Origin: Roseomonas sp. HF4 | GTDB lineage: Bacteria > Pseudomonadota > Alphaproteobacteria > Acetobacterales > Acetobacteraceae | Length of the DNA stretch: 64,000 bases | Direction of reading: 5' to 3' | NCBI RefSeq assembly: GCF_005222755.1 | Contig: NZ_STGD01000016.1 | Coordinates: 1 to 64,000 of the forward strand | Part shown: positions 1-64,000 of the stretch, piece after piece | Layout of the letters: every line of letters begins with the position of its first letter | Numbering within the stretch: position 1 is the first letter of the stretch | The notes under the pieces: generated by a model | Told to the model about the DNA's origin: nothing | The model's database searches: none | What the model saw: only the letters and a program-made list of their open reading frames with translations | Translations under genes and position numbers: made by a program

Positions 1-118
1 CGCCGTTCCGGGCGGTGCGGCAGCCCAGGTCATCCTTGCCCATGGCGGAGAACCCGCCACCGCAGCAGCCGCAGGTGACCTTGTCGGTCAGCAGGTGCAT
101 GGGGCCAGCGCCGCTGCC
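1..118 (-). pseudogene. Serine recombinase zinc-ribbon fragment (both ends missing)
   Basis: Read on the minus strand, this stretch encodes HLLTDKVTCGCCGGGFSA followed by MGKDDLGCRTARNG. That matches the recombinase zinc-ribbon domain of large serine site-specific recombinases: an HLL lead-in, a CxxC pair, a glycine run, then a GKD-LGC-ARN segment. The catalytic resolvase domain that should lie upstream (higher coordinates) is absent; the frame runs instead into sequence that encodes an ABC permease on the other strand, and reaches a stop near 185. The C-terminal side leaves the window at base 1, so its extent there is unknown. It is a scar of a mobile element, not a working enzyme. The family call is good on motif grounds; the exact breakpoint (about 100-130) is an estimate. 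Confidence 0.6.
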
Positions 119-1514
119 GACGGGGCGGCCCTTCGCGCCGATGCCGCTGCGGCTGCGCGGCGCGGGCGCGGCTGCGGCGGTTGCCTACCTGCTGGTCGTG
201 CTCGGGCTGCCGATGCTTTCGCTGCTGCTGGCAGCGCTGGTGCCCGCGATCGGCGTGCGCCTGTCGGCCGCGACCTTCACCCTGGCCAATTTCGCGGCGG
301 CGCTGGCGCCGGGCGCGCAGACAGGGGCGGCCTTCGGGCGGTCGCTGGTGCTCGCGGGCGTCGCGGCGCTGGTGCTGGCGGCGGCGGCGGGGGCGATCGC
401 GCTGGCGCAGTCGCACCGCAGCGTGCGCCTGGCCGGCGCGGCGGCAGACCTGCCCTATGCGCTGCCGGGCGCGTGCATCGGTGTCGCCGCCATCCTGATC
501 GTGCTGCGCGCCTATGCCGAGGTCATGGCGACGCTCGGCGTCGGCGGCTACCGGGACGAGGCGCTCGGCCTCGGCGGCGAGATCGACCACGGCCCGGATC
601 ACTGCACCTGCTTCCAGTTCGACTACGACTGGCGGCAGGACAACGTGACGAATGCGCACCGCTACGGCGTGCGCGACGCCGACGTGAAGCTCGACATCGT
701 CGCGCATTCGATGGGCGGGATCGTTGCCCGCTACGCGATGCTCTACGGCGGGGCCGACCTCCCTGCTGACGGGTCGTTGCCGCCGCTCACCTTCGAGGGG
801 GCACGCTTCATGGCGCGGCTGATCCAGATCGGTACGCCCAATGGCGACTCGCCCGATGCCTTCCGCGTGCTGGTTGATGGGCGCGATTTCGGCACGCCGA
901 TCGTCCCCTCCTACAGCCCGGCGATCCTCGGGACCTTTCCGTCGCTCTACCAGTTGCTGCCGCGGGCGCGCTCGCGGCCCGTGGTCCTGACGGGGTCGAA
1001 CGAGGTTGCACTCGACCTGCACGACCCTGAGGTTTGGCAACGCATGGGATGGGGCATCGCCAAGCCGGGGATCGATGCCGGGCTGGCGACGCTGATGCCC
1101 GATGTCGCCGCAGCCGAGGAGCGCCGCAGGCTTGCCGCCGACCTGCAGGCGCGGCTTCTGCGCCGGGCGCGAGCCTTCGCGGCGGCAATGGAGCGCGGCG
1201 TAACGCAGCCGGCCGGGACGGAACCGATGGCCGTCGCCCGCGATGCGCTGCCAATGACGATGCGGATGGCGGCAGATCCGGAGACCGGACGGATCGAGCC
1301 GCTCCAGAGGGCCGCAGGCGACGGGCTCGTCCTGCGGGACTCGGCGCTGCTCGACTTCCGGCAGGGGCAGGAGCCGCGCGGCCTGGGCGTGATCACGCCG
1401 ATGGACGTCCAGCGTGTGCTGTTCCTGCCGCGCGAACATCTTGAGATTACGCGCGACCCGACGTTTCGCAACAACATCCTCTTCTGCCTGCTGGACGAGC
1501 CAAGGCGGCGCTGA
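15..1514 (+). pseudogene. Chimeric frame: ABC permease fragment fused to alpha/beta hydrolase
   Basis: The 499-codon frame joins unrelated pieces. Residues about 43-166 look like part of an inner-membrane iron(III)-type ABC permease: hydrophobic segments, then LPYALPG as in the second half of FbpB-like permeases. From about residue 167 the protein becomes a lipase-like alpha/beta hydrolase: GGYRDEALGLGG, then FDYDWRQDN, a nucleophile elbow AHSMGG with Ser about 232, and ER-RLAADLQAR and LFLPREHLEITRDP near the C-terminus. The step from DYDWRQDNVTNAHR to YGVRDADVK seems short for this family, so roughly 20 residues may be deleted. The first 42 residues are antisense to the recombinase remnant. 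Neither half is complete. I infer a recombination scar or an assembly chimera rather than a working fusion. Stop at 1512-1514. Confidence 0.6.
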
Positions 1515-1658
1515 CGCATACCGGTACGGGCCGAGGTGTCCGAACCCCAGACACTGCACCAGTGTCACGAAGGTCGCGGCATTTTTCGTCGCGCATCAGG
1601 CATGTATCTGGGGTCATTCCCACACGCATGGCTCGCGATCAAAATCGGAAGACGAGAG

Positions 1659-1790
1659 TTCGGCACAAGTGGATGCATGCCCGATCCCCGTCCCTTCCTT
1701 GTTACGTGGCGCCGGACCCCGAGGGATCGGCGCCAGGTGCCAAGGAAGGTTGTGGGGGCGGAGACGGGGGAGAAGTTCCCTTCTCCCCAG
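1659..1790 (+). repeat. Composite palindromic repeat, copy A
   Basis: Central inverted arms are 1693-1713 (CCTTCCTTG...TGGCGCC) and 1729-1749 (GGCGCCAGGTGCCAAGGAAG). They are followed by TTGTGGGGGC and a tail hairpin at 1766-1788, in which GGGGGAGAAG pairs with CTTCTCCCC. The flank from 1659 (TTCGGCACAAGTGG...GCCCGATCCCC) is shared with copy F at 40521. It lies downstream of the chimeric frame, 6 bp from the stop of the next minus-strand gene. The preceding 1515-1658 shows no gene that I can recognise. Confidence 0.8.
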
Positions 1791-1796
1791 GCCTTC

Positions 1797-2783
1797 TCAG
1801 CTGGCGTTGCTGCGCACCCGGTCCTCCGGGCCGATCAGGCGGAACGCCCAGGGGTCGGCCGCCTCGGGGTTCACCTCGACCACCACCGCGCGCGTATCGG
1901 CGGCGCCAGGCACCATGATGCGAGTCAAGTTCGGCGCCTCGGGCACCGGGCGGTCCTGCAGCCAGGTGTGGATGTCGCCATGGATGAGCAGGACGGGGCG
2001 ACCGAAGCCCGCGGCTTCGCGCGCCAGGGCAGCCCGCATGTCGCGGAATCCGCTCACCTGGCCGCGGCCGCAGCGGTCGGCGAAGTACATCTCGGCCTGC
2101 ATCGCGAGCACGACGGCGCGCGCCTCGACGCGCCGCGCCTCGGCGAAGACCGCGGCGAGCCAGGCACGATTGGCCGCGTCGCGCGCCTGGTATCCCTCCA
2201 TCGCCCCGGCGGGCGGGCGGGATGCGGGCGTCTCGCCGGCCTCGGTCGGCCGGTTGTTGTTGCTGCCGACCACGTGCAGCGTCGCGAACACCACACCCTG
2301 GTGTGTCCAGCGGGCATTCTCGACGAAGGGGCGGTACTGCGGGTCGGCATCGGCCTGGCGCGTCAGGGCCATGGGCCGGCCGAGGCTCGCGGCCGTCGCG
2401 AAGAAGCGCGCGCGGAGCAGCGCCAGCCGTTCCAGCGGGTCGAACCGCCCGCCGCGGTCCTGCCAGCAATCCGTCCATTCATTGTCGCCCGGCGTATAGA
2501 CCAGCGGGCGGTTCGCCAGCGCCATCCAGGAAAACGCGCGCAGCACGCGGTCATCCGTGCAGATCTCCGCCCCGCCCTTGGTGTCGCCCACGAACACCGT
2601 GAAGGCCGGGCGCGCGCCGTTGATCTCGCGCATCAGCGCGGCGACGCGGCCTTCCTCGGCCGGGCAGTCCTGCGGCCGGGCGGGACTGCAATAGGGCATG
2701 TCGCCGAAGGCGGCGAAGCGGAAGGGCTCGGCCGCGGCGGGCAGCGCCAGCAGGGCGAGGATCGGGAGCAGAAGGCGGCGCAT
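1797..2783 (-). CDS. Secreted calcineurin-like metallophosphoesterase
   Basis: A 328-residue protein. It starts MRRLLLPILALLALPAAAEP, a clear Sec signal peptide with an AxA cleavage site, so it should be periplasmic. Metal-ligand motifs typical of calcineurin-like phosphoesterases follow: FGDMPY near residue 30, VGDTKGG near 65, a GDNEWTDCW block near 100 in place of the usual GNHE, and a C-terminal IHGDIHTW. The substrate cannot be told from sequence; distant relatives act on phosphate esters or nucleotides. An in-frame ATG 117 bp upstream would hide the signal peptide, so ATG at 2783 is preferred. It is divergent from the DUF427 gene. A repeat copy lies just past its stop. Confidence 0.8.
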   Translation of the reverse strand: MRRLLLPILALLALPAAAEPFRFAAFGDMPYCSPARPQDCPAEEGRVAALMREINGARPAFTVFVGDTKGGAEICTDDRVLRAFSWMALANRPLVYTPGDNEWTDCWQDRGGRFDPLERLALLRARFFATAASLGRPMALTRQADADPQYRPFVENARWTHQGVVFATLHVVGSNNNRPTEAGETPASRPPAGAMEGYQARDAANRAWLAAVFAEARRVEARAVVLAMQAEMYFADRCGRGQVSGFRDMRAALAREAAGFGRPVLLIHGDIHTWLQDRPVPEAPNLTRIMVPGAADTRAVVVEVNPEAADPWAFRLIGPEDRVRSNAS

Positions 2784-2880
2784 CGGCGGGGTCCTGGTGA
2801 AAGGATGCACGATAGGGGGTAGCGGGCTGCGCGGCGTGGCGCCACCTCCGTCCTGTTGCAGTTCCGCGAGGAGACCGCCC

Positions 2881-3225
2881 ATGCCGCCCGCCATCGCCAT
2901 CGCCCCGCATGCCGGCCAGGTGCGGGTGCGCTTCGCCGGCCAGACCGTGGCCGAGACGACGCGCGCGCTGGTGATGCGTGAAGGCGCGCGCGCGCCGGTG
3001 CTCTACATCCCACGGGAGGATGCGGCGATGACGCTGCTGCAGCCGAGCACGCTCCGCACCACCTGCCCGTGGAAGGGGGATGCATCGTATTTCAGCATCG
3101 AGGCCGGCGGCCGGCGCGCCACGGACGCCGTCTGGTCCTACGAGGCGCCGCTGCCTGGCGTCGCCGCCATCGCCGGGCACCTCGCCTTCTACCCGGACCG
3201 CGTGGACGCCATCGAGGGCGCCTGA
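2881..3225 (+). CDS. DUF427 domain protein
   Basis: A 114-residue cytosolic protein of the DUF427 family, recognisable from [19 protein letters not shown], the [10 protein letters not shown] segment, [12 protein letters not shown] and the closing [15 protein letters not shown]. Family members form small beta-barrels; no reaction is firmly established. The start ATG at 2881 follows GAGGAGA at a normal distance; an open frame upstream of it carries no family sequence. It lies 46 bp before queA, so it may be co-transcribed with the queuosine genes, though nothing ties it to that pathway. Confidence 0.85.
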
Positions 3226-3271
3226 CCGCGCGGCGGTTGCGCGCGGCGCCGGCGCGGGCTACCCGCCCCCG

Positions 3272-4393
3272 GTGCCCGAGACCCCCCCGCCGCTCGCCAC
3301 CGCCGATTTCGACTTCGCCCTGCCCGAGGACCTGATCGCCCACGCCCCCGCGCGGCCGCGCGACGCCGCGCGGATGCTGGTGGTCGGCACCGCGGGGCTG
3401 ACCGATGCCGGCGTCGGCGATCTGCCGGGCCTGCTCCGCCCCGGCGACGTCATGGTGGTGAACGACACCCGCGTCATCCCGGCCCGCCTGCGCGCCCGCC
3501 GCGGCCAGGCGCGGATCGAGGTGATGCTGAACCGCGCCGAGGGCGGCGGCGTCTGGCATGCGCTGGTGCGCAACGCGCGCCGGCTGCGCGCCGGCGACGT
3601 GATCGCGGTGGACGGCACCGAGGGCTGCGCCGCGACGGTGATCGAGGCGCCCGAGGGCGGTGCCGTGCGGCTCGACTTCGGGCCGGACCAGGCGGCGCTC
3701 GCCGCCGCGCTGGACGCCGCCGGCGAAGTTCCGCTGCCCCCCTACATCTCCCGCCCGGACGGCCCGCGCCCCGAGGACGCGGCCGACTACCAGGCCATCT
3801 TCGCCGAGCGCCCCGGCGCCGTCGCGGCGCCGACCGCGAGCCTGCACTTCACGCCGGCGCTGCTCGCCGCCATCGCCGCGCGCGGCGTGGCGCGCGCGGC
3901 CGTGACGCTGCATGTCGGCGCCGGCACCTTCCTGCCGCTCCGCGCCGAGGACCCCCGCCAGCACCGCCTGCACGCCGAATGGGGCGAGATCACCGAGGAG
4001 GCCGCCGGCGCCATCAACGCCGCACGCGCGGCCGGCGGGCGGATCGTCGCGATCGGCACCACGGCGCTGCGGCTGCTGGAATCGGCCGTGGACGCGGACG
4101 GGCGCATCCATCCCTTCCGCGGCCTGACCGACATCTACCTGCTGCCCGGCCACCGCTTCCGCTCCGCCGACCTGCTGCTGACCAACTTCCACCTGCCGCG
4201 CAGCACGCTGTTCATGCTCGTCTCGGCCTTCGCCGGCACGGCGCGCATGAAGGCGGCCTATGCGCATGCCGTCACCGCGCGCTACCGCTTCTACTCCTAC
4301 GGCGATGCGACGCTGCTGGAGCGCGCGGATGACCGCGCGACGCTGCTGGAGCGCGCGGATGACCGCGCGACGCTGTTGGAGCGCACGGCATGA
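3272..4393 (+). CDS. queA: S-adenosylmethionine:tRNA ribosyltransferase-isomerase
   Basis: A 373-residue QueA. It transfers and isomerises the ribosyl group of SAM onto preQ1 in tRNA wobble position 34, giving epoxyqueuosine. Family blocks are clear: [22 protein letters not shown] at the start, [64 protein letters not shown], and a C-terminal [21 protein letters not shown] ending near [17 protein letters not shown]. The start is GTG 3272, fitting the family N-terminus. The last 27 residues come from a 30-bp tandem repeat ([10 protein letters not shown] units), so the tail is longer than usual. The stop overlaps the tgt start (ATGA). Confidence 0.96.
4310..4391 (+). repeat. 30-bp tandem repeat at the 3' end of queA
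   Basis: The unit GCGACGCTGCTGGAGCGCGC plus GGATGACCGC occurs twice in full and then partly, with one base change (CTGTTG) in the last unit. Being a multiple of three it keeps the frame and encodes repeated [10 protein letters not shown]. The copies are nearly identical, which suggests recent slippage or expansion. The final partial unit includes the queA stop and the overlapping tgt start. Confidence 0.9.
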
Positions 4394-5517
4394 CGCTGCG
4401 CTGGACCCGGGAGGCGACGGACGGCGCCGCGCGCGCGGGCGTTCTTCACACCGCGCATGGCGAAGTGGCGACGCCGGTCTTCATGCCCGTCGGCACCGCC
4501 GGCACGGTCAAGGCCATGACGGCGGACGCGGTGCGGGCCACCGGCGCGCGCATGGTGCTCGGCAACACCTACCACCTGATGCTGCGCCCGGGGGCGGAGC
4601 GCGTCGCGCGCCTCGGCGGGCTGCACCGGATGATGGACTGGCAGGGGCCGATCCTGACGGATTCCGGCGGCTTCCAGGTCATGTCCCTGTCCGGCCTGCG
4701 CAAGATGGACGAGCAGGGCGTGACCTTCCAGAGCCACATCGACGGCTCGAAGCACCGCCTGACTCCGGAACGCAGCGTCGAGATCCAGCGCCTGCTTGGC
4801 GCCGACGTGACGATGGTGCTCGACGAATGCACGCCCTTTCCCGCGACCGGGCAGCAGGCGGCCGACAGCATGCGCCTGTCCATGCGCTGGGCGGCGCGCT
4901 GCCGCGACGCCTTCGTGCCGCGCGACGGCCACGGGCTGTTCGGCATCGTGCAGGGCAGCACCTATCCGGACCTGCGCGCCGAGAGCGTCGATGCCCTGAC
5001 GCGCATCGGCTTCGAGGGCTATGCCGTCGGCGGTCTCGCGGTCGGCGAGGGCCAAGCGGCGATGTTCGCCGTGCTCGACACCACCGTGCCGCTGCTGCCC
5101 CGGGACAGCGCACGCTACCTGATGGGCGTCGGCACGCCGGCGGACCTGGTGGGCGCGGTCCGGCGCGGCATCGACATGTTCGACTGCGTCATGCCGACGC
5201 GCTCGGGCCGCACCGGGCGCGCCTACACCCGCCGCGGCGTGCTGAACCTCCGCAACGCCCGCCATGCCGAGGACAACGGGCCGCTCGACCCCGATTGCGG
5301 CTGCCCGGCGTGCCGGCGCCATTCGCGCGCCTATCTGCATCACCTGTTCAAGGCGGGGGAGATGCTCGGGCCGATGCTGCTGACCTGGCACAATATCCAG
5401 TATTACCAGGATCTGATGCGTGACCTGCGCGCGGCGATCCTGGCCGGCACATTCGAGGAGACGGCCGCGCGGATCGAAGCCGGCTGGCACACGCGCGAGG
5501 AGGAGACAGCGGCATGA
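4390..5517 (+). CDS. tgt: tRNA-guanine transglycosylase
   Basis: A 375-residue bacterial TGT, which exchanges guanine 34 for preQ1 in GUN-anticodon tRNAs. Seen in order: [27 protein letters not shown], the base-pocket block [44 protein letters not shown], the catalytic-Asp region [13 protein letters not shown], and a zinc site CGCPACRRH with a later histidine. Length is normal. Its ATG overlaps the queA stop and its own TGA overlaps the queF start, so translation is probably coupled across the operon. Confidence 0.97.
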
Positions 5518-5987
5518 GCGGCGCCCCCGACCACGAATACCACGCCCTGACGCAACTCGGCCGCCAGACCGCCCTGCCCGCGAGCCCCGAGGCCGCGGTG
5601 CTGGAGAAGGTGCCCGCGCCGCACCAGGGGCTGCGCTACTGCGTGCGCTTCACGGCGCCGGAATTCACCTCGCTGTGTCCGCTGACGGGCCAGCCGGATT
5701 TCGCGCACCTCGTGATCGACTACGTGCCGGGCGAATGGATCGTGGAGAGCAAGTCGCTCAAGAACTACCTCGCGTCCTTCCGCAACCACGGTGCCTTCCA
5801 CGAGGCCTGCACGCTGGATATCGCGCAGCGGCTGGTGGCGCTGCTGGCGCCCGTCTGGCTGCGGATCGGCGGCTACTGGTACCCGCGCGGCGGGATCCCG
5901 ATCGACGTGTTCTGGCAGAGCGGTCCCGCGCCGGAGGGGGTGTGGATCCCGGCGCAGGACGTGCAGCCTTATCGTGGGCGCGGGTGA
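5514..5987 (+). CDS. queF: NADPH-dependent 7-cyano-7-deazaguanine reductase
   Basis: A 157-residue unimodular QueF, reducing the nitrile of preQ0 to the amine of preQ1 with NADPH. The catalytic Cys55 lies in [13 protein letters not shown], with Asp62 just after it. The family signature [20 protein letters not shown] begins at Glu78 and binds substrate. Length matches the short cytosolic form. It overlaps tgt by four bases. Its stop is followed at once by a hairpin repeat that separates it from queG, the only loose junction in this operon. Confidence 0.96.
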
Positions 5988-5989
5988 AG

Positions 5990-6042
5990 GGCGCCGCCCC
6001 TCCGGACCACCCCGCCAAGGGCCGAAAGGCCTTTGGAAACCA
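5990..6042 (+). repeat. Hairpin repeat family 2, copy 1 (inside the que operon)
   Basis: Shares CCCTCCGGACCACCCCGCCA with a second copy at 26553-26603. It ends in a stem-loop, CCAAGGGCC-gaaa-GGCCTTTGG. It sits between queF and queG and is open in the queG frame back to GTG 5984. It could be read as an N-terminal extension of QueG, or it could act as a transcript-level spacer or attenuator. Confidence 0.75.
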
Positions 6043-6043
6043 C

Positions 6044-7078
6044 GTGCCGCGCGATGCCATCAGGCAGCAGGCCATGGCGCTCGGCTTCGATGCCGTGGGC
6101 TTCGCACGCGCGGAGCTGGCGCCCGAGATCCGCGACAGGCTCATGCACTTCCTCGGCGAAGGCCGCCATGGTTCGATGGGCTGGATGGCGGACCGCGCCG
6201 AGCAGCGCGCGAACCCCCGCGCGCTCTGGCCCGAGGCCGTGTCGGTCGTGGTGCTCGGCCTCAACTACGGGCCGGACGACGATCCACTGGCGACACTGGC
6301 GCAGAGCGACCGCGCCACCGTCAGTGTCTACGCGCAGAACCGCGACTACCACGACGTGGTCAAGAAGCGCCTCAAGGCGCTCGGCCGCTGGATGGCGGAG
6401 ACCTGGCCGGGCACGGGCATCAAGGTCTTCGTGGACACCGCCCCGGTCGCCGAGAAGCCGCTCGCGCAGGCCGCCGGGCTCGGCTGGCAGGGCAAGCACA
6501 CCAACCTCGTCTCCCGCGCGCTCGGCTCCTGGCTGTTCCTGGGCGAGGTGTTCACGACCCTCGACCTCGGCGCCGACGACGCCGAGGCCGATCATTGCGG
6601 CAGCTGCCGTGCCTGCCTCGACATCTGCCCGACCGCGGCCTTCCCCGCGCCCTACCAGCTCGATGCGCGGCGCTGCATCTCCTACCTCACGATCGAGCAT
6701 CGAGGGCCGATCGACCCCGCGCTGCGCCCGCTGATGGGCAACCGCATCTATGGCTGCGACGACTGCCTGGCGGTCTGCCCGTGGAACAAGTTCGCGCAGG
6801 CGCACAGCGAGCCCGCCTTCGCGCCGCGCGATGCCTTGCGCGCGCCGATGCTCGCGGACCTCGCGCGGCTGGACGACGCCGCCTTCCGTGCAATGTTCGC
6901 CGGCAGCCCGGTCAAGCGCATCGGGCGCGACCGCTTCGTGCGCAACGTGATGATCGCGGTCGGCAATTCGGGCGATGGCGCGCTGCGGCCGGTGGCGCAG
7001 GCGCTGTGCGAGGATGCCGACCCAGTGGTGGCCGAGGCCGCGCGCTGGGCCGTAGCGCGGCTGGAGGAGGCGACATGA
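6044..7078 (+). CDS. queG: Epoxyqueuosine reductase
   Basis: A QueG of 344 residues, a cobalamin- and [4Fe-4S]-dependent enzyme that reduces epoxyqueuosine to queuosine in tRNA. Visible: [12 protein letters not shown] near the N-terminus, [48 protein letters not shown], the first cluster [12 protein letters not shown], and a second [16 protein letters not shown] 6044 is chosen because [20 protein letters not shown] matches where homologues begin. GTG 5984 is also in frame but would translate the repeat element. The C-terminus looks like a short HEAT-like helical stretch. The stop overlaps queC. Confidence 0.93.
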
Positions 7079-7779
7079 CCGACGACGCGGCGCTGGTGCT
7101 GTTCTCCGGCGGGCAGGATTCCGCCACCTGCCTCGCCTGGGCGCTCGACCGCTTCGGCCGCGTCGAGACGCTGGGCTTCGACTACGGCCAGCGCCACCGC
7201 GTGGAACTGGACTGTCGCGCTTCCTTCCGCGCCGCGCTGCCCGCCATCGACCCGGACTGGGCCGCCCGCCTCGGCCCCGACCACACGATCCGCCTCGATG
7301 CGCTGGGCGAGCTTTCCGACACCGCGCTGACCCGCGACGCCGAGATCACGATGGGCGAGCACGGCCTGCCCACCACCTTCGTGCCCGGCCGCAACCTGGT
7401 GTTCCTGACCTTCGCCGCCGCGCTCGCCTATCGGCGCGGCATCCGCCGCATCGTCACGGGCGTCTGCGAGACCGACTATTCCGGCTATCCGGATTGCCGC
7501 GACGACACCATCAAGGCGCTGCAGGTCGCGCTCAACCTCGGCATGGAGCGGCGCTTCGTGCTCGAGACACCGCTGATGTGGCTGTCCAAGGGCCAGACCT
7601 GGCGGCTGGCGGAACGGCTCGGCAGCCAGGCGCTGGTGGCGGCGGTGGTCGAGCACACCCATTCCTGCTATCTCGGTGATCGATCGAAGCGCCACCCCTG
7701 GGGCCATGGCTGCGGCACCTGCCCGGCCTGCGAACTGCGTGCCCGGGGCTGGCACCACTACGCCCAGGAGCGGCTATGA
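7075..7779 (+). CDS. queC: 7-cyano-7-deazaguanine synthase
   Basis: A 234-residue QueC, which makes preQ0 from 7-carboxy-7-deazaguanine with ATP and ammonia. The PP-loop [15 protein letters not shown] begins near residue 10. [39 protein letters not shown] and [11 protein letters not shown] follow. A C-terminal four-cysteine zinc site ([10 protein letters not shown] then [16 protein letters not shown]) closes the protein. It overlaps queG by four bases and the next gene by four. Having QueC here shows a de novo route, but the earlier enzymes (FolE, QueD, QueE) are not in this window. Confidence 0.96.
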
Positions 7780-8333
7780 CGTTGACCCCGCGCGCCGAGG
7801 GCGTGCTTGCGCTGATCGGCTTCGGCCTCTGCATCCCGGCCGCCAACTGGCTGATCGGCAATGCCGGCACGGTCTGCGTGCCGGACGGTCCCTGCCTGGT
7901 GCCGGTGGCACCCGGCCTCATGGCGCCGTCGGGCGTGCTCATGATCGGGCTCGCGCTCGTGCTGCGGGACCTGGTGCAGCGGCGCCTTGGCCTCGGCTTC
8001 GCGGCGGGCGCGGTTCTGGCTGGCGCGGCGCTTTCCGCCTTCGTGGCACCGCCGGCGCTGGTGGTGGCCTCCGCCGTCGCCTTCCTGCTCAGCGAATTCG
8101 CCGACCTCGCGGTCTATACGCCGCTGCAGCGGCGCCGCCTGGTGCTGGCGGTGGCCGCCAGCGGCGCCGTCGGCCTCGTGGTGGACAGCGTGGTGTTCCT
8201 CTGGCTCGCCTTCGGCAGCCTGGACTACCTGGCGGGCCAGGTGGTGGGGAAGGCGTGGATGGTGGCGCTGTCCCTGCCGCTGGTCGCGCTGCTCCGGCGG
8301 CGCGACGAACGGCGCGGCATTCAGCCGGCCTGA
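7776..8333 (+). CDS. VUT/YhhQ-like queuosine precursor transporter
   Basis: A 185-residue membrane protein with about five or six hydrophobic segments. It resembles the VUT (YhhQ) family of preQ0/preQ1 importers: [35 protein letters not shown] and [14 protein letters not shown] are typical family blocks. It is shorter than the E. coli protein, mainly at the N-terminus. Its position as the last gene of the que operon, overlapping queC, supports a role in queuosine-precursor uptake, alongside the synthetic enzyme QueC. It overlaps the convergent enoyl-CoA hydratase gene by 13 bp. The family call is firm; the substrate is inferred from context. Confidence 0.85.
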
Positions 8334-9124
8334 CGCTTCCGGTTCACGAACGCGCCCAGCATCCGGACGGGTTCCTCGGTCCGCCAGGATGCGGCGAAGG
8401 CGTCGATGCCGGCGGCGATCGCCTGCGACAGCGCCATGTCCTCCCACTTCCGGATCAGCGCCTTCTGCGCGCGGATCGCCTGCGGGCCGGCTTCCAGCAG
8501 CAGGTGGAGCCATTCCTCCACGGCCGCGTCGAGCGCCGCGGCCGGCGAAGCATCGCCCGGCGCGCCTCGCGGCACGACGCGCTCGACCAGCCCCCATTCC
8601 AGCGCCTCGGCGGCGCCGATCGTCTCGGCCAGCAGCAACAGGCGCCGGGTGCGGCCCCAGCCGATCAGCCCGGGCAGCAGCGCCGCCTCCACCACCGAGG
8701 GGATGCCGACGCGCACCTCCGGCATGCCGAACTTCGCCGTTTCGGTCGCGATGCGGAGGTCGCAGGCCGCCGCCACCTCGAGCCCGGCGCCGAGGCACCA
8801 GCCATTGACCCGCGCGATCACCGGCACGGGGCAGTCCCGGACGGCGCGGCAGCAGCCATGCACCAGGCGGATGAAGGCCTCGCCGCCCGCGGGGCTCGTC
8901 ACCGCCGCCATGGCGCCGATGTCGGCGCCGCCGATGAAGGCGCGCGGGCCGGCGCCGGTCAGCACCACGGCGCGCAGGCCCTCCTCGGCCGAGAGCGCGG
9001 CGAAGGCGGCGGCGAAATCCCGCATGAGGTCGGGATTGAGCGTGTTGAGCTTGGCGTCGTGGTCCACCACGACATGCGCGACGGCGCCGTCATGGGTGCG
9101 GTGCAGGTCGATCCGTCCGGTCAT
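8321..9124 (-). CDS. Enoyl-CoA hydratase/isomerase family protein
   Basis: A 267-residue crotonase-fold protein. Visible are the substrate-binding block LTGAGPRAFIGGADIGAM, which helps form the oxyanion hole, VIARVNGWCLGAGLEVAAACD with the GAGLE glycines, and FGMPEVRVGIPS. The general-base Glu position (MPEVRVG) is kept. The second catalytic Glu region reads GIPSVVEAALLPGLIG, so hydratase activity is plausible. The exact acyl-CoA substrate is unknown. The start at 9124 follows GGGAGCGAG. Its 3' end overlaps the que-operon transporter on the other strand; a repeat copy lies upstream, between it and the monooxygenase gene. Confidence 0.88.
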   Translation of the reverse strand: MTGRIDLHRTHDGAVAHVVVDHDAKLNTLNPDLMRDFAAAFAALSAEEGLRAVVLTGAGPRAFIGGADIGAMAAVTSPAGGEAFIRLVHGCCRAVRDCPVPVIARVNGWCLGAGLEVAAACDLRIATETAKFGMPEVRVGIPSVVEAALLPGLIGWGRTRRLLLLAETIGAAEALEWGLVERVVPRGAPGDASPAAALDAAVEEWLHLLLEAGPQAIRAQKALIRKWEDMALSQAIAAGIDAFAASWRTEEPVRMLGAFVNRKRQAG

Positions 9125-9135
9125 GTCTCGCTCCC

Positions 9136-9254
9136 AGGAAGGCGGGGGGAGAAGGGAACTTCTCCCCCCGGACCCTCCTCAACCTTTTGGCAGGATGGGC
9201 GCCAGGTGCCAAAGAAGGGAGGGGGTTTGGGGGAGGTTCCCCTCCCCCGACCTT
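9136..9254 (-). repeat. Composite palindromic repeat, copy B (inverted)
   Basis: Read on the plus strand it starts with the tail hairpin at 9144-9169 (GGGGGGAGAAGGGAACTTCT then CCCCCC). Next come AACCTTTTGG and GGCGCCAGGTGCCAAAGAAG of the central arms. It ends with the head hairpin GGGGGAGGTTCCCCTCCCCC at 9229-9248. This is the reverse order of copies A, C, G, H and I. Confidence 0.85.
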
Positions 9255-9258
9255 CCCC

Positions 9259-10470
9259 TCACCGCGCCACCGCAAACCCCGCCATCGCTGCGTACCCGCC
9301 CGCGATCGCCGCCAGTTCCTCGCGCGTGATCACATCCTCCAGCCGCGCGAAGCCCTCGGGCGCGCGTTCCGAGACCACGTCCACCACGCGCTCCGGCCCG
9401 CCGAGCCGGTTGCTGCGCACGATCTCGGCCGTCTTCGGCAGGCGTTCCGCCTCGTAGGCGGCCAGCGCCTCGGCCGGCGGGCGCGCGGCCAGCATCCCGG
9501 CCAGGCAGCGCGCATCGAGCACCGCCTGGGACGCGCCGTTCGAGCCCACCGGATACATCGGGTGCGCCGCATCGCCGAGCAGCGTGACCCGCCCGCGCGT
9601 CCAGGTCGGCAGCGGGTCGCGGTCGCACATCGGGTATTCCCAGAATTCGGGCGTGGCGCGCACCAGCGCCGCGACATCCAGGAAGGGAATGCGGAAGCGC
9701 GCGACATGGGGCAGCACCTCCTCGAGCCGCCCGGGGCGCGACCAGTCCTGCCGCCGCGGCGGCGGCTTCGCGGCATCGCCGATCCGCGCGCAGACAACCC
9801 AGTTGGTCAGCCGCGTCCCCGGCCGCGATCCCTGCGCGATCGGGTAGAGCACCAGCTTCTCGGCCATGTCGCCGGCGACGATCATGGTGTCGCCGCCCTC
9901 GAATTCCGGCCACTCGACGGCGCCCCGCCACATCTGGATGCCGTTCCAGCGGATGCCCCCGTCCTTCGGATAGAGCCGCGCGCGCAGGACCGAATGGATG
10001 CCGTCGGCGCCGACCAGCACGGCGCCGCGCGCGGTGCTGCCATCCGCGAAGCGGGCCGTGACGCCCGAGCGGTCCTGGCGGAACCCCGCGAGCCGCGCGC
10101 CGGTGACGAGGCTGCCGCGCGGCAGCCGCTCCCGCACCGCCTGCCACAGCACCTGGTGCAGGCGCCCGCGATGGATCGAGAATTGCGGCACCTCGTGCCC
10201 CGCCCAGGTGCCGCGCGGCTCCGACCAGATCTCCTGGCCGAAGCGATTGAGGTAGCGCAGGTCCCGCGTGCGCACAGCCACCGCATCGAGCGCCGGCAGA
10301 AGGCCGAGCGCCGCCAGTTCCCGGATCGCATGCGGCAGCGTGTTGATGCCGACGCCGAGCGGCGCAACGCGCGCCGCCGCCTCGAACACCGTGCAGCCGA
10401 TGCCCCGTTCCTGCAGCGAGAGCGCGAGCGTGAGGCCACCCACGCCGCCGCCCGCGATCAGCACATGCAT
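9259..10470 (-). CDS. FAD-dependent aromatic-type monooxygenase
   Basis: A 403-residue flavoprotein of the group A hydroxylase family (3-hydroxybenzoate 6-hydroxylase/salicylate hydroxylase type). It has an N-terminal Rossmann motif HVLIAGGGVGGLTLALSLQ, the mid-protein GADGIHSVLRARL, and the second FAD motif VTLLGDAAHPMYPVGSNGA. The natural substrate is unknown. Start ATG 10470 is preferred over ATG 10479 because GAGGGG lies 9 bases upstream and the Rossmann strand then starts at once. It begins 13 bp after a small membrane-peptide gene on the same strand, so the two are probably one transcript. Confidence 0.88.
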   Translation of the reverse strand: MHVLIAGGGVGGLTLALSLQERGIGCTVFEAAARVAPLGVGINTLPHAIRELAALGLLPALDAVAVRTRDLRYLNRFGQEIWSEPRGTWAGHEVPQFSIHRGRLHQVLWQAVRERLPRGSLVTGARLAGFRQDRSGVTARFADGSTARGAVLVGADGIHSVLRARLYPKDGGIRWNGIQMWRGAVEWPEFEGGDTMIVAGDMAEKLVLYPIAQGSRPGTRLTNWVVCARIGDAAKPPPRRQDWSRPGRLEEVLPHVARFRIPFLDVAALVRATPEFWEYPMCDRDPLPTWTRGRVTLLGDAAHPMYPVGSNGASQAVLDARCLAGMLAARPPAEALAAYEAERLPKTAEIVRSNRLGGPERVVDVVSERAPEGFARLEDVITREELAAIAGGYAAMAGFAVAR

Positions 10471-10483
10471 GGCGGGCATCCCC

Positions 10484-10657
10484 TCAGGTCTCGTCGTCGT
10501 CGGGCGGCGGCGGGGGCGCTTCCTCGGGCCAGGCCGCGCGGTCCCTGGCCCGGCGGCGCGCGGCGCAGGCCAGGACCGCCGCCCCGGCCGCGGCGGTCGT
10601 CGCCGCGCCCAGCAGCGCCATCCCGACCATGCCGGCCGCCACTGCACGGAGGATCAT
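10484..10657 (-). CDS. Small membrane peptide, 57 residues, unknown function
   Basis: A short frame with a near-ideal ribosome-binding site (GGAAAGGAG, 7 bases before ATG 10657). It encodes a glycine/alanine-rich hydrophobic helix (about residues 8-32, GMVGMALLGAATTAAAG), then a basic patch RRRARDR, then an acidic proline-rich tail PEEAPPPPPDDDET. The pattern suggests a single-pass membrane peptide with a cytosolic charged tail. It ends 13 bp before the monooxygenase start, which implies co-expression. No family is recognised. The strong ribosome-binding site and spacing are the main grounds for calling it a gene. Confidence 0.6.
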   Translation of the reverse strand: MILRAVAAGMVGMALLGAATTAAAGAAVLACAARRRARDRAAWPEEAPPPPPDDDET

Positions 10658-10793
10658 GGCAAGGCTCCTTTCCCGTCACGGGAGAATGATGTCACGCAAT
10701 GCACGCGATGCTGGCATCGCGCGCCCGCCGGCCGATAGGCTGCGCCGCCGGGCTGCCCACTGCTGTAGCGCCGACCAAACGGAGGAACCAGCC

Positions 10794-11795
10794 ATGACCA
10801 TCGCACGCCGCGCCCTGCTGGGCGCGGGGATTGCCGCCGCGGGCCTCGCGACGGGCACGCTGCCCCCGTCCCGGGCCCATGCCGCCGCCCCCATGATCGG
10901 CCGCGGCGCGCCCGCCTGGTACCGGTTCCGCTTCGGGGACTACGAGGTGACCGTGGTGTCCGACGGCGCGCTGCCGCTCGGCAAGGCGGAGGACGCCTTC
11001 GTCGGCGCCGGGCCGGGCGAGGTGAACGCCATGCTGCGCGCCGCGATGCTCGACCCCGCCAATGCGGTGCTGGAGCAGAACGCGGTGATCGTGAACACCG
11101 GCCGCCACCTGGTGCTGTTCGACACCGGCATGGGCGACAGCATGGGCGAGGCCAGCCGGATGTTCGGGCCCACCACCGGCCGCCTGCTGCGCAACATGCG
11201 CGCCGCGGGCATCGAGCCGGCGCAGATCGACATGGTCGTGCTCTCCCACGCCCATTGCGACCATTGCTGGGCGCTGGTGGACGCGCAGGGCAACCGCAAC
11301 TTCCCCAATGCCCAGGTGGCGATCGCCGAGGCCGACCTGAAGTACTGGACGGATGACGCGAACATCCGTGGCCCCGCCTTCATGGAGCCCTTCATCCGCG
11401 GCGCGCAGAAGAACCTCGCCGCCTATCGCGACCGCATGGTGATGGTGCAGGACGGCCAGCCCGTGGTGCCGGGGATCACCGCCATCTCCGCACCCGGGCA
11501 TACGGTCGGGCACACCGTCTATGCCATCGCCTCGGGCCCCAGGGTCATGGTCTATACCGGCGACCTCGCACACCATCACGTGCTGCTGCTGCGCCGGCCG
11601 ATGCTGGAATTCGCCTTCGACACGGACCCGAAGCAGTCTGCGCAGACGCGCGCGCGGATGCTCGACCGCTTCGCGACCGACCAGCCGCAGGTCCTGTCCT
11701 ATCATTTCCCCTGGCCGGGGCTCGGCAACGTGGTCAAGGAGGGCGAGGGCTTCGCCTGGCTGCCGGCGCCGATGGACGTGACCAGCCTCGGCTGA
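10794..11795 (+). CDS. Exported MBL-fold metallo-hydrolase
   Basis: A 333-residue metallo-beta-lactamase-fold enzyme. The N-terminus MTIARRALLGAGIAAAGLAT has a twin-arginine-like start and an AHA cleavage region, so export is likely. The metal site HAHCDH (HxHxDH) is near residue 155. Later ligands are APGHTVGHT, the bridging Asp in YTGDLAHH, and a C-terminal SYHFPWPG. The arrangement resembles lactonase-like members, but the substrate cannot be assigned. The start ATG 10794 follows GGAGGAA. A strong terminator hairpin lies 8 bp after its stop. Confidence 0.88.
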   Translation: MTIARRALLGAGIAAAGLATGTLPPSRAHAAAPMIGRGAPAWYRFRFGDYEVTVVSDGALPLGKAEDAFVGAGPGEVNAMLRAAMLDPANAVLEQNAVIVNTGRHLVLFDTGMGDSMGEASRMFGPTTGRLLRNMRAAGIEPAQIDMVVLSHAHCDHCWALVDAQGNRNFPNAQVAIAEADLKYWTDDANIRGPAFMEPFIRGAQKNLAAYRDRMVMVQDGQPVVPGITAISAPGHTVGHTVYAIASGPRVMVYTGDLAHHHVLLLRRPMLEFAFDTDPKQSAQTRARMLDRFATDQPQVLSYHFPWPGLGNVVKEGEGFAWLPAPMDVTSLG

Positions 11796-11802
11796 GGCCG
11801 GC

Positions 11803-11832
11803 GGGCGGCGCCCCGCGCGGGCGCCGCCCTTT
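11803..11832 (+). terminator. Intrinsic terminator after the MBL-fold gene
   Basis: A perfect 11-bp stem, GGGCGGCGCCC and GGGCGCCGCCC, closes a CGCGC loop and is followed by TTT. It lies just past the stop at 11795. Confidence 0.85.
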
Positions 11833-11889
11833 CCGGTTCCGTCATGACGCCGCCTGTGGCACCAACGCGGCGAAGGCCCGGAGGACCGC

Positions 11890-12573
11890 ATGCTGCTCTA
11901 CCGCGGATTGTCCAAGACCCGAGCCGACGCGATCGTCGGCGGCGCCGAGCAGATCGCCGCCACGAGCAACGGCGAATTCGGCAATGGCAGCTACTACTGG
12001 CGGGACGACCTGCCGGCCGGAATCATCTCGGCGCTGCAATACTACGGCCAGGCGGCGGGCGGCTGGGCGGTCATCTCCATCTCGGTCTCCCAGCTGGCGG
12101 TGCAGCAGCAGGGCATCACGGCGCCGGCGATGATGAGCTTCCGGCCCAATGCCAACCGCCCCTCCGACTACGGCACGGGCTACGACGCCGGCACCGACAC
12201 CACCATACGCAGCGTGACCGTGCCGCAATTCGGCGACGCCAGCGTCCGCATGAACTTCAATGAATTCCGCGAGATCAACGCCGACCCCGAGGGCCATGGC
12301 CTGACGGGGGAGAAGAACACCCTGACTTGGGGCAACTACGCCATCATCGCCGGGCCGACCGTCGCCTGCCCGACGGATGCGACGCTGACGCAGATCAAGT
12401 TCCAGGGCCAGGGACTCGCGCTGCTGAACGCAGCGCCGAAGGCGCTGGTCATCCACGGCCCGGCGTTGAACGACATCACCTACCAGCGCGTGCGAAGCTG
12501 GTCGCTCGAGGACCGCAAGCGGATCTACGAGGACAGGTTCGCCGGACGCGCCGAGGTGAACCTCGCGCTCTGA
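11890..12573 (+). CDS. Unknown 227-residue protein, weak ADP-ribosyltransferase-like pattern
   Basis: No family recognised with confidence. The N-terminus [15 protein letters not shown], then [17 protein letters not shown], an alanine/tyrosine-rich helix [12 protein letters not shown] and the strand WAVISISVS recall the fold order of ADP-ribosyltransferase-like proteins (an LYRG or LYHG strand, then GxFGxGxY, then a helix). An [12 protein letters not shown] segment near residue 125 could supply the acidic residue. There is no signal peptide or membrane segment. The start has GGAGG at a good distance. It stands alone between two terminators, with no obvious immunity partner. A toxin or tRNA/protein modifier is one possibility; an unrelated fold is another. 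Confidence 0.6.
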
Positions 12574-12582
12574 TGCGGCGGT

Positions 12583-12780
12583 TCAGCCCCGCGGCGCATC
12601 CCGGTCGGGCAGCGGCCGGAGCGCCCGGATGCGCTCGGCCAGGTCCGGCCGCCCGGCCTCGAGCGCCAGGAAGGCGGCCTCGTCGCGGGCGATCTCGTAG
12701 CCGAGGCGGTAGCCCTCCCCGGTCGCGACATCGAGGCTGCGGGCAAGGCGGGCGGCCACGCCGCGCGCTGCGTCCTTCAT
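12583..12780 (-). CDS. Small hypothetical protein, 65 residues
   Basis: A short helical, charged protein: [20 protein letters not shown], then [20 protein letters not shown] and [20 protein letters not shown] 12780 has GGGAG about 9 bases upstream. It is soluble by appearance and no family is recognised. It converges with the unknown gene ending at 12573. An in-frame ATG 66 bp further upstream is less likely. Call rests on the ribosome-binding site and a protein-like composition. Confidence 0.5.
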
Positions 12781-12929
12781 GCAGGTCTGCTCCCGGTGAA
12801 ACGCTGCCATTCCGGGCTTTTTCGGCCCCCTGCGGGCTTGCCGCACCGGCGCCCCCGGTGCAAGGTCCGGCCGCGCCGGCCGGCCTGCAAGGGGTGGCCC
12901 GCTTCACGCACGCGCCACAGAGGACAGGC

Positions 12930-14147
12930 ATGGCCAAGATCAAGGTGAAGACCCCCGTCGTCGAGATGGACGGGGACGAGATGACCCGCATCATCTGGGG
13001 GTTCATCAAGGACAAGCTGATCCTCCCGTACCTCGACATCGACCTGAAGTACTACGACCTCGGCATCCAGAAGCGCGACGAGACGGACGACCAGATCACG
13101 GTCGACAGCGCCCATGCCACGAAGCAGTACGGCGTGGCCGTGAAGTGCGCGACCATCACCCCCGATGAGGCGCGCGTCGCAGAGTTCGGCCTCAAGAAGA
13201 TGTGGCGCAGCCCGAACGGCACCATCCGCAACATCCTCGACGGCACGATCTTCCGCGAGCCGATCATCTGCAAGAACGTCCCCCGCCTGGTGCCGCACTG
13301 GTCGAAGCCGATCGTGGTCGGCCGCCACGCCTATGGCGACATCTACCGCGCCGCCGAGACCAAGATCCCGGGTGCGGGCAAGGCCACGCTGACCTGGACA
13401 CCCGAGGGCGGCGGCGAGCCGATCGAGCTGGAAGTGACCAACTTCCCCGCCGGCGGCGGCGTGCTGATGGGCATGCACAACACCCGCAAGTCGATCGAGG
13501 GCTTCGCCCGCGCCAGCCTCAACTACGGCCTGGCCCGCGGCTACTCGGTCTACTTCAGCCACAAGAACACGATCCTCAAGGCCTATGACGGCGAGTTCAA
13601 GGACATCTTCAAGAAGGTGTTCGACGCCGAATTCGCCGACAAGTTCAAGGCCAAGGGCCTGACCTACGAGGACCGCCTGATCGACGACATGGTGGCCTGC
13701 GCGCTGAAGTGGGAAGGCGGCTATGTCTGGGCCTGCAAGAACTACGACGGCGACGTGCAGTCCGACATCGTGGCGCAGGGCTTCGGCTCGCTCGGCCTGA
13801 TGACCTCCGTGCTGCTGTCCCCCGACGGCCAGACCGTTGAATCCGAGGCCGCACACGGCACCGTCACCCGCCACTACCGCGAGCACCAGAAGGGCCGCGA
13901 GACCTCGACCAACCCGATCGCGTCGATCTTCGCCTGGACGCGCGGGCTCGCCTATCGCGGCCGCTTCGACGGCACGCCGGACGTGACCGCCTTCGCCGAG
14001 ACGCTCGAGAAGGTCTGCATCGACACGGTCGAGAGCGGTCACATGACGAAGGACCTCGCGGTCCTGATCGGGAAGGACCAGCCCTGGCTCAATACCCAGG
14101 CCTTCCTGGCCAAGCTGGACGAGAACCTGAAGAAGGCGATGGCCTGA
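12930..14147 (+). CDS. icd: NADP-dependent isocitrate dehydrogenase
   Basis: A 405-residue homodimeric NADP-IDH of the eukaryote-like type common in alphaproteobacteria; it converts isocitrate to 2-oxoglutarate in the TCA cycle. Visible: [20 protein letters not shown], the substrate loop [19 protein letters not shown], the catalytic Tyr/Lys region [40 protein letters not shown] with the metal-binding aspartates, and [16 protein letters not shown] with [16 protein letters not shown]. Start ATG 12930 follows GAGGAC. A strong terminator follows, so it is probably monocistronic. Confidence 0.97.
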
Positions 14148-14174
14148 CCGGCACACCGGCCGCGCGGGCTGCAA

Positions 14175-14203
14175 GGGCGGCGGGGACGACCCCGCCGCCC
14201 TTT
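14175..14203 (+). terminator. Intrinsic terminator after icd
   Basis: GGGCGGCGGGG pairs perfectly with CCCCGCCGCCC across an ACGA loop and is followed by TTT, 27 bp after the icd stop. Confidence 0.9.
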
Positions 14204-14286
14204 GCGCATACGGTGTGATCCGGGTTGCTGGCCGCGACGTCAGGCTCGTTCCAGCCTTGCATCCCCGATCAGCCGCGGAGCCAGCC

Positions 14287-15360
14287 ATGCAGACCGATGC
14301 GGACCGCACACCCCAGCCCGAGCAGCGACCCGCGCTCGAGCTCCGGAAACTGGCAGCGGAAGTCGACAAACTCGCGGCCGAGGTGCCGAAGCTACGCAAC
14401 GACAACCGGCTGCTGAACCGCCACGCCGGCGCCTTCGTCTCGGTCGCCGCCGTGCTGGTCGGCGGCGCGACCCTGGCCAACACCTATTTCGTGCAACGCG
14501 AGCAGGCCCGCCGCACCGAGATCGAGCGCACGGAGAATACCCGCCGCGCCGCCGCCGCGGCCCAGGAGCAGCAGCGGCGCGAGGAAGCCGAGCAGCGCCG
14601 CCTGGCCGCCGAGCGGAGCATCCGCTGCGTCGAACTCGGCATGCGCATCGTGGGCTTCACGCGCGAGCAGATCCAGGCGGTGGGCGCGGCACGTGACCGC
14701 GCCTCGGTCGAACTGATCGCGAATACCGTCATCGCCCTCTTTCCACCGGCCGAGGCGGCGGCGATCCTGCGCGCCATGCGCCACGACCTGCCGTCCGCCG
14801 TCATGGACGAACCCGCCGTCCAAAATGCCTGGCGCGAGATGCTGGACCAGCTGGAGGACAGCGCGCCGGCCGGCTGCGAGCGCTCGCCCGACCTTCGCAT
14901 CGCGCTGCCGGCGCCGCGCGGCGCCGTCGTGGCCGCCGCCCCAGCCTCGCCGGCCGCCCCGCCCCGCCCGGCCGAGGGCTGCCCCGCCCTCCCCGCGCCC
15001 GTCGCGAATGCCGAACGCCTGACGGTCTTCGCCCAGGTCGTGCAGGAACCGGACCGGCCGCTGGCCCGACGCATCCTCGACCGCGCCAATGCCGTGGACC
15101 AGGACTTCAGCCGCGCGCCGATCGAGAACGTGAATGCCCGCAACCCCGCCGCCCAGGCGGCCGAGGTGCGCTACTACCGCACCGGCCAACAGGAGGAAGC
15201 GGAGCGCCTGGTCGGCGTGATCCGCCACGCCGCCTGCCTGGAAGGCCTCGGTGGCCCGCTGTCGGCGCTGCGCGCCGTCTTCATCGGCGACCGCTTCCGC
15301 AACCTGCCGGCGGGGCGGATCGAGCTCTGGTTCCCACGCCTGGCCGCCCCGCCCGCCTGA
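14287..15360 (+). CDS. Hypothetical membrane-anchored coiled-coil protein
   Basis: A 357-residue protein without a recognised family. Residues about 15-40 are charged and heptad-like (LRKLAAEVDKLAAEVPKLRN). A single transmembrane helix follows (SVAAVLVGGATLANTYFV, about 51-68), then a long Glu/Arg/Gln coiled coil (EQARRTEIERTENTRRAAAA onward). An alpha-helical domain, a proline/alanine linker near residue 220, and a C-terminal domain with AEVRYYRTGQQEEAERLVG complete it. Such a design fits a membrane-tethered sensor or scaffold, but no function is assigned. ATG 14287 is chosen over GTG 14215. It is 9 bp from the DUF599 gene, so the two form a likely operon. Confidence 0.7.
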   Translation: MQTDADRTPQPEQRPALELRKLAAEVDKLAAEVPKLRNDNRLLNRHAGAFVSVAAVLVGGATLANTYFVQREQARRTEIERTENTRRAAAAAQEQQRREEAEQRRLAAERSIRCVELGMRIVGFTREQIQAVGAARDRASVELIANTVIALFPPAEAAAILRAMRHDLPSAVMDEPAVQNAWREMLDQLEDSAPAGCERSPDLRIALPAPRGAVVAAAPASPAAPPRPAEGCPALPAPVANAERLTVFAQVVQEPDRPLARRILDRANAVDQDFSRAPIENVNARNPAAQAAEVRYYRTGQQEEAERLVGVIRHAACLEGLGGPLSALRAVFIGDRFRNLPAGRIELWFPRLAAPPA

Positions 15361-15369
15361 CCGGGACCA

Positions 15370-16038
15370 ATGCCGCCCTTCACCCTGCTCGACGCGATCG
15401 CGCTCGCGGTCTTCGTGCTGTGCTGGCTCGCCTATGCGCTGCTGGTCGACCGCATCCCGTCCATCCGCGCGCGCAGCGTCATCGCCGCGATGGACGAGCA
15501 CCGCCGCCGCTGGATGCTCGCCGCCCTGCCGCGGGAAAACCGCATCGCCGACATCGCGGCGATCGGCAACCTGATGTCCTCGGTCTCCTTCCTCGCGACC
15601 AGCTCCATCCTGATCCTGGGCGGACTGGTCGCGATGATGGCGGCACCTGACCTCGGCCGGCGCGTCGTCGCCGCCTTCCCATGGTCCACCGTGCCGGACG
15701 ACGCGATGTGGGAGGTGAAGATCGGCCTGCTGCTGCTGATCTTCGTCAACGCCTTCTTCGAGCTGACCTGGGCGCTGCGGCAGTTCAACTACACCTCGAC
15801 GCTGGTCATGGCGATGCCGCGCGACGAGGCGGCGACGGCGCAGGCCGAAGCCGCGGTGCGCCTTGCCAACCGTGGCGCGCAGCACTTCAACACGGGGCTG
15901 CGCTCCTACTATTTCGGGCTCGCGGCGCTCGCGTGGATCGTGCATCCGCTGGCGCTGGTCGCGGCCAGCCTGCTGGTGCTGCGGGAGTTGCACCGGCGCG
16001 AGTTCAGATCGGCGGCGCGCGACGCGCTCGTGCCGTAG
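15370..16038 (+). CDS. DUF599 family membrane protein
   Basis: A 222-residue integral membrane protein of the DUF599 family. It has an N-terminal helix (DAIALAVFVLCWLAYALLV), two central helices (SVSFLATSSILILGGLVAMM and KIGLLLLIFVNAFFELTWAL), and a C-terminal helix. Family landmarks are RENRIADIAAIGNLMSSVSF and LRQFNYTSTLVMAMP. The function is not established. It lies 9 bp after the coiled-coil membrane gene and ends 4 bp from the convergent secreted-protein gene. Confidence 0.85.
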   Translation: MPPFTLLDAIALAVFVLCWLAYALLVDRIPSIRARSVIAAMDEHRRRWMLAALPRENRIADIAAIGNLMSSVSFLATSSILILGGLVAMMAAPDLGRRVVAAFPWSTVPDDAMWEVKIGLLLLIFVNAFFELTWALRQFNYTSTLVMAMPRDEAATAQAEAAVRLANRGAQHFNTGLRSYYFGLAALAWIVHPLALVAASLLVLRELHRREFRSAARDALVP

Positions 16039-16042
16039 CGCG

Positions 16043-16657
16043 TCAGGGCACCCCGAGCCGCCGCCCCGGCACCTGCCCGACCGCGAGCCCGCAGGCCGCG
16101 CGCACCGTGGCCGCCGGCGGCTCCTCGGCGATGGCGAGGCCCTCGCAGGCCAGCGCCCGGCTGAAGCCTTCCTGCCGCTCGACCGCGAAGGCTTCCCGCA
16201 GCGCGCCCTCGGCCGAGAAGCGATGCCACGTCAGGCTCGACGCGCAGCAGCCGTTCCGTCCGAGCGCCACCAGCATCCCGCCGCGATCGCGCGAGAAGCC
16301 GAGGCCGCTCACCTCCCCCGCGCGGACGAAGCGCGCCTCGGCCGGGCGCATCAGCCAGACCTCCCAGGCGGTGTTCGCATTGCCGCCGATCACCGGCACC
16401 CAGAGGTCCGGCGCGCCGTCGCCATCCGCATCGGCGAGCCGGGGCAGCACCTCGGGCAGGTCGGACTGCACCTCGATCCGCTGGCTTTCCATGCCGCCTT
16501 CCAGCACCAGGATGCGCCAGTGGTCCTGCCCGTGCTCGGCGCGCAGCGTCAGCGGCGTCATGTTCTGCCGCGCGGCGGTAAGCGTCGCGCGCCGCGCCTC
16601 CGCCGCCGGCCAGGCCAGGCCCGCCAGCAACAGGGCGCCGAGGATCACCCGCCTCAT
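16043..16657 (-). CDS. Hypothetical secreted protein with a calcium-loop-like motif
   Basis: A 204-residue protein with a signal peptide ([20 protein letters not shown]). Most of the mature part looks like beta strands. LADADGDGAPDLWVPVIGG, about residues 74-92, resembles the DxDxDG calcium loop of FG-GAP/VCBS-type repeats. Two adjacent cysteines (NGCCASS) and two later ones could form disulfides in the periplasm. No family is assigned. Its ATG overlaps the stop of the P1-peptidase gene (ATGA), making it the third gene of an alaS transcript. Confidence 0.65.
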   Translation of the reverse strand: MRRVILGALLLAGLAWPAAEARRATLTAARQNMTPLTLRAEHGQDHWRILVLEGGMESQRIEVQSDLPEVLPRLADADGDGAPDLWVPVIGGNANTAWEVWLMRPAEARFVRAGEVSGLGFSRDRGGMLVALGRNGCCASSLTWHRFSAEGALREAFAVERQEGFSRALACEGLAIAEEPPAATVRAACGLAVGQVPGRRLGVP

Positions 16658-17739
16658 CGCCCGTGCCGCGCCAGCACGGCGCGCAGCGCGTCGAGGTCGA
16701 TCGCCTCCCCCGTCGCGCGCCGGCCCGTGCGTCCGTCGCGCCCGATGATGGTCGTCGCCATGGTCAGCGCGTTCAGCACCGCCTCCTCCACCGCCTCGGC
16801 CGCCGCGACGAAGAGCGGCGACATGCGCTCGTTCGGCCACTCGGCCAGGATCGCCTGGTGCGCGCGGCGCTCGGCCGTGCGGCGCACGCCGGGATGGGTG
16901 GCGAAGGCCAGCGCATAGTCGCCCGATCCGTCGCTGAAGGCCGCCCCCGTGCGCGCCAGCCCCGCCATCGCGCGCGTCGCGAGGCGCGAGAGGTTGCGGT
17001 CCGACAGCGGCGCATCCGTCGCCATCACCACCATCACCGAGCCGTCGGCGTCGCCGCGGTCGGTGTGCTCCTTCAGGTACCAACGGCCGAGCGCCCGCCC
17101 GACCGGGATGCCGTCCATGACCAGCGCGCCACCGTAATTGGCCTGCACCAGCGCGCCCAGCGTCCAGCCGCCAAGCGCCGCGGGCAGCACGCGCGACGCG
17201 GTGCCGATGCCGCCCTTGAAGCCGAAGGCCATGGTGCCGGTGCCGGCGCCGACGCTGCCCTCCGCGACCGCGCCATCCGCCGCACCGTCGAGCGCCGCCA
17301 GCACATGCGCGGCCGTCACGCCGCGCGCGCGGATGTCGTTCAGCCGCCCGTCATTGGTCTCGCCCACCAGGGCGTTGACGCTGACCGCCCCGGGGTTGCG
17401 CGCCAGCGTCCAGTCGACCAGCGCCTCCATCGCGCGGCCGACGGCCAGCGTGTTGGTCAGCACGATCGGCGTCTCGATCTCGCCCAGCTCGGCGACCTGC
17501 GTCGCGCCGGCCAGCTTGCCGTAGCCGTTCATGACGGCCAGCCCCGCCGGCGCGCGGTCCGTGAAGGGGTTGCCGGGATGGGGCAGGATGGCGGTGACGC
17601 CGCTGCGCGTTGCCTCCCCTTCGATGAGCGTGACATGGCCGACCCGGACGCCGGCCACGTCGGTGATGGCGTTCAGCGCGCCCGGGCGGAAGAGGCCCGG
17701 CGCCAGGCCGAGGTCGCGCGCGCGGGTCCGCCCGCTCAC
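16654..17739 (-). CDS. P1-family peptidase (DmpA/beta-aminopeptidase type)
   Basis: A 361-residue Ntn-like hydrolase of the DmpA/aminopeptidase family. These autocleave before a serine that becomes the nucleophile. The site is visible as [20 protein letters not shown] with Ser about 234. Other family blocks are [62 protein letters not shown] and [19 protein letters not shown]. Substrates range from D- or beta-amino-acid peptides to amides, so the role is open. It has no signal peptide. It overlaps alaS and the next gene by four bases each. Confidence 0.9.
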
Positions 17740-20384
17740 CCGCCCAGCGCCGCCTTCACCGCGGCCAGCGCGTCCGCCGCCTTGTCGGCATCCGGCCCGC
17801 CGGCCTGCGCCATGTCCGGCCGCCCGCCGCCGCCCTTGCCGCCGACCGCGGCGCTGGCGGCGCGCACCAGCGCCACCGCGTCGGCGCGGCCCTTGGCACC
17901 CTCGCCGATGCCGACGACGATGCTGGCCTTGCCCTCGGCGGTCGAGACCAGCGCCACCACATCCGCCGTGCCGCCTTTCAGGATCGCCTCCGCCAGGCCC
18001 TTGAGGTCGCGGGCGGGCACCTCGCCCAGGTCGCGCAGCGCGACGCGCAGCCCGGCCACCGTCTCGACCTCCGCCCCGCCGCCGCCGGTCGCGAGCTTCT
18101 TGCGCAGCTCCGCGACCTCGCGTTCCAGCTTGCGGCGGTCCTCGACCAGCGCGGCGATGCGGCCGGCCAATTCGCCGGGCTGCGCCTTCAGCACCGCGGC
18201 GGCGGCGATCAGGCTCTCCTCCATGCCCGCGACATGCGCGAGCGCGGCATCGCCGGTGACCGCCTCCACGCGCCGCACGCCGGCGGCGACCGCGCCCTCG
18301 GCCACGATCTTGAACAGGCCGATGTCGCCGGTGCGCCGCACATGCGTGCCGCCGCAGAGTTCCAGCGAATAGACACCGTGCTTCTCGACCGCGGCGGCGT
18401 CATGGCCCATGCCGACGACGCGCACCTCCTCGCCGTATTTCTCGCCGAACAGCGCCATGGCGCCGGCCTCGACCGCGGCTTCCGGCGTCATCAGGCGGGT
18501 GACGACCTCGGCATTCTCGCGGATGCGGGCATTCACCTCGGCCTCGACCCAGTGCAGATCCTCCTCGGTCATCGGCACGGGCTGGGAGACGTCGAAGCGC
18601 AGCCGGTCGGGCGCGTTGAGCGAGCCCTTCTGCGCCACATGCGTGCCGAGCCGCCGGCGCAGCGCCTCGTGCAGCAGGTGCGTCGCCGAATGATGCGCGC
18701 GGATGCGCGAGCGGCGCTCATGCGCGACCTCCGCCTGCACCGCGAGGCCGAGGGTCGCCTCGCCGTGCACGACGGTGCCGAGGTGCACATACAGCGCGCC
18801 GAGCTTCTTCTGCGTGTCGCGCACCTCGATCCGGCAGGCGTCGCCGGCCTGGATGATGCCGGTGTCGCCCACCTGGCCGCCGGATTCCGCGTAGAAGGGC
18901 GTCTGGTTCAGCAGCACCGCGACCTCGGTGCCGATGGGCGCGCGATCGGCCGGCTTGCCGTCCACCACCAGGGCGACGATCTCGCCCTCCGCGGTCTCGG
19001 TCGTGTAGCCGAGGAACTCGCTGGCGCCGGCCTTCTCCTTGAGGTCGAACCACACGCCCTCGGTCGCGGCCTCGCCCGACCCGGCCCAGGCGGCGCGGGC
19101 GCGCTTGCGCTGCTCGGCCATGGCGGCGTTGAAGCCCTCCACGTCCACCGGCCGGCCCTCGGCGCGCAGCGCGTCCTGCGTCAGGTCGAGCGGGAAGCCG
19201 AAGGTGTCATAGAGCCGGAAGGCGACGTCGCCGGGCAGGGTCTGGCCGGAGCCGAGCCGCGCCGTCTCCTCCGCCAGCAGCCCGAGGCCGCGTTCGAGCA
19301 GGGAGCGGAAGCGGGTTTCCTCGAGCCGCAGCGTCTCGGAGATCAGTGCCTCGGCGCGGACCAGTTCCGGATAGGCGCCGCCCATCTGGCGCACCAGCGC
19401 CGGCAGCAGCCTGTGCATCAGCGGATCGCGCGATCCCATCATGTGCGCGTGGCGCATCGCGCGGCGCAGGATCCGGCGCAGCACGTAGCCGCGGCCCTCA
19501 TTCGACGGCAGCACGCCATCCGCGATCAGGAAGGCGCCGGCGCGCAGGTGGTCGGCCACCACGCGGTGGCTGCTGCGGAACGGCCCGTCGGGCTCCTGGC
19601 CGGTCGCTTCCGCGCTGGCCAGGATGATCGCGCGCAGCGTGTCGGTGTCGTAGTTGTCGTGCTTGCCCTGCAGGATGGCGGCGAATCGCTCCAGCCCCAT
19701 GCCGGTGTCGATGGACGGGCGCGGCAGCGGGTTGCGCGTGCCGGGCGGGTCCTCGAGGAACTGCATGAACACCAGGTTCCAGATCTCGATGAAGCGGTCG
19801 CCGTCCTCGTCCGGGCTGCCGGGCGGGCCGCCGGGGATCTTGTCGCCATGGTCGAAGAAGATCTCGGAGCACGGGCCGCAGGGGCCGGTGTCGCCCATGC
19901 GCCAGAAATTGTCGGAGGTGCTGATCCGGATGATGCGGCTGTCGGGCAGCCCCGCCACCTTCTTCCAGATCGCCGGCGCTTCCTCGTCCTCGGAATAGAC
20001 GGTGACCAGCAGGCGGTCCTTCGGCAGGCCGAAATCCTTCGTCAGCAACTCCCACGCGTAGGGGATCGCCTGCTCCTTGAAGTAGTCGCCGAAGGAGAAG
20101 TTCCCCAGCATCTCGAAGAAGGTGTGATGGCGCGCGGTGTAGCCGACATTGTCCAGGTCGTTGTGCTTGCCGCCCGCGCGGACCGATTTCTGCGCAGTGG
20201 TGGCGCGGCTGTAGGGGCGCTTCTCCTGCCCGGTGAAGACGTTCTTGAACTGCACCATGCCCGAATTGGCGAACATGAGCGTCGGGTCGTTGCGCGGCAC
20301 CAGCGGGCTGCTCTCCACCACCTCGTGCCCGTTGCGGCGGAAGTAGTCGAGGAAGGTGGCGCGGATGTCGTTGCTGCTCGTCAT
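17736..20384 (-). CDS. alaS: Alanyl-tRNA synthetase
   Basis: A full-length 882-residue AlaRS. The class II catalytic core comes first ([82 protein letters not shown]). The editing domain follows with zinc-site motifs [17 protein letters not shown] and [17 protein letters not shown]. The C-Ala domain is at the end (ending [20 protein letters not shown]). ATG 20384 has AGGAC upstream. It leads a translationally coupled trio with the P1 peptidase and a secreted protein. Bases 20385-20536 upstream hold no gene; its promoter should be there. Confidence 0.98.
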
Positions 20385-20536
20385 GTCCTGCCCGTCGCGT
20401 CGCCCGCATGCCGTCCGACCGGAAAGCGCGGCATTTCAAAGGCGCGACAGGTAGCGCGCGGGGGGCGGGGCGTGAAGGGGCACGCGGGCCATGGCGCCCG
20501 GGGTCCGGTGCCGGGCCGGGTGTCGCAGCGGGGTCG

Positions 20537-20761
20537 TCAGCGCCGCGGCTTGGCCGGCGGGGGCCTGGCTGCCTCGCGTGCTTCCTCGGCGGCGCGCTCC
20601 CGTTGCTCCGGCTCGCGGCCGAAATCCGGGCCGCCTTCCTTGCGTTCGTCCGGGCGCTGCCGGGCGCGCGGGCCGATGCGGGGCGGGCTCACCGCCTCCG
20701 GGGGCGGCAGGTCGCGGGCGGGGCGCGGCGGCTTCCCGCCCGGTTCGGGCTTCCTGGCCAT
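20537..20761 (-). CDS. Small charged proline-rich hypothetical protein
   Basis: A 74-residue, very hydrophilic peptide starting MARKPEPGGKPPRPARDLPP and continuing with a Glu/Arg/Gln-rich stretch (EPEQRERAAEEAREAARPP). It is probably disordered. The ATG at 20761 has a good GGAAAGGAAC ribosome-binding site, which is the main support. It follows nrdA on the same strand after about 90 bp and could share its transcript. No family is recognised. Confidence 0.5.
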   Translation of the reverse strand: MARKPEPGGKPPRPARDLPPPEAVSPPRIGPRARQRPDERKEGGPDFGREPEQRERAAEEAREAARPPPAKPRR

Positions 20762-20852
20762 GGCGTTCCTTTCCCGCCCGGTCTGATCCGGGCGGACGCC
20801 ATCATACTCCGCTTCCCAAGCAGCCGCAGCCGCGAGGCAGCACCAGCCTGGC

Positions 20853-22718
20853 CTACTGGCAGGCCAGGCATTCCTCGTAGTTGTTGCCGTTCGCGGCCGG
20901 CGCGGCGGCCACGGCCGCCAGGCGCACCGGGGCGCCGCTCGGCACGTGGGCTGCCATGATGTCGCCCTGGCCGACCACCTTCTCGCTGATCGTATCCGCC
21001 CGCTGGATCGACAGCGACCGGCAGTAGTAGAGCGACTTCACGCCCTTCTTCCACGCCATCATGTGGATCTGGTGCAGGTCGCGCTTGTGGACATTGGCAG
21101 GCAGGAAGACGTTCACCGACTGCGACTGGCAGATATACGGCGTGCGGTCGGCGGCATGCTCGACCACCCAGCGCTGGTCGAGCTCGAACGCGGTCTTGAA
21201 CACCGCCTTCTCCTGCTCGCTCAGGAAGTCGAGGTGCTGGACGGACCCCTTGGTGACCGTGATCGAGGTCCAGGTGTCCTCGTCGTTCCGGCCGTGCTTC
21301 TCCAGCACGCTTGCCAGGTACGGGTTGCGCACGATGAAGGAGCCCGACAGCGTCTTGTGGTTGTAGACATTGGCCGCGATCGGCTCGATGCCCGGGCTGG
21401 CGCCGCCGCAGATGATGCTGATCGACGCCGTCGGCGCGATCGCCATCTTGTTCGAGAAACGCTCCATGAAGCCGTATTCGGCGGCATCGGGGCAGGGCCC
21501 GCGCTCCTCGGCCAGCAGGCGCGACGCGGCGTCAGCCTGCTCCCGCACGTGCTTGAACATCTTCTTGTTCCAGACCTTCGCGACGACACTCTCGAAGGGC
21601 ACGTTCATCTTCTGCAGGAACGAATGGAAGCCCATCACGCCGAGGCCGACGGAGCGCTCGCGCATCGCGCTGTACTTCGCCCGAGCCATCGAATCGGGTG
21701 CCGTGTCGATGAAGGACTGCAGCACGTTGTCGAGGAAGCGCATCACGTCGGTGATGAAGAGTGGATCGTCCTTCCACTCGAACCAGGTCTCGCAGTTGAG
21801 CGAGGAGAGGCAGCAGACCGCCGTCCGCTCCTGGCCGTGCTGGTCGATCCCCGTGGGCAGCGTGATCTCGGAGCAGAGGTTCGACGTCTTCACCTCGAGG
21901 CCCGAGAGCTTGTGGTGCTCCGGCCGCGCGCGGTTCACGTGGTCGGAATAGATGATGTAGGGCTCGCCCGTCTCGATCCGCGCCGTGAGGATGCGGATCC
22001 AGAGGCCGCGCGCCGAGACCTTGCGCATCAGCGCGCCATCCTTGGGGGAGACCAGCGCCCAGTCCTCGTCGGCCTCGACCGCGCGCATGAAGGCGTCGGG
22101 GATCAGCACGCCATGGTGCAGGTTCAGCGCCTTGCGGTTCGGATCGCCGCCGGTCGGGCGCCGCATCTCGAGGAATTCCTCGATCTCCGGGTGGTTCACC
22201 GGCAGGTAGCAAGCGGCCGAGCCGCGGCGCAGGCTCCCCTGGCTGATCGCGAGCGTCAGGCTGTCCATCACCCGAATGAACGGAATGACGCCCGAGGTCT
22301 TGCCGTTGCGGCCGACCTTCTCGCCGATGCCGCGCAGATTCCCCCAGTAGGAGCCGATGCCGCCGCCCTTGGCCGCCAGCCAGACATTCTCGTTCCAGAG
22401 GCCGACGATGCCATCGAGGCTGTCGGACGCCTCGTTCAGGAAGCAGGAGATCGGCAGGCCCCGCGTCGTGCCGCCATTGGACAGTACCGGCGTCGCCGGC
22501 ATGAACCAGAGGCGCGAGATGTAGTCGTAGATCCGCTGCGCATGGGCCGCGTCGTCGCCATAGGCGGACGCCACGCGGGCGAACAGGTCCTGGTAGGACT
22601 CGCCCGGCAGCAGGTAGCGGTCATTGAGCGTTGCCTTGCCGAAATCGGTCAGCAGCGCGTCGCGCGAACGATCGATGCGGACCTGACCGTGGCCCTCAAG
22701 CTGGACTGCGTCGAACAC
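20853..22718 (-). CDS. nrdA: Ribonucleoside-diphosphate reductase alpha subunit, class I, no ATP cone
   Basis: A 621-residue class I NrdA, reducing NDPs to dNDPs. It begins directly with the barrel-entry region (YISRLWFMPATPVLSNGGT, LPISCFLNEASDSLDGI). The radical-site motif NLCSEI, AVCCLSSLNCETWFEW, the MAIAPTASISIICGGASPGIEP block and the C-terminal redox CLACQ all follow. The usual N-terminal ATP-cone regulatory domain is missing, and an in-frame stop at 22740-22742 rules out an upstream extension. The start is GTG 22718. No nrdB is nearby in either direction, so the beta subunit must be elsewhere. Upstream there is an inverted repeat that could be a regulator site. Confidence 0.95.
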   Translation of the reverse strand: MFDAVQLEGHGQVRIDRSRDALLTDFGKATLNDRYLLPGESYQDLFARVASAYGDDAAHAQRIYDYISRLWFMPATPVLSNGGTTRGLPISCFLNEASDSLDGIVGLWNENVWLAAKGGGIGSYWGNLRGIGEKVGRNGKTSGVIPFIRVMDSLTLAISQGSLRRGSAACYLPVNHPEIEEFLEMRRPTGGDPNRKALNLHHGVLIPDAFMRAVEADEDWALVSPKDGALMRKVSARGLWIRILTARIETGEPYIIYSDHVNRARPEHHKLSGLEVKTSNLCSEITLPTGIDQHGQERTAVCCLSSLNCETWFEWKDDPLFITDVMRFLDNVLQSFIDTAPDSMARAKYSAMRERSVGLGVMGFHSFLQKMNVPFESVVAKVWNKKMFKHVREQADAASRLLAEERGPCPDAAEYGFMERFSNKMAIAPTASISIICGGASPGIEPIAANVYNHKTLSGSFIVRNPYLASVLEKHGRNDEDTWTSITVTKGSVQHLDFLSEQEKAVFKTAFELDQRWVVEHAADRTPYICQSQSVNVFLPANVHKRDLHQIHMMAWKKGVKSLYYCRSLSIQRADTISEKVVGQGDIMAAHVPSGAPVRLAAVAAAPAANGNNYEECLACQ

Positions 22719-22783
22719 CGATAAGACCCCCCGGAAAACTTATCCCCTAGGACGGCATCCTGCCGCCGCGGGGGGATGGGAAA

Positions 22784-22798
22784 CAAGATGTAGTCTTG
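22784..22798. promoter_or_regulatory. Inverted repeat upstream of nrdA, possible NrdR-type site
   Basis: CAAGA-TGTAG-TCTTG lies 66-80 bp before the nrdA start, where NrdR boxes usually sit. The match to the family consensus is only partial and no second box at a helical spacing was found, so this is a weak candidate. Confidence 0.3.
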
Positions 22799-22838
22799 CC
22801 ACAGTTCCGTCACCACCACATCGGGTGGGCGAGAGAGG

Positions 22839-22868
22839 ACTTGCCAAACGCCGCAGACCTGCCAAACG
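22839..22868. repeat. Direct repeats ACYTGCCAAACG between nrdA and a Bug gene
   Basis: ACTTGCCAAACG at 22839-22850 recurs as ACCTGCCAAACG at 22857-22868, an 18-bp period. Both lie in the divergent intergenic region 22719-22989 and might bind a regulator. The rest of the gap contains the promoters of both genes but nothing else that I can name. Confidence 0.45.
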
Positions 22869-22989
22869 ATGTTACATGTTCCCGTTTCGTTCATTATCGG
22901 CATCGCCACCTCCGGCGCAAGGCGGGACTTTTCCACAGCCCCGAACCGCCGCACTCTGTCGGCCCAAGCACCCGGAGCCGGAACCCGAC

Positions 22990-23970
22990 ATGACCCGCCT
23001 GCCACGCCGCAGCCTCCTCGCCACCCCCATCGCGGGGCTCGCCGCCCCCGCCCTCGCGCAGGCACCCTGGCCGACCCGGCCCGTCCGCATCGTCGTGCCC
23101 TTCGGCACCGGCGGCGGCACCGACATCACCACCCGGCTGATCCAGCCCCGCCTGGCCGAGATCCTGGGCCAGGCCGTCGTGATCGAGAACCGCCCCGGCG
23201 CCGGCGGCGTGGTCGGCACCGACTACGTGGCGAAGCAGCCGCCGAACGGGGAGACCTTCGTCCTGTCGACCCTGTCGCCCATCGCGCTCGCCCGGGGCCT
23301 GCCCGCGCCCGTGCCCTTCGATGCGCGGCGCGACCTGGTCGCCATCGCGCCCACGGTCTTCGTGCCGATCGCCATGGCCATCACGACCCGCAACTTCGCG
23401 CCCCGCACGGCGGCCGAGTTCGTCGCGGCCCTCCGGGCCGCGCCCGGCCGCTACCAGTACGGGTCGTCGGGAATCGGCACCTCGGGGCACATCGCCTCGG
23501 CCACCTTCTGCATCAAGACGAACACCCAGGCGGTCCACGTGCCCTATCGCGGCGGCGGCCAGGTCTTCGCGGCGCTCACGGCCGGGGAGATCCAGTTCTG
23601 CTCGGACATCCCCTCCATCCTGAAGGGCTTCCAGGAAGGCGGCACCGCGCGCGTCATCTTCGTCGCGACCGACCAGCGGTCATCCCTGCTGCCCGACGTG
23701 CCGACGGCCGCCGAGGCCGGCATCCCGGGCTACAAGGCCTATTCCTGGTACGGCTTCTTCGCGCCCCGCGGCACGGCGCAGCACGTGGTGGACCGGATGG
23801 CGGCGGCGGTGGACCAGGCGCTCGCCGACCCCGTCATCAACGGGCGCCTCGAGGAGATGGGCACCCCCGCCATGCGCGGCTACACGCCCGAACGCTTCGC
23901 GCGCTACGTGCGCGACGAGATCGACCTCTGGGAGCCAGAGGTGCGGGCGCTGGGGATCCGGGCGGAGTAG
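22990..23970 (+). CDS. Bug-family tripartite tricarboxylate transporter receptor
   Basis: A 326-residue periplasmic solute-binding protein. It has a signal peptide (MTRLPRRSLLATPIAGLAAP, twin-arginine-like) and the Bug landmarks WPTRPVRIVVPFGTGGGTD, VIENRPGAGGVVGTDYVAK, YGSSGIGTSGHIAS, VPYRGGGQVFAALTAGEI and LPDVPTAAEAGIPGY. Family members bind carboxylated ligands and deliver them to TctAB permeases. No tctA or tctB is nearby, as is usual for the many orphan Bug genes in this group. It diverges from nrdA. The ligand is unknown. Confidence 0.92.
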   Translation: MTRLPRRSLLATPIAGLAAPALAQAPWPTRPVRIVVPFGTGGGTDITTRLIQPRLAEILGQAVVIENRPGAGGVVGTDYVAKQPPNGETFVLSTLSPIALARGLPAPVPFDARRDLVAIAPTVFVPIAMAITTRNFAPRTAAEFVAALRAAPGRYQYGSSGIGTSGHIASATFCIKTNTQAVHVPYRGGGQVFAALTAGEIQFCSDIPSILKGFQEGGTARVIFVATDQRSSLLPDVPTAAEAGIPGYKAYSWYGFFAPRGTAQHVVDRMAAAVDQALADPVINGRLEEMGTPAMRGYTPERFARYVRDEIDLWEPEVRALGIRAE

Positions 23971-23995
23971 GGCGAGCCGTCGCGCGGACAAGGCC

Positions 23996-24168
23996 GGGGG
24001 AGGAGAACCTCCCCCGAACCGGCTCCCCGCGACGTTGCTGCGCAGCGCCGCAGGGACCCCAAGCCCTCCCTTCCTTGGCACTTGGCGCCCATCCTCGAAG
24101 GTAGGGCGCCAAAGGACTAAGAAGGTTGTGGGGGGTCCGGGGGGAGAAGTTCCCTTCTCCCCCCCCCC
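23996..24168 (+). repeat. Composite palindromic repeat, copy C (long form)
   Basis: The head hairpin GGGGGAGGAGAACCTCCCCC is at 23996-24015. It is followed by an extra block GCGACGTTGCTGCGCAGCGC...GGACCCC shared only with copy I, then the central arms (CCTTCCTTGGCACTTGGCGC and GGCGCCAAAG...GAAGG), then TTGTGGGGGGTCC and the tail hairpin. It fills the gap between two convergent genes, so it may double as a bidirectional terminator. Confidence 0.88.
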
Positions 24169-24169
24169 T

Positions 24170-25795
24170 TCACCCCCCGCCCGCGTTGCGCCGCGCGAGC
24201 CGCATCCCGGCGATGTACCCCCAGGCCATGTTCGGCCCGATCGTCGTGCCCGTGCCGACGTTGCGCGTGCCGATCGGGCTCGCCATGGCGATGCCGGCCG
24301 CGAACAGCCCCGGGATGACGCTGCCGTCCGGGCGCAGCACCTCGGCATGTTCGTTCGTCCGCGCGCCCCCCTTGGTGCCGAGGATGGCGCGGCTGATCGG
24401 CAGGGCGATGAAGGGCGGGTGGGCGATCGGCTCGATTCCCGCCCGTCGCCGCTTGTCCCCGGCGGCGGCGGCGTCCGGGCGCGCGGGGCGGCCGAACGCC
24501 TCGTCCCGCCCCGCGGCGGCCGCGGCGTTGAAGCCGGCCACGCTCGCGGCCAGCGCCGCCGGCGGCAGGCCGGTCAGCGCCGCAAGCCCCGCGAGGTCGG
24601 GCGATTCGCGCAGCCAGCCGGGATCGGCCCGCGCCGCCCAGCGCGCCGGCGGCAGGCGTTCCAGCAGCCGGGAATCGCTGATCACCCAGGCCGGCAGGTG
24701 GACCGGCGCGCCCGTCGCGGGGTCGCGCGCATCCAGCGCCTCGCCGATGTTGAACGTCAGCTCGCTGACGAATCGCACCCCGTGCCGGTTCACCAGCATG
24801 GCGTTCGGCTCGGTGTGGAACGGCACGGGCTGCGCCAGGATGCGGCCCTGGTAGCGGACGGGAATCGACGGCGCGATGGTCGCCTGGTCCATCCGCGCGA
24901 GCGCCGCACCGGCCGCGGCCGCCATGCGCTGCCCGTCGCCCTCGTTGCCCGAGGGACTGCCGAGGTAGTCCACCGGCCCCGGGAAATGCCGCGCGAGCAG
25001 CCCGGCCTCCCATTCGAAGCCGCCGGTCGCGATGACCACGCCGCGCCGCGCCGCCCACGCCTCCCGCCGCCCGGCGCGCTCGACCACGGCGCCGGTCACG
25101 GTGCCGTCGGGCGCCTGCGTCAGTTCCATGGCGCGGGCACCGAGGAACACCTCCACCCCCTGGTCGAGGCACCCGCGCAGCAGCCCCGTGACCAGCGCCG
25201 TCCCCTTGCCCCGGCTGTTGGTCAGCCACCGCCAGAGCAGACGCGGCCAGAGCGAAAGCGCCGTCCGATAGGGCTTGTGATAGAGGTCGGTCGTCACCGC
25301 CTCGTGGTAGGTGAAGATCTCGGGGATGGTGGACCGCCGGATCCGGCGCGCGAATCGCCCCGCCCGCCAGCGACTGAGCGCGCGGGGACTGAGCATCCGC
25401 CCCCGGTCCTTGGCGCCGGGCAGGCCGCGCAGCGGGTCGGGCTCGGGCGTCAGCGCGAATCGGAGCGGCGTCGCGGCCTCGACGAAGCGCAGCATCTCGG
25501 GCCCCGCGCGCAGGAAGGCCTGCCAGAGCGCATCCTCCTCCGCCGCCCAGCCGGGCGGCGCGCCGGCACGGACATAGGCGAGCGCCTCCTCGACGCTGTC
25601 CTCGATGCCGGCGGCGGCGGCGTGGTGGTTGGCCGGCACCCAGGTGCCGGCGCCCGACATGGCGCTGGTACCGCCCAGCCGGTCTGTCTTCTCCAGCACC
25701 ACCACCGAAAGCCCCTGCGCGGCCGCGGTCAGCGCCGCCGTCAGCCCCGCCGAGCCCGAGCCCAGCACCAGCACATCCGTCCGGAAATCCACCAT
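24170..25795 (-). CDS. FAD-dependent dehydrogenase, 3-oxosteroid dehydrogenase/fumarate reductase-like
   Basis: A 541-residue flavoprotein of the FAD_binding_2 family. The N-terminal dinucleotide fold reads VLVLGSGSAGLTAALTAAAQ, followed by VLEKTDRLGGTSAMSGAGTWVPAN, which resembles 3-ketosteroid delta-1-dehydrogenases. A middle substrate domain and the C-terminal FAD block GLFAAGIAMASPIG, with NVGTGTTIGPNMAWGYIAG, follow. There is no signal peptide. The substrate is not certain; steroid or other cyclic ketones are possible. It is flanked on both sides by copies of the composite repeat and has no operon partner. Confidence 0.85.
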   Translation of the reverse strand: MVDFRTDVLVLGSGSAGLTAALTAAAQGLSVVVLEKTDRLGGTSAMSGAGTWVPANHHAAAAGIEDSVEEALAYVRAGAPPGWAAEEDALWQAFLRAGPEMLRFVEAATPLRFALTPEPDPLRGLPGAKDRGRMLSPRALSRWRAGRFARRIRRSTIPEIFTYHEAVTTDLYHKPYRTALSLWPRLLWRWLTNSRGKGTALVTGLLRGCLDQGVEVFLGARAMELTQAPDGTVTGAVVERAGRREAWAARRGVVIATGGFEWEAGLLARHFPGPVDYLGSPSGNEGDGQRMAAAAGAALARMDQATIAPSIPVRYQGRILAQPVPFHTEPNAMLVNRHGVRFVSELTFNIGEALDARDPATGAPVHLPAWVISDSRLLERLPPARWAARADPGWLRESPDLAGLAALTGLPPAALAASVAGFNAAAAAGRDEAFGRPARPDAAAAGDKRRRAGIEPIAHPPFIALPISRAILGTKGGARTNEHAEVLRPDGSVIPGLFAAGIAMASPIGTRNVGTGTTIGPNMAWGYIAGMRLARRNAGGG

Positions 25796-25830
25796 GCGCC
25801 GTCATCGCGCCGTGGGCGCCGTGCGGCAAG

Positions 25831-25890
25831 GGGGGGGGGAGAAGGGAACTTCTCCCCCCGCGCCCCCCTCAACCTTTTTTGGGACCCGGG
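25831..25890 (-). repeat. Composite palindromic repeat, copy D (partial)
   Basis: The tail hairpin (GGGGGAGAAGGGAACTTCTC then CCCCC) is followed by CTCAACCTTTTTTGGG, the beginning of the central arm, after which homology stops. Inverted orientation. The rest of 25891-26051 shows no gene. Confidence 0.75.
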
Positions 25891-26051
25891 GCGGGGCTGC
25901 GGGCCAGGGATCATGCGGCCGGCGGCGACAGCGCAGGTGAGGACGCGCTTCACCCCCATGGACCGCACCGATCGCCGCCATCCGCCGGCTTGATTGGCGC
26001 CGCCACGCGCGCGGGCGCAAATGACCGCCAGCAGCAACGAGGACCCGCGCC

Positions 26052-26537
26052 ATGACCGCCGCCATCCACCCCGCCACCCGCATCGGCCATGTCCACCTGA
26101 AGGTCGCAAACCTCGACCGCGCGCTCGGCTTCTGGCGGGACGTGATCGGGCTCGGGGAACAGCAGCGCCTCGGCGACCGCGCCGTGTTCCTCTCGGCCGG
26201 CGGCTACCACCACCACATCGCGCTCAACACGTGGGAGAGCCTGGACGGCGCCTGGCCGCCGCCGGGCACGACGGGGCTGTTCCATGTCGCGCTGCTCTAC
26301 CCGGACCGCGCCGCGCTGGCGGATGCGCTCAAGCGGTTGCTCGACGCCGGCTGGCCGCTGGAAGGCGCGTCGGACCATGGCGTGTCGGAAGCGATCTACC
26401 TGCGTGACCCGGACGGCAATGGGGTCGAGCTCTATCGCGACCGGGTGGAGGCGGAATGGCCGCGCGACGCGGCGGGGAACCTCGCGATGGTGACGCGGCG
26501 GCTCGACCTCGAGCAGTTGCTGGCCGCGGCGGCATGA
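26052..26537 (+). CDS. VOC-family (glyoxalase/extradiol dioxygenase-fold) protein
   Basis: A 161-residue protein of the vicinal-oxygen-chelate superfamily with the paired beta-alpha-beta fold. It starts GHVHLKVANLDRALGFWRDV, with a likely metal His in the first strand. A second His region, GGYHHHIALNTWES, and the C-terminal YLRDPDGNGVELYRDR with a metal Glu are the usual ligands. It resembles CatE-like ring-cleaving members; the true substrate is unknown. It stands alone and converges with the ABC-F operon across a hairpin repeat. Confidence 0.85.
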   Translation: MTAAIHPATRIGHVHLKVANLDRALGFWRDVIGLGEQQRLGDRAVFLSAGGYHHHIALNTWESLDGAWPPPGTTGLFHVALLYPDRAALADALKRLLDAGWPLEGASDHGVSEAIYLRDPDGNGVELYRDRVEAEWPRDAAGNLAMVTRRLDLEQLLAAAA

Positions 26538-26552
26538 GGCGCAACCGGAGAG

Positions 26553-26603
26553 GCATCGCCCCTCCGGACCACCCCGCCAAGGGCTTCAGGCCCTTGGAAC
26601 CCC
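26553..26603 (+). repeat. Hairpin repeat family 2, copy 2
   Basis: CCCTCCGGACCACCCCGCCA followed by the perfect stem-loop CCAAGGGC-TTCAG-GCCCTTGG. It lies in the gap between the convergent VOC and ABC-F genes, where it may act as a terminator for either. It matches the element inside the que operon at 5990. Confidence 0.8.
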
Positions 26604-26617
26604 CGACATGGCGGCCG

Positions 26618-28437
26618 CTACCCGACCTCCTCGCGCAGCATCTCGAGTTCGAGCCAGCGTTCCTCGGCCGCGGCCAGCGCGGCCTGCGCCAGCGCCAGCG
26701 CCTCGGTCGTGCGGGCGAAGCCGGCCGCGTCGCGGGCATAGAAGGCGGGAGCCGCCACCTTCGCCTCCAGCGCGGCCACCTCGGCGCCGAGCTTCTCCAT
26801 CCGTGCGGGCAGCGTCTTCAGTTCGTGCTGGTCCTTCGCGTTCAGCCCGCGGCGCCTGGCCGGCGGCGCGGCGCGCGGCGCAGCCTCGGCCTTCGCGGCG
26901 GCGGGCTTCGCGGCAGCCTCGGCCGCCCGCGCCCGCACGCCATGGCCGCGCTGCGCCACCATGTCGGAATAGCCGCCGGCATATTCCTGCCAGCGCCCCT
27001 CCCCTTCCCAGGCGATCACGCTGGTGACCGTGCGGTCCAGGAAGTCGCGGTCGTGGCTGACCAGGATGACGGTGCCGGCATACTCGGCCACGAGTTCCTG
27101 CAGCAGGTCGAGCGTCTCGAGGTCGAGGTCGTTGGTCGGTTCGTCCAGCACCAGCAGGTTGGACGGGCGGGCGAAGGCGCGCGCCAGCATCAGCCGCCCG
27201 CGCTCGCCGCCCGACAGGGCGGACAGCGGCGTGCGCGCCTGCTCCGGCGTGAACAGGAAGTCCTTCATGTAGCCGATCACGTGGCGCGGCTGGCCGTTCA
27301 CATGCACTTGGTCGCCACGCCCCTCGGTCAGCGCCTCGGCCAGCGTCAGGCCGGGGTCGAGGCTCGCGCGCTTCTGGTCGAGCCCCACCATCTCGATCGC
27401 CGTGCCGAGTCGCACCTCACCCGCATCCGGCGCCAGCACGCCGGTGAGCATGTTGAGCAGCGTCGTCTTGCCCGCCCCGTTCGGCCCGACGATGCCGACC
27501 CGGTCGCCGCGCAGGATGCGCGTCGAGACATCCCGCACCACCGCGCGCCCGCCATAGGACTTGCAGATGCCCTCGGCGGCGACGACGAGGTTGCCCGACC
27601 CCGCCGCCTCGCTCGCCGCCATGCTGACACGGCCCTGCGCGCCGACGCGCTCGCGGTGCTTCTGCCGCAGCGCGTGCAGCCCCTCGAGGCGGCGGACGTT
27701 GCGTTTGCGCCGGGCGGTGACGCCGTAGCGCAGCCAATGTTCCTCGCGCACGATCTTGCGCGCGAGCTTGTGGGCGTCGCGCTCCTCCTCCTCCAGCACC
27801 TGGTCGCGCCAGGCCTCGAAATGGGCGAAGCCCTGCTCGATCCGCCGCGTCGTGCCGCGATCCAGCCAGGCCATGGCGCGCGACAGGCGTTCGAGGAACC
27901 GCCGGTCATGGCTGATCAGCACCAGCGCCGAGGACAGCGACGCCAGTTCGGATTCCAGCCACTCGATCGCCGGCAGGTCGAGGTGGTTGGTCGGCTCGTC
28001 CAGCAGCAGGATGTCGGGCTCGGGCGCCAGCGCGCGGGCGAGCGCCGCGCGCCGCGTCTCGCCGCCCGACAGCGCGGCGGGGGCTTCGTTGCCGCTCATG
28101 CCGAGTTCGCCGAGGAGGTAGCGCGCGCGGTGCGCGTCGTCCGAGGGGCCGAGCCCCGCCTCGACATAGGCCAGCACGTTCGGGAAGGCCGAGAGGTCGG
28201 GCTCCTGCTCCAGGTAGCGCAGCGTCGCGCCGGGCTGCAGGAAACGGGTGCCGCCCTCGGGCTCGACCAGGCCGGCCGCGACCTTCAGCAGCGTCGACTT
28301 GCCCGACCCGTTCCGCCCGACCAGCGCAAGGCGTTCGCCCGGGGAGACGGACAGCGACGCGCCCTCCAGCAGGCGCGTCGCGCCGAAGCCGTGGCGGATG
28401 TCGGTCAGCAGCAGGAGCGGGGGCGCCGCCATGCGCG

Positions 28438-28441
<4 letters not shown>
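26618..28441 (-). CDS. ABC-F family ATPase (Uup/EttA-like)
   Basis: A 607-residue soluble protein with two ABC domains and no membrane segment, so an ABC-F factor acting on ribosomes. The first Walker A is GRNGSGKS and the second GPNGAGKT. Each half has an LSGGE signature and a DEPTNHLDL or DEPTNDLDL Walker B. The linker between the domains is basic and helical ([20 protein letters not shown]). The C-terminal coiled coil (EMLREEVG end) is of Uup type. It overlaps purA: GTG 28441 shares bases with the purA stop, while ATG 28432 is an alternative start. It is third in hisZ-purA-abcF. Confidence 0.92.
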
Positions 28442-29727
<1,286 letters not shown>

Positions 29728-29731
29728 CGGG

Positions 29732-30871
29732 TCAGTCCTTCGTCACGACGGGGACGGCCGCGCCGTCCTTCAGTTCATGGGTGCAGCGCAGGCGCGCGGG
29801 CGTGTCCTCGGGCGCCAGCGCCGCGACGGTCGCGAAGCCCCGGGCTCGCATCGCCGCGCCATCGGCGCCGAGCGGCAGGAACAGCCGTGGCTTCGGCGCC
29901 ACCGGCGGCGCCGCGCGCAGCACCGCATCGGGATAGAGCGACATCCCCGTCGCCGGCTCGTCGTTCTGGGAGACATAGCGCCCGCCGCGCGCCAATTCGC
30001 CCGACATGCCCGGCCCGTACAGCGTGAAGGCGACGCCCGTGTGGTAGCGGAAGCCGCGGAACTCGACCGGGTCGAGCGTGATGCGCAGCGCCGCCGCGCG
30101 GGCGCGGATCGCGCCCAGCACGGCGGCCGCGTTCAGGGCGATGGCGCGCGCCGCCGGCGGCAGCGCCGCATCCTCGAGCGCGGCCAGCGCGCCATCCGCC
30201 GGCCCGGCCGCCGCCATCAGCCCCGGCAGCGCCGCGAGAGCGCCGCCCTGGTCCTGCACCAGCGAAGTGACCGCCGCGCTGTCCTTGCGGTCCAGCGCGC
30301 GGGCCAGGCGCGCGCGCAGCGCGGCGTCCGCGCCTGCCGCGTCGAACAGCGCCGGCACCATGGTCGGCAGCGTGACATCGAGGCTGACCGCCGTGACGCC
30401 GACGGCCGCCAGCGCCTCGACCGCGACGATCGCGACCTCGGCATCGGCGGCCGGCGCCGCGCCGCCGATCAACTCGATCCCCGCCTGCGGCAATTGCCGG
30501 GCGGGGGCCAGCTGCGTGCCGCGCACGCGCAGCACCTGGCCCGCGTAGCAGAGCCTGAGCGGCCGCGCCTGGGCGGCCAGGCGCGTCGCCGCGATGCGGG
30601 CCACCTGCGGCGTGGTGTCCGCGCGCAGCCCCATCATGCGCTGGCTGACCGGGTCCATCAGGCGGAAGGTCTGCTCGGCGACGGCGGCGCCGGACCCTGC
30701 CAGCAGGCTGTCCTCGAATTCCAGCAGCGGCGGCTTGATGCGTTCGTACCCATGCGCCGCGAAGACGCCCATCATCGCCTCGACCAGCGCAGCCTCACGC
30801 TCGGCCTCGGGCGGCAGCAGGTCCGCCAGGCCGGCAGGCAGCAGGGCGGGGTTGGGCAGGTCGTCGGTCAT
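29732..30871 (-). CDS. hisZ: ATP phosphoribosyltransferase regulatory subunit
   Basis: A 379-residue HisZ, the HisRS-like regulatory partner of the short-form HisG in the first step of histidine synthesis. It has no anticodon-binding domain and looks like a class II synthetase core: [81 protein letters not shown] and [18 protein letters not shown] 30871 is preferred over an ATG 57 bp upstream. The hisG gene is not in this window. It sits at the head of the purA transcript. Confidence 0.93.
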
Positions 30872-30933
30872 CTCAGGCGGCAGGGTGTGGCAGGGGCGGT
30901 GGCGCGGGGCAACCCCGCCCGCGGCCATGGCGG

Positions 30934-32358
30934 TCAGAGCTGTGATTCGACCGGCAGAAGCCGCACGAGCCGCGCCAGCACCCGGCGGATGCGGGAGGCC
31001 TCGGGCTCCCGCGCCAGGACCCGGAGCGTCCCGTCCACCTGGGCGGTCCAGAGCAGCCGCCCTGGCCCCGCGCGCGTCACGCGCCAGCTCCGGAGCGGGG
31101 AGGCGAGCCGCGCGTGCTCCTCCCGCAACTGCCGCGCCACCTCGTCGTTGCGCACGAAGGTGCCCATCTCGGTGTTGAGCGCGACCGAGCGCGGGTCGAG
31201 GTTGAAGGAGCCCACGAAGCCGCGCTCCCCGTCCAGCACAAGGGCCTTGGTGTGCAGGCTGGCGCCGCGGGAGCCGAAGACGCTCGCCCCCTCGTCGCGC
31301 GTCGGCTTCATCTCGTGCAGCGTGATCCCGGCGGCGAGCAGCCCTTCCCGGTAGCGGGCATAGCCGCCATGCACCGCGACCACGTCCGTCGCGGCCAGGG
31401 AGTTCGTCACGACCGAGACCCGCACGCCGGCCTGCGCCATCCCGGCCAGCAGCGCGGCGCCGGCCGGACCGGGCACGAAATAGGGGGAGATGATCAGCGC
31501 CTCCCGCCGCGCGGAGCGCAGCGCGGCAAGGACGGCATGGGCCACGCCCTCCCCGGCCCGTGCGCGGCCCTTGGCCTTGGCGGGCGGGTCGGCCACCACC
31601 TCGATCTCCGTGGGCGCCACGGGCACGAAGCGGGCGTCCGGGTCATCGGCCAGGATGCGGCCGACGGCCGGGTCGGCGTCGAGCCGGTCGAAGAAGGGCC
31701 GCGCCGCGGGCGCTCGCGCTGCGGCGTCGAGCCGGCGCATCAGCCGCCGCGCCGCGCGCCGGCGATAGGCGACGCGGCTGATCCGGCGCAGCGGCGCCGA
31801 GAGCGGATGGTTCCAGTATCGGTCGAAGGCCGCCTGCACCTGGCCCGCCCCCTCCCCCGAGATGGCGAGGTCGAGGTCGCGGAAGTTGAACGCGCCGGAG
31901 GTGTCGAAATACTCGTCGCCGATGTTCCGCCCGCCCTGGATCGCGAGGCGCCCATCCACGATCCAGGCCTTGTTGTGCATGCGCCGGTTCAGGTGCCAGC
32001 CGCCGAACAGCATCTCGAGCAGCAGGCCCGGCGGGCCGAAGCGGCGCCAGCGGGTCGCGTTGAACAGCCGCACCTCGATCCGGCCATGGGTGTCGAGGGC
32101 GGCGAGCACGCGCTCGGCGCCGACGGCGTACATGTCGTCCAGCAACAGGCGCACGCGCACGCCGCGCTCGGCGACGCCCAGCACCTCGCGCGCCAGCAGG
32201 CCGCCCGTGAGGTCGCCGCGCCAGATGTAGTATTGCAGGTCGAGGCTGGTCTCGGCCCTGCGGGCGGCAGCCACGCGGGCAGCGAAGGCGGTCAGCCCGT
32301 CCGGCATCAGCGCGACGCCGCCGGCGGGCACCTCGCGTTCCCGCGGGGCCGCGTCCAT
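30934..32358 (-). CDS. Phospholipase D-like (cardiolipin synthase-type) protein
   Basis: A 474-residue PLD-superfamily protein with two HKD motifs: HNKAWIVDGRLAIQGGRNIG near residue 127 and HTKALVLDGERGFVGSFNLD near 370. It starts LDLQYYIWRGDLTGGLLARE, typical of cardiolipin synthase-like members. No transmembrane segment is evident, unlike classic ClsA. The gene lies 16 bp downstream of an endonuclease/exonuclease/phosphatase-family gene. The pairing suggests a shared role in phospholipid turnover or membrane stress, which is inference only. Confidence 0.88.
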   Translation of the reverse strand: MDAAPREREVPAGGVALMPDGLTAFAARVAAARRAETSLDLQYYIWRGDLTGGLLAREVLGVAERGVRVRLLLDDMYAVGAERVLAALDTHGRIEVRLFNATRWRRFGPPGLLLEMLFGGWHLNRRMHNKAWIVDGRLAIQGGRNIGDEYFDTSGAFNFRDLDLAISGEGAGQVQAAFDRYWNHPLSAPLRRISRVAYRRRAARRLMRRLDAAARAPAARPFFDRLDADPAVGRILADDPDARFVPVAPTEIEVVADPPAKAKGRARAGEGVAHAVLAALRSARREALIISPYFVPGPAGAALLAGMAQAGVRVSVVTNSLAATDVVAVHGGYARYREGLLAAGITLHEMKPTRDEGASVFGSRGASLHTKALVLDGERGFVGSFNLDPRSVALNTEMGTFVRNDEVARQLREEHARLASPLRSWRVTRAGPGRLLWTAQVDGTLRVLAREPEASRIRRVLARLVRLLPVESQL

Positions 32359-32374
32359 GCGGCGCCGCCTCGCG

Positions 32375-33235
32375 TCAGGCGGCCTCGGACAGGGCCGGGG
32401 CCAGGGCCGGCGCCTGCACCGCGGCCAGGTCGATCACCGCCCGGATCGGCAGGTGGTCGGAAGCGACGCGCGCGCGCGGCGTGTCATGCGCCTCAACGCC
32501 GAGCACGAGGCCGCGCGGCCGGCCGAGGATGCGGTCGAGCGCGAGGACCGGCAGGCGGCTCGGGAAGGTGGCGGGGCCGGGCACGGCGCCGCCGAAGCCG
32601 TCCTCCAGCGCGCGCAGCGAGGAGCGCGGCCCCGGCCGCCATTCGTTGAGGTCGCCGAAGACGAGCGTCGGCACGTCCTCGGCCTCGGCCAGCGCGGCCA
32701 GGATGGCCATGGCCTGTTGCGCCCGGTGGCGTCGCAGCAGCCCGAAATGCGCCGCGACGACGCAGAGCCGGCCGGCCGGCAGGTCGAGCTCGGCCATCAC
32801 CGCGCCGCGCGGCTCGCCGCCCGGCAGCACCAGGCGGCGCTGGCGGATCACCCGGGCGTTGCGCACCAGCAGCGCATTGCCGCGCCAGCCATGCCCGCCG
32901 GGCTCGAGCGAGAGCGGCAGAAGCGAGAGGCCGGTGCGCCGTTCCAGCGCCGGCATGTCGAGCAGCCCGTGCCGGCGGCCGAAGCGGCGGTCGGCTTCCT
33001 GCAGCGCGAGGATGTCCGCGTCGAGCTCCGCGATGACGGCGGCGACGCGCGCCGGGTCGAAGCGGTTGTCCGTGCCCACGCATTTGTGGATGTTGTAGGA
33101 GGCGACGGCCAGCGCCCCGGCCGGCACGGGGCGGCGGGCCGGCGGCTCGACACGCAGGCGGTCACGCAGCCCCGCAAGCAACCTGGGCAGGGCAGGCACG
33201 CGGGCAGGAGTGGGCCGCTCGGTCGGCAGCATCAT
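32375..33235 (-). CDS. Endonuclease/exonuclease/phosphatase-family protein
   Basis: A 286-residue EEP-fold hydrolase. Motifs in order are SYNIHKCVGTDNRFDP, ALQEADRRFG with a metal Glu, GNALLVRN, AAHFGLLRRHRAQQ, FGDLNEWRPG, LALDRILG and ASDHLPIRAV with the final Asp-His. Substrates in this fold range from DNA to phosphoinositides and lipids. The adjacent PLD-like gene makes a phospholipid-related role attractive. No signal peptide is seen. It is probably the first gene of the pair; bases 33236-33361 upstream contain no other gene. Confidence 0.87.
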   Translation of the reverse strand: MMLPTERPTPARVPALPRLLAGLRDRLRVEPPARRPVPAGALAVASYNIHKCVGTDNRFDPARVAAVIAELDADILALQEADRRFGRRHGLLDMPALERRTGLSLLPLSLEPGGHGWRGNALLVRNARVIRQRRLVLPGGEPRGAVMAELDLPAGRLCVVAAHFGLLRRHRAQQAMAILAALAEAEDVPTLVFGDLNEWRPGPRSSLRALEDGFGGAVPGPATFPSRLPVLALDRILGRPRGLVLGVEAHDTPRARVASDHLPIRAVIDLAAVQAPALAPALSEAA

Positions 33236-33361
33236 CTATGGTCGGTCCCGTATCGGGTGCGAGCCGGCACCCAACGGAGCCGCGACTGCACATATAGAAC
33301 GCGAAGCCCCGGGATTGCACGCTGGAAGCGTAAGGATCGGATGAACCGCCTACATGGGTGG

Positions 33362-33389
33362 GGCGCGGGGCGCGGCCGCGCCCCGCGCC
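33362..33389 (-). terminator. 28-nt perfect palindrome after serA
   Basis: GGCGCGGGGCGCGG is followed directly by its exact complement CCGCGCCCCGCGCC, 2 bp past the serA stop. It can form a very stable stem on either strand. No clear T run follows, so rho-independent termination is likely but not certain. Confidence 0.7.
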
Positions 33390-33391
33390 GG

Positions 33392-34990
33392 TCAGAAGGC
33401 CAGCGCCGTCGCCTGCACGACCAACGGCAGGCCGCGGACGCCCGCCAGCACATCCTCCGGCATCGGGCCATCCAGCCCAACCAGGCAGATCGCGTCCCCG
33501 CCGGGGGCGGACCGCCCCAGGTGGAAGGTCGCGATGTTGATGCCCGCATCGGCCAGCGCCATGCCGAAGCGGCCGATGAAGCCCGGCTTGTCCTGGTTCG
33601 TGACGTAGAGCATGTGCGGCGCGAAGTCGGCCTCGACCGCGATGCCCTTGATCTCGATCAGGCGCGGCCGGTTCTCGGCCAGCAGCGTCCCCGCGATGGA
33701 TTTCTCGTAGCGGTCGGTCACGACGGTCAGGCGGACCAGCGTCTGGTATTCGCCGCTGCGCTCGAGCACGGTCTCGGCCACCTCGATGTCGCGCTGCTTG
33801 GCCAGCACCGGCGCGTTGACCATGTTGACCGCGCCCATCAGCGGCGTCAGCACGCCGGCCAGCGCGGCGGCGGTCAGCGGGCGGTGGTTCAGCTCCGCCG
33901 CATGGCCCTCGTATTCGACGCGGATCGCCCTGATCGCGCCGTCCTGCGCGGCGGTCAGCTGCCCGGCCATGGCGCCCAGCATGCGCGCCAGTTCCATGTA
34001 GGGCTTGAGGCGCGGCGCTTCCTCGGCCGTCACGCTCGGCATGTTGATGGCGTTGGAGACGGCGCCCGACAGAAGGAAGTCGGCCATCTGGTCGGCCACC
34101 TGGAGCGCCACGTTCTCCTGCGCCTCGGCCGTCGCGGCACCGAGATGGGGCGTGCAGACCACGTTCTCGAGCCCGAACAGCGGGCTCGCGGTCGCGGGCT
34201 CGGTCTCGAACACGTCGAGCGCGGCGCCGGCCAGGTGGCCCGAGACCAGCGCGTCATGCAGCGCCGCCTCGTCCACCAGGCCGCCGCGGGCGCAGTTGAT
34301 GAGCCGCGCGCCGGGCTTCATGCGCGCGATGTTCTCGCGCGACAGGATGTTCCGCGTCTGCTCGGTCATCGGCACGTGCAGCGTGACGAAATCGGCGCGG
34401 TGCAGCAGGTCGTGCAGCTCCGCCTTCTCGACGCCGAGATCGAGGGCGCGCTTCTCCGACAGGAAGGGATCGTAGGCGACCACCTTCATCTTCAGCCCGA
34501 CCGCGCGGTCGGCGACGATCGCGCCGATGTTGCCGCAGCCGATCAGGCCGAGCGTCTTGCCGAACAGCTCGACGCCCATGAAGCGGTTCTTCTCCCACTT
34601 GCCGGCCTTGGTGGAGGCGCTCGCCTCGGGCAGCTGGCGGGCGAGGGCGAACATCATCGCGATGGCGTGCTCGGCCGTCGTGATCGCGTTGCCGAAGGGC
34701 GTGTTCATCACGACCACGCCGCGCGTGGTGGCGGTGGTCACGTCCACGTTGTCCACGCCGATGCCGGCGCGGCCGACCACCTTGAGCCGCGGCGCGGCCT
34801 CCATCAGTTCGCGCGTGACCTTGGTGGCCGAGCGCACCGCGAGCCCGTCATAGGCGCCGATGATCTCGCGGATCTCGGCGGGCTTGAGGCCGGGCTTGAA
34901 GTCCACCTCGATGCCGCGGTCGCGGAAGATCTGAACGGCGGCGGGGGAGAGCTTGTCGGAAATCAGGACCTTCGGGGTTTTGGAGAGCAT
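33392..34990 (-). CDS. serA: D-3-phosphoglycerate dehydrogenase, long form
   Basis: A 532-residue type 1 PGDH, the first enzyme of serine synthesis. It has the split substrate domain (VLISDKLSPAAVQIF), the NAD fold (GRAGIGVDNVDV, then GKTLGLIGCGNIGAIVADRA), the catalytic NCARGGLVDEAAL region, and FETEPATASPLFGLENVVCTPHLG with the active His. The allosteric substrate-binding domain and a C-terminal ACT domain (YVTNQDKPGFIGRFGMALAD) follow, so serine feedback is plausible. It starts 3 bp after serC ends and forms an operon with it. Confidence 0.97.
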   Translation of the reverse strand: MLSKTPKVLISDKLSPAAVQIFRDRGIEVDFKPGLKPAEIREIIGAYDGLAVRSATKVTRELMEAAPRLKVVGRAGIGVDNVDVTTATTRGVVVMNTPFGNAITTAEHAIAMMFALARQLPEASASTKAGKWEKNRFMGVELFGKTLGLIGCGNIGAIVADRAVGLKMKVVAYDPFLSEKRALDLGVEKAELHDLLHRADFVTLHVPMTEQTRNILSRENIARMKPGARLINCARGGLVDEAALHDALVSGHLAGAALDVFETEPATASPLFGLENVVCTPHLGAATAEAQENVALQVADQMADFLLSGAVSNAINMPSVTAEEAPRLKPYMELARMLGAMAGQLTAAQDGAIRAIRVEYEGHAAELNHRPLTAAALAGVLTPLMGAVNMVNAPVLAKQRDIEVAETVLERSGEYQTLVRLTVVTDRYEKSIAGTLLAENRPRLIEIKGIAVEADFAPHMLYVTNQDKPGFIGRFGMALADAGINIATFHLGRSAPGGDAICLVGLDGPMPEDVLAGVRGLPLVVQATALAF

Positions 34991-34993
34991 CGG

Positions 34994-36172
34994 TCAGGCC
35001 ACCACGATCTCGGCTTCGACGGCGGCGAGCGCCCAGTCGAGCCAGGGCAGCAGCGCCGCGATGTCGGCGGTCTCGACGGTCGCGCCGCCCCAGATGCGCA
35101 GGCCCGGCGGCGCGTCGCGATAGGCGCCGGCGTCGAGTGCCACGCCTTCCTTCTCCAGCAGGCCCGCGAGTTTCTTCGCCGCAGCCGCCTGCGCCTCCGC
35201 CCCCATGACGGTGAACCAGGGCGCGGTGATGGTCAGGCAGATCGAGGTGCAGGAGCGCGTCGCCGGGTCCTCGGCGAGGAAGCCGAAGCCCGAGCCCGCC
35301 GCGACCCAGGCCGCGATGGCGGCGAGGTTCGCCTCGCTCCGCGCGACCAGCCCCTTCAGGCCGCCCACGCTCTCCGCCCAGCGGAGCCCGTCCAGCGCGT
35401 CCTCGACGCAGAGCATCGACGGCGTGTTGATCGTCTCGCCCTTGAAGATGCCCTCGTTGAGCTTCCCGTCCTTGGTCATGCGGAAGATCTTCGGCATCGG
35501 CCAGGTCGGCTTGTGGGATTCGAGCCGCGCCACCGCGCGCGGGCTGAGCGCCAGCATCCCGTGTGCCGCCTCGCCGCCCAGCACCTTCTGCCAGGACCAG
35601 GTCACGACATCGAGCCGGTCCCAGGGGAGGTCCATCGCGAAGGCGGCGCTGGTCGCGTCGCAGATCGCGAGCCCGTCCCGCTGCACGGGGATGAAGTCGG
35701 CATGGGGCAGCCGCACGCCGGAGGTCGTGCCGTTCCAGACGAACACCACGTCGCGGCTGGCGGCATCCACCTGCTCAAGGTTCGGCAGCCTTCCGTAGGG
35801 CGCGTCGATCACGCGCGCATCGGTGAGCTTCAGCTGCTTCACCACATCCGTCGCCCAGTCCTTCGAGAAGGATTCCCAGGCCAGGATGTCGACGCCGCGG
35901 GCGCCGAGCATGGACCACAGCGCCATCTCGACCGCGCCGGTGTCCGACGCCGGCACGATGCCGAGCCGCCAGCCGGCCGGCAGGCCGAGGATCGCCTTCG
36001 ACCGATCGATCACCTCGGCGAGCTTCGCCTTGGGATCCTTCGCGCGGTGGCTGCGCCCGAGCAGCGCGCCCTCCAGCGCGGCCAGCGACCAGCCGGGGCG
36101 CTTGGCACAGGGACCGGAGGAGAAATTGGGGTTGGCCGGACGGATGTCCGGCTTCGGGGCGGCGTTCGCCAT
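34994..36172 (-). CDS. serC: Phosphoserine aminotransferase
   Basis: A 392-residue PLP enzyme of the alphaproteobacterial/archaeal-type SerC. It starts [29 protein letters not shown]-like substrate loops ([20 protein letters not shown]), [20 protein letters not shown], and the lysine block [17 protein letters not shown] that binds PLP follow. It makes 3-phosphoserine from 3-phosphohydroxypyruvate and glutamate. It is first in serC-serA. The 83 bp upstream to the next gene should contain the promoter. Confidence 0.96.
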
Positions 36173-36255
36173 GAGGTGCTCCCTTCCAGAAGCGGATGCG
36201 CCCCGGTGGGGGGGCGTGGCCCGGGCGGAGGGTTACGCCCGAAGCCCCGGCTCGA

Positions 36256-37068
36256 TCAAGCCCGGATGGACAGGCCCGCGATGATGGCGAAGGGGTCCGT
36301 GGGTGCCGCCGCCTGCCCCTCGGCCGCCCGGTTCGCCGCGGCGATCAGGTAGCGTTCCGCGAGTTTGCGCACCGCGCGGTCATCCTGCAGCGCCTCGAGC
36401 TTCAGCCGGGACGTGACGGCGCGGCCCTGCGCCTCCACCCCCTGGATGGCGATCTGGTCCGGCAGGCCGAGCGCGCCCGTCACCACCCGCCGCAGCACCG
36501 CATCGCCCAGCACGTCGAAGACATCCTCCGCATTGCGCGCGGATTCGAGGAAATAGAGCGCATCCGCGAGCCCCGCCTGCTGGTCGTCGAGGCCCGATCG
36601 GTACTGGTACTTCAGGAAGGCATCCGACAGCCGCTGCACCATGGCCGGGTCGCGCAGCCCGTCGAGCCCGGCCTCGAACACGCCGAGCGTCCGCGCCGCC
36701 GCCTGCCAGGTCGCGCCGAGCCTGGCGGCGAGGCCGTTGCGGTCATCGGGGTCGGACAGCAGGGCCTTCCGCGCGAGCGCCGGGCTGCCTGCTTGATCCG
36801 GCAGGCCGAGCGCGGGCATCACCACCTTGAGGATGCGCGGGTCGGACAGCGCGGCCTCGATGCTGCCGGCCTTGTCGAGCGCCTGGCGGAACTGCGCCAG
36901 CGCGGTCAGCGACACGGGGTCCTTGCGTTCCTGCGCGATGCCCTTCGCCTCGGCGCCCGCTTCCGTCGCGCGGCGCAGCGCCGGGATGGCGGTCGCGGCA
37001 TTGCCCGCGGCCGCGCCCTGCGACGACACGCCGAACAGCGCCTGGATCTGCGGCAGGGAGAGATTCAT
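36256..37068 (-). CDS. DUF1217 family protein
   Basis: A 270-residue, largely helical protein of the DUF1217 family, with the typical DPRILKVVMPALGLPDQAGS, LSDPDDRNGLAARLG and DALYFLESARNAEDVFDVLG, then VVTGALGLPDQIAIQGVEAQ. Members are often found near flagellar genes in alphaproteobacteria, but none is adjacent here; a chemoreceptor lies about 4 kb away. The function is not known. There is no signal peptide. It is divergent from the sulfotransferase gene. Confidence 0.85.
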   Translation of the reverse strand: MNLSLPQIQALFGVSSQGAAAGNAATAIPALRRATEAGAEAKGIAQERKDPVSLTALAQFRQALDKAGSIEAALSDPRILKVVMPALGLPDQAGSPALARKALLSDPDDRNGLAARLGATWQAAARTLGVFEAGLDGLRDPAMVQRLSDAFLKYQYRSGLDDQQAGLADALYFLESARNAEDVFDVLGDAVLRRVVTGALGLPDQIAIQGVEAQGRAVTSRLKLEALQDDRAVRKLAERYLIAAANRAAEGQAAAPTDPFAIIAGLSIRA

Positions 37069-37150
37069 CGCGCGACCATGGCGACGCGCGCCTCACCAAT
37101 GCCTTAACGGCACGCTCGCCGCCGGGCCCGAGGACCGATAGACACGCGCC

Positions 37151-38062
37151 ATGCCCGATCCCGCCTCGCCGACCCCCGGACAGGGGGCGGCGCCCATGCC
37201 CGTCATCGTGGGCGCGCCGCGTTCGGGCACCACGCTGCTGCGCATGATGCTCGACAGCCACCCCGCGATCGCCATCCCGCCCGAGACCGGCTTCCTGCCC
37301 GCCTGCGCCGCGCTCGCGGAAGCGGGCACGGCCGATGCCGCCGCACTGATCGACCTCATCGAACGGCCGGGCGACCCCTGGTCCAGCTGGGTCGATTTCG
37401 GCCTCGACCGGGCGACCTTGGCCGAGGCGCTCGGCCGGATCCGCCCCTTCGACGTGGCAGGGGACGTGCGCGCCTTCTACCGGGCCTATGCCGCCCGGCA
37501 CGGCAAGCCGCTCGGCGGCGACAAGACGCCCGCCCATGTCGCCGCGATCCCCGCCATCGCGCGCCTGCTGCCCGAGGCGCGCTTCATCCACCTCATCCGC
37601 GACGGCCGCGCCGCCGCCGCCTCGCTCCGGCCGCTCTGGTTCGCGCCGGGCACCGATATCGAGACCCTGGCGCGGCACTGGCGCGACCTCGTCGCCGCCG
37701 GCCGGGCAGCCGCGGCGGCCGGGCACCCGGTGCTCGAACTGCGCTACGAGGCGCTGCTCGCAGAGCCGGAAGCGGCGCTGCGCCGGGCGGCTGCCTTCCT
37801 TCGCATCGACTACGACCCGGCGATGCTGCGCTACCACGAACGCGCGGCGACCCGGCTGGCCGAGCACCAGGGCCGCGTCGCGGCGGACGGCACCGTGCTT
37901 CTCGACCGGGATCGCCGCCTCGACCAGCAGCGCCTGGTGCGCGAGCCGCTCCGCCCCGCGCGCGCCGAGGCCTGGCGCGGCCTCCTCACCCCGGCCGAGA
38001 TCCGCGCCTTCGGGGTCGTGGCCGGCGACCTCCTGGCCGAGCTCGGCTACCGGCCCGACTGA
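37151..38062 (+). CDS. Sulfotransferase family protein
   Basis: A 303-residue protein with the PAPS 5'-phosphosulfate loop PVIVGAPRSGTTLLRMMLDS near residue 17 and a 3'-phosphate-binding region FIHLIRDGRAAAAS around residue 145. GDKTPAHV and LELRYEALLAEPEAALRRAA are usual family features. The acceptor could be a carbohydrate, lipid or peptide; nothing nearby settles it. Length is typical. A short palindrome-containing gap separates it from the convergent thiD. Confidence 0.88.
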   Translation: MPDPASPTPGQGAAPMPVIVGAPRSGTTLLRMMLDSHPAIAIPPETGFLPACAALAEAGTADAAALIDLIERPGDPWSSWVDFGLDRATLAEALGRIRPFDVAGDVRAFYRAYAARHGKPLGGDKTPAHVAAIPAIARLLPEARFIHLIRDGRAAAASLRPLWFAPGTDIETLARHWRDLVAAGRAAAAAGHPVLELRYEALLAEPEAALRRAAAFLRIDYDPAMLRYHERAATRLAEHQGRVAADGTVLLDRDRRLDQQRLVREPLRPARAEAWRGLLTPAEIRAFGVVAGDLLAELGYRPD

Positions 38063-38114
38063 TGCAGCCGGCCGAAGGTCCGGACGCATCCGCGCGCAGG
38101 GTTGACGGGCGCCG

Positions 38115-38190
38115 ATCGAAGCTCGCTTCGATGGGACCCGGTGTGGCGGCTGCGCGCGACAGAAAGGTCATGCCGGCGGTCGCTGGCATG
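38115..38190. repeat. Two hairpins between sulfotransferase and thiD
   Basis: ATCGAAGC-TC-GCTTCGAT (38115-38132) and CATGCCGGCG-GT-CGCTGGCATG (38169-38190, one mismatch). Both lie between convergent genes. The second resembles a short dispersed palindrome common in alphaproteobacterial genomes that reads VMPAVAGM when translated. They may terminate transcription from either side. Confidence 0.6.
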
Positions 38191-38212
38191 AACCCGCCTC
38201 GGCCGTGCCAGG

Positions 38213-39016
38213 TCAGAACCGCCCGGGGTCCACGGTCACGCCGTGATCAAGCGGCCCGTGCCCGGCGCCATAGCCCGGCGCCGCCGCGATCGCGGCCAGC
38301 ACATAGGCGCGCGCCCGCGCCACCGCATCGCGCAGCCCCAGCCCCTGCGCGAGACCGGTGGCGATCGCGCTCGCCAGCGTGCAGCCGGTGCCGTGCGTGT
38401 GGCGCGTCGCGATGCGGGGGGAGACGAATTCCTCGACGCCGCCGGCCGTGACCAGCAGGTCGGTCACCGTATCGCCGTCCAGATGCCCGCCCTTGAGCAG
38501 CACCGCGGGCACGCCCAGCGCGCGCAAATCCGCGGCCGCCGCGCGCATCCCGGCGACGTCGCGGATCGGCCGGCCGGCCAGCACCTCGGCTTCCGGCAGG
38601 TTGGGCGTGATGACGGTCGCCAAGGGCAGCAGCCGCGCCTTCAGCGTGCCGACCGCGTCCGGCGCCAGCAGCGGATGCCCACCCTTCGCGACCATGACCG
38701 GGTCGGCCACCAGCGGCACGCCCCTGGCACGCGCGGCGACCTCCTCGCACACCGCCTCGATCACCGGGACGCTGTGCAGCATGCCGGTCTTGATGGCATC
38801 GGCGCCGAGGTCGTCCAGCACCACGGCGATCTGCTGGCGGATGAAGGCCGGATCCACGCCGACCACGCCATGCACGCCGAGCGTGTTCTGCGCGGTCAGC
38901 GCCGTGACCGCGGTCATGGCGAAGGCGCCGAGCGCGGTGACGGCCTTGATGTCGGCCTGGATTCCGGCGCCGCCGCCGGAATCGCTGCCGGCGATGATCA
39001 GTACGCGTCCTTGCAT
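38213..39016 (-). CDS. thiD: Hydroxymethylpyrimidine/phosphomethylpyrimidine kinase
   Basis: A 267-residue ThiD of the ribokinase fold, phosphorylating HMP and HMP-P for thiamine synthesis. Visible: VLIIAGSDSGGGAGIQADIK, ALTAQNTLGVHGV, DAIKTGMLHS, VADPVMVAKGGHPLL, VITPNLPEAEVL, and the anion-hole/ATP motif RHTHGTGCTLASAIATGLA. ATG 39016 is chosen because GGAG lies 5 bases upstream; an in-frame GTG lies two codons earlier. No TPP riboswitch or other thi gene is visible nearby. Confidence 0.95.
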   Translation of the reverse strand: MQGRVLIIAGSDSGGGAGIQADIKAVTALGAFAMTAVTALTAQNTLGVHGVVGVDPAFIRQQIAVVLDDLGADAIKTGMLHSVPVIEAVCEEVAARARGVPLVADPVMVAKGGHPLLAPDAVGTLKARLLPLATVITPNLPEAEVLAGRPIRDVAGMRAAAADLRALGVPAVLLKGGHLDGDTVTDLLVTAGGVEEFVSPRIATRHTHGTGCTLASAIATGLAQGLGLRDAVARARAYVLAAIAAAPGYGAGHGPLDHGVTVDPGRF

Positions 39017-39033
39017 GGTCACTCCGTAAGACC

Positions 39034-39060
39034 GGGGGGAGCAGGGAACTTCTCCCCACG
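39034..39060 (-). repeat. Composite palindromic repeat, copy E (tail hairpin only)
   Basis: GGGGGAGCAGGGAACTTCTC then CCC, the tail hairpin with one changed base and none of the central arms. It lies between thiD and the end of the decayed recombinase. Confidence 0.65.
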
Positions 39061-39064
39061 GTTT

Positions 39065-39582
39065 TCACTTTGCCGAAACGTCGAGCATGGCGGCGAGGCG
39101 TGAGGCAAGGGTGTCTTCCTCGGGGGCCAGGCCGGCCGCGCCGGCCTCGAGCATCGCCATGAGGGTGCCCGGTCAGTTCGATGCCGGGCAGACCGCCGGG
39201 ATCGTCGGTCGGCGAGACGACGACGGTGTCGATCAGGGCACGGGCGGCCTCGAGGGCTTCGGCGCCGCCCTCGGCGGCGATGGCGTGGCGGAGATCGGCG
39301 TAGACCTGCGCGAGGTCGGGGTGCAGCGCCGGCGGGGCGACCGGCGGCCCGGCATCGAGCGCGGCCTGCCGGTCTCGCTGCCGGGCCTCGGTACCGGCGG
39401 AGGCTTCGGCCGCCAGGCGGTTCGATTCCGCGATGAAGGTCGCGCAGAATTCGGCCACCCGGTCCGGCCGCATCTGCTGCGTCCCGCGCGCCCGGAACGG
39501 CACAATCTGCCGGCGACGACGGAGATGCATCCGGCCATCGTCGGCGCCAGACGGCGGCATCAGATCCGCGCGGCAACGCCGA
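39065..39582 (-). pseudogene. Decayed serine recombinase C-terminal region
   Basis: On the minus strand one frame reads RVAEFCATFIAESNRLAAEA, a break, then PPALHPDLAQVYADLRHAI, ALEAARALIDTVVVSPTD and PGIELTG. This is the usual C-terminal region of large serine recombinases (coiled coil, LHP segment, final IEL-G strand). After ELTG the frame breaks near 39160-39172. The expected ending, MAMLEAGAAGLAPEEDTLAS and on to a stop at 39065-39067, continues in another frame. The central coiled coil seems shortened, and upstream only a garbled zinc-ribbon-like trace (CISVVAGRLC) remains before the next gene. The catalytic domain is missing. Confidence 0.65.
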
Positions 39583-40377
39583 CTAGTCCAATGCCGTCGT
39601 CGCGCCACCCGTCGGCGCCGCGGTGCGCCCGCCATCCACCACATACTGCGCGCCGGTGACGTTGCCGGCGAGGTCGGAGCACAGGAACAGCACGACATTC
39701 GCCACTTCCTCGGCGGTGCCGTAGCGGCGCAGCGGGATGCCCGCGGTGTAGCGCGCCTCGACGCCGGCCGGATTGTTGGGCGAGACCTGGCGCGCCAGGT
39801 CGTCGATCATGCGCGTGGCGATCGGGCCGGGACAGACCGCGTTGACGCGGATGCCGACCGGCCCGACCTCGGCCGCCGCCACCTTGGTCAACCCGATCAC
39901 CGCATGCTTGGACGCGACATAAGCCGGCATGCCCGCCGTGCCGATCAGCCCGGCCGTCGAGGCCGTGTTGACCACCGCGCCGCCCCGCTGGCGGATCATC
40001 ACCGGCAGCACGTGCCTGAGGCCGAGAAACACGCCCTTCGCGTTCACGCCCATCACCGCGTCGTACACCGCCTCGTCGTATTCGGCGGTTGGCGCCACGC
40101 GGCCCTCGATGCCGGCGTTGTTGTGGAAGCAGTCGATGCTGCCGAAGGCATCGAGCGCCCGGGCGACATAGGCCGCGACATCGGCGCCGCGCGTCACGTC
40201 CGCGGTGCAGGCGATCGCCTGCGTGCCGCCGATCTCGGCGGCAACCGCGGCTGCGCCCGCGGCGTCGCGGTCAACGACCACCACCCGCGCGCCATGGCGC
40301 GCGAAGCCGAGGCAGACGGCCCGGCCGATGCCGTTGCCGCCGCCCGTGACGACGGCCACCTTGCCGGCGAAATCCAT
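39583..40377 (-). CDS. SDR-family oxidoreductase
   Basis: A 264-residue classical short-chain dehydrogenase/reductase. The cofactor motif is VVTGGGNGIGRAV, with Asp after the second strand (VVVVDRD), suggesting NAD preference. NNAG, the catalytic Ser in VNTASTAGL and YVASKHAV with Tyr and Lys are present, followed by the RVNAVCPGPIATRM block. The substrate is unknown. ATG 40377 has GGAGGGAAC upstream. Its 3' end abuts the decayed recombinase. Confidence 0.9.
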   Translation of the reverse strand: MDFAGKVAVVTGGGNGIGRAVCLGFARHGARVVVVDRDAAGAAAVAAEIGGTQAIACTADVTRGADVAAYVARALDAFGSIDCFHNNAGIEGRVAPTAEYDEAVYDAVMGVNAKGVFLGLRHVLPVMIRQRGGAVVNTASTAGLIGTAGMPAYVASKHAVIGLTKVAAAEVGPVGIRVNAVCPGPIATRMIDDLARQVSPNNPAGVEARYTAGIPLRRYGTAEEVANVVLFLCSDLAGNVTGAQYVVDGGRTAAPTGGATTALD

Positions 40378-40520
40378 GTGCGTTCCCTCCGTGTTCAGCC
40401 CCGGGGCCCGGCGACGGGACATACGCCCCTGCCGTCGAGCCGCCCACCGGCACGACACCATCGCCGTCCCGGATCCGAACGACCAGGGCTCCGCACCACG
40501 TCAGGCATTCGGGACGGGAA

Positions 40521-40652
40521 TTCGGCATAAGTGGCTCCCTGCCCGATCCCCCTGCCTTCCTTGTCGCCTGGCGCCACGCCTCGAGGCATCCGCGCCCGGT
40601 GGCAAGGAAGGGGTCCCCCCCCCCGGGGGGGGGAGAAGTCCCCTTCCCCCGC
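40521..40652 (+). repeat. Composite palindromic repeat, copy F
   Basis: Begins TTCGGCATAAGTGG...GCCCGATCCCC, as in copy A. The central arms CCTTCCTTGTCGCCTGGCGC and GGTGGCAAGGAAGG are followed by a G/C-rich stretch and a degenerate tail hairpin (GGGGGAGAAGTCCCCTTCCC). It accounts for much of the 320-bp gap 40378-40697. The remainder, 40378-40520, should hold the SDR promoter and shows no gene. Confidence 0.8.
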
Positions 40653-40697
40653 GCTCTTTGTCGCTCGCGCCCGGCGCCGCAGCCGAACCGTGCGATC

Positions 40698-42374
40698 TCA
40701 CGCCACCCGCAGCCCTGCCAGGAAGCCGTCCACCTGGCCGCGCAGGCGCTCGGCCTGTTCCGCCAGTTCCGAGGATGCGGCCATCAGGTCCTGCGACGCG
40801 CCGCGGGTCTGCTCGGCGCCCTGCTTCACGCCGCCGGCGCTGCGCGACGCTTCCTGCGTGCCGGCGGCGGCCTCGGCGACGGCGCGACCGATCTCCTGCG
40901 TCGCCGCGGCCTGCTGCTCGGACGCCGCGGCGACCTGCGCCGTATTGGCGTTCAGTTCGCCGATCGTGCGCGCGATCGCGGCGATCGCCCCCACCGTGCG
41001 CGTCGTCTCGGCCTGCATCGCGGCGATTTGCGCGCCGATCTCCTCGGTCGCCTTCGCGGTCTGGGTCGCGAGGTTCTTGACCTCGCTCGCCACCACCGCG
41101 AAGCCCTTGCCGGCCTCGCCCGCGCGGGCCGCCTCGATCGTCGCGTTCAGCGCCAGCAGGTTCGTCTGCCCGGCGATATCGCTGATCAGGCGCACCACGT
41201 CGCCGATCTTGTTCGCGGCCTCGGCCAGGCCGCGCACCGTGGCGTCGGTCTCCTGCGCCGCCTCAGCCGCGCGGCCGGTGATGCCGGCGGTGTCGCGCAC
41301 CTGGCGCGCCACCTCGGCGATCGAGGCCGCGAGTTCCTCGGCCGAGGCGGCGACGGTCTGCACGTTCGCGCTCGCCTGCTCGGACGCGGCGGCGACGACT
41401 GTCGCCTGGCGCGTGCCGTCCTCGGCGGTCTCGTTCAGCGTGGAGGCGGTGGCGGCCAGTTCGGTCGCGGCGCTGCCGACCGAACGCAGCACGCCCGCGG
41501 CCTCCTCCTCGAAGGCGGTGACCAGCGCATCGACGCGGCGGCCGCGCTCGGCGCGCGCCTGCTCGGCCTCCGCCTGGCGTGCGGCCAGCGCGTCGGCCTC
41601 CCGCAGCCCGTCGCGGCAGGCATCGAACGCGCGCGCCATGGCGCCGATCTCGTCGCCGTCCTTCGTTTCGGCCAGGGTGAAGGCGTAGTCGCGCTTCGCA
41701 AGCTGGCCGAGCGCCGCAGACAGGCGCCCGACGCGCCCGGCGATGCTGCGCCCGAGCAGCAGCGCGACGACAACCCCCGCCAGCAGCGCCACGGTGCCGA
41801 GCGCCAGGGTCGCAGTCAGGGCCAGGGTGCTCGTAGAGCCCGCCAGGGCCGCGCGCGCTTCGAGGTCCCGCGTGTCCAGGTCCTGCATGGCGCGAAGCGC
41901 GGTCTGCCACTGGTCGAAGACGGCGTAGGAGGTCTCGAGCATCCGGATGGCGCCGTCGCGGTCACCGGCCTCGAGCAGCCCGGCCAGCCCGCGCGTCGCC
42001 GCCATGTAGCGGTTCCCGAGTGCCTCGGCGGCGGCGGCGGCGCGCCGGATCTCGGGCGCGGTCACGAGCCGATGATGCTGTGCCCAGGCGCTCCGCATCT
42101 CGCCGGCCGCTTCCTCGATCCGGGCGAGCCGGCCGCGCCGGCCTTCCTCCCCGGGGAACAGGATGACCGCGAGCTGATCAGCCCGCAGCCGCCCGGCGTC
42201 GTAGCGATAGCGCCCGAGCAGTTCGACCGCGGGCGCCTGCACGTCGGTGATCTCGTCGAGGATGCCGTGGACGCTGCGCTGCGCCACGACGGACATCGCG
42301 CAGACCCCGACGAGCAGCAGAAGCACGACGGCGAAGCCACCCAGCAGCTTCGAACGGATGGACAGGCGGGACAT
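40698..42374 (-). CDS. Methyl-accepting chemotaxis protein
   Basis: A 558-residue chemoreceptor. TM1 is about residues 10-30 and TM2 about 185-210. Between them lies a periplasmic helical ligand domain (four-helix-bundle type). A HAMP domain follows ([20 protein letters not shown]), then the long cytoplasmic coiled coil. The signalling tip [20 protein letters not shown], with [20 protein letters not shown] after it, is well conserved. There is no C-terminal NWETF-like CheR tether. No che gene adjoins it. The ligand is unknown. Confidence 0.94.
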
Positions 42375-42591
42375 GGGCAGTGATCTCCGGACGTATGCGC
42401 CGGCCCGGGGCGGGCCGGCACGCGGGGCAGGCCGATCGGCGCGCGCGAACCGCCCGAGCGGCCTGCAACCCTTACGACCACCGTCATTTCCGCCCCGCTA
42501 ACGGCCATGACGCCCGCGTGTGTCCCGCCAGGGCTTCCCGCGGTCGCCTGCCTTCGTCACATTGCCCGGCCCCGACGCAGGACGCTTACCC

Positions 42592-43386
42592 ATGGATCGC
42601 ACCCTCGAGGGCCGCACGGCCCTGATCACCGGCTCGACCTCGGGCATCGGCCTCGCCATCGCGCACGCCATGGCCGAGGCCGGGGCCAAGGTCATGCTGA
42701 ACGGCTTCGGCCGGCCGGCGGAGATCGCCGCGGCGCGCGCCAAGGTCGGCGCGGCCATGGGCGGCGGCGACGCCCCCTATTCCGCCGCCGACATGGCGAA
42801 GCCGGCCGAGATCCGCGCCATGGTCGCCGAATGCGAGGCGACGCTCGGCGCCTGCGACATCCTGGTGGACAACGCCGGCATCCAGCATGTCAGCCCGGTC
42901 GAGGAGTTCCCGGAGGAGAAGTGGGACGCGATCCTCGCGATCAACCTGTCCTCCAACTTCCACGCCATCCGCGCCGCGCTGCCGGGAATGCGCAAGCGCA
43001 ACTGGGGGCGGATCATCAACATCGCCTCGGCCCACGGCCTGGTCGCCAGCCCCTACAAGGCGGCCTATGTCGCGGCCAAGCACGGCGTCGTGGGCCTCAC
43101 CAAGGTTGTGGCGCTCGAGGTGGCAAGGACGCCCATCACCTGCAACGCGATCTGCCCCGGCTTCGTGCGCACGCCGCTGGCCGAGGCGCAGGTCGGGCCG
43201 CTGGCCGCGAAGCACGGCGTCAGCGAGGAAGCGGCGCTGACCGACTACCTGCTGGAGAAGCAGCCCTCGAAGCGCTGGATCGAGGTGGAGGAGGTCGCCG
43301 CCATGGCGCTCTGGCTCTGCGGCCCGGGCTCGGGCGGCGTGAACGGGGCCGCGCTGTCCGTGGACGGCGGCTGGGTCGCCGCGTGA
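42592..43386 (+). CDS. bdhA: 3-hydroxybutyrate dehydrogenase
   Basis: A 264-residue SDR close to D-3-hydroxybutyrate dehydrogenases. It starts LEGRTALITGSTSGIGLAIA; NAGIQHVSPVEEFPEEKWD is typical of BDH, as are IINIASAHGLVASPYKAAYV with the catalytic Ser/Tyr and AKHGVVGLTKVVALE. The C-terminal EKQPSKRWIEVEEVAAMALW also matches. It oxidises 3-hydroxybutyrate to acetoacetate in PHB or ketone-body use. Its stop overlaps the GTG of a patatin gene. The 217 bp upstream, shared with the chemoreceptor gene, should hold its promoter. Confidence 0.93.
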   Translation: MDRTLEGRTALITGSTSGIGLAIAHAMAEAGAKVMLNGFGRPAEIAAARAKVGAAMGGGDAPYSAADMAKPAEIRAMVAECEATLGACDILVDNAGIQHVSPVEEFPEEKWDAILAINLSSNFHAIRAALPGMRKRNWGRIINIASAHGLVASPYKAAYVAAKHGVVGLTKVVALEVARTPITCNAICPGFVRTPLAEAQVGPLAAKHGVSEEAALTDYLLEKQPSKRWIEVEEVAAMALWLCGPGSGGVNGAALSVDGGWVAA

Positions 43387-44453
43387 GCGAAGCAACGCCC
43401 TCGCCCGCCGCGCCCGCGGTCGCGAAGCCGCCGGCGAAGCGGCGCATCAGCCTGGCGCTGCAGGGCGGCGGCACGCATGGCGCCTTCACCTGGGGGGTGC
43501 TGGAACGCCTGCTGGAAGACGAACGTCTGGAGGTGGACGGCCTGTCCGGCACCTCCGCCGGTGCGATCAACGGCGTGATGCTGGTCGAGGGCCTCCTGGA
43601 AGGCGGCCCCGCGGCGGCGATCGCGGCGCTCGACCGGTTCTGGCGCAGCATCGCGGGCAAGCTCGCCGTCAGCCCGCTGCAGGCGACGCCGATGGAGAAG
43701 CTGGTCTGGGGCCACGACCTCACCTGGTCGGTCGCCTACCGCACCTTCGACACGCTCTCCCGCGTGCTGTCGCCGTACCAGATCAACCCCTTCCCCTATT
43801 CCTACAATCCGCTGCGCGACGCGCTGGTCGACAGCATCGACTTCGAGCGCCTGCGCAGCGAGGCCAAGGCGCCGCGGCTGTTCGTCTCGGCGACCAGCGT
43901 GCGCACCGGCAAGCCGCGCGTCTTCACGCGGCGGGAGCTGACGGTCGATGCGCTGCTCGCCTCGGCCTGCCTGCCGCAGGTGTTCAAGGCGGTCGAGATC
44001 GACGGCGAGCCCTACTGGGACGGCGGCTACCTCGGCAACCCGGCGCTCTGGCCGCTGTATGACCAGGGCGGACCGCCCGACATCGTGCTGATCCAGCTGA
44101 ACCCGACAGTGCGCGAGGAAGCGCCCACCACCGCATCCGATATCGTCAACCGGCTGAACGAGATCACCTTCAACGGCTCGCTCATGGCCGAGATGCGCGC
44201 GATCGACTTCGTGCAGCGCCTGCTCGACACCGGGCGGCTCGAACAGCCGCGCTACCGCCGCCTGTTCCTCCACCTGATCGAGGACGAGGATCGCATGCGG
44301 AAATTCAAGCTGAGCACGAAGTTCAACGGCGACTGGGACTTCCTCAGCACGCTCCGACAATACGGGCGCGAGGCCGCGGACGCCTGGCTGGCCGAGCATT
44401 TCGACAAGCTCGGCCGCGAGAGCAGCGTGGATATCCGGGCACGGTTCCTGTGA
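43383..44453 (+). CDS. Patatin-like phospholipase
   Basis: A 356-residue cytosolic patatin-fold hydrolase. The oxyanion loop is [17 protein letters not shown], the nucleophile elbow is [11 protein letters not shown], and the catalytic Asp lies in [12 protein letters not shown], giving the usual Ser-Asp dyad. It starts at GTG 43383, overlapping the bdhA stop, so the two are translationally coupled. That pairing suggests a hydrolase acting on an ester linked to 3-hydroxybutyrate metabolism, but the family acts on many lipids. The stop codon is inside the first copy of a 21-bp direct repeat. Confidence 0.9.
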
Positions 44454-44497
44454 CCTCAGGCGCCGGCGCCTTTATTGTGACCTCAGGCACCGGCGCC
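44450..44497 (+). repeat. 21-bp direct repeat overlapping the patatin stop
   Basis: GTGACCTCAGGCGCCGGCGC(C) at 44450-44470 recurs at 44477-44497 with one change (GGCACC). The period is 27 bp and the patatin stop lies in copy 1. The rest of 44498-44631 is G/C-rich with small hairpins and no gene. Confidence 0.8.
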
Positions 44498-44522
44498 CGC
44501 ATCCGCGGGCTTGGCTTTCGCG
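44495..44522 (+). repeat. Small hairpin repeat family 3, copy 1
   Basis: GCCCGC-ATCC-GCGGGC followed by TTGGCTTTCGCGCC. A close match (GGGCCGC-ATCC-GCGGCCC then TTGGCTTCGCC) is at 56246-56275. It lies between the patatin and methyltransferase genes. Confidence 0.55.
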
Positions 44523-44631
44523 CCGCGCGCGGGCGCTCCGGCAGCGACGCGCAGGCTGGGCGCGGTCGCGCTTCGCGCTCCCGGATCGCGGCGTTGCCTC
44601 GATCCGAAGGGATCGCGCACAGGATGAGGCC

Positions 44632-45402
44632 ATGACGCAGGCGACCTGGGACGCCGCGCAATACCTCCGCTTCGAGGATGAGCGCCTGCGCCCGGCGCTC
44701 GACCTCATTGCCCGTATCCCGCACCCGGGACCGGCGCGCGTGGTGGACCTCGGCTGCGGTGCGGGCAATGCGCTGCCGGCGCTCGCCGCGCGCTTCCCCA
44801 GCGCCGCCGTCACGGGCGTGGACGGCTCGGCCGCGATGCTTGCCAGGGCCGCCGCGACGGGCTTCGCGACCGCGCAGGCCGACATCGCCGCCTGGACGCC
44901 CGCCGCGCCGGTCGACGTGCTGTTCAGCAACGCCGCGCTCCATTGGCTCACCGGGCACGACAGGCTGTTCCCGCGCCTGCTGGGGCATCTCGCGCCCGGC
45001 GGCGCGCTGGCGGTGCAGATGCCCGCGATGCACGCGGCGCCGCTCCGCGCGGAACAGGACCGGATCGCGCGCGCGGGCCCCTGGGCCGCGGCGCTGGCCG
45101 GCATCGCGAGCGCGCCGGCCATCCTCGAGCCCGGGGACTACTACGACCTGCTTCGCCCGCGCGTGGCCGCGCTCGACCTCTGGGTCACGGACTACATCCA
45201 CGTCCTGCGCGGCGAGGATCCCGTGGTGCAATGGGCGATGGGCACGAGCCTCCGGCCGTATCTCGACGCGCTCGAGGCGCCGGCGCGGGAAGGCTTCCTC
45301 GCGGCCTACCGCGCCGCGATGCGCGCGGCCTACCCGCCACGTGCGGACGGCGCGGTGCTGCTGCCGTTCCGGCGGATGTTCATGGTCGCGCGGGTCGCGT
45401 GA
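44632..45402 (+). CDS. Class I methyltransferase, trans-aconitate methyltransferase-like
   Basis: A 256-residue SAM methyltransferase resembling Tam. It starts [20 protein letters not shown], a Tam-like lead; motif I is [19 protein letters not shown], the acidic loop is [14 protein letters not shown], and motif IV is [31 protein letters not shown] and [14 protein letters not shown] also match the family. It probably methylates trans-aconitate to relieve aconitase inhibition, though related small carboxylates are possible. ATG 44632 follows GAGG. A full repeat copy lies just after its stop. Confidence 0.85.
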
Positions 45403-45412
45403 GAAGAACGGT

Positions 45413-45540
45413 GGGGGGGGGGGAACCTCCCCCGAGCCCCCTCCCTTCTTTGGCACCTGGCGCCGGTCCGGGAAGGCCGGGCGCCGAGTGCCAAAGAAGG
45501 TTGTGGGGGGTCCGGGGGGAGAAGTTCCCTTCTCCCCCCG
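45413..45540 (+). repeat. Composite palindromic repeat, copy G (best preserved)
   Basis: Head segment GGGGGGGAACCTCCCCC. The central arms are 45444-45464 (CCTTCTTTGGCACCTGGCGC) and 45480-45500 (GCGCCGAGTGCCAAAGAAGG), nearly perfect inverted repeats. TTGTGGGGGGTCC and a perfect tail hairpin follow. It separates the methyltransferase gene from the sirtuin and ends about 45 bp before the sirtuin start. Confidence 0.9.
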
Positions 45541-45583
45541 CCCTTCCTCGACAAGGCGCCCCTCCCCCGCCAGACTCAGTCCC

Positions 45584-46339
45584 ATGGACGCCGCCCGCGA
45601 CATCGCCGCCCTGCGGCGCCTGATCGACGCCGCCCGCCGCATCGCGGTCTTCACGGGTGCCGGCATCAGCACCGAATCCGGCATTCCCGATTTCCGCGGC
45701 CCGAACGGCACCTGGGCGCGCATGAAGCCCATCATGTTCCAGGACTTCGTGGCCTCCGCCGCCGCGCGCCGCGAAGCCTGGCGCCGCCGCTTCGAAGCCG
45801 AGCCCGTCATGGCCGCGGCGCAGCCCAACCGCGGCCACCGCGCCGTGGCGCTCATGGTGCGCCAGGGTCGCGCCGGCGCGGTCATCACGCAGAACATCGA
45901 CGGCCTGCACCAGGCCTCCGGCATCCCGGAGGAGCAGGTGATCGAGCTGCACGGCAACTCGACCTACGCCGCCTGCCTCGACTGCGGCGCGCGGCACGAG
46001 CTGGCACCGCTGCGCGCCGCCTTCGACGCTGCCGGGGTGGTGCCGGGCTGCGCCGCCTGCGGCGGCCTGCTCAAGACCGCCACCGTCTCCTTCGGCCAGG
46101 CGATGCCGGAGGCGCCGATGCGCCGCGCGCAGGAGGCGACGCTGGCGGCCGACCTGTTCCTCGTGCTCGGATCCTCACTCGTGGTCTATCCGGCCGCGGG
46201 CTTCCCCGAGATCGCGAAGCGCGCCGGCGCGCGGCTGGTGATCGTGAACAACGACCCGACGCCGCTCGACGGCATCGCCGACCTCGTCGTCCATGCCCCG
46301 ATCGGGGATGCGCTGGGCGGCGCGACGGGCACCAACTGA
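45584..46339 (+). CDS. Sir2-family NAD-dependent protein deacylase
   Basis: A 251-residue sirtuin; it removes acyl groups from lysines using NAD. Motifs: [32 protein letters not shown], the catalytic His in [13 protein letters not shown], a CxxC...CxxC zinc site (CLDCG and CAACGG), VSFGQAMPE, and the NAD-binding [13 protein letters not shown] with [10 protein letters not shown]. The ATG at 45584 has a weak ribosome-binding site because the repeat element lies just upstream. It converges with the HELAH gene, 16 bp away. Confidence 0.94.
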
Positions 46340-46355
46340 CGCGACCGGGCCGTCG

Positions 46356-47009
46356 TCACACCGGGCGGCCGCCCCCCGGGCCGCGGCTCATGCGGTCGAG
46401 TGCGCCGATCACGTTCTGCTTGTACTGGCGGCGCAGCCCGCAGGTGAGCACCGCCTTCTCCGCCTGATGCAGGCGGCGCACATCCGCGGCCGGAAGGCGG
46501 CCCTTCGCGTGCTGCGACGCGTCCTCGGCCGAGGCGCCCGGCGCGCCGGCGACATGCGCCAGTTCGTGCAGGATGGTTCCCGCCAGGTATTCGGCGCTGC
46601 GCAGCGACGTGATGTGCACGCCGATCTCGGCGAAGGAGGTGGCCTTGTAGGTGCCCACCACCTGCGCCAGCGTCAGCCCCGCATCCGATTCCGGCCACTG
46701 CCCCTCGGCCCCCTGCGGCGCGAAGGCGAAGAAGGACAGCGTCCAGCCCCCCAGGATGTCCGACAGGCCTAGCCCGGCACCGAGCGCCCGGAAATGGGCG
46801 TTGCACGCGTCGCGCCGCGCGCAGAGCTCGAGTTCCCTGAAGGCGCCGGCGAAAATCTCCTCGACCTTCGCCGGGCCGCCCCTGATGCCCCGGTCGCCGC
46901 CGTACCCCGCCGGCACCTCGACCATCGCCGGGAACTTGTAGCCGACATAATCCGCGACGCGCGGCGGCATCCGGTCGGTCGTCAGGCCATACAATTTGTA
47001 GTTCGCCAT
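46356..47009 (-). CDS. Unknown protein with a zincin-like HELAH motif
   Basis: A 217-residue protein of no recognised family. It opens with ANYKLYGLTTDRMPPRVADY and has a HELAHVAGAPGASAED segment near residue 140, fitting the HExxH zinc site of metalloproteases. A later acidic or His ligand could be in SQHAKGRLP. Several cysteines (ELCARRDACNAHF) are present. No signal peptide is seen. Short-range signs of a possible effector or toxin-like protease exist (small, isolated, zincin), but an immunity partner is not visible. ATG 47009 is preferred over an upstream ATG at 47072. Confidence 0.65.
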   Translation of the reverse strand: MANYKLYGLTTDRMPPRVADYVGYKFPAMVEVPAGYGGDRGIRGGPAKVEEIFAGAFRELELCARRDACNAHFRALGAGLGLSDILGGWTLSFFAFAPQGAEGQWPESDAGLTLAQVVGTYKATSFAEIGVHITSLRSAEYLAGTILHELAHVAGAPGASAEDASQHAKGRLPAADVRRLHQAEKAVLTCGLRRQYKQNVIGALDRMSRGPGGGRPV

Positions 47010-47153
47010 CGGGGCTTCCCATTCGGGGTGGACACGGGCCCGGCGCGCCGAGCATGGCGCGTCACGCCGCACGCCCGCAAGCGGGACCTGCGGCGCAGGC
47101 CGGGCGACGCGGGACGTCGGAATGCGTGGGCATGCGCAGTCCCGGTTGCGCTT

Positions 47154-48308
47154 TCAGCGCCCCGCCACGACGCGCCGGAACAGCAGGAACAGCGCCAGCG
47201 CCACCGCCAGCAGCGCGGCCGCGAAGACCACCGGCGCCGTCGTGCCTGCATGGTCCGCGAGCCACCCCGCGACCGGCGGGAAGCCCGTGCAGCCCGCGTA
47301 GAACCAGACGAAATAGACGCCCAGGCCCTGCGCCCGCCGCTCCGGCGGCACGGCCAGCGCCGGCAGGGCCGAGAAGACCGTGATCGGCAGCGCGTAGAGC
47401 AGGCCATGCAGCGCCAGGATCGGCGCGGCGAGGCCCAGCCCCGCGAAGGGCAGCAGCGCCGCGAGCAGGGCGGCGGCCGTGATGCCGCCCACCACCATCG
47501 GCCCGACCAGCCCCGCCCGCCGCGCCAGCAGCGCGCCCCCCGGCACCGCCAGGATGTTCACCCAGGACATCAGTGAGGTGGCGAAGCCGGCCTCCGCCAC
47601 CGACAGCCCGCGCTCCACCAGCAATGGGGGCGCGAAGGTCACAAGCACCATGTAGGTGCCGTTGACACAGGCCCAGCAGGCGCCGGCCAGGCACATCAGC
47701 GCGACCTCCCGCCGCGTCAGCCGGCCGGTCCCGGCCGGCGGCGGCGCCGCGCGCGGCGCGGGCCGGGCGGCGGCGGCCAGCCCGGCAAAGGCGACGGCCC
47801 CCGCCACGGCGGCCACCAGGAAGGGCAATTGCCAGCCCATCGTGACGGCGAGCCCCGGCAGCGCCGCCTGCGCCGCCGCGATGCCGATCGGCCAGCCGAG
47901 CACGTAGACCGACATCGCCAGGAACAGGTCCGCCCCCTGGAAGCGGTCCTGCATCATCTTGGTCAGGAACAGGATGCAGAAGACCGTGCCGATGCCGGTC
48001 ACGAGGCGGCCTCCGAGCAGCACCGCCTCCCCGCCTGCCGCGGCCGAGACCAGCGCGCCCGCCGTCAGCAACCCGAGCCCCGCCAGCACCCCCGCGCGGT
48101 CCCCGATCCGCCGCGCCGCGAGGCCGAGGGGGAAGACCAGCACCAGCCCCGGCAGCCAGAACAGCCCGACCAGCGTGCCGAAGCGCGTCCAGTCCAGGTC
48201 GAATTCCGGCACCAGCACCGGCCCCGCCGCGCCCGGCGCCTGGAACAGCGCGCCCAGCGCGAAGCGCACCGCGAAGACCGCGACCAGGAAGGCGCCGGAG
48301 CCCTTCAC
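47154..48308 (-). CDS. Major facilitator superfamily transporter
   Basis: A 384-residue membrane protein with about twelve hydrophobic helices in two halves and a cytosolic middle loop (ARPAPRAAPPPAGTGRLTRRE). RRIGDRAGVLAGLGLL is the loop 2-3 type motif of MFS carriers, and VTGIGTVFCILFLTKM resembles the TM4 region. It resembles CynX/NarK-like members only loosely, so the substrate is unknown. The start is uncertain: GTG 48308 is chosen, with GTG 48323 as an alternative. It is the last gene of an rlmI-like/DUF3293/MFS operon. Confidence 0.87.
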   Translation of the reverse strand: MKGSGAFLVAVFAVRFALGALFQAPGAAGPVLVPEFDLDWTRFGTLVGLFWLPGLVLVFPLGLAARRIGDRAGVLAGLGLLTAGALVSAAAGGEAVLLGGRLVTGIGTVFCILFLTKMMQDRFQGADLFLAMSVYVLGWPIGIAAAQAALPGLAVTMGWQLPFLVAAVAGAVAFAGLAAAARPAPRAAPPPAGTGRLTRREVALMCLAGACWACVNGTYMVLVTFAPPLLVERGLSVAEAGFATSLMSWVNILAVPGGALLARRAGLVGPMVVGGITAAALLAALLPFAGLGLAAPILALHGLLYALPITVFSALPALAVPPERRAQGLGVYFVWFYAGCTGFPPVAGWLADHAGTTAPVVFAAALLAVALALFLLFRRVVAGR

Positions 48309-48348
48309 CGCGGACGCCCCCACGCGGTGCCGCGGCGCGCCCGGGACA

Positions 48349-48795
48349 TCAGCGCAGCACCAGCAGGACCGCGGGCGCGCGCAGCCGCAGCCGCAGGACC
48401 GCATGCTGGCGGAACACCCGCGCGAGGCGGATCGCGGGGCGCGCATCGCCCGGCACGACGAGATGCGGCTCCGGCTTCCAGGCGCCGCGCGCCGGGCGGC
48501 CGAGCGCCTCCAGCACGCGAAGCCGCCGCGCGCGCAGCATCAGCCGTGCCTGCATCGCGACGTTGCGCCGCGCCGGCCAGCGCCGGCTCGCCGGGTTCCA
48601 GGCGCCGAGGACGACCGCCTGGCGCACGCCCGCAGCCGCCAGCACCGCATCCATGCCCGGCGACCGGCGCCCGAGCCGCCCCACGGCGCCGCCCGCCTCG
48701 AAGCCCGTGCCGCGCCAGCCGCGCAGCAGCGCGGCGCCGATCGGCCGCGGCGCGGCGCAGAGGAAGCGCAGATGCGGCGACGCGGGCGGGATCAC
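48349..48795 (-). CDS. DUF3293-like protein
   Basis: A 148-residue soluble protein resembling the DUF3293 family: VVLGAWNPASRRWPARRNVA is the family's AWNP block, followed by ALGRPARGAWKPEPHLVVPG and IRLARVFRQHAVLRL. The function is unknown. ATG 48795 overlaps the stop of the rRNA methyltransferase gene (ATGA), indicating coupled translation. It may share a role in RNA or ribosome handling, but that is inference. Confidence 0.75.
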   Translation of the reverse strand: MIPPASPHLRFLCAAPRPIGAALLRGWRGTGFEAGGAVGRLGRRSPGMDAVLAAAGVRQAVVLGAWNPASRRWPARRNVAMQARLMLRARRLRVLEALGRPARGAWKPEPHLVVPGDARPAIRLARVFRQHAVLRLRLRAPAVLLVLR

Positions 48796-50003
48796 GGCAG
48801 GTGCAGCAGCATGCCCTTGAGATACTGGCTCTCGGGCAGCATCGGGTGCAGCGGATGGTCGGGGCCGGCGCCGCCCATGTGCAGGATGCGCGCGTCCCGC
48901 CCATGCACCGCGCGCCCCTGGCGCGACGCCCGGTGCACGCCCCAGACCACGGCATCCGCGAAATCCCCGGGCGCGACGTGGTGGGAACAGGAGGCGATGA
49001 ACAGGAAACCGCCCCGCTCGACCAGCCCGGCGGCGAGCCGCGCGAGCTTGCCATAGGCGCGCAGCGCCGCGGGCTGGTCCTTGCGCTGCTTGGCGAAGGC
49101 CGGCGGGTCCACGATGACGACGCCGAAGCGCCGTTCCTCCCCCGCCATGCGCTCCAGCGCCTCCATGGCCTCGGCGCGCAACGTGGTCACGCGCGCATCG
49201 ACGCCGGCCAGCGCCGCCGCGTCCCGCGCCGTCGCCAGCGCGTGCTCGCTGCGGTCGAGCAGCGTGACCGCGGTCGCGCCGGCGAAAGCGCAGCCGATCC
49301 CGAAGCCACCGGTGTGGCAGAAGGCATCGAGCACGGTCGCGCCCCGAGCCAGGCGCGCGACGCGCGCGCGGTGCTCGCGCTGGTCGAAGAACCAGCCGGT
49401 CTTCTGCCCGCCCAGCAGGTCCACGGGGAAGCGGAGCCCGCCTTCCTCGACCATCGCGCCCGCGGCGTCGCCGGCCAGCAGGCGCACCTCCTCGGGCAGG
49501 CCTTCCAGCCCGCGCACTGCGCTGTCGTTGCGCGCGACCACGCCACGCGGCGCGATGAGGCCCGCCAGCGCGTCGAGGATCATCGGCGTCGCCGCCTCCA
49601 TCCCCGCGGTATTCGCCTGCAGCGCCATCACGTCGCCGTAGCGGTCGATCACCAGCCCCGGCAGCCCGTCCGCCTCGGCATGCACCAGGCGGTAGTGCGG
49701 CGCTTCGAACAGGCGGCCGCGGAGCGCCAGCGCCTCCGCCAGGCGGGCGCGGAACCAGGCGGCGTCGCAGGGCGCGGCCGGGTCGGCGTCGAGGCGCCGT
49801 GCCGCGATCAGCGAATGCGGATTGAAATGCCAGGCGCCGTGCCTGGTGCCGTCGTCGCCTTCCAGCCGCACGACGCTGCCGGGCGGCAGGGCGCGCGCGG
49901 CCGGCGTCATCGCGACCTCGTTGCTGAAGGCCCAGGGGTGGCCCGCCTTCACGCGGCGGTCGCGGCCGGGCAGAAGGCGGATGATCGGGCGGGTCTCGGG
50001 CAT
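48792..50003 (-). CDS. Class I SAM-dependent rRNA methyltransferase, RlmI-like
   Basis: A 403-residue protein with an N-terminal PUA-type domain (LLPGRDRRVKAGHPWAFSNE), an EEHUD-like middle (LVHAEADGLPGLVIDRYGD), and a Rossmann methyltransferase: LLGGQKTGWFFDQREHRARV, then VLDAFCHTGGFGIGCAFAGA (motif I), VIVDPPAFAKQRK (motif IV, DPPxF) and FIASCSHHV. E. coli RlmI makes m5C1962 in 23S rRNA; this is the likely role. ATG 50003 has AGGCGG upstream. It heads the MFS operon. Confidence 0.9.
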   Translation of the reverse strand: MPETRPIIRLLPGRDRRVKAGHPWAFSNEVAMTPAARALPPGSVVRLEGDDGTRHGAWHFNPHSLIAARRLDADPAAPCDAAWFRARLAEALALRGRLFEAPHYRLVHAEADGLPGLVIDRYGDVMALQANTAGMEAATPMILDALAGLIAPRGVVARNDSAVRGLEGLPEEVRLLAGDAAGAMVEEGGLRFPVDLLGGQKTGWFFDQREHRARVARLARGATVLDAFCHTGGFGIGCAFAGATAVTLLDRSEHALATARDAAALAGVDARVTTLRAEAMEALERMAGEERRFGVVIVDPPAFAKQRKDQPAALRAYGKLARLAAGLVERGGFLFIASCSHHVAPGDFADAVVWGVHRASRQGRAVHGRDARILHMGGAGPDHPLHPMLPESQYLKGMLLHLP

Positions 50004-50076
50004 GAGGCCGCCTAGCCCCTCACCGCCTGCCCGGCAAGGCACAGGTTCGCTGAGGGCCGCTCAAAATATCGTTCGA

Positions 50077-50090
50077 ATTCAACATTGAAT
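50077..50090. promoter_or_regulatory. Inverted repeat ATTCAA-CA-TTGAAT
   Basis: A perfect 6-2-6 palindrome in the A/T-rich stretch between the rlmI-like gene and the small membrane gene. It could be an operator or overlap a promoter. TTGAAT also resembles a -35 hexamer. Confidence 0.4.
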
Positions 50091-50138
50091 CCGCGAAAAA
50101 TATCACCAAGTTTAATACAGCGGTTTTTCTGAGATTTT

Positions 50139-50157
50139 CATGAGAATGATTCTCGTG
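50139..50157. promoter_or_regulatory. Fur-box-like operator
   Basis: CATGAGAATGATTCTCGTG is a 19-bp palindrome with one mismatch pair; its core GAGAAT-G-ATTCTC is perfect. It closely matches the classic Fur-box form TGAGAATGATTCTCA. It is about 60 bp upstream of the 118-residue gene, in about 120 bp of unusually A/T-rich DNA. The spacing suits iron-dependent repression of the two-gene unit that follows. Confidence 0.65.
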
Positions 50158-50215
50158 GCGTCGCAGGATTTCCAGGGACTGCCCATCCAATAGTCCCATC
50201 CGGAGAATCCAGGCC

Positions 50216-50572
50216 ATGTCCGCCAATACCCCGAGTGCCTTCGCCCGCTTCACCGCCGATGCCGGCGCCCGCTGGACTGCCGCGAAGCCGCTCCTGCTCG
50301 CGCTCGGCGTGGGCCTCGTCGCCGGGCCGGTCATCTCCGGCATGGCCGGCTTCCAGATGCGAACCAGCACCGCCCAGGCGATGGCCCGCAACGGCGTGAT
50401 CGAACAGCAGGCGATCTTCTGCGCCGACCGCGCGCGCGCCGACACGGCGGAGACCGCGAGCCTCGGCTGGTCCGCCCGCAACGACCTCGCGCGCCGTTTC
50501 GCGACCATGCCGGGTGGCACGGCCATCGACCCCGACGTCGCCCGCGCCTGCGCCGACCGCCTGGCGCGATGA
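50216..50572 (+). CDS. Small membrane protein behind a Fur-like operator
   Basis: A 118-residue protein of unknown family. An N-terminal amphipathic region (SAFARFTADAGARWTAAKP) leads into one transmembrane helix (LLLALGVGLVAGPVISGMAG, about residues 35-54). A soluble tail with two cysteines (AIFCADRARAD and ARACADRLAR) follows, possibly a disulfide pair if periplasmic. ATG 50216 has GGAG about 11 bases upstream. The TGA overlaps the next gene's ATG. The Fur-like operator points to iron-responsive expression; no known iron gene is adjacent. Confidence 0.7.
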   Translation: MSANTPSAFARFTADAGARWTAAKPLLLALGVGLVAGPVISGMAGFQMRTSTAQAMARNGVIEQQAIFCADRARADTAETASLGWSARNDLARRFATMPGGTAIDPDVARACADRLAR

Positions 50573-50913
50573 CCGCGGCGCACCCTGCCATGACCTCCGC
50601 CGAGGCACCGCCGCCCCGCTGGGACGGCCACAGGCTCCTCTTCGACCTGCCGCTCGAGGGCGGCGGTCAGGTGCGTTGCGCGATCTCGCGCCTGGCGCTT
50701 CTCGCCGTGAGCGGCGGCGGGTCACTCCGCACCATGGACCTGCTGCGACGATTCGCCGCGGCGCGGCCGCGTATCGAGGCGGCGGCGCAGGCCAGGCTGC
50801 GCGAACGCGCCGGCCCGCCGCTCGGCCTCCTGCATATCTGGGAGGAAGACGTGACCGACCCGTCGCCCGCCGCGCCCACCGTCTCCCGGACCGCGACCGC
50901 GCCGCGCGGCTGA
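50569..50913 (+). CDS. DUF1488-like small protein
   Basis: A 114-residue soluble protein: WDGHRLLFDLPLEGGGQVRC, then AISRLALLAVSGG, RFAAARPRIEAAAQARLRER, LGLLHIWEEDV and a low-complexity C-terminal tail of Pro/Ala/Thr. The order of a short beta lead, an IS-AL helix and an R-RI-AAA helix resembles DUF1488 proteins. The function is unknown. ATG 50569 overlaps the preceding gene, so both respond to the same promoter. Bases 50914-51052 hold no gene. Confidence 0.7.
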   Translation: MTAAHPAMTSAEAPPPRWDGHRLLFDLPLEGGGQVRCAISRLALLAVSGGGSLRTMDLLRRFAAARPRIEAAAQARLRERAGPPLGLLHIWEEDVTDPSPAAPTVSRTATAPRG

Positions 50914-51052
50914 CGAACCGGCCCCGACGGCGCAGCGATTCCGGGTTGGGGTCACGCGCCGGGATTCCCTGGTCCCGCATCGGCTGGTGCCCTCCGGCAG
51001 ACCGGGCCCTGCGATGGTTCCCCGCGATGGGGCGCTGTTCTAGCGTCCCGGC

Positions 51053-51925
51053 ATGCAGATCTGCCGCGACCTCCCCTCGCTCCGTGCCGCCACCGCCGCG
51101 CTCCGCGCCGACGGCCGGCGGCTCGGCCTCGTGCCCACCATGGGCGCGCTGCACGACGGCCATCTCGCGCTCGTCGCCGCGGCGCGCGCCGCGGGCGCCG
51201 GCGCCGTCGCCGCCTCGATCTTCGTCAACCCGCTGCAATTCGCCGCCAACGAGGATCTGGCGCGCTACCCGCGCGACGAGGCAGGCGACCTCGCGAAGCT
51301 CCGCGCCGCCGGCTGCGACCTCGTCTGGATGCCGCCTGTCGAGGCCATGTACCCGCCCGGCGCCGCCACCACCGTCGAGGTCGCCGGCCCCTCGGCGGGC
51401 TTCGAGGGCGATGCCCGCCCCGGCCATTTCCGCGGCGTGGCGACCGTGTGCTGCAAGCTCTTCCTGCAATCGGGCGCCGAGATCGCCGCCTTCGGCGAGA
51501 AGGACTGGCAGCAATTGCAGGTCGTGACGCGCATGGCCGCCGACCTCGACATCCCCGTCCGCATCCTGCCCGTGGCGACGGTCCGGGAGGCGGACGGGCT
51601 CGCGATGTCGTCGCGCAACCGCTACCTCACGACCGCCGAGCGCGCGACGGCGCCGCTGCTCCATCGCCGCATGACCGAGGCCGCCGCCGCCATCGCCGCC
51701 GGCGCGCCCATCGCGCCCACGCTGGAACGCGCGCGCGCGGCGTTGTGCGACGCGGGCTTCGCGCCCGACTACCTCGCGGCGGTCGAGGCCGCGACGCTGC
51801 GCCCGCTCGACGCACCAAGTCGCGACACGCCGATGCGCCTGCTGGCGGCCGCGCGCCTCGGCGCCGTGCGGCTGCTCGACAACATTCCCCTCGGCGCGCC
51901 CGCCGGCACGCCCGGACCGGGCTGA
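51053..51925 (+). CDS. panC: Pantoate--beta-alanine ligase
   Basis: A 290-residue PanC, forming pantothenate from pantoate, beta-alanine and ATP. Visible: LVPTMGALHDGHLALVAAAR, with the HIGH-type loop; ASIFVNPLQFAANEDLARYP; the pantoate-site GHFRGVATVCCKLF; FGEKDWQQLQVVTRM; and the KMSKS-type region DGLAMSSRNRYLT. Length is typical. The ATG at 51053 begins MQICRDLPSL as in homologues. panB and panD are not nearby. A full repeat copy follows its stop. Confidence 0.96.
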   Translation: MQICRDLPSLRAATAALRADGRRLGLVPTMGALHDGHLALVAAARAAGAGAVAASIFVNPLQFAANEDLARYPRDEAGDLAKLRAAGCDLVWMPPVEAMYPPGAATTVEVAGPSAGFEGDARPGHFRGVATVCCKLFLQSGAEIAAFGEKDWQQLQVVTRMAADLDIPVRILPVATVREADGLAMSSRNRYLTTAERATAPLLHRRMTEAAAAIAAGAPIAPTLERARAALCDAGFAPDYLAAVEAATLRPLDAPSRDTPMRLLAAARLGAVRLLDNIPLGAPAGTPGPG

Positions 51926-51952
51926 ACATCCGGCCGGGGACCGCCGTCGCAA

Positions 51953-52083
51953 GGGGGGGGGAGGAGAACCTCCCCCGCGCCCCCTCCCTTCCTTGTCCCT
52001 GGGTGACCGACCTCCAAGGCCAGCGCCAAGGGCCAAAGAAGGTTGTGGGGGGTCCGGGGGGAGAAGTTCCCTTCTCTCCCCCC
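51953..52083 (+). repeat. Composite palindromic repeat, copy H
   Basis: Head hairpin (GGGGGGAGGAGAACCTCCCC), partly decayed central arms (CCTTCCTTGTCCCTGG and GCCAAGGGCCAAAGAAGG), TTGTGGGGGGTCC, and a tail hairpin with an added TC (CTTCTCTCCCCCC). It lies between the convergent panC and nucleotidase genes. Confidence 0.88.
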
Positions 52084-52102
52084 GCCCTTCCAGCGCGCCC
52101 CC

Positions 52103-53689
52103 TCAGCGCGCCGTGATCCGCCCATCCTCCCGCACGGCGCCGAAGCGGCCGGCGGCGATCGCCTCGGCCACCGTCTCGTCGAGCACCGGCCCGGTGTCGT
52201 AGGGGTCGAGCGCGCGGTCACGGAACATCACGTAGCCGTCGCCGCCGCGGCGCATGAAGTCGTTCGTCACGACGCGATAGACCCGCCCCGGGTCGAGCGG
52301 CACGAAGCCCGCGCCCTGCGCGACCTCCACCTGGCGCACGCGGCTGCCGGGCGCCGCCGCCGGGTCCCAGGCGAAGCGGATGCCCGCCACCTGCGGGAAG
52401 CGCCCCGCCGTGCCCGCGCCCTGCGACAGCCCGTTCTCCAGCGCCGCCACCACGTCGGCGCCGCGCAGCCCCATCACCGCGATGGTATTGCCGAAGGGCA
52501 GCACGGTCAGCACGTCGCCATAGGTCACCTGGCCGCCCGGCAGCCCGGCGCGCAGCCCGCCGCCGTTGGTGATGGCGATCTCGGCGCCCGGGATGCGGTC
52601 CAGCATCGCCTGCGTCACCAGGCTGCCCAGCGCGCATTCGCCGCGCCGGCAGCCGGCATTGGGCAGCGCGGACGAAAGCGTGCCGACCGGCCGCCGCCGC
52701 GTCTCCGCGAGCGGCCGGGCGAGGTCGGCCACCAGCGCGGCCACGCGCGCATCCTCGGGCACCGCGGCATCGAGCGCGAGCGGCGCGCCGCCATGCGCCG
52801 CGATCCGCCCATCCGCCGCGAGGTCGAGGTCGAGCCGCCCGAGGAAGCGCCCATAGGCGCCGGTCTGCACGATCCGCACGTCCCGGTCGCGCCCGGCGAC
52901 CAGCAGGGGCGCGGGGCCTTCCGCGTCGGGCTCGGGCGCAAGAAGCGTGTGGGAATGGCCGCCCACGATGGCGTCGATGCCGGCCACCTCCGCCGCCAGC
53001 CGCCGGTCGGCGCCGAGGCCCAGATGCGACACCACCACCACCGTCGCGGGTCCGCGCGCGCGGATCTCGGCGATGGCGCGCGCCACGGCCTCGGCCGGGT
53101 CGGCGAAGCGGAGGTTCCGCCCCGGGGAGGCCAGAAGCGGCGTCTCGGGCGTGATGACGCCGACGAAGGCGATGCGGGCGTCGGCCTTCGTCGTCTCCCA
53201 GAACGGCCGGATGCGCCCGGACAGCAGCGGTTCCGCCCGCGCGTCAATATTGGCGGCGAGGATCGGGAAGCCCGCGCCCTCGGCGAAGCGCGCGAGCACC
53301 TCGGGGCCGTTGTCGAACTCGTGGTTGCCGAGAGTCATCGCCTCGCAACCCCAGGCCTGCATCACGGCGCGTTCCGCCAACCCACGGTGGTGCGTGTAGA
53401 ACAGGCTGCCCATGAACTGGTCGCCGGCGTCGACCGCGACCACGGCGCGCCCGGCCGCCGCCGCTTCCGCCCGCGCCGCCGCGATCCCACCCACCAGCCG
53501 CGCCGCGCCGCCGAGGCAGGGCGCATCCGCCCGGCACGCCGCGCCGGTCGCGCGCGCCACGGGCTCATGGCGGGAATGGAAGTCGTTGACGTGCAGGAGG
53601 CGCACGGCGCGCGCCGCTTGCGCCCGCGCCGGGCGCAGGACGGGAGCGGCAAGGGCGGCGCCGAGCAACAGGCGGCGGGGAAGGCGCAT
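52103..53689 (-). CDS. Exported 5'-nucleotidase/metallophosphatase
   Basis: A 528-residue bifunctional nucleotidase of the UshA/YfkN type. A signal peptide comes first (MRLPRRLLLGAALAAPVLRP, twin-arginine-like). The metallophosphatase domain has LLHVNDFHSRHEP, AVDAGDQFMGS, TLGNHEFDNGP, VSHLGLGAD and IVGGHSHTLL. The C-terminal 5'-nucleotidase domain (AITNGGGLRAGLPGGQVTYG, LPFGNTIAVMGLRG, then FMRRGGDGYVMF) binds the nucleotide. It should work in the periplasm to scavenge nucleotides or phosphate. It diverges from the TSUP gene. Confidence 0.93.
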   Translation of the reverse strand: MRLPRRLLLGAALAAPVLRPARAQAARAVRLLHVNDFHSRHEPVARATGAACRADAPCLGGAARLVGGIAAARAEAAAAGRAVVAVDAGDQFMGSLFYTHHRGLAERAVMQAWGCEAMTLGNHEFDNGPEVLARFAEGAGFPILAANIDARAEPLLSGRIRPFWETTKADARIAFVGVITPETPLLASPGRNLRFADPAEAVARAIAEIRARGPATVVVVSHLGLGADRRLAAEVAGIDAIVGGHSHTLLAPEPDAEGPAPLLVAGRDRDVRIVQTGAYGRFLGRLDLDLAADGRIAAHGGAPLALDAAVPEDARVAALVADLARPLAETRRRPVGTLSSALPNAGCRRGECALGSLVTQAMLDRIPGAEIAITNGGGLRAGLPGGQVTYGDVLTVLPFGNTIAVMGLRGADVVAALENGLSQGAGTAGRFPQVAGIRFAWDPAAAPGSRVRQVEVAQGAGFVPLDPGRVYRVVTNDFMRRGGDGYVMFRDRALDPYDTGPVLDETVAEAIAAGRFGAVREDGRITAR

Positions 53690-53818
53690 GGGGGGGACTC
53701 CGGGGTCGTCTGCCGCAATCCTGCCGCGCCGGCGGGCGATTGTCCCTTGCCGCATGCGGCACGCGGGTTCAAACCGCGAGGGTTCGACGTCTTTCCCAGC
53801 AACCGGGACCGGAACGCG

Positions 53819-54733
53819 ATGCAGGTCTACCTGCCGATCGCCGAGATGAGCGTGGATGCCATGCTGCTGCTGGGCATCGGCTTCGGCGTGGGCTGGCTGT
53901 CGGGCCTGTTCGGCGTCGGCGGCGGCTTCCTCCTGACGCCGGTGCTGATCCTGATCGGCATCCCGGCGCCGGTCGCGGTCGCCTCCGGCGCCAACCAGAC
54001 GCTGGGCGCCTCGGTCTCCGGCCTCATCGCGCAATGGCGGCGGGACAATGTCGATGCCCGGATGGGCATCGTGCTGCTGACGGGCGGGCTGCTCGGATCG
54101 CTGCTCGGCGTGCAGCTGTTCGCGGCGCTGCGCAAGGCGGGGCAGGTCGACCTCGCGGTGTCGTTCTTCTACGTCGTCGTGCTCGGCACGGTGGGCGCGC
54201 TGATGGTGCGCGAGAGCGTGCGCGCCATCTTCCGCCGCCGCCGCACCGGCTCGGCCGCCGCCCGCGCGCACGAACACACCTGGCTGCACGGCCTGCCCTT
54301 CAAGGTGCGCTTCCGCAAGTCGCGCCTCTATATCTCGATCGTGCCGCCGCTGGCCGTCGGCTTCGGCATCGGCATCCTCTCGGCGGTCATGGGGGTCGGC
54401 GGCGGCTTCATGCTGGTCCCGGCCATGATCTATCTGCTGGGCATGCCGACCAGCGTCGTGATCGGCACCTCGCTGTTCCAGGTGGTGTTCGTCTCGGCCA
54501 ACGTGACCCTGCTGCAGGCGATCCAGGTGGGCAGCGTCGACATCGTGCTGACGCTGCTGCTGCTGGCGGGCGGCGTGGCCGGCGCGCAGTTCGGCGCCGC
54601 CATGGGCACGAAGCTGCGCGGGGAGGAGACGCGCGCGCTGCTCGGCCTGCTGGTGCTGGCGGTCGCGATCGGCCTCGCCTGGGGCCTGGTCAGCCCGCCC
54701 GAGAACCTCTTCGCGATCGGCCCGGTGCAATGA
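53819..54733 (+). CDS. TSUP (TauE/SafE) family permease
   Basis: A 304-residue membrane protein with about eight helices and the two homologous family blocks GVGWLSGLFGVGGGFLLTPV and GIGILSAVMGVGGGFMLVPA. A cytosolic loop (FRRRRTGSAAARAHEHTW) separates the halves. TSUP members move sulfite, sulfoacetate or other organosulfur anions. ATG 53819 has GGAAC upstream. The next gene, TIGR02186, overlaps by four bases, a conserved pairing in alphaproteobacteria that suggests a joint transport complex. Confidence 0.93.
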   Translation: MQVYLPIAEMSVDAMLLLGIGFGVGWLSGLFGVGGGFLLTPVLILIGIPAPVAVASGANQTLGASVSGLIAQWRRDNVDARMGIVLLTGGLLGSLLGVQLFAALRKAGQVDLAVSFFYVVVLGTVGALMVRESVRAIFRRRRTGSAAARAHEHTWLHGLPFKVRFRKSRLYISIVPPLAVGFGIGILSAVMGVGGGFMLVPAMIYLLGMPTSVVIGTSLFQVVFVSANVTLLQAIQVGSVDIVLTLLLLAGGVAGAQFGAAMGTKLRGEETRALLGLLVLAVAIGLAWGLVSPPENLFAIGPVQ

Positions 54734-55482
54734 GGGCCGCGGCGCTGCTGCTCGCGCTGCTGGCGCTGGCCATCCCCGCGGCCGCGCAGCCCGCCAGCAC
54801 GCCGCTGCTGACCGCCGACCTCTCGACCGACCGGGTCGAGATCAGCACCGGCTTCACCGGCGCCTCCGTCATCGTCTTCGGCGCGACCGAGCGCCTGATC
54901 GGCGCCGAGAGCGGGGAGGATGTCGTGGTCCTCGCCACCGGGCCGGCGCAGCCGACGGTGGTGCGCCGCAAGGTCAATGTCCTCGGCTTCTGGGTGAACG
55001 GCCCGGCCGCGACCTTCCCCGAGGTGCCGGGCTTCTACGCCATCGCGGCCACGCGCCCGGTCTGGCAGGCGCTGCCCGAACAGGTGCGCCGCAGCGCGCG
55101 GCTCGGCCTCGATGCGCTGCCGCTGCGCGCCGAGGGCAGCCAGGCGCCGGCCTTCCGCGCGGCGCTGCTCGACCTCAAGCAGCAGGACGGGCGCTGGCAG
55201 GAATACGCGGCGCCGGTCAGCGTCGCGGGCGGGCGCCTGTTCAGCGCGCGCATCTCCTTCCCCGATACGGTGCAGACCGGCGACTACCGCATCGAGGTGC
55301 TCCTGGTGCGCGAGCGCCGCATCGTCGCGCGGCAGGAACTGTTCCTGCGCGTGGACCGCGTCGGCACCGCCGCCTCCATCGCCCATGTCGCGCGGGCCAT
55401 GCCGGCCGTCTATGGTATCGGCTGCATCATCCTGGCCGCGCTCGCGGGCTGGCTGGGCAGCGTGATCTTCCGCAGGGGGTGA
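54730..55482 (+). CDS. TIGR02186 family membrane-anchored periplasmic protein
   Basis: A 250-residue protein with an N-terminal signal peptide (MRAAALLLALLALAIPAAAQ), a periplasmic beta-rich body (LSTDRVEISTGFTGASVIVF, VRRKVNVLGFWVNGPAATFP), and one C-terminal transmembrane helix (VYGIGCIILAALAGWLGSVI). This fits TIGR02186, which is usually encoded next to TSUP permeases. Its exact job is unknown; it may be an accessory subunit. It overlaps the TSUP stop (ATGA) and is followed 7 bp later by a stress-protein gene. Confidence 0.88.
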   Translation: MRAAALLLALLALAIPAAAQPASTPLLTADLSTDRVEISTGFTGASVIVFGATERLIGAESGEDVVVLATGPAQPTVVRRKVNVLGFWVNGPAATFPEVPGFYAIAATRPVWQALPEQVRRSARLGLDALPLRAEGSQAPAFRAALLDLKQQDGRWQEYAAPVSVAGGRLFSARISFPDTVQTGDYRIEVLLVRERRIVARQELFLRVDRVGTAASIAHVARAMPAVYGIGCIILAALAGWLGSVIFRRG

Positions 55483-55489
55483 GGGTGCG

Positions 55490-55996
55490 ATGCCGGGAAG
55501 CGAGGAAGCCGCCGCCGCGAAGTCCGCCGACAAGCGCGACCGCATTTTCCTGGTCGTGGTCGACGACAGCCCGGAACGCGCGGTGGCATTGCGCTACGCA
55601 AGCCTGCGCGCGCGCAAGGGCGGCGGGCGCGTGGCGCTGCTGCGCGTGATAGAGCCCGCCGGCGTCGTGGAATGGGCCGGCGTCGGCGCCATGCTGCAGG
55701 AGGAACGGCGCGAGGAAGCGGAGACGATGCTCTCCGGCCTCGCCGCCGAGGTGAACGAGATCACGGGCGGACTGCCCATCCTCATCATCCGCGAGGGCAC
55801 GCCGCGCGACGAATTGCTGCAACTGCTCGAGGAAGACCCGCGCATCTCGATCCTGGTGCTGGCCATGGCGCCGGGCGGCGGCGGGCCGGGGCCGCTGATC
55901 ACGGCGCTGACAGGGCGCTACGCCAGCCGCCTGACGGTGCCGATGACGCTGGTGCCGGGGACGCTGGACGAGAAGGAACTCGACCGGATCACGTGA
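55490..55996 (+). CDS. Universal stress protein family
   Basis: A 168-residue UspA-fold protein: FLVVVDDSPERAVALRYASL at the start of the fold, VALLRVIEPA, then ILVLAMAPGGGGPGPLITAL, which resembles the G2xG9xGS ATP-binding pattern but is degenerate, so ATP binding is uncertain. A short charged N-terminal extension (about 17 residues) precedes the fold. Third gene of the TSUP-TIGR02186-USP operon, 7 bp after its neighbour, with GAGGG upstream of the ATG. Confidence 0.87.
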   Translation: MPGSEEAAAAKSADKRDRIFLVVVDDSPERAVALRYASLRARKGGGRVALLRVIEPAGVVEWAGVGAMLQEERREEAETMLSGLAAEVNEITGGLPILIIREGTPRDELLQLLEEDPRISILVLAMAPGGGGPGPLITALTGRYASRLTVPMTLVPGTLDEKELDRIT

Positions 55997-56009
55997 GGGC
56001 GGGCGGGGA

Positions 56010-56190
56010 AGGTCGCGGGAGGGGAACCTCCCCCGATCCGGGACCCTGCGACGTGGCTGCGCAACGTCGCGAGGACCCCGAGCCCTCCCGTCTTTGCCAC
56101 TCGGCGCCCGACCTTCCGCGACCGTCGCCGGGTGGCAAGGAAGGTTGAGGGGAGTCCGGGGGGAGAAGTTCCCTTCTCCCCCCGTCCTTC
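56010..56190 (+). repeat. Composite palindromic repeat, copy I (long form)
   Basis: Head hairpin (GGGAGGGGAACCTCCCCC), then the extra block GCGACGTGGCTGCGCAACGT...GAGGACCCC also seen in copy C. The central arms are decayed (TGCCACTCGGCGCC and GGTGGCAAGGAAGG), followed by a perfect tail hairpin. It covers the first half of the 348-bp gap 55997-56344. Confidence 0.87.
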
Positions 56191-56245
56191 CGTCCTCATG
56201 CCTGGCGCACGAGGGTTTCACCTTCGTGCGCCTCAGACGCCGGGC

Positions 56246-56275
56246 GGGCCGCATCCGCGGCCCTTGGCTTCGCCG
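56246..56275 (+). repeat. Small hairpin repeat family 3, copy 2
   Basis: GGGCCGC-ATCC-GCGGCCC then TTGGCTTCGCC, matching 44495-44522. The rest of the gap to 56344 includes further short GC hairpins and no gene. Confidence 0.55.
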
Positions 56276-56344
56276 GACAACCGGCGGACCGCAGTCGCGG
56301 CCTCGGCCCTTCGGGCCGAACGTCGGAACTTCGTGCGCCTGGTA

Positions 56345-57322
56345 TCAATCGTCGAAGCGCAGCCCGCGCGCCCGGATCAGCGCCGACCACTTCTCCGCCT
56401 CGCCGCGCAGATGCGCCTCGGCGGCCGGGATGTCGGAGCCCGACGCGCCCACGAAGCCCACCTCGGCCACGCGCGCCACCACGTCCGGCTGCGCCAGCGC
56501 GTGCCGCGCCGCGGCGTTGAGCCGGCGGATGGCGGGCTCGGGCGTCGCCGCGGGCACCCACCACATCACCCAGGAATTCGCCTCGAACCCCGGCGCCACG
56601 CTCTCGGCCATGGTCGGCATGTCGGGCAGCACGGGCACGCGCTGGGCGGTGTTCGCCGCCAGCGCCTGGAGCGCGCCGCCCCGCACCTGGCCGAGTGCCG
56701 CCGGCATGTCGGCGAACATGAAGTCCACCACCCCGGCGCGCAGGTCCGTCAGCCCCGCCGCCGTGCCGCGGTAGTTCACCAGGGTGAAGTCGGCGCCGGA
56801 CAGGCTCTGGTACAGCACGGCGGCCAGCTGGTGCGGCGTGCCGGGCCCGCCCGTCGCCGCCTTGAAGTGGCCCGGGCGCGCCTTCACCTGGCGGTCCCAG
56901 TCGCGCACGTCGGCGAACAGGCCCGGTCGCGCCACCAGCACGAAGGGCGTCGTCGCCAGCAGCGAGACCGGCTTGAAGTCGGCCAGCGCATAGCCGGGCT
57001 CGCGCATCATGAACGGCGCGATGACCGAGGAAATGGGCGCCAGCAGCACCGTGTGCCCGTCCGGCGCCGCGCGCGCGACCGACCGCGTGCCGACGGCGGC
57101 GCCGGCGCCCGGCCGGTTCTCGACGATCATCTGCTGGCCGAGGAAGCCCTGCATGTGCGGCGCCATGACGCGCGCCAGGATGTCGGGCGACCCGCCGGGC
57201 GCGAAGGGGTTGATCAGGCGGATGGTCTCGCGCGGGGACCAGTCCTGCGCGCGGGCGGCGCGCGGCGCCAAGGGCAGCAGGGCGGCGGCGGCGAGTGCGG
57301 CGCGGCGGGTCGGTCGGATCAT
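56345..57322 (-). CDS. Bug-family tripartite tricarboxylate transporter receptor
   Basis: A 325-residue periplasmic binding protein with a twin-arginine-like signal (MIRPTRRAALAAAALLPLAP). Bug features: ETIRLINPFAPGGSPDILAR, MIVENRPGAGAAVGTRSVA, ATGGPGTPHQLAAVLYQSL, VNYRGTAAGLTDLRAGVVDF and PDMPTMAESVAPGFE. It is clearly different from the other Bug protein here (start at 22990), so this is not a recent duplication. No tct permease gene adjoins. The ligand is unknown. It diverges from the PBP gene across 131 bp. Confidence 0.92.
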   Translation of the reverse strand: MIRPTRRAALAAAALLPLAPRAARAQDWSPRETIRLINPFAPGGSPDILARVMAPHMQGFLGQQMIVENRPGAGAAVGTRSVARAAPDGHTVLLAPISSVIAPFMMREPGYALADFKPVSLLATTPFVLVARPGLFADVRDWDRQVKARPGHFKAATGGPGTPHQLAAVLYQSLSGADFTLVNYRGTAAGLTDLRAGVVDFMFADMPAALGQVRGGALQALAANTAQRVPVLPDMPTMAESVAPGFEANSWVMWWVPAATPEPAIRRLNAAARHALAQPDVVARVAEVGFVGASGSDIPAAEAHLRGEAEKWSALIRARGLRFDD

Positions 57323-57453
57323 GGATCAAGGCTTCCCAGGCTGGGCGTGAAGCGTGTCGGCGTTCTTGGCCGGCGGGCCGGCGCGCGAGAGGTTGGCCCG
57401 CGTTGCCCTCGGAACAAGGGCCGCGCCCATGTCCGCCGCGCACCGGCCATGCT

Positions 57454-59292
57454 ATGCAGACCGCAATGCCCCGTGCCGTCGCGCCGCGGGTGCGGCCCGC
57501 CCCCCGCGCCGCCCCCGCCCGACCTGCACCCCCCGCCCGCCGACGGCCCCGCCTGGGGACGCGCCTGTTGCGCTGGGCGGTCATCCTCTCGGTCTGGGGG
57601 ATGGTCGCGGGCTTCCTCGCCCTGCTCTGGTTCGCCTGGGACCTGCCGCGGCCCGAGGATGCGCTGGGCGCCACGCGCCGCCCCTCGGTCACGATGCTGG
57701 CGGCCGACGGCGCGCTGCTCGCCACGAGCGGCGACCTCTATGGGGAGACGGTGCGGCTGCGCGACCTGCCAGCGCATCTGCCGGCCGCCTTCGTCGCGAT
57801 CGAGGACCGACGCTTCCGCGACCATGCCGGGCTCGATGTCATCGGCGTCGCGCGCGCGCTGGTCGCGAACCTGACCGCCGGGCGGGTGGTGCAGGGCGGC
57901 TCCACCATCACGCAGCAGCTCGCCAAGAACCTGTTCCTGACGCCGGAACGCAGCCTGCGCCGCAAGGTGCAGGAGGCGCTGCTGGCGCTCTGGCTGGAAC
58001 ACCGCTTCAGCAAGGATGAATTGCTGACGATCTACCTCAACCGCGTCTATCTCGGCGCCGGGACCTTCGGCGTCGATGCCGCCGCGCGGCTCTATTTCGG
58101 CGTGCCGGCGCGCGGGCTGTCCATCGCGCAATCGGCGGTGCTGGCGGGGCTGCCGCGGGCACCCTCGCGGCTCAATCCGCGCGTGAACCCCTCGGCCGCC
58201 GTCGGCCGCGCGGTCGAGGTGCTGGACGCCATGGCCGAGACCGGCGCCATCACCGCCGCCCAGGCGCTCACCGAGGCCGAGCGCATCCGCTTCGCGCGCC
58301 CGCCGTCGCGCGATGCCGGCTGGTTCGCCGACTGGGTGCGGGATGGCCTGGCGGAGCGCGCGCCGCCCGGCACCGACCTGCTGCTGCGCACCACGCTCGA
58401 CACGCGGCTGCAGGCGGCGGTGGAGGCACGGATCGAGGCGCTGCTGGCCGGCCCCGGCCGTGCCGCCGGCGTCGCGCAGGGCGCGGTCGTCGCGATGGAG
58501 GCCGCGACGGGCGCGGTGCGCGCCATGGCGGGCGGGCGGGACTACCGCAGCAGCCCCTTCAACCGCGCGACCCAGGCGCGGCGCCAGCCGGGCTCGGCCT
58601 TCAAGCCCTTCGTGTTCCTGGCGGCACTCGAGGCGGGCGCGACGCCGGACGATGAGGTCTCGGACGCGCCCGTCTCGCTGGGCGGCTGGGCGCCGGGCAA
58701 TGGCGCCTGGCGCGCACGCGGCGCGATCACGCTGGAGGACGCGCTGGCCCATTCGGTCAACACCGCGGCGGTGCGCATCATGCAGCGCGCCGGCGGGCCG
58801 CGCGCGGTGGCGGCCAGCGCCGGGCGCGCCGGGCTGCCGGGGCCGCTGCCGCGGGAAGCCTCGATCGCGCTCGGCACGGCGGAGGTGACGCTGCTCGACC
58901 TCGTCGCCGGCTATGCGCCCTTCGCGAATGGCGGCAACCGCGTGGCGCCCTTCGGCATCGCCGAGGCACGCGCGGAAGGCCGCGCCGTCGCCTGGCTGCC
59001 GGCGGCCCCTGCCCCGGCCATCGCGCCGGAACACGCCGCGGCGATGCTCCGGATGCTGGGCGCCGTGGTCGCGCGCGGCACGGGGCGCGCGGCGTCGGTG
59101 CCGGGTCTTGCGGTGGCCGGCAAGACCGGCACGACGCAGGACAACCGCGACGCCTGGTTCATCGGCATCGCGGGGGGCCTCGTGATCGGCGTCTGGCTCG
59201 GCAACGACGATGCGCGGCCGATGGAGGGCGTCGCGGGCGGCGGCCTGCCCGCGCGGCTGTTCCGCGAGATCCTGGAGGCCGCGCGGGGGTAG
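57454..59292 (+). CDS. Class A penicillin-binding protein (PBP1-type)
   Basis: A 612-residue bifunctional cell-wall synthase. After a basic, proline-rich cytosolic start, one transmembrane helix (AVILSVWGMVAGFLALLWFA, about 41-60) anchors it. The GT51 glycosyltransferase domain has AIEDRRFRDHAGLD, GGSTITQQLAKN and FSKDELLTIYLNRVYLG. The transpeptidase domain has the SxxK motif in GSAFKPF, SVN (SxN) and KTGTT (KTG). It is shorter than PBP1a and close to PbpC-like/PBP1-type proteins. It starts at ATG 57454, or possibly 57466. Confidence 0.94.
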   Translation: MQTAMPRAVAPRVRPAPRAAPARPAPPARRRPRLGTRLLRWAVILSVWGMVAGFLALLWFAWDLPRPEDALGATRRPSVTMLAADGALLATSGDLYGETVRLRDLPAHLPAAFVAIEDRRFRDHAGLDVIGVARALVANLTAGRVVQGGSTITQQLAKNLFLTPERSLRRKVQEALLALWLEHRFSKDELLTIYLNRVYLGAGTFGVDAAARLYFGVPARGLSIAQSAVLAGLPRAPSRLNPRVNPSAAVGRAVEVLDAMAETGAITAAQALTEAERIRFARPPSRDAGWFADWVRDGLAERAPPGTDLLLRTTLDTRLQAAVEARIEALLAGPGRAAGVAQGAVVAMEAATGAVRAMAGGRDYRSSPFNRATQARRQPGSAFKPFVFLAALEAGATPDDEVSDAPVSLGGWAPGNGAWRARGAITLEDALAHSVNTAAVRIMQRAGGPRAVAASAGRAGLPGPLPREASIALGTAEVTLLDLVAGYAPFANGGNRVAPFGIAEARAEGRAVAWLPAAPAPAIAPEHAAAMLRMLGAVVARGTGRAASVPGLAVAGKTGTTQDNRDAWFIGIAGGLVIGVWLGNDDARPMEGVAGGGLPARLFREILEAARG

Positions 59293-59330
59293 TTCCGGCG
59301 GTCGGTTTCATCCCCGCCCACGCGCGCCGG

Positions 59331-59400
59331 CCCTTCCGGAACGGGCGCCAGGTGCCAGAAAAGGGAGGGGGCCTCGGGGGAGGTCCTCCTCCCCCCACCT
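59331..59400 (-). repeat. Composite palindromic repeat, copy J (partial)
   Basis: One central arm (GGCGCCAGGTGCCAGAAAAG) and the head hairpin (GGGGGAGGTCCTCCTCCCCC), in inverted orientation; the tail module is missing. It lies between the PBP and EamA genes. Confidence 0.78.
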
Positions 59401-59518
59401 TCCGGGCGGCCGCCCGTGCCAGCCCCGCACCCCCCGCATCCCTGTCCTCGCGCCGCCGCGCCGATGGCGGCGCGGTTCCGCCTTCCGCCCGCCGCATCCC
59501 GGGGCGATGCTGCGGCCG

Positions 59519-60385
59519 ATGCCTCCCGCCCTTCTCGGTGTCGCGCTGCAACTGGCGGCGCTCGCGACCTTCGTCGCCATGGACACCGTCATCAAGCTGC
59601 TGACGGCGGGCTTTCCCGTCTCGCAGATCATGTGGGCGCGCTTCGTCTTCGGCTTCCTGGCGGTGGCGCTGGCGCTGCGCGTACTGGCCGGGCGCGTGCC
59701 CTGGCGGTCGCATGCGCCGGGGCTGCAGACGCTGCGCAGCCTGATCCTCGCGGTCTGCAACCTGCTGTTCACCATCGCGCTCGTGCATATCCCGCTGGCG
59801 GATGCGACGGCCGTCGGTTTCGCCTCCCCGCTGCTGACGGTCGCGCTGGCGGCGGTCTGGCTCAAGGAGAAGGTCGGGTGGCGGCGCTGGGCGGGGGTCG
59901 CGATCGGGCTCGGCGGCGTGGTGGTGCTGCTGCGCCCGCCCTTCCTGTTCGCCGGGGAGCCGGTGCATTGGGCGATGCTGCTGCCTCTCGGCACCGCGGC
60001 GCTGTTCGCCGTCTACCAGATCCTGACGCGCAAGCTGGCGGCGGTGGACGACCCGCGCACCACCATCCTTCACACGAGCTTCGCGGCGGGGCTCGTCACC
60101 TCCGCCGCGCTGCCGTTCGACTGGGTCTGGCCGAGCGCGGGCGGCTGGGCCGCGCTCCTGCTGCTCGGCGTGCTGGGCGGCGCGGGGCACGGGCTGCTCG
60201 TGATGGCCTTCGCCCGCGCCCCGGCCAGCCTGCTGGCGCCGATGTCCTACACGCAGATGATCTGGGCCGTGCTCGCGGGGCTCATGGTGTTCGGCGACGT
60301 GCCGGACGGGCTCACCCTCGCCGGCATGGCGGTGATCGCGGCGGGCGGCGTGCTGGTCGCGCTGCCGGACCGGGCGCGACGGTGA
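59519..60385 (+). CDS. EamA-family (DMT) transporter
   Basis: A 288-residue membrane protein with about ten helices in two EamA repeats. It begins LLGVALQLAALATFVAMDTV, with TLRSLILAVCNLLFTIALVH and PLLTVALAAVWLKEKVGWRR closing the first repeat. The second ends LMVFGDVPDGLTLAGMAVIA. Family members export amino acids or metabolites; the substrate is not known. The start is uncertain: ATG 59519 is used, with ATG 59507 in frame. The 180 bp to the next gene (60386-60577) contain no recognisable gene. Confidence 0.88.
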   Translation: MPPALLGVALQLAALATFVAMDTVIKLLTAGFPVSQIMWARFVFGFLAVALALRVLAGRVPWRSHAPGLQTLRSLILAVCNLLFTIALVHIPLADATAVGFASPLLTVALAAVWLKEKVGWRRWAGVAIGLGGVVVLLRPPFLFAGEPVHWAMLLPLGTAALFAVYQILTRKLAAVDDPRTTILHTSFAAGLVTSAALPFDWVWPSAGGWAALLLLGVLGGAGHGLLVMAFARAPASLLAPMSYTQMIWAVLAGLMVFGDVPDGLTLAGMAVIAAGGVLVALPDRARR

Positions 60386-60577
60386 GCGCGGGCTGGGCAC
60401 CGCCGGTGCCGGGAAGCGCGGGCCGATCGGGCGCGGGCGGGCGGCGCATGGCGGGATGGCGTGCGAACCGCTTGCGCCGCTCCCGCCGCTGCTTTACCGA
60501 ACACGCTCGCGCGTGGCGGCCCTCCGGCGCCCGGCGACTCGCGGCCCCGTTGCATCAGGCCGCGCATGAGGGACGCG

Positions 60578-61282
60578 ATGGCTGACATCGGACTGGCGAA
60601 GGGCGCCGAGGAGCGCGGGCACGCGCGGGCGGCGCTCGACGCCCACAGCGTGCGCGAGGCGTATCGGCGCTGGGCCGGGGTCTATGACACCGTCTTCGGC
60701 GGCGTCTCGGGCTTCGGGCGGCGGCGCGCCGTCGCGGCGGTCAACCGCATGGCCGGGCCGCGCGTCCTCGAAGTGGGCGTCGGCACCGGCCTCGCTTTGC
60801 CGCTCTATCGCCGCGATCTGCAGGTGGTCGGCATCGACCTGTCGCGGGAGATGCTGGAGAAGGCCAAGGAACGCGTCGCGGCGGAACGCCTGACGCATGT
60901 CCGCGGCTTGCTCGAGATGGACGCCGAGCGCATGGCCTTCGCCGACGGCGCGTTCGACATCGCGGTCGCGATGTTCACCGCGAGCGTGGTGCCCGACGCC
61001 AAGCGCCTCTTCGCCGAGATGTCGCGGGTGGTGCGCCCTGGCGGCCACATGCTGTTCGTCAATCATTTCGCGGCCGAGGGCGGTCCGCGCTGGTGGGTGG
61101 AGCGCGCCATGGCGCCGCTGTCGCGCCGGCTCGGCTGGCATCCGGATTTCGCGCTACGCGACCTGCTCGACCCCGCGATCACGCCCGTGGACAGTTTCGA
61201 GCCCTGCCCGCCGGCAGGGATCTTCACGCTGCTGACGATGCGCACGCCGGAAGCGACGCCGCAGGCGCTCGCGGCGGAGTAG
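60578..61282 (+). CDS. Phosphatidylethanolamine N-methyltransferase-like (PmtA type)
   Basis: A 234-residue SAM methyltransferase. The opening YRRWAGVYDTVFGGVSGFGR, RRAVAAVNRMAGPRVLEVGV with the GTGLALPLY motif, and VVGIDLSREMLEKAKERVA match PmtA-type enzymes, which make phosphatidylcholine from PE in alphaproteobacteria. MLFVNHFAAEGGPRWWVERA follows. A related quinone or lipid methylase is possible. ATG 60578 is preferred because GAGGGA precedes it; ATG 60566 is also in frame. No neighbour is clearly related. Confidence 0.87.
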   Translation: MADIGLAKGAEERGHARAALDAHSVREAYRRWAGVYDTVFGGVSGFGRRRAVAAVNRMAGPRVLEVGVGTGLALPLYRRDLQVVGIDLSREMLEKAKERVAAERLTHVRGLLEMDAERMAFADGAFDIAVAMFTASVVPDAKRLFAEMSRVVRPGGHMLFVNHFAAEGGPRWWVERAMAPLSRRLGWHPDFALRDLLDPAITPVDSFEPCPPAGIFTLLTMRTPEATPQALAAE

Positions 61283-61445
61283 CCGGCAGGGACGGGGAAG
61301 CCGAGCCTCCTCCGACCCTGTCCCTGCTGTCCTCGCTTTCCCGGCCGTGCCAACGGCCGCATCCTTCGATACCCGGCATGTTCCCGCACCGGCCGTCAGG
61401 CGCAAGGCAGCCGGCGGCGCTCATCCCGGCACCCGGCATCGATGC

Positions 61446-61500
61446 CCGGGGGGCAAGGAAGGTCGAGGCGGATGCGCGGGGAGAAGTTCCCGTCTCCCCC
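61446..61500 (+). repeat. Composite palindromic repeat, copy K (partial)
   Basis: The right central arm (GGGGGCAAGGAAGG) and the tail hairpin (GGGGAGAAGTTCCCGTCTCC) with two changes; the head module is missing. It lies between the convergent pmtA-like and ankyrin-like genes. The rest of 61283-61528 has no gene. Confidence 0.72.
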
Positions 61501-61528
61501 GCCCTGTTTCAGGTCCCGCCGCCCGTCC

Positions 61529-62152
61529 TCAGCCGCCGCGCCGCCCCGTCGTCGCCCCGCGCCCCGCGTCGAAGCCGAGGAACCCGACCTCCGGCCGTGG
61601 CGCGCCGCCGTCATTGGCGAACAGCCGCGGCCGCAGCACCGGCGGCGGCCCGCGCACCACCGGCCCGCGGCCGGCCTGCGCTGCCGCCCGCGCGGCCCGG
61701 GTCGCTTCCTCACGTGCCGCGCGGTCGCGCGCCGCGCGCTGCGCGGGCGTCAGGGAGCCCTCGGCCGGCGGCGCCGGCCCGCGTACCGTACGCCGGGCCG
61801 ACAGCAGGAAGAACAGGATCTCGTTCCGCCCCTGGTCGACCGACGCCTCGATCGGCGTCAGGCCGAGCACGTTGCGTTCCTCGAGGCTGGCGCCCCGGTT
61901 CATCGCGTCCCGCGCGGCGGCGAGGTCGCCGCGGTTGATCGCGTCGAACAGCGCCTCGGTGGGTGCGAGGTTGGCGTTCGGGTTGGCCGGGATCGGCTCC
62001 GGCGCCTGGCGCGCCGTGAGCCCCGGCAGCGCCGCGGGCGGCGGCGGCGCGCCACCCGGCGCCGCGGGCGGCGGCCCGGCGAACTGCGCCAGCGCCACGG
62101 CAGGAAGGGCAAGCACGCCGGCCGTGGCCAGCAGGGGGATCAGCCGTCTCAT
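61529..62152 (-). CDS. Secreted ankyrin-repeat-like protein
   Basis: A 207-residue exported protein. A signal peptide (MRRLIPLLATAGVLALPAVA) is followed by a proline/alanine-rich linker. One ankyrin-like unit pair follows: TEALFDAINRGDLAAARDAM, NRGASLEERNVLGLTPIEAS and VDQGRNEILFFLLSA. A charged helical segment (AARDRAAREEATRAARAAAQ) and a glycine-rich C-terminus complete it. It probably mediates protein binding in the periplasm. ATG 62152 is chosen to expose the signal peptide. It is downstream of the GATase1-like gene on the same strand, 52 bp away. Confidence 0.78.
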   Translation of the reverse strand: MRRLIPLLATAGVLALPAVALAQFAGPPPAAPGGAPPPPAALPGLTARQAPEPIPANPNANLAPTEALFDAINRGDLAAARDAMNRGASLEERNVLGLTPIEASVDQGRNEILFFLLSARRTVRGPAPPAEGSLTPAQRAARDRAAREEATRAARAAAQAGRGPVVRGPPPVLRPRLFANDGGAPRPEVGFLGFDAGRGATTGRRGG

Positions 62153-62204
62153 GACGCCGGTTCTACGCCGCTTCGCGCCCCCGGCCAAACGCTTCGTCGC
62201 CGCG

Positions 62205-64000
62205 CTACCGGCCTTCGCGCCGCCAGGCCGCGACCGCCGCGCCCAGCACCAGCACCAGCGCCAGCCAGGGCGGCAGCAGCGGCAGCGCCGAGATGCCGGT
62301 CACCGTGTGGTCCCCGTTGCGCCGGAGCCCGATCCAGCCCGGCCCCGCCACGTCCCGCCCCGGCGCCACGCGGCGCAATTCGGGCAGCGCCGGCGCGCTG
62401 CCCGGGCCCATGAACCGCGCGACGCCGCCCGTGCCCTCGAGCAGCGGCCGCAGCGGCCCGGGATCGGCCCGCAGGTCCGCGATCTCGAGCGGATTGGCCG
62501 CCGCCGAGGCCGCGAAGGCCACCCGCCGCCCGTCGCTTGCCTGCCAGACGCCGGGCTGCGTCGCGGGCAGGGTCAGCGTCGCCCGCCCGCCGCCGGCTTC
62601 CTCCGGCCGCGCGCGCGTGACCGTGCCGTCCGGCGCCGTGACCGCGAATTCGGGCGGCGCGCCGTCCTCCAGGCTGCGCCGCGTCACGGTCAGGCGCCCG
62701 GCCTCGATCCGCGCGGTCAGGTCCTCCTCCTCGAGTTCCGTCTCGCGCATCAGCCAGTGCGCGATGCGGCGGAGCAGTTCCTGCTGCGGCCCGCCGCCGT
62801 CATGCCCGCGCGACCAGAGCCAGATGTGGTCGGACAGCAGCAGCGCGACGCGCCCTTCCCCCACCCGGTCCAGCACCAGCAGCGGCGCGCCCTCGGCCCC
62901 TTCCATCACGACGTTGCCGCTGCGCGGCTCGGCGCGGAGCTGGCGGTACCAGCGCCCCCATTGCGGCTCGGCCTCGGCGGTATTGGCGCCGATCAGCCCC
63001 TCGGTCACCGGGTGGCGGAAGCCGAGCGCCGAGACGCGCGGCCGGAACGCCCCCTCCGCCACGATGTTCGCCCGCCCCGCCGGGCGCGCCGGCAGCACCT
63101 GGCCGAGCGGCGTCAGCGCCAGCGACACCGGCCCCGAGTATTCGGGCCCGGTCGACATCAGCAGCGCGCCGCCGCCGCGCACGTAGTCGGCGATGTTGCG
63201 CAGATAGGTCACCGGCAGGATGCCGCGGTTGCTGAACCGGTCGAAGACGATCAGGTCGAATTCGCGCAGCTTCACCTGGAACAACTCGCGCACCGGGAAG
63301 GCAATGAGCGCGAGCTCGCTCAGCGGCGTCAGGTCGTCCTTCTCCGGCGGGCGGAGAATGGTGAAGTGCACGAGGTCGACGTTCGGGTCGGCCTTGAGCA
63401 GCCGCCGCCAGGTCCGCTCCCCCGCATGCGGCTCGCCGCTCACGAGCAGCACGCGCAGCCGGTCGCGCACGCCGTTGATCGTGACGACCTGGCGGTTGTT
63501 GCGCGGGCTCACCTCGCCGGGGCGGGCCTCGGCCTCGATCTCGACGACCGTCGGGCCGCCGCGGCGGATCGGCACGGCGATGCGATGGTCGCGGCCGACG
63601 GGCACGCTCTCGCTCCGCGCCGCCTCGCCGTCGCGGCGGATGGTCAGGCGCGCCGCACCCGTCGCGCGCGGCACGCCGAGTTCATCGACCGCGACCCGGA
63701 TTTCGACCTCGCGCCCCACGATGCCGAAGCCCGGCGCCTCAATGATGCGAAGGCGCCGGTCGGTCTCGCCGGCGCGGCCGGGCAGCAGGGCGTGGAAGGG
63801 CGCGTCGAAGGGGGCGGCGGCGGGGATGTCGTGCGCCTGGCCGTCGGTCAGCGCGATGACGCCGGCGAGCCGCGCGCGCGGGATCTCGGCCAGCGCGCGC
63901 TCGGCCGCCGTGAACAGCCGCGTGCCCTGGTTGCCGCCCTCCGGCACCTCCACGGTGCGGAGCTCGAGGTCGGGCAGGCGGCCGGCCCGCGCCTCGAGCT
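62205..64000 (-). CDS. GATase1-like membrane protein (N-terminus off the window)
   Basis: At least 597 codons, with the 5' end beyond base 64000. The visible part opens with a von Willebrand-like strand (LAGVIALTDGQAHDIPAAAP), then two beta-sandwich-like stretches, then a class I glutamine-amidotransferase-like domain (RVLLVSGEPHAGERTWRRLL, FDLIVFDRFSNRGILPVTYL, YVRGGGALLMSTGPEYSG), a C-terminal beta domain and one transmembrane helix (LLPPWLALVLVLGAAVAAW). This is the large partner usually found with MoxR, DUF58 and VWA genes. Those would lie to the right, outside the window. Whether the GATase site is active cannot be judged. Confidence 0.85.
   Translation of the reverse strand, partial: LEARAGRLPDLELRTVEVPEGGNQGTRLFTAAERALAEIPRARLAGVIALTDGQAHDIPAAAPFDAPFHALLPGRAGETDRRLRIIEAPGFGIVGREVEIRVAVDELGVPRATGAARLTIRRDGEAARSESVPVGRDHRIAVPIRRGGPTVVEIEAEARPGEVSPRNNRQVVTINGVRDRLRVLLVSGEPHAGERTWRRLLKADPNVDLVHFTILRPPEKDDLTPLSELALIAFPVRELFQVKLREFDLIVFDRFSNRGILPVTYLRNIADYVRGGGALLMSTGPEYSGPVSLALTPLGQVLPARPAGRANIVAEGAFRPRVSALGFRHPVTEGLIGANTAEAEPQWGRWYRQLRAEPRSGNVVMEGAEGAPLLVLDRVGEGRVALLLSDHIWLWSRGHDGGGPQQELLRRIAHWLMRETELEEEDLTARIEAGRLTVTRRSLEDGAPPEFAVTAPDGTVTRARPEEAGGGRATLTLPATQPGVWQASDGRRVAFAASAAANPLEIADLRADPGPLRPLLEGTGGVARFMGPGSAPALPELRRVAPGRDVAGPGWIGLRRNGDHTVTGISALPLLPPWLALVLVLGAAVAAWRREGR

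What the first reader, a model, noticed from the sequence alone, without database searches (positions are those of the whole stretch)
1659..61500. A composite three-hairpin palindromic repeat present about eleven times in 64 kb
Full copies have a head hairpin (GGGGGAGG-AGAA-CCTCCCCC), long central inverted arms (CCTTCTTTGGCACYTGGCGC and its complement), a TTGTGGGGGGTCC link, and a tail hairpin (GGGGGAGAAG-TT-CCCTTCTCCCC). Copies occur in both orientations at about 1.66, 9.1, 24.0, 25.8, 39.0, 40.5, 45.4, 52.0, 56.0, 59.3 and 61.4 kb, nearly all at gene ends and none within a confident gene. Such density, modularity and lack of coding content suggest a REP/MITE-like element that is or was mobile, perhaps recruited as a terminator or mRNA-stabilising structure.
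Basis: seen in the sequence. Interest (0 to 1): 0.75.

Follow-up and report, generated by a model that had tools for sequence, protein, structure and literature searches.

The report
Stop-codon hairpin repeats hosting recombinase transposons
A bacterium's genome carries a couple of hundred or more copies of a folded DNA repeat parked close to where genes stop, and some of these copies appear to have been used as landing sites by mobile elements that carry DNA recombination enzymes.

Summary
In detail: all 11 window sites match a covariance model, and the genome has 210 head and 145 tail hairpins against 0 in reversed controls. The genus is Neoroseomonas. The repeat is a 140-bp REPIN/BIME-like composite palindrome, two conserved inverted end units around a variable central stem. 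In a 464-kb sample 0 of 38 sites lie inside genes; 21 are convergent, 16 tandem, 1 divergent. Relatives show empty sites, so copies were inserted. No target duplication, no RAYT in this genome, no within-genome arm covariation and no terminator call at copies scanned; a 3'-end role is inference from position. New: serine recombinases, mostly in Tyr-Tyr-Ser trios, end at these hairpins (17 of 19 against 53 of 418 gene ends). At one locus both junctions of a recombinase-bearing insert lie inside an orthologous repeat, though only a decayed serine recombinase was detected in it. Window copy E is a decayed case. Best reading: REPIN-like elements at gene ends, probably used as 3' structures, and serving as landing pads. 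What moved them is unknown.

The parts
1655..1797 (+). copy A: alternative 5' module, central stem and tail hairpin; convergent gap
   Evidence: R1 77.5 bits; context
9137..9255 (-). copy B: full copy between tandem genes; orthologous copy in N. nitratireducens (L064)
   Evidence: R1 110.8 bits; ortholog
23996..24171 (+). copy C: head hairpin, extra palindromic module, centre, tail; convergent gap
   Evidence: R1 99.8 bits for 24046-24171; sequence
25827..25913 (-). copy D: tail unit only; the one divergent-gap case
   Evidence: R1 40.3 bits; context
39027..39078 (-). copy E: tail hairpin only, upstream of thiD (name from my reading of the protein); full repeat at the orthologous site in N. 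eburnea (L124) and N. soli (L138)
   Evidence: R1 22.3 bits over 39027-39155; orthologs
39047..39533 (-). decayed C-terminal part of a large serine recombinase gene ending at hairpin E
   Evidence: tblastn; junction; DNA match
40504..40660 (+). copy F: alternative 5' module, centre and tail; orientation taken from sequence, model scores 32.7 (+) and 32.8 (-)
   Evidence: sequence
45407..45546 (+). copy G: full copy right after a TGA stop; gap empty in 8 of 13 relatives
   Evidence: R1 155.6 bits
51950..52090 (+). copy H: full copy, convergent gap
   Evidence: R1 126.1 bits
56008..56190 (+). copy I: head, extra module, centre, tail; convergent gap
   Evidence: R1 82.8 bits for 56062-56190; sequence
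59289..59402 (-). copy J: head hairpin and one central arm
   Evidence: R1 31.3 bits
61403..61507 (+). copy K: degenerate copy, tail best preserved; convergent gap
   Evidence: R1 21.6 bits, E 0.022

Best explanation
A REPIN/BIME-like dispersed element of Neoroseomonas. Two inverted, nearly invariant end units, each a hairpin plus an arm, flank a variable central stem. SHOWN: copies were inserted into tight gene junctions beside stop codons. The central stem differs in kind between species. Large serine recombinase genes, most of them the third gene of a Tyr-Tyr-Ser recombinase trio, end at a terminal hairpin of such repeats, and at one locus both junctions of the insert lie inside an orthologous repeat. 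INFERRED: the repeat was spread by an unidentified enzyme and homogenised within species; it is kept at gene ends because it is harmless there and probably useful as a bidirectional 3'-end structure (termination or protection of mRNA ends); and the recombinase elements use the terminal hairpins as preferred landing sites.
For: Copy number and controls. Conserved ends against variable centre. Placement by available bases: convergent 17 observed, 4.3 expected; divergent 1, 7.3 expected, of 31 sites at 30 bits or more. Hairpins 4-10 nt from a stop codon at 83 of 140 measured ends (own genome 23 of 64, others 60 of 76). Gap at window G empty in 8 of 13 relatives, and at several C1 sites. Centre type: GTC(A/G)GT in 1 of 36 own copies of standard length, 12 of 13 eburnea, 7 of 8 soli. 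N. marina C12 against N. eburnea: 5,855 bp inserted, repeat sequence on both sides. G018:C3 against G021: both flanks found about 19 kb apart around an intact trio, with family II type hairpins at the uninterrupted site. 17 of 19 recombinase 3' ends at a repeat-type hairpin, 53 of 418 ordinary gene 3' ends. At 7 of 9 informative recombinase loci another species has a full or partial repeat at the orthologous site.
Against: No transcript data. No terminator call at the five copies scanned. No covariation of arms within the genome. No target duplication. If a junction is drawn at random and then a point inside it, closeness to stop codons is not significant (490 of 5000 simulations). In the N. 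marina insert only a decayed serine recombinase, no tyrosine recombinase, was detected. The recombinase was not found at E 1e-30 in 5 of 16 repeat-carrying genomes and was found in 2 of 18 non-carriers. Orthologous sites of L239 and L276 show no repeat, and for L236 one of two other species has none.
Confidence: 0.64

Rival explanations
1. Purely selfish or neutral repeats: an enzyme inserts them anywhere, and only insertions between stop codons survive in this gene-dense genome. Gene-end placement is then a survival filter and the copies do nothing.
For: Junction-weighted null reaches the observed closeness to stops in 490 of 5000 simulations; arms vary without compensation within the genome; no clear orientation preference in tandem gaps (9 along, 7 against the genes, my count).
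Against: Convergent gaps are about fourfold over-represented by available bases and divergent gaps depleted; head and tail hairpins stay mostly 92-100% identical while the centre varies; at one orthologous convergent gap (site 8) several other species carry other hairpins, one of them, similar to the head hairpin, followed by seven T.
Confidence: 0.35
2. The repeats are internal-deletion derivatives (MITEs) of the recombinase-carrying transposons, which mobilise them in trans.
For: Recombinase 3' ends abut the same kinds of terminal hairpin, class by class; recombinase in 11 of 16 repeat carriers and 2 of 18 non-carriers, Fisher p 0.001 without correction for relatedness.
Against: At N. marina C12 the insert has repeat sequence on both sides, and its hairpin carries the same extra-C variant as the full repeat of N. 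eburnea at that site, so the hairpin belongs to the target. No repeat-type hairpin (stem of 9 or more) was listed in up to 2.6 kb held upstream of nine trios.
Confidence: 0.12
3. Classical REP/BIME mobilised by a RAYT (Y1) transposase.
For: Architecture of inverted hairpin doublets with variable spacer, as REPINs.
Against: PF01797 absent from this genome and from all repeat carriers among 34 genus genomes; no GTAG or CGTC tag at the hairpin foot in the consensus.
Confidence: 0.06

Closest known systems
REPINs (Bertels and Rainey 2011, PMC3116915; abstract and first part of section 10 read)
   Same: inverted doublet, conserved ends, less conserved hairpin-forming spacer, extragenic, hundreds of copies
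   Different: each end unit holds its own hairpin; unit about 140 nt; no RAYT found; no within-genome compensatory changes; hairpin ends used by recombinase elements
GTAG/CGTC REPs (PMC3733652; start of abstract and one passage seen)
   Same: palindromic extragenic repeats
   Different: no such tag in the consensus; the passage seen states CGTC repeats are missing in Acetobacteraceae
BIME and RIME mosaic elements (recalled)
   Same: modules combine in mosaics; here one chimera of two repeat families was seen
   Different: sequence not compared by any tool
REPs as targets of insertion sequences (PMC1525189; search listing with start of abstract only)
   Same: a mobile element uses the palindromic repeat as insertion target
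   Different: here the inserts carry serine recombinases, mostly in Tyr-Tyr-Ser trios, and lie beside a terminal hairpin
RIT elements and Tn554-like transposons (PMC3414803; passages seen)
   Same: three overlapping recombinase genes (RIT), or one long and one normal tyrosine recombinase (Tn554-related)
   Different: the third enzyme here is a large serine recombinase

Membership tests
REP with RAYT | Y1/RAYT transposase in the genome | tested here: not met
   PF01797: 0 in own genome; 1 of 34 genus genomes, a non-carrier; 5 of 14 control genomes ring, E. coli and Caulobacter among them
REP with RAYT | GTAG or CGTC tag at the hairpin foot | tested here: not met
   consensus of 30 copies has GAAGGTC at the head's foot
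REPIN | inverted doublet of conserved units around a variable hairpin-forming spacer | tested here: met
   column identities over 52 own copies; folds of six copies
REPIN | compensatory changes in the spacer hairpin | tested here: inconclusive
   none within the genome (31 distinct 56-nt centres, 2303 of 5000 shuffles reach the value); across relatives (29 centres) 28 of 5000 with G-T pairs counted, 334 of 5000 without; relatedness not removed, centres of other lengths dropped
MITE | terminal inverted repeats | tested here: met
   copies match themselves on the opposite strand at 69-75% identity over most of the element (25 such places); inverted end units seen
MITE | target-site duplication | tested here: not met
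   70 copies with eight species labels against shuffled flank pairs, words of 3-6 bases
MITE | autonomous partner sharing both ends | tested here: inconclusive
   recombinase elements share only the hairpin on the recombinase side, which at one locus is inherited from the target repeat
intrinsic terminator | U-tract after a G+C-rich stem | tested here: not met
   scan of 44-64 kb lists none of the five copies there; flanks after the tail of 70 copies show no common T run
Rfam RNA families | match at gathering threshold | tested here: not met
   only the serC leader hits, elsewhere in the window
RIT element (for the inserted trio) | three tyrosine recombinases | tested here: not met
   trio of L242, the only one run against Pfam: PF00589 above cut-off in ORF1; PF00589 below its cut-off (21.6 against 27.1 bits) in ORF2; PF00239, PF07508 and PF13408 in ORF3

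The most novel reading that the evidence does not exclude
Hundreds of composite hairpins parked beside stop codons form a genome-wide array of safe landing pads for a family of Tyr-Tyr-Ser recombinase-trio transposons. Two sequence-unrelated three-hairpin repeat families each serve particular recombinase lineages. Placing the pads at gene 3' ends spares host genes, so host 3'-end structures and mobile elements would have co-evolved.
Probability: 0.47. Interest if true: 0.78.

Novelty: new variant of a known kind. Interest (0 to 1): 0.62.

Why it matters
It offers a REPIN-like repeat without the expected RAYT enzyme, placed beside stop codons, with empty sites that show insertion, and a recombinase family whose integrations can be read against orthologous repeats. 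It makes testable whether short hairpin repeats at gene ends are maintained as 3'-end structures, as safe targets for mobile elements, or both. A serine recombinase with a multi-copy target at gene ends would also interest those who look for integration tools.

Tried and rejected
RAYT search: none in carriers. Target duplications: no signal; relatives are only about 80-90% identical, so very short duplications could not be judged from empty sites. Plasmid and phage collections: no match. I first took the recombinase trio for the autonomous parent of the repeats (note) and dropped that after the junction comparison. Hairpins upstream of nine trios: none of the repeat type listed. For the insertions in G021:C23 and G020:C26 the far flank was not recovered: G020:C12:366000-378000 matched G021:C23:243500-314000 only on the recombinase side, and the G020:C26 and G021:C1 stretches turned out to run in the opposite direction to the one I had assumed. 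The head half of repeat E was sought at the own glmM 3' end and not found. One DNA hit of the hairpin-recombinase query (C1:556899) was fetched as L237 and gave no recombinase by tblastn (for other own stretches). Of 13 places printed, twelve end in a hairpin and one (L238b) is an internal recombinase fragment without one. In the scripts, L140 and L141 were labelled as own; they are Paeniroseomonas aquatica and N. nitratireducens; one search repeats the placement counts with right labels. Six relatives' copies counted 'inside' are hits that overlap the edge of a called gene. Hits dropped before the count of 38: two weak places (E 0.13 and 0.18) and the second-strand or part hits of counted places; two of the 38 lie in one gap (C1:208736 and C1:208886).
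Full report
OBSERVATION. The central arm named in the finding occurs 10 times in the window at up to three mismatches, with 0.01 expected. Thirty best blastn copies from the same 5.35-Mb genome were oriented and aligned. Whole-genome pattern counts give 210 heads and 145 tails at up to two mismatches, with 0 matches for the reversed patterns. The R1 search of the genome scored only 150 of 4147 candidates and all 150 matched; some are the same site on both strands. In window plus C1:1-400000 (464 kb) there are 38 sites at E up to 0.022, 11 and 27; 31 reach 30 bits. Some low scorers (C1:82357, C1:177730, C1:351330) belong to a second family of the same three-hairpin plan.

ANATOMY. Over 52 own copies, the head hairpin with the adjoining CCCCCTCCCTTC, and the AAGGTTG-GGGGGG link with the tail hairpin, are mostly 92-100% identical, apart from one loop position (53%) and a few spacer columns. 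The central stem falls to 46-66% at 13 positions. Copies match themselves on the opposite strand at 69-75%, so the element is a doublet of inverted end units around a spacer that folds. Compact centres (28-29 nt) occur in marina, oryzicola and nitratireducens, and one eburnea copy has other sequence nested in the centre. Predicted RNA folds of six window copies have z from -2.8 to -6.2. Pairing of the two central arms is no better within a copy than between copies of this genome (31 centres; 2303 of 5000 shuffles); across relatives it is weakly better (29 centres; 28 of 5000, or 334 of 5000 without G-T pairs). Within the genome the arms thus pair by descent, not by visible compensation.

WHO HAS IT. 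By R1, 16 of 35 same-genus genomes and 0 of 24 from other families of the class carry it, with stricter filters and 55 candidates scored per genome. In a draw of 299 family genomes (10 candidates scored each), 33 genomes from 14 of 102 genera match; outside the window's genus only two genera have hits below 1e-20. The species of the window itself is not named by any search.

PLACEMENT. With a home-made gene caller, 0 of 38 sites lie in genes; 21 are convergent (in 20 gaps), 16 tandem, 1 divergent. By available bases 17 convergent sites are seen for 4.3 expected, 13 tandem for 19.4 and 1 divergent for 7.3, among the 31 stronger sites. In a set of 131 copies from nine genomes chosen by model score, 65 are convergent, 50 tandem, 0 divergent, 10 at a locus edge and 6 overlap a gene edge; the hairpin starts 4-10 nt from a stop codon at 83 of 140 measured ends, 23 of 64 in this genome and 60 of 76 in the others, with four ends of the others overlapping. 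A base-uniform null gives 4.6 of 30 sites within 15 nt against 22 observed, but a junction-weighted null gives 18.0 (490 of 5000 reach 22). The closeness to stops may therefore follow from short junctions. Convergent junctions without the element are mostly short; those with it measure 136-348 nt.

INSERTION HISTORY. At window G, 8 of 13 relatives have the flanking genes overlapping with no element, 3 have the element after the same TGA, and 2 have about 2 kb between the genes; one of these (G015, L169) includes an R1 match. Own C1 junctions with elements correspond to gaps of 1 and -4 nt in N. oryzicola. The centre is of a species-typical kind: GTC(A/G)GT in 1 of 36 own centres of standard length, 12 of 13 eburnea, 7 of 8 soli, but mixed in rubea, alkaliterrae and marina. 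Two orthologous sites show this difference. It points to homogenisation within species or repeated insertion. No target duplication was detected in 70 copies, and no RAYT was found.

RECOMBINASES. Two solitary heads in the genome share 284 bp starting exactly at the element edge and running into a serine recombinase gene. A DNA search showed the same junction at several places, including window E. At 12 recombinase 3' ends found with that hairpin-containing, hence biased, query a hairpin follows. In a protein search of 34 genus genomes that did not include the hairpin, 30 loci were inspected. Of 19 distinct ones that reach residue 498 or beyond at 51% identity or more, 17 end at a hairpin: eight of the family I kind (one of them, L275, degenerate) and nine of the family II kind. 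L253 and L272 do not, nor do the more distant hits, several of which end at a tRNA gene (tRNA from my reading of the sequence). Ordinary gene 3' ends show such hairpins in 53 of 418 cases. In a tree of 20 recombinases hairpin class follows clades with a few switches. TyrA, TyrB and serine recombinase are all present at nine loci (L241, L242, L276, L278-L283) and partly at others; frames overlap or abut in the two whose frames were listed.

DIRECTION OF THE LINK. N. eburnea L114 carries a full repeat. In N. marina the two flanks of that locus lie 5,855 bp apart, and both junctions fall inside the repeat...GGTTCGGGGG before the insert and GGGGGAGGTTCACCCTCCCCC after it, the latter with the same unusual extra C as in eburnea. 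The hairpin thus belongs to the target. That insert holds a decayed serine recombinase; no tyrosine recombinase was detected in it. A second case has both flanks located: G018:C3, about 19 kb with an intact trio, against a G021 site with family II type hairpins; its junctions are less exact. Window E has a recombinase remnant and one tail hairpin where eburnea and soli have a full repeat between glmM and thiD (gene names from my reading). In all, of 21 recombinase ends examined plus window E, 9 have an informative relative, and 7 of these show a full or partial repeat there (L222, L236, L242, L277, L280, L285, window E); L239 and L276 do not. For L236 one relative has the repeat and another does not. 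This is insertion into repeats, as reported for insertion sequences and REPs (PMC1525189, listing only), and not evidence that the recombinases move the repeats.

FUNCTION. The mechanism I commit to is a bidirectional 3'-end structure: a strong hairpin just after the stop codon of one or both genes that halts polymerase or blocks 3' exonucleases. It rests on position and on what look like replacements: at site 8 other species carry other hairpins in the same convergent gap, one, similar to the head hairpin, followed by seven T. Against a canonical terminator, no T run follows the copies scanned. The literature searches listed no paper whose title or abstract start describes this repeat or a Tyr-Tyr-Ser trio. 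The lists were cut at 10 to 20 rows and most subscription papers are not held, so this is weak evidence of novelty.

Noticed in passing
C1:177730-177886, C1:82357-82513, C1:351330-351468; partial in window 26538-26617: A second, sequence-unrelated three-hairpin repeat family with the same plan (head GGAGGGGCCTTGCCCCTCC, centre around AAAGGCC/GGCCTTT, tail GGGAGGGGCAGCGCCCCTCCC); a chimera with family I at C1:129182-129335.
   Followed up: partly
window 44454-44620: A further intergenic repeat family with many copies in the genus, in tandem in G028.
   Followed up: no
L047:10494-10628: Another repeat family of about 130 bp with several copies in this genome and relatives.
   Followed up: no
window 2-103 (minus): Fragment of a large serine recombinase at the start of the contig; other contigs of the genome also begin or end in such genes, which suggests multi-copy elements that break the assembly.
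   Followed up: no
L202, L211, L215, L216, L219: Variant family I repeats whose second hairpin is of a shorter type, close to GGGGGAGTTCACTCCCCC.
   Followed up: no
window 36173-36226 (minus): serC leader (RF00517), E 1.2e-05.
   Followed up: no
window 4307-4396: Tandem 30-nt repeat, two identical copies and a third at 77%.
   Followed up: no
L167 (G003:C4): The window-G ortholog in N. eburnea has a long stretch of other, repeat-like sequence nested in the centre of the element.
   Followed up: no
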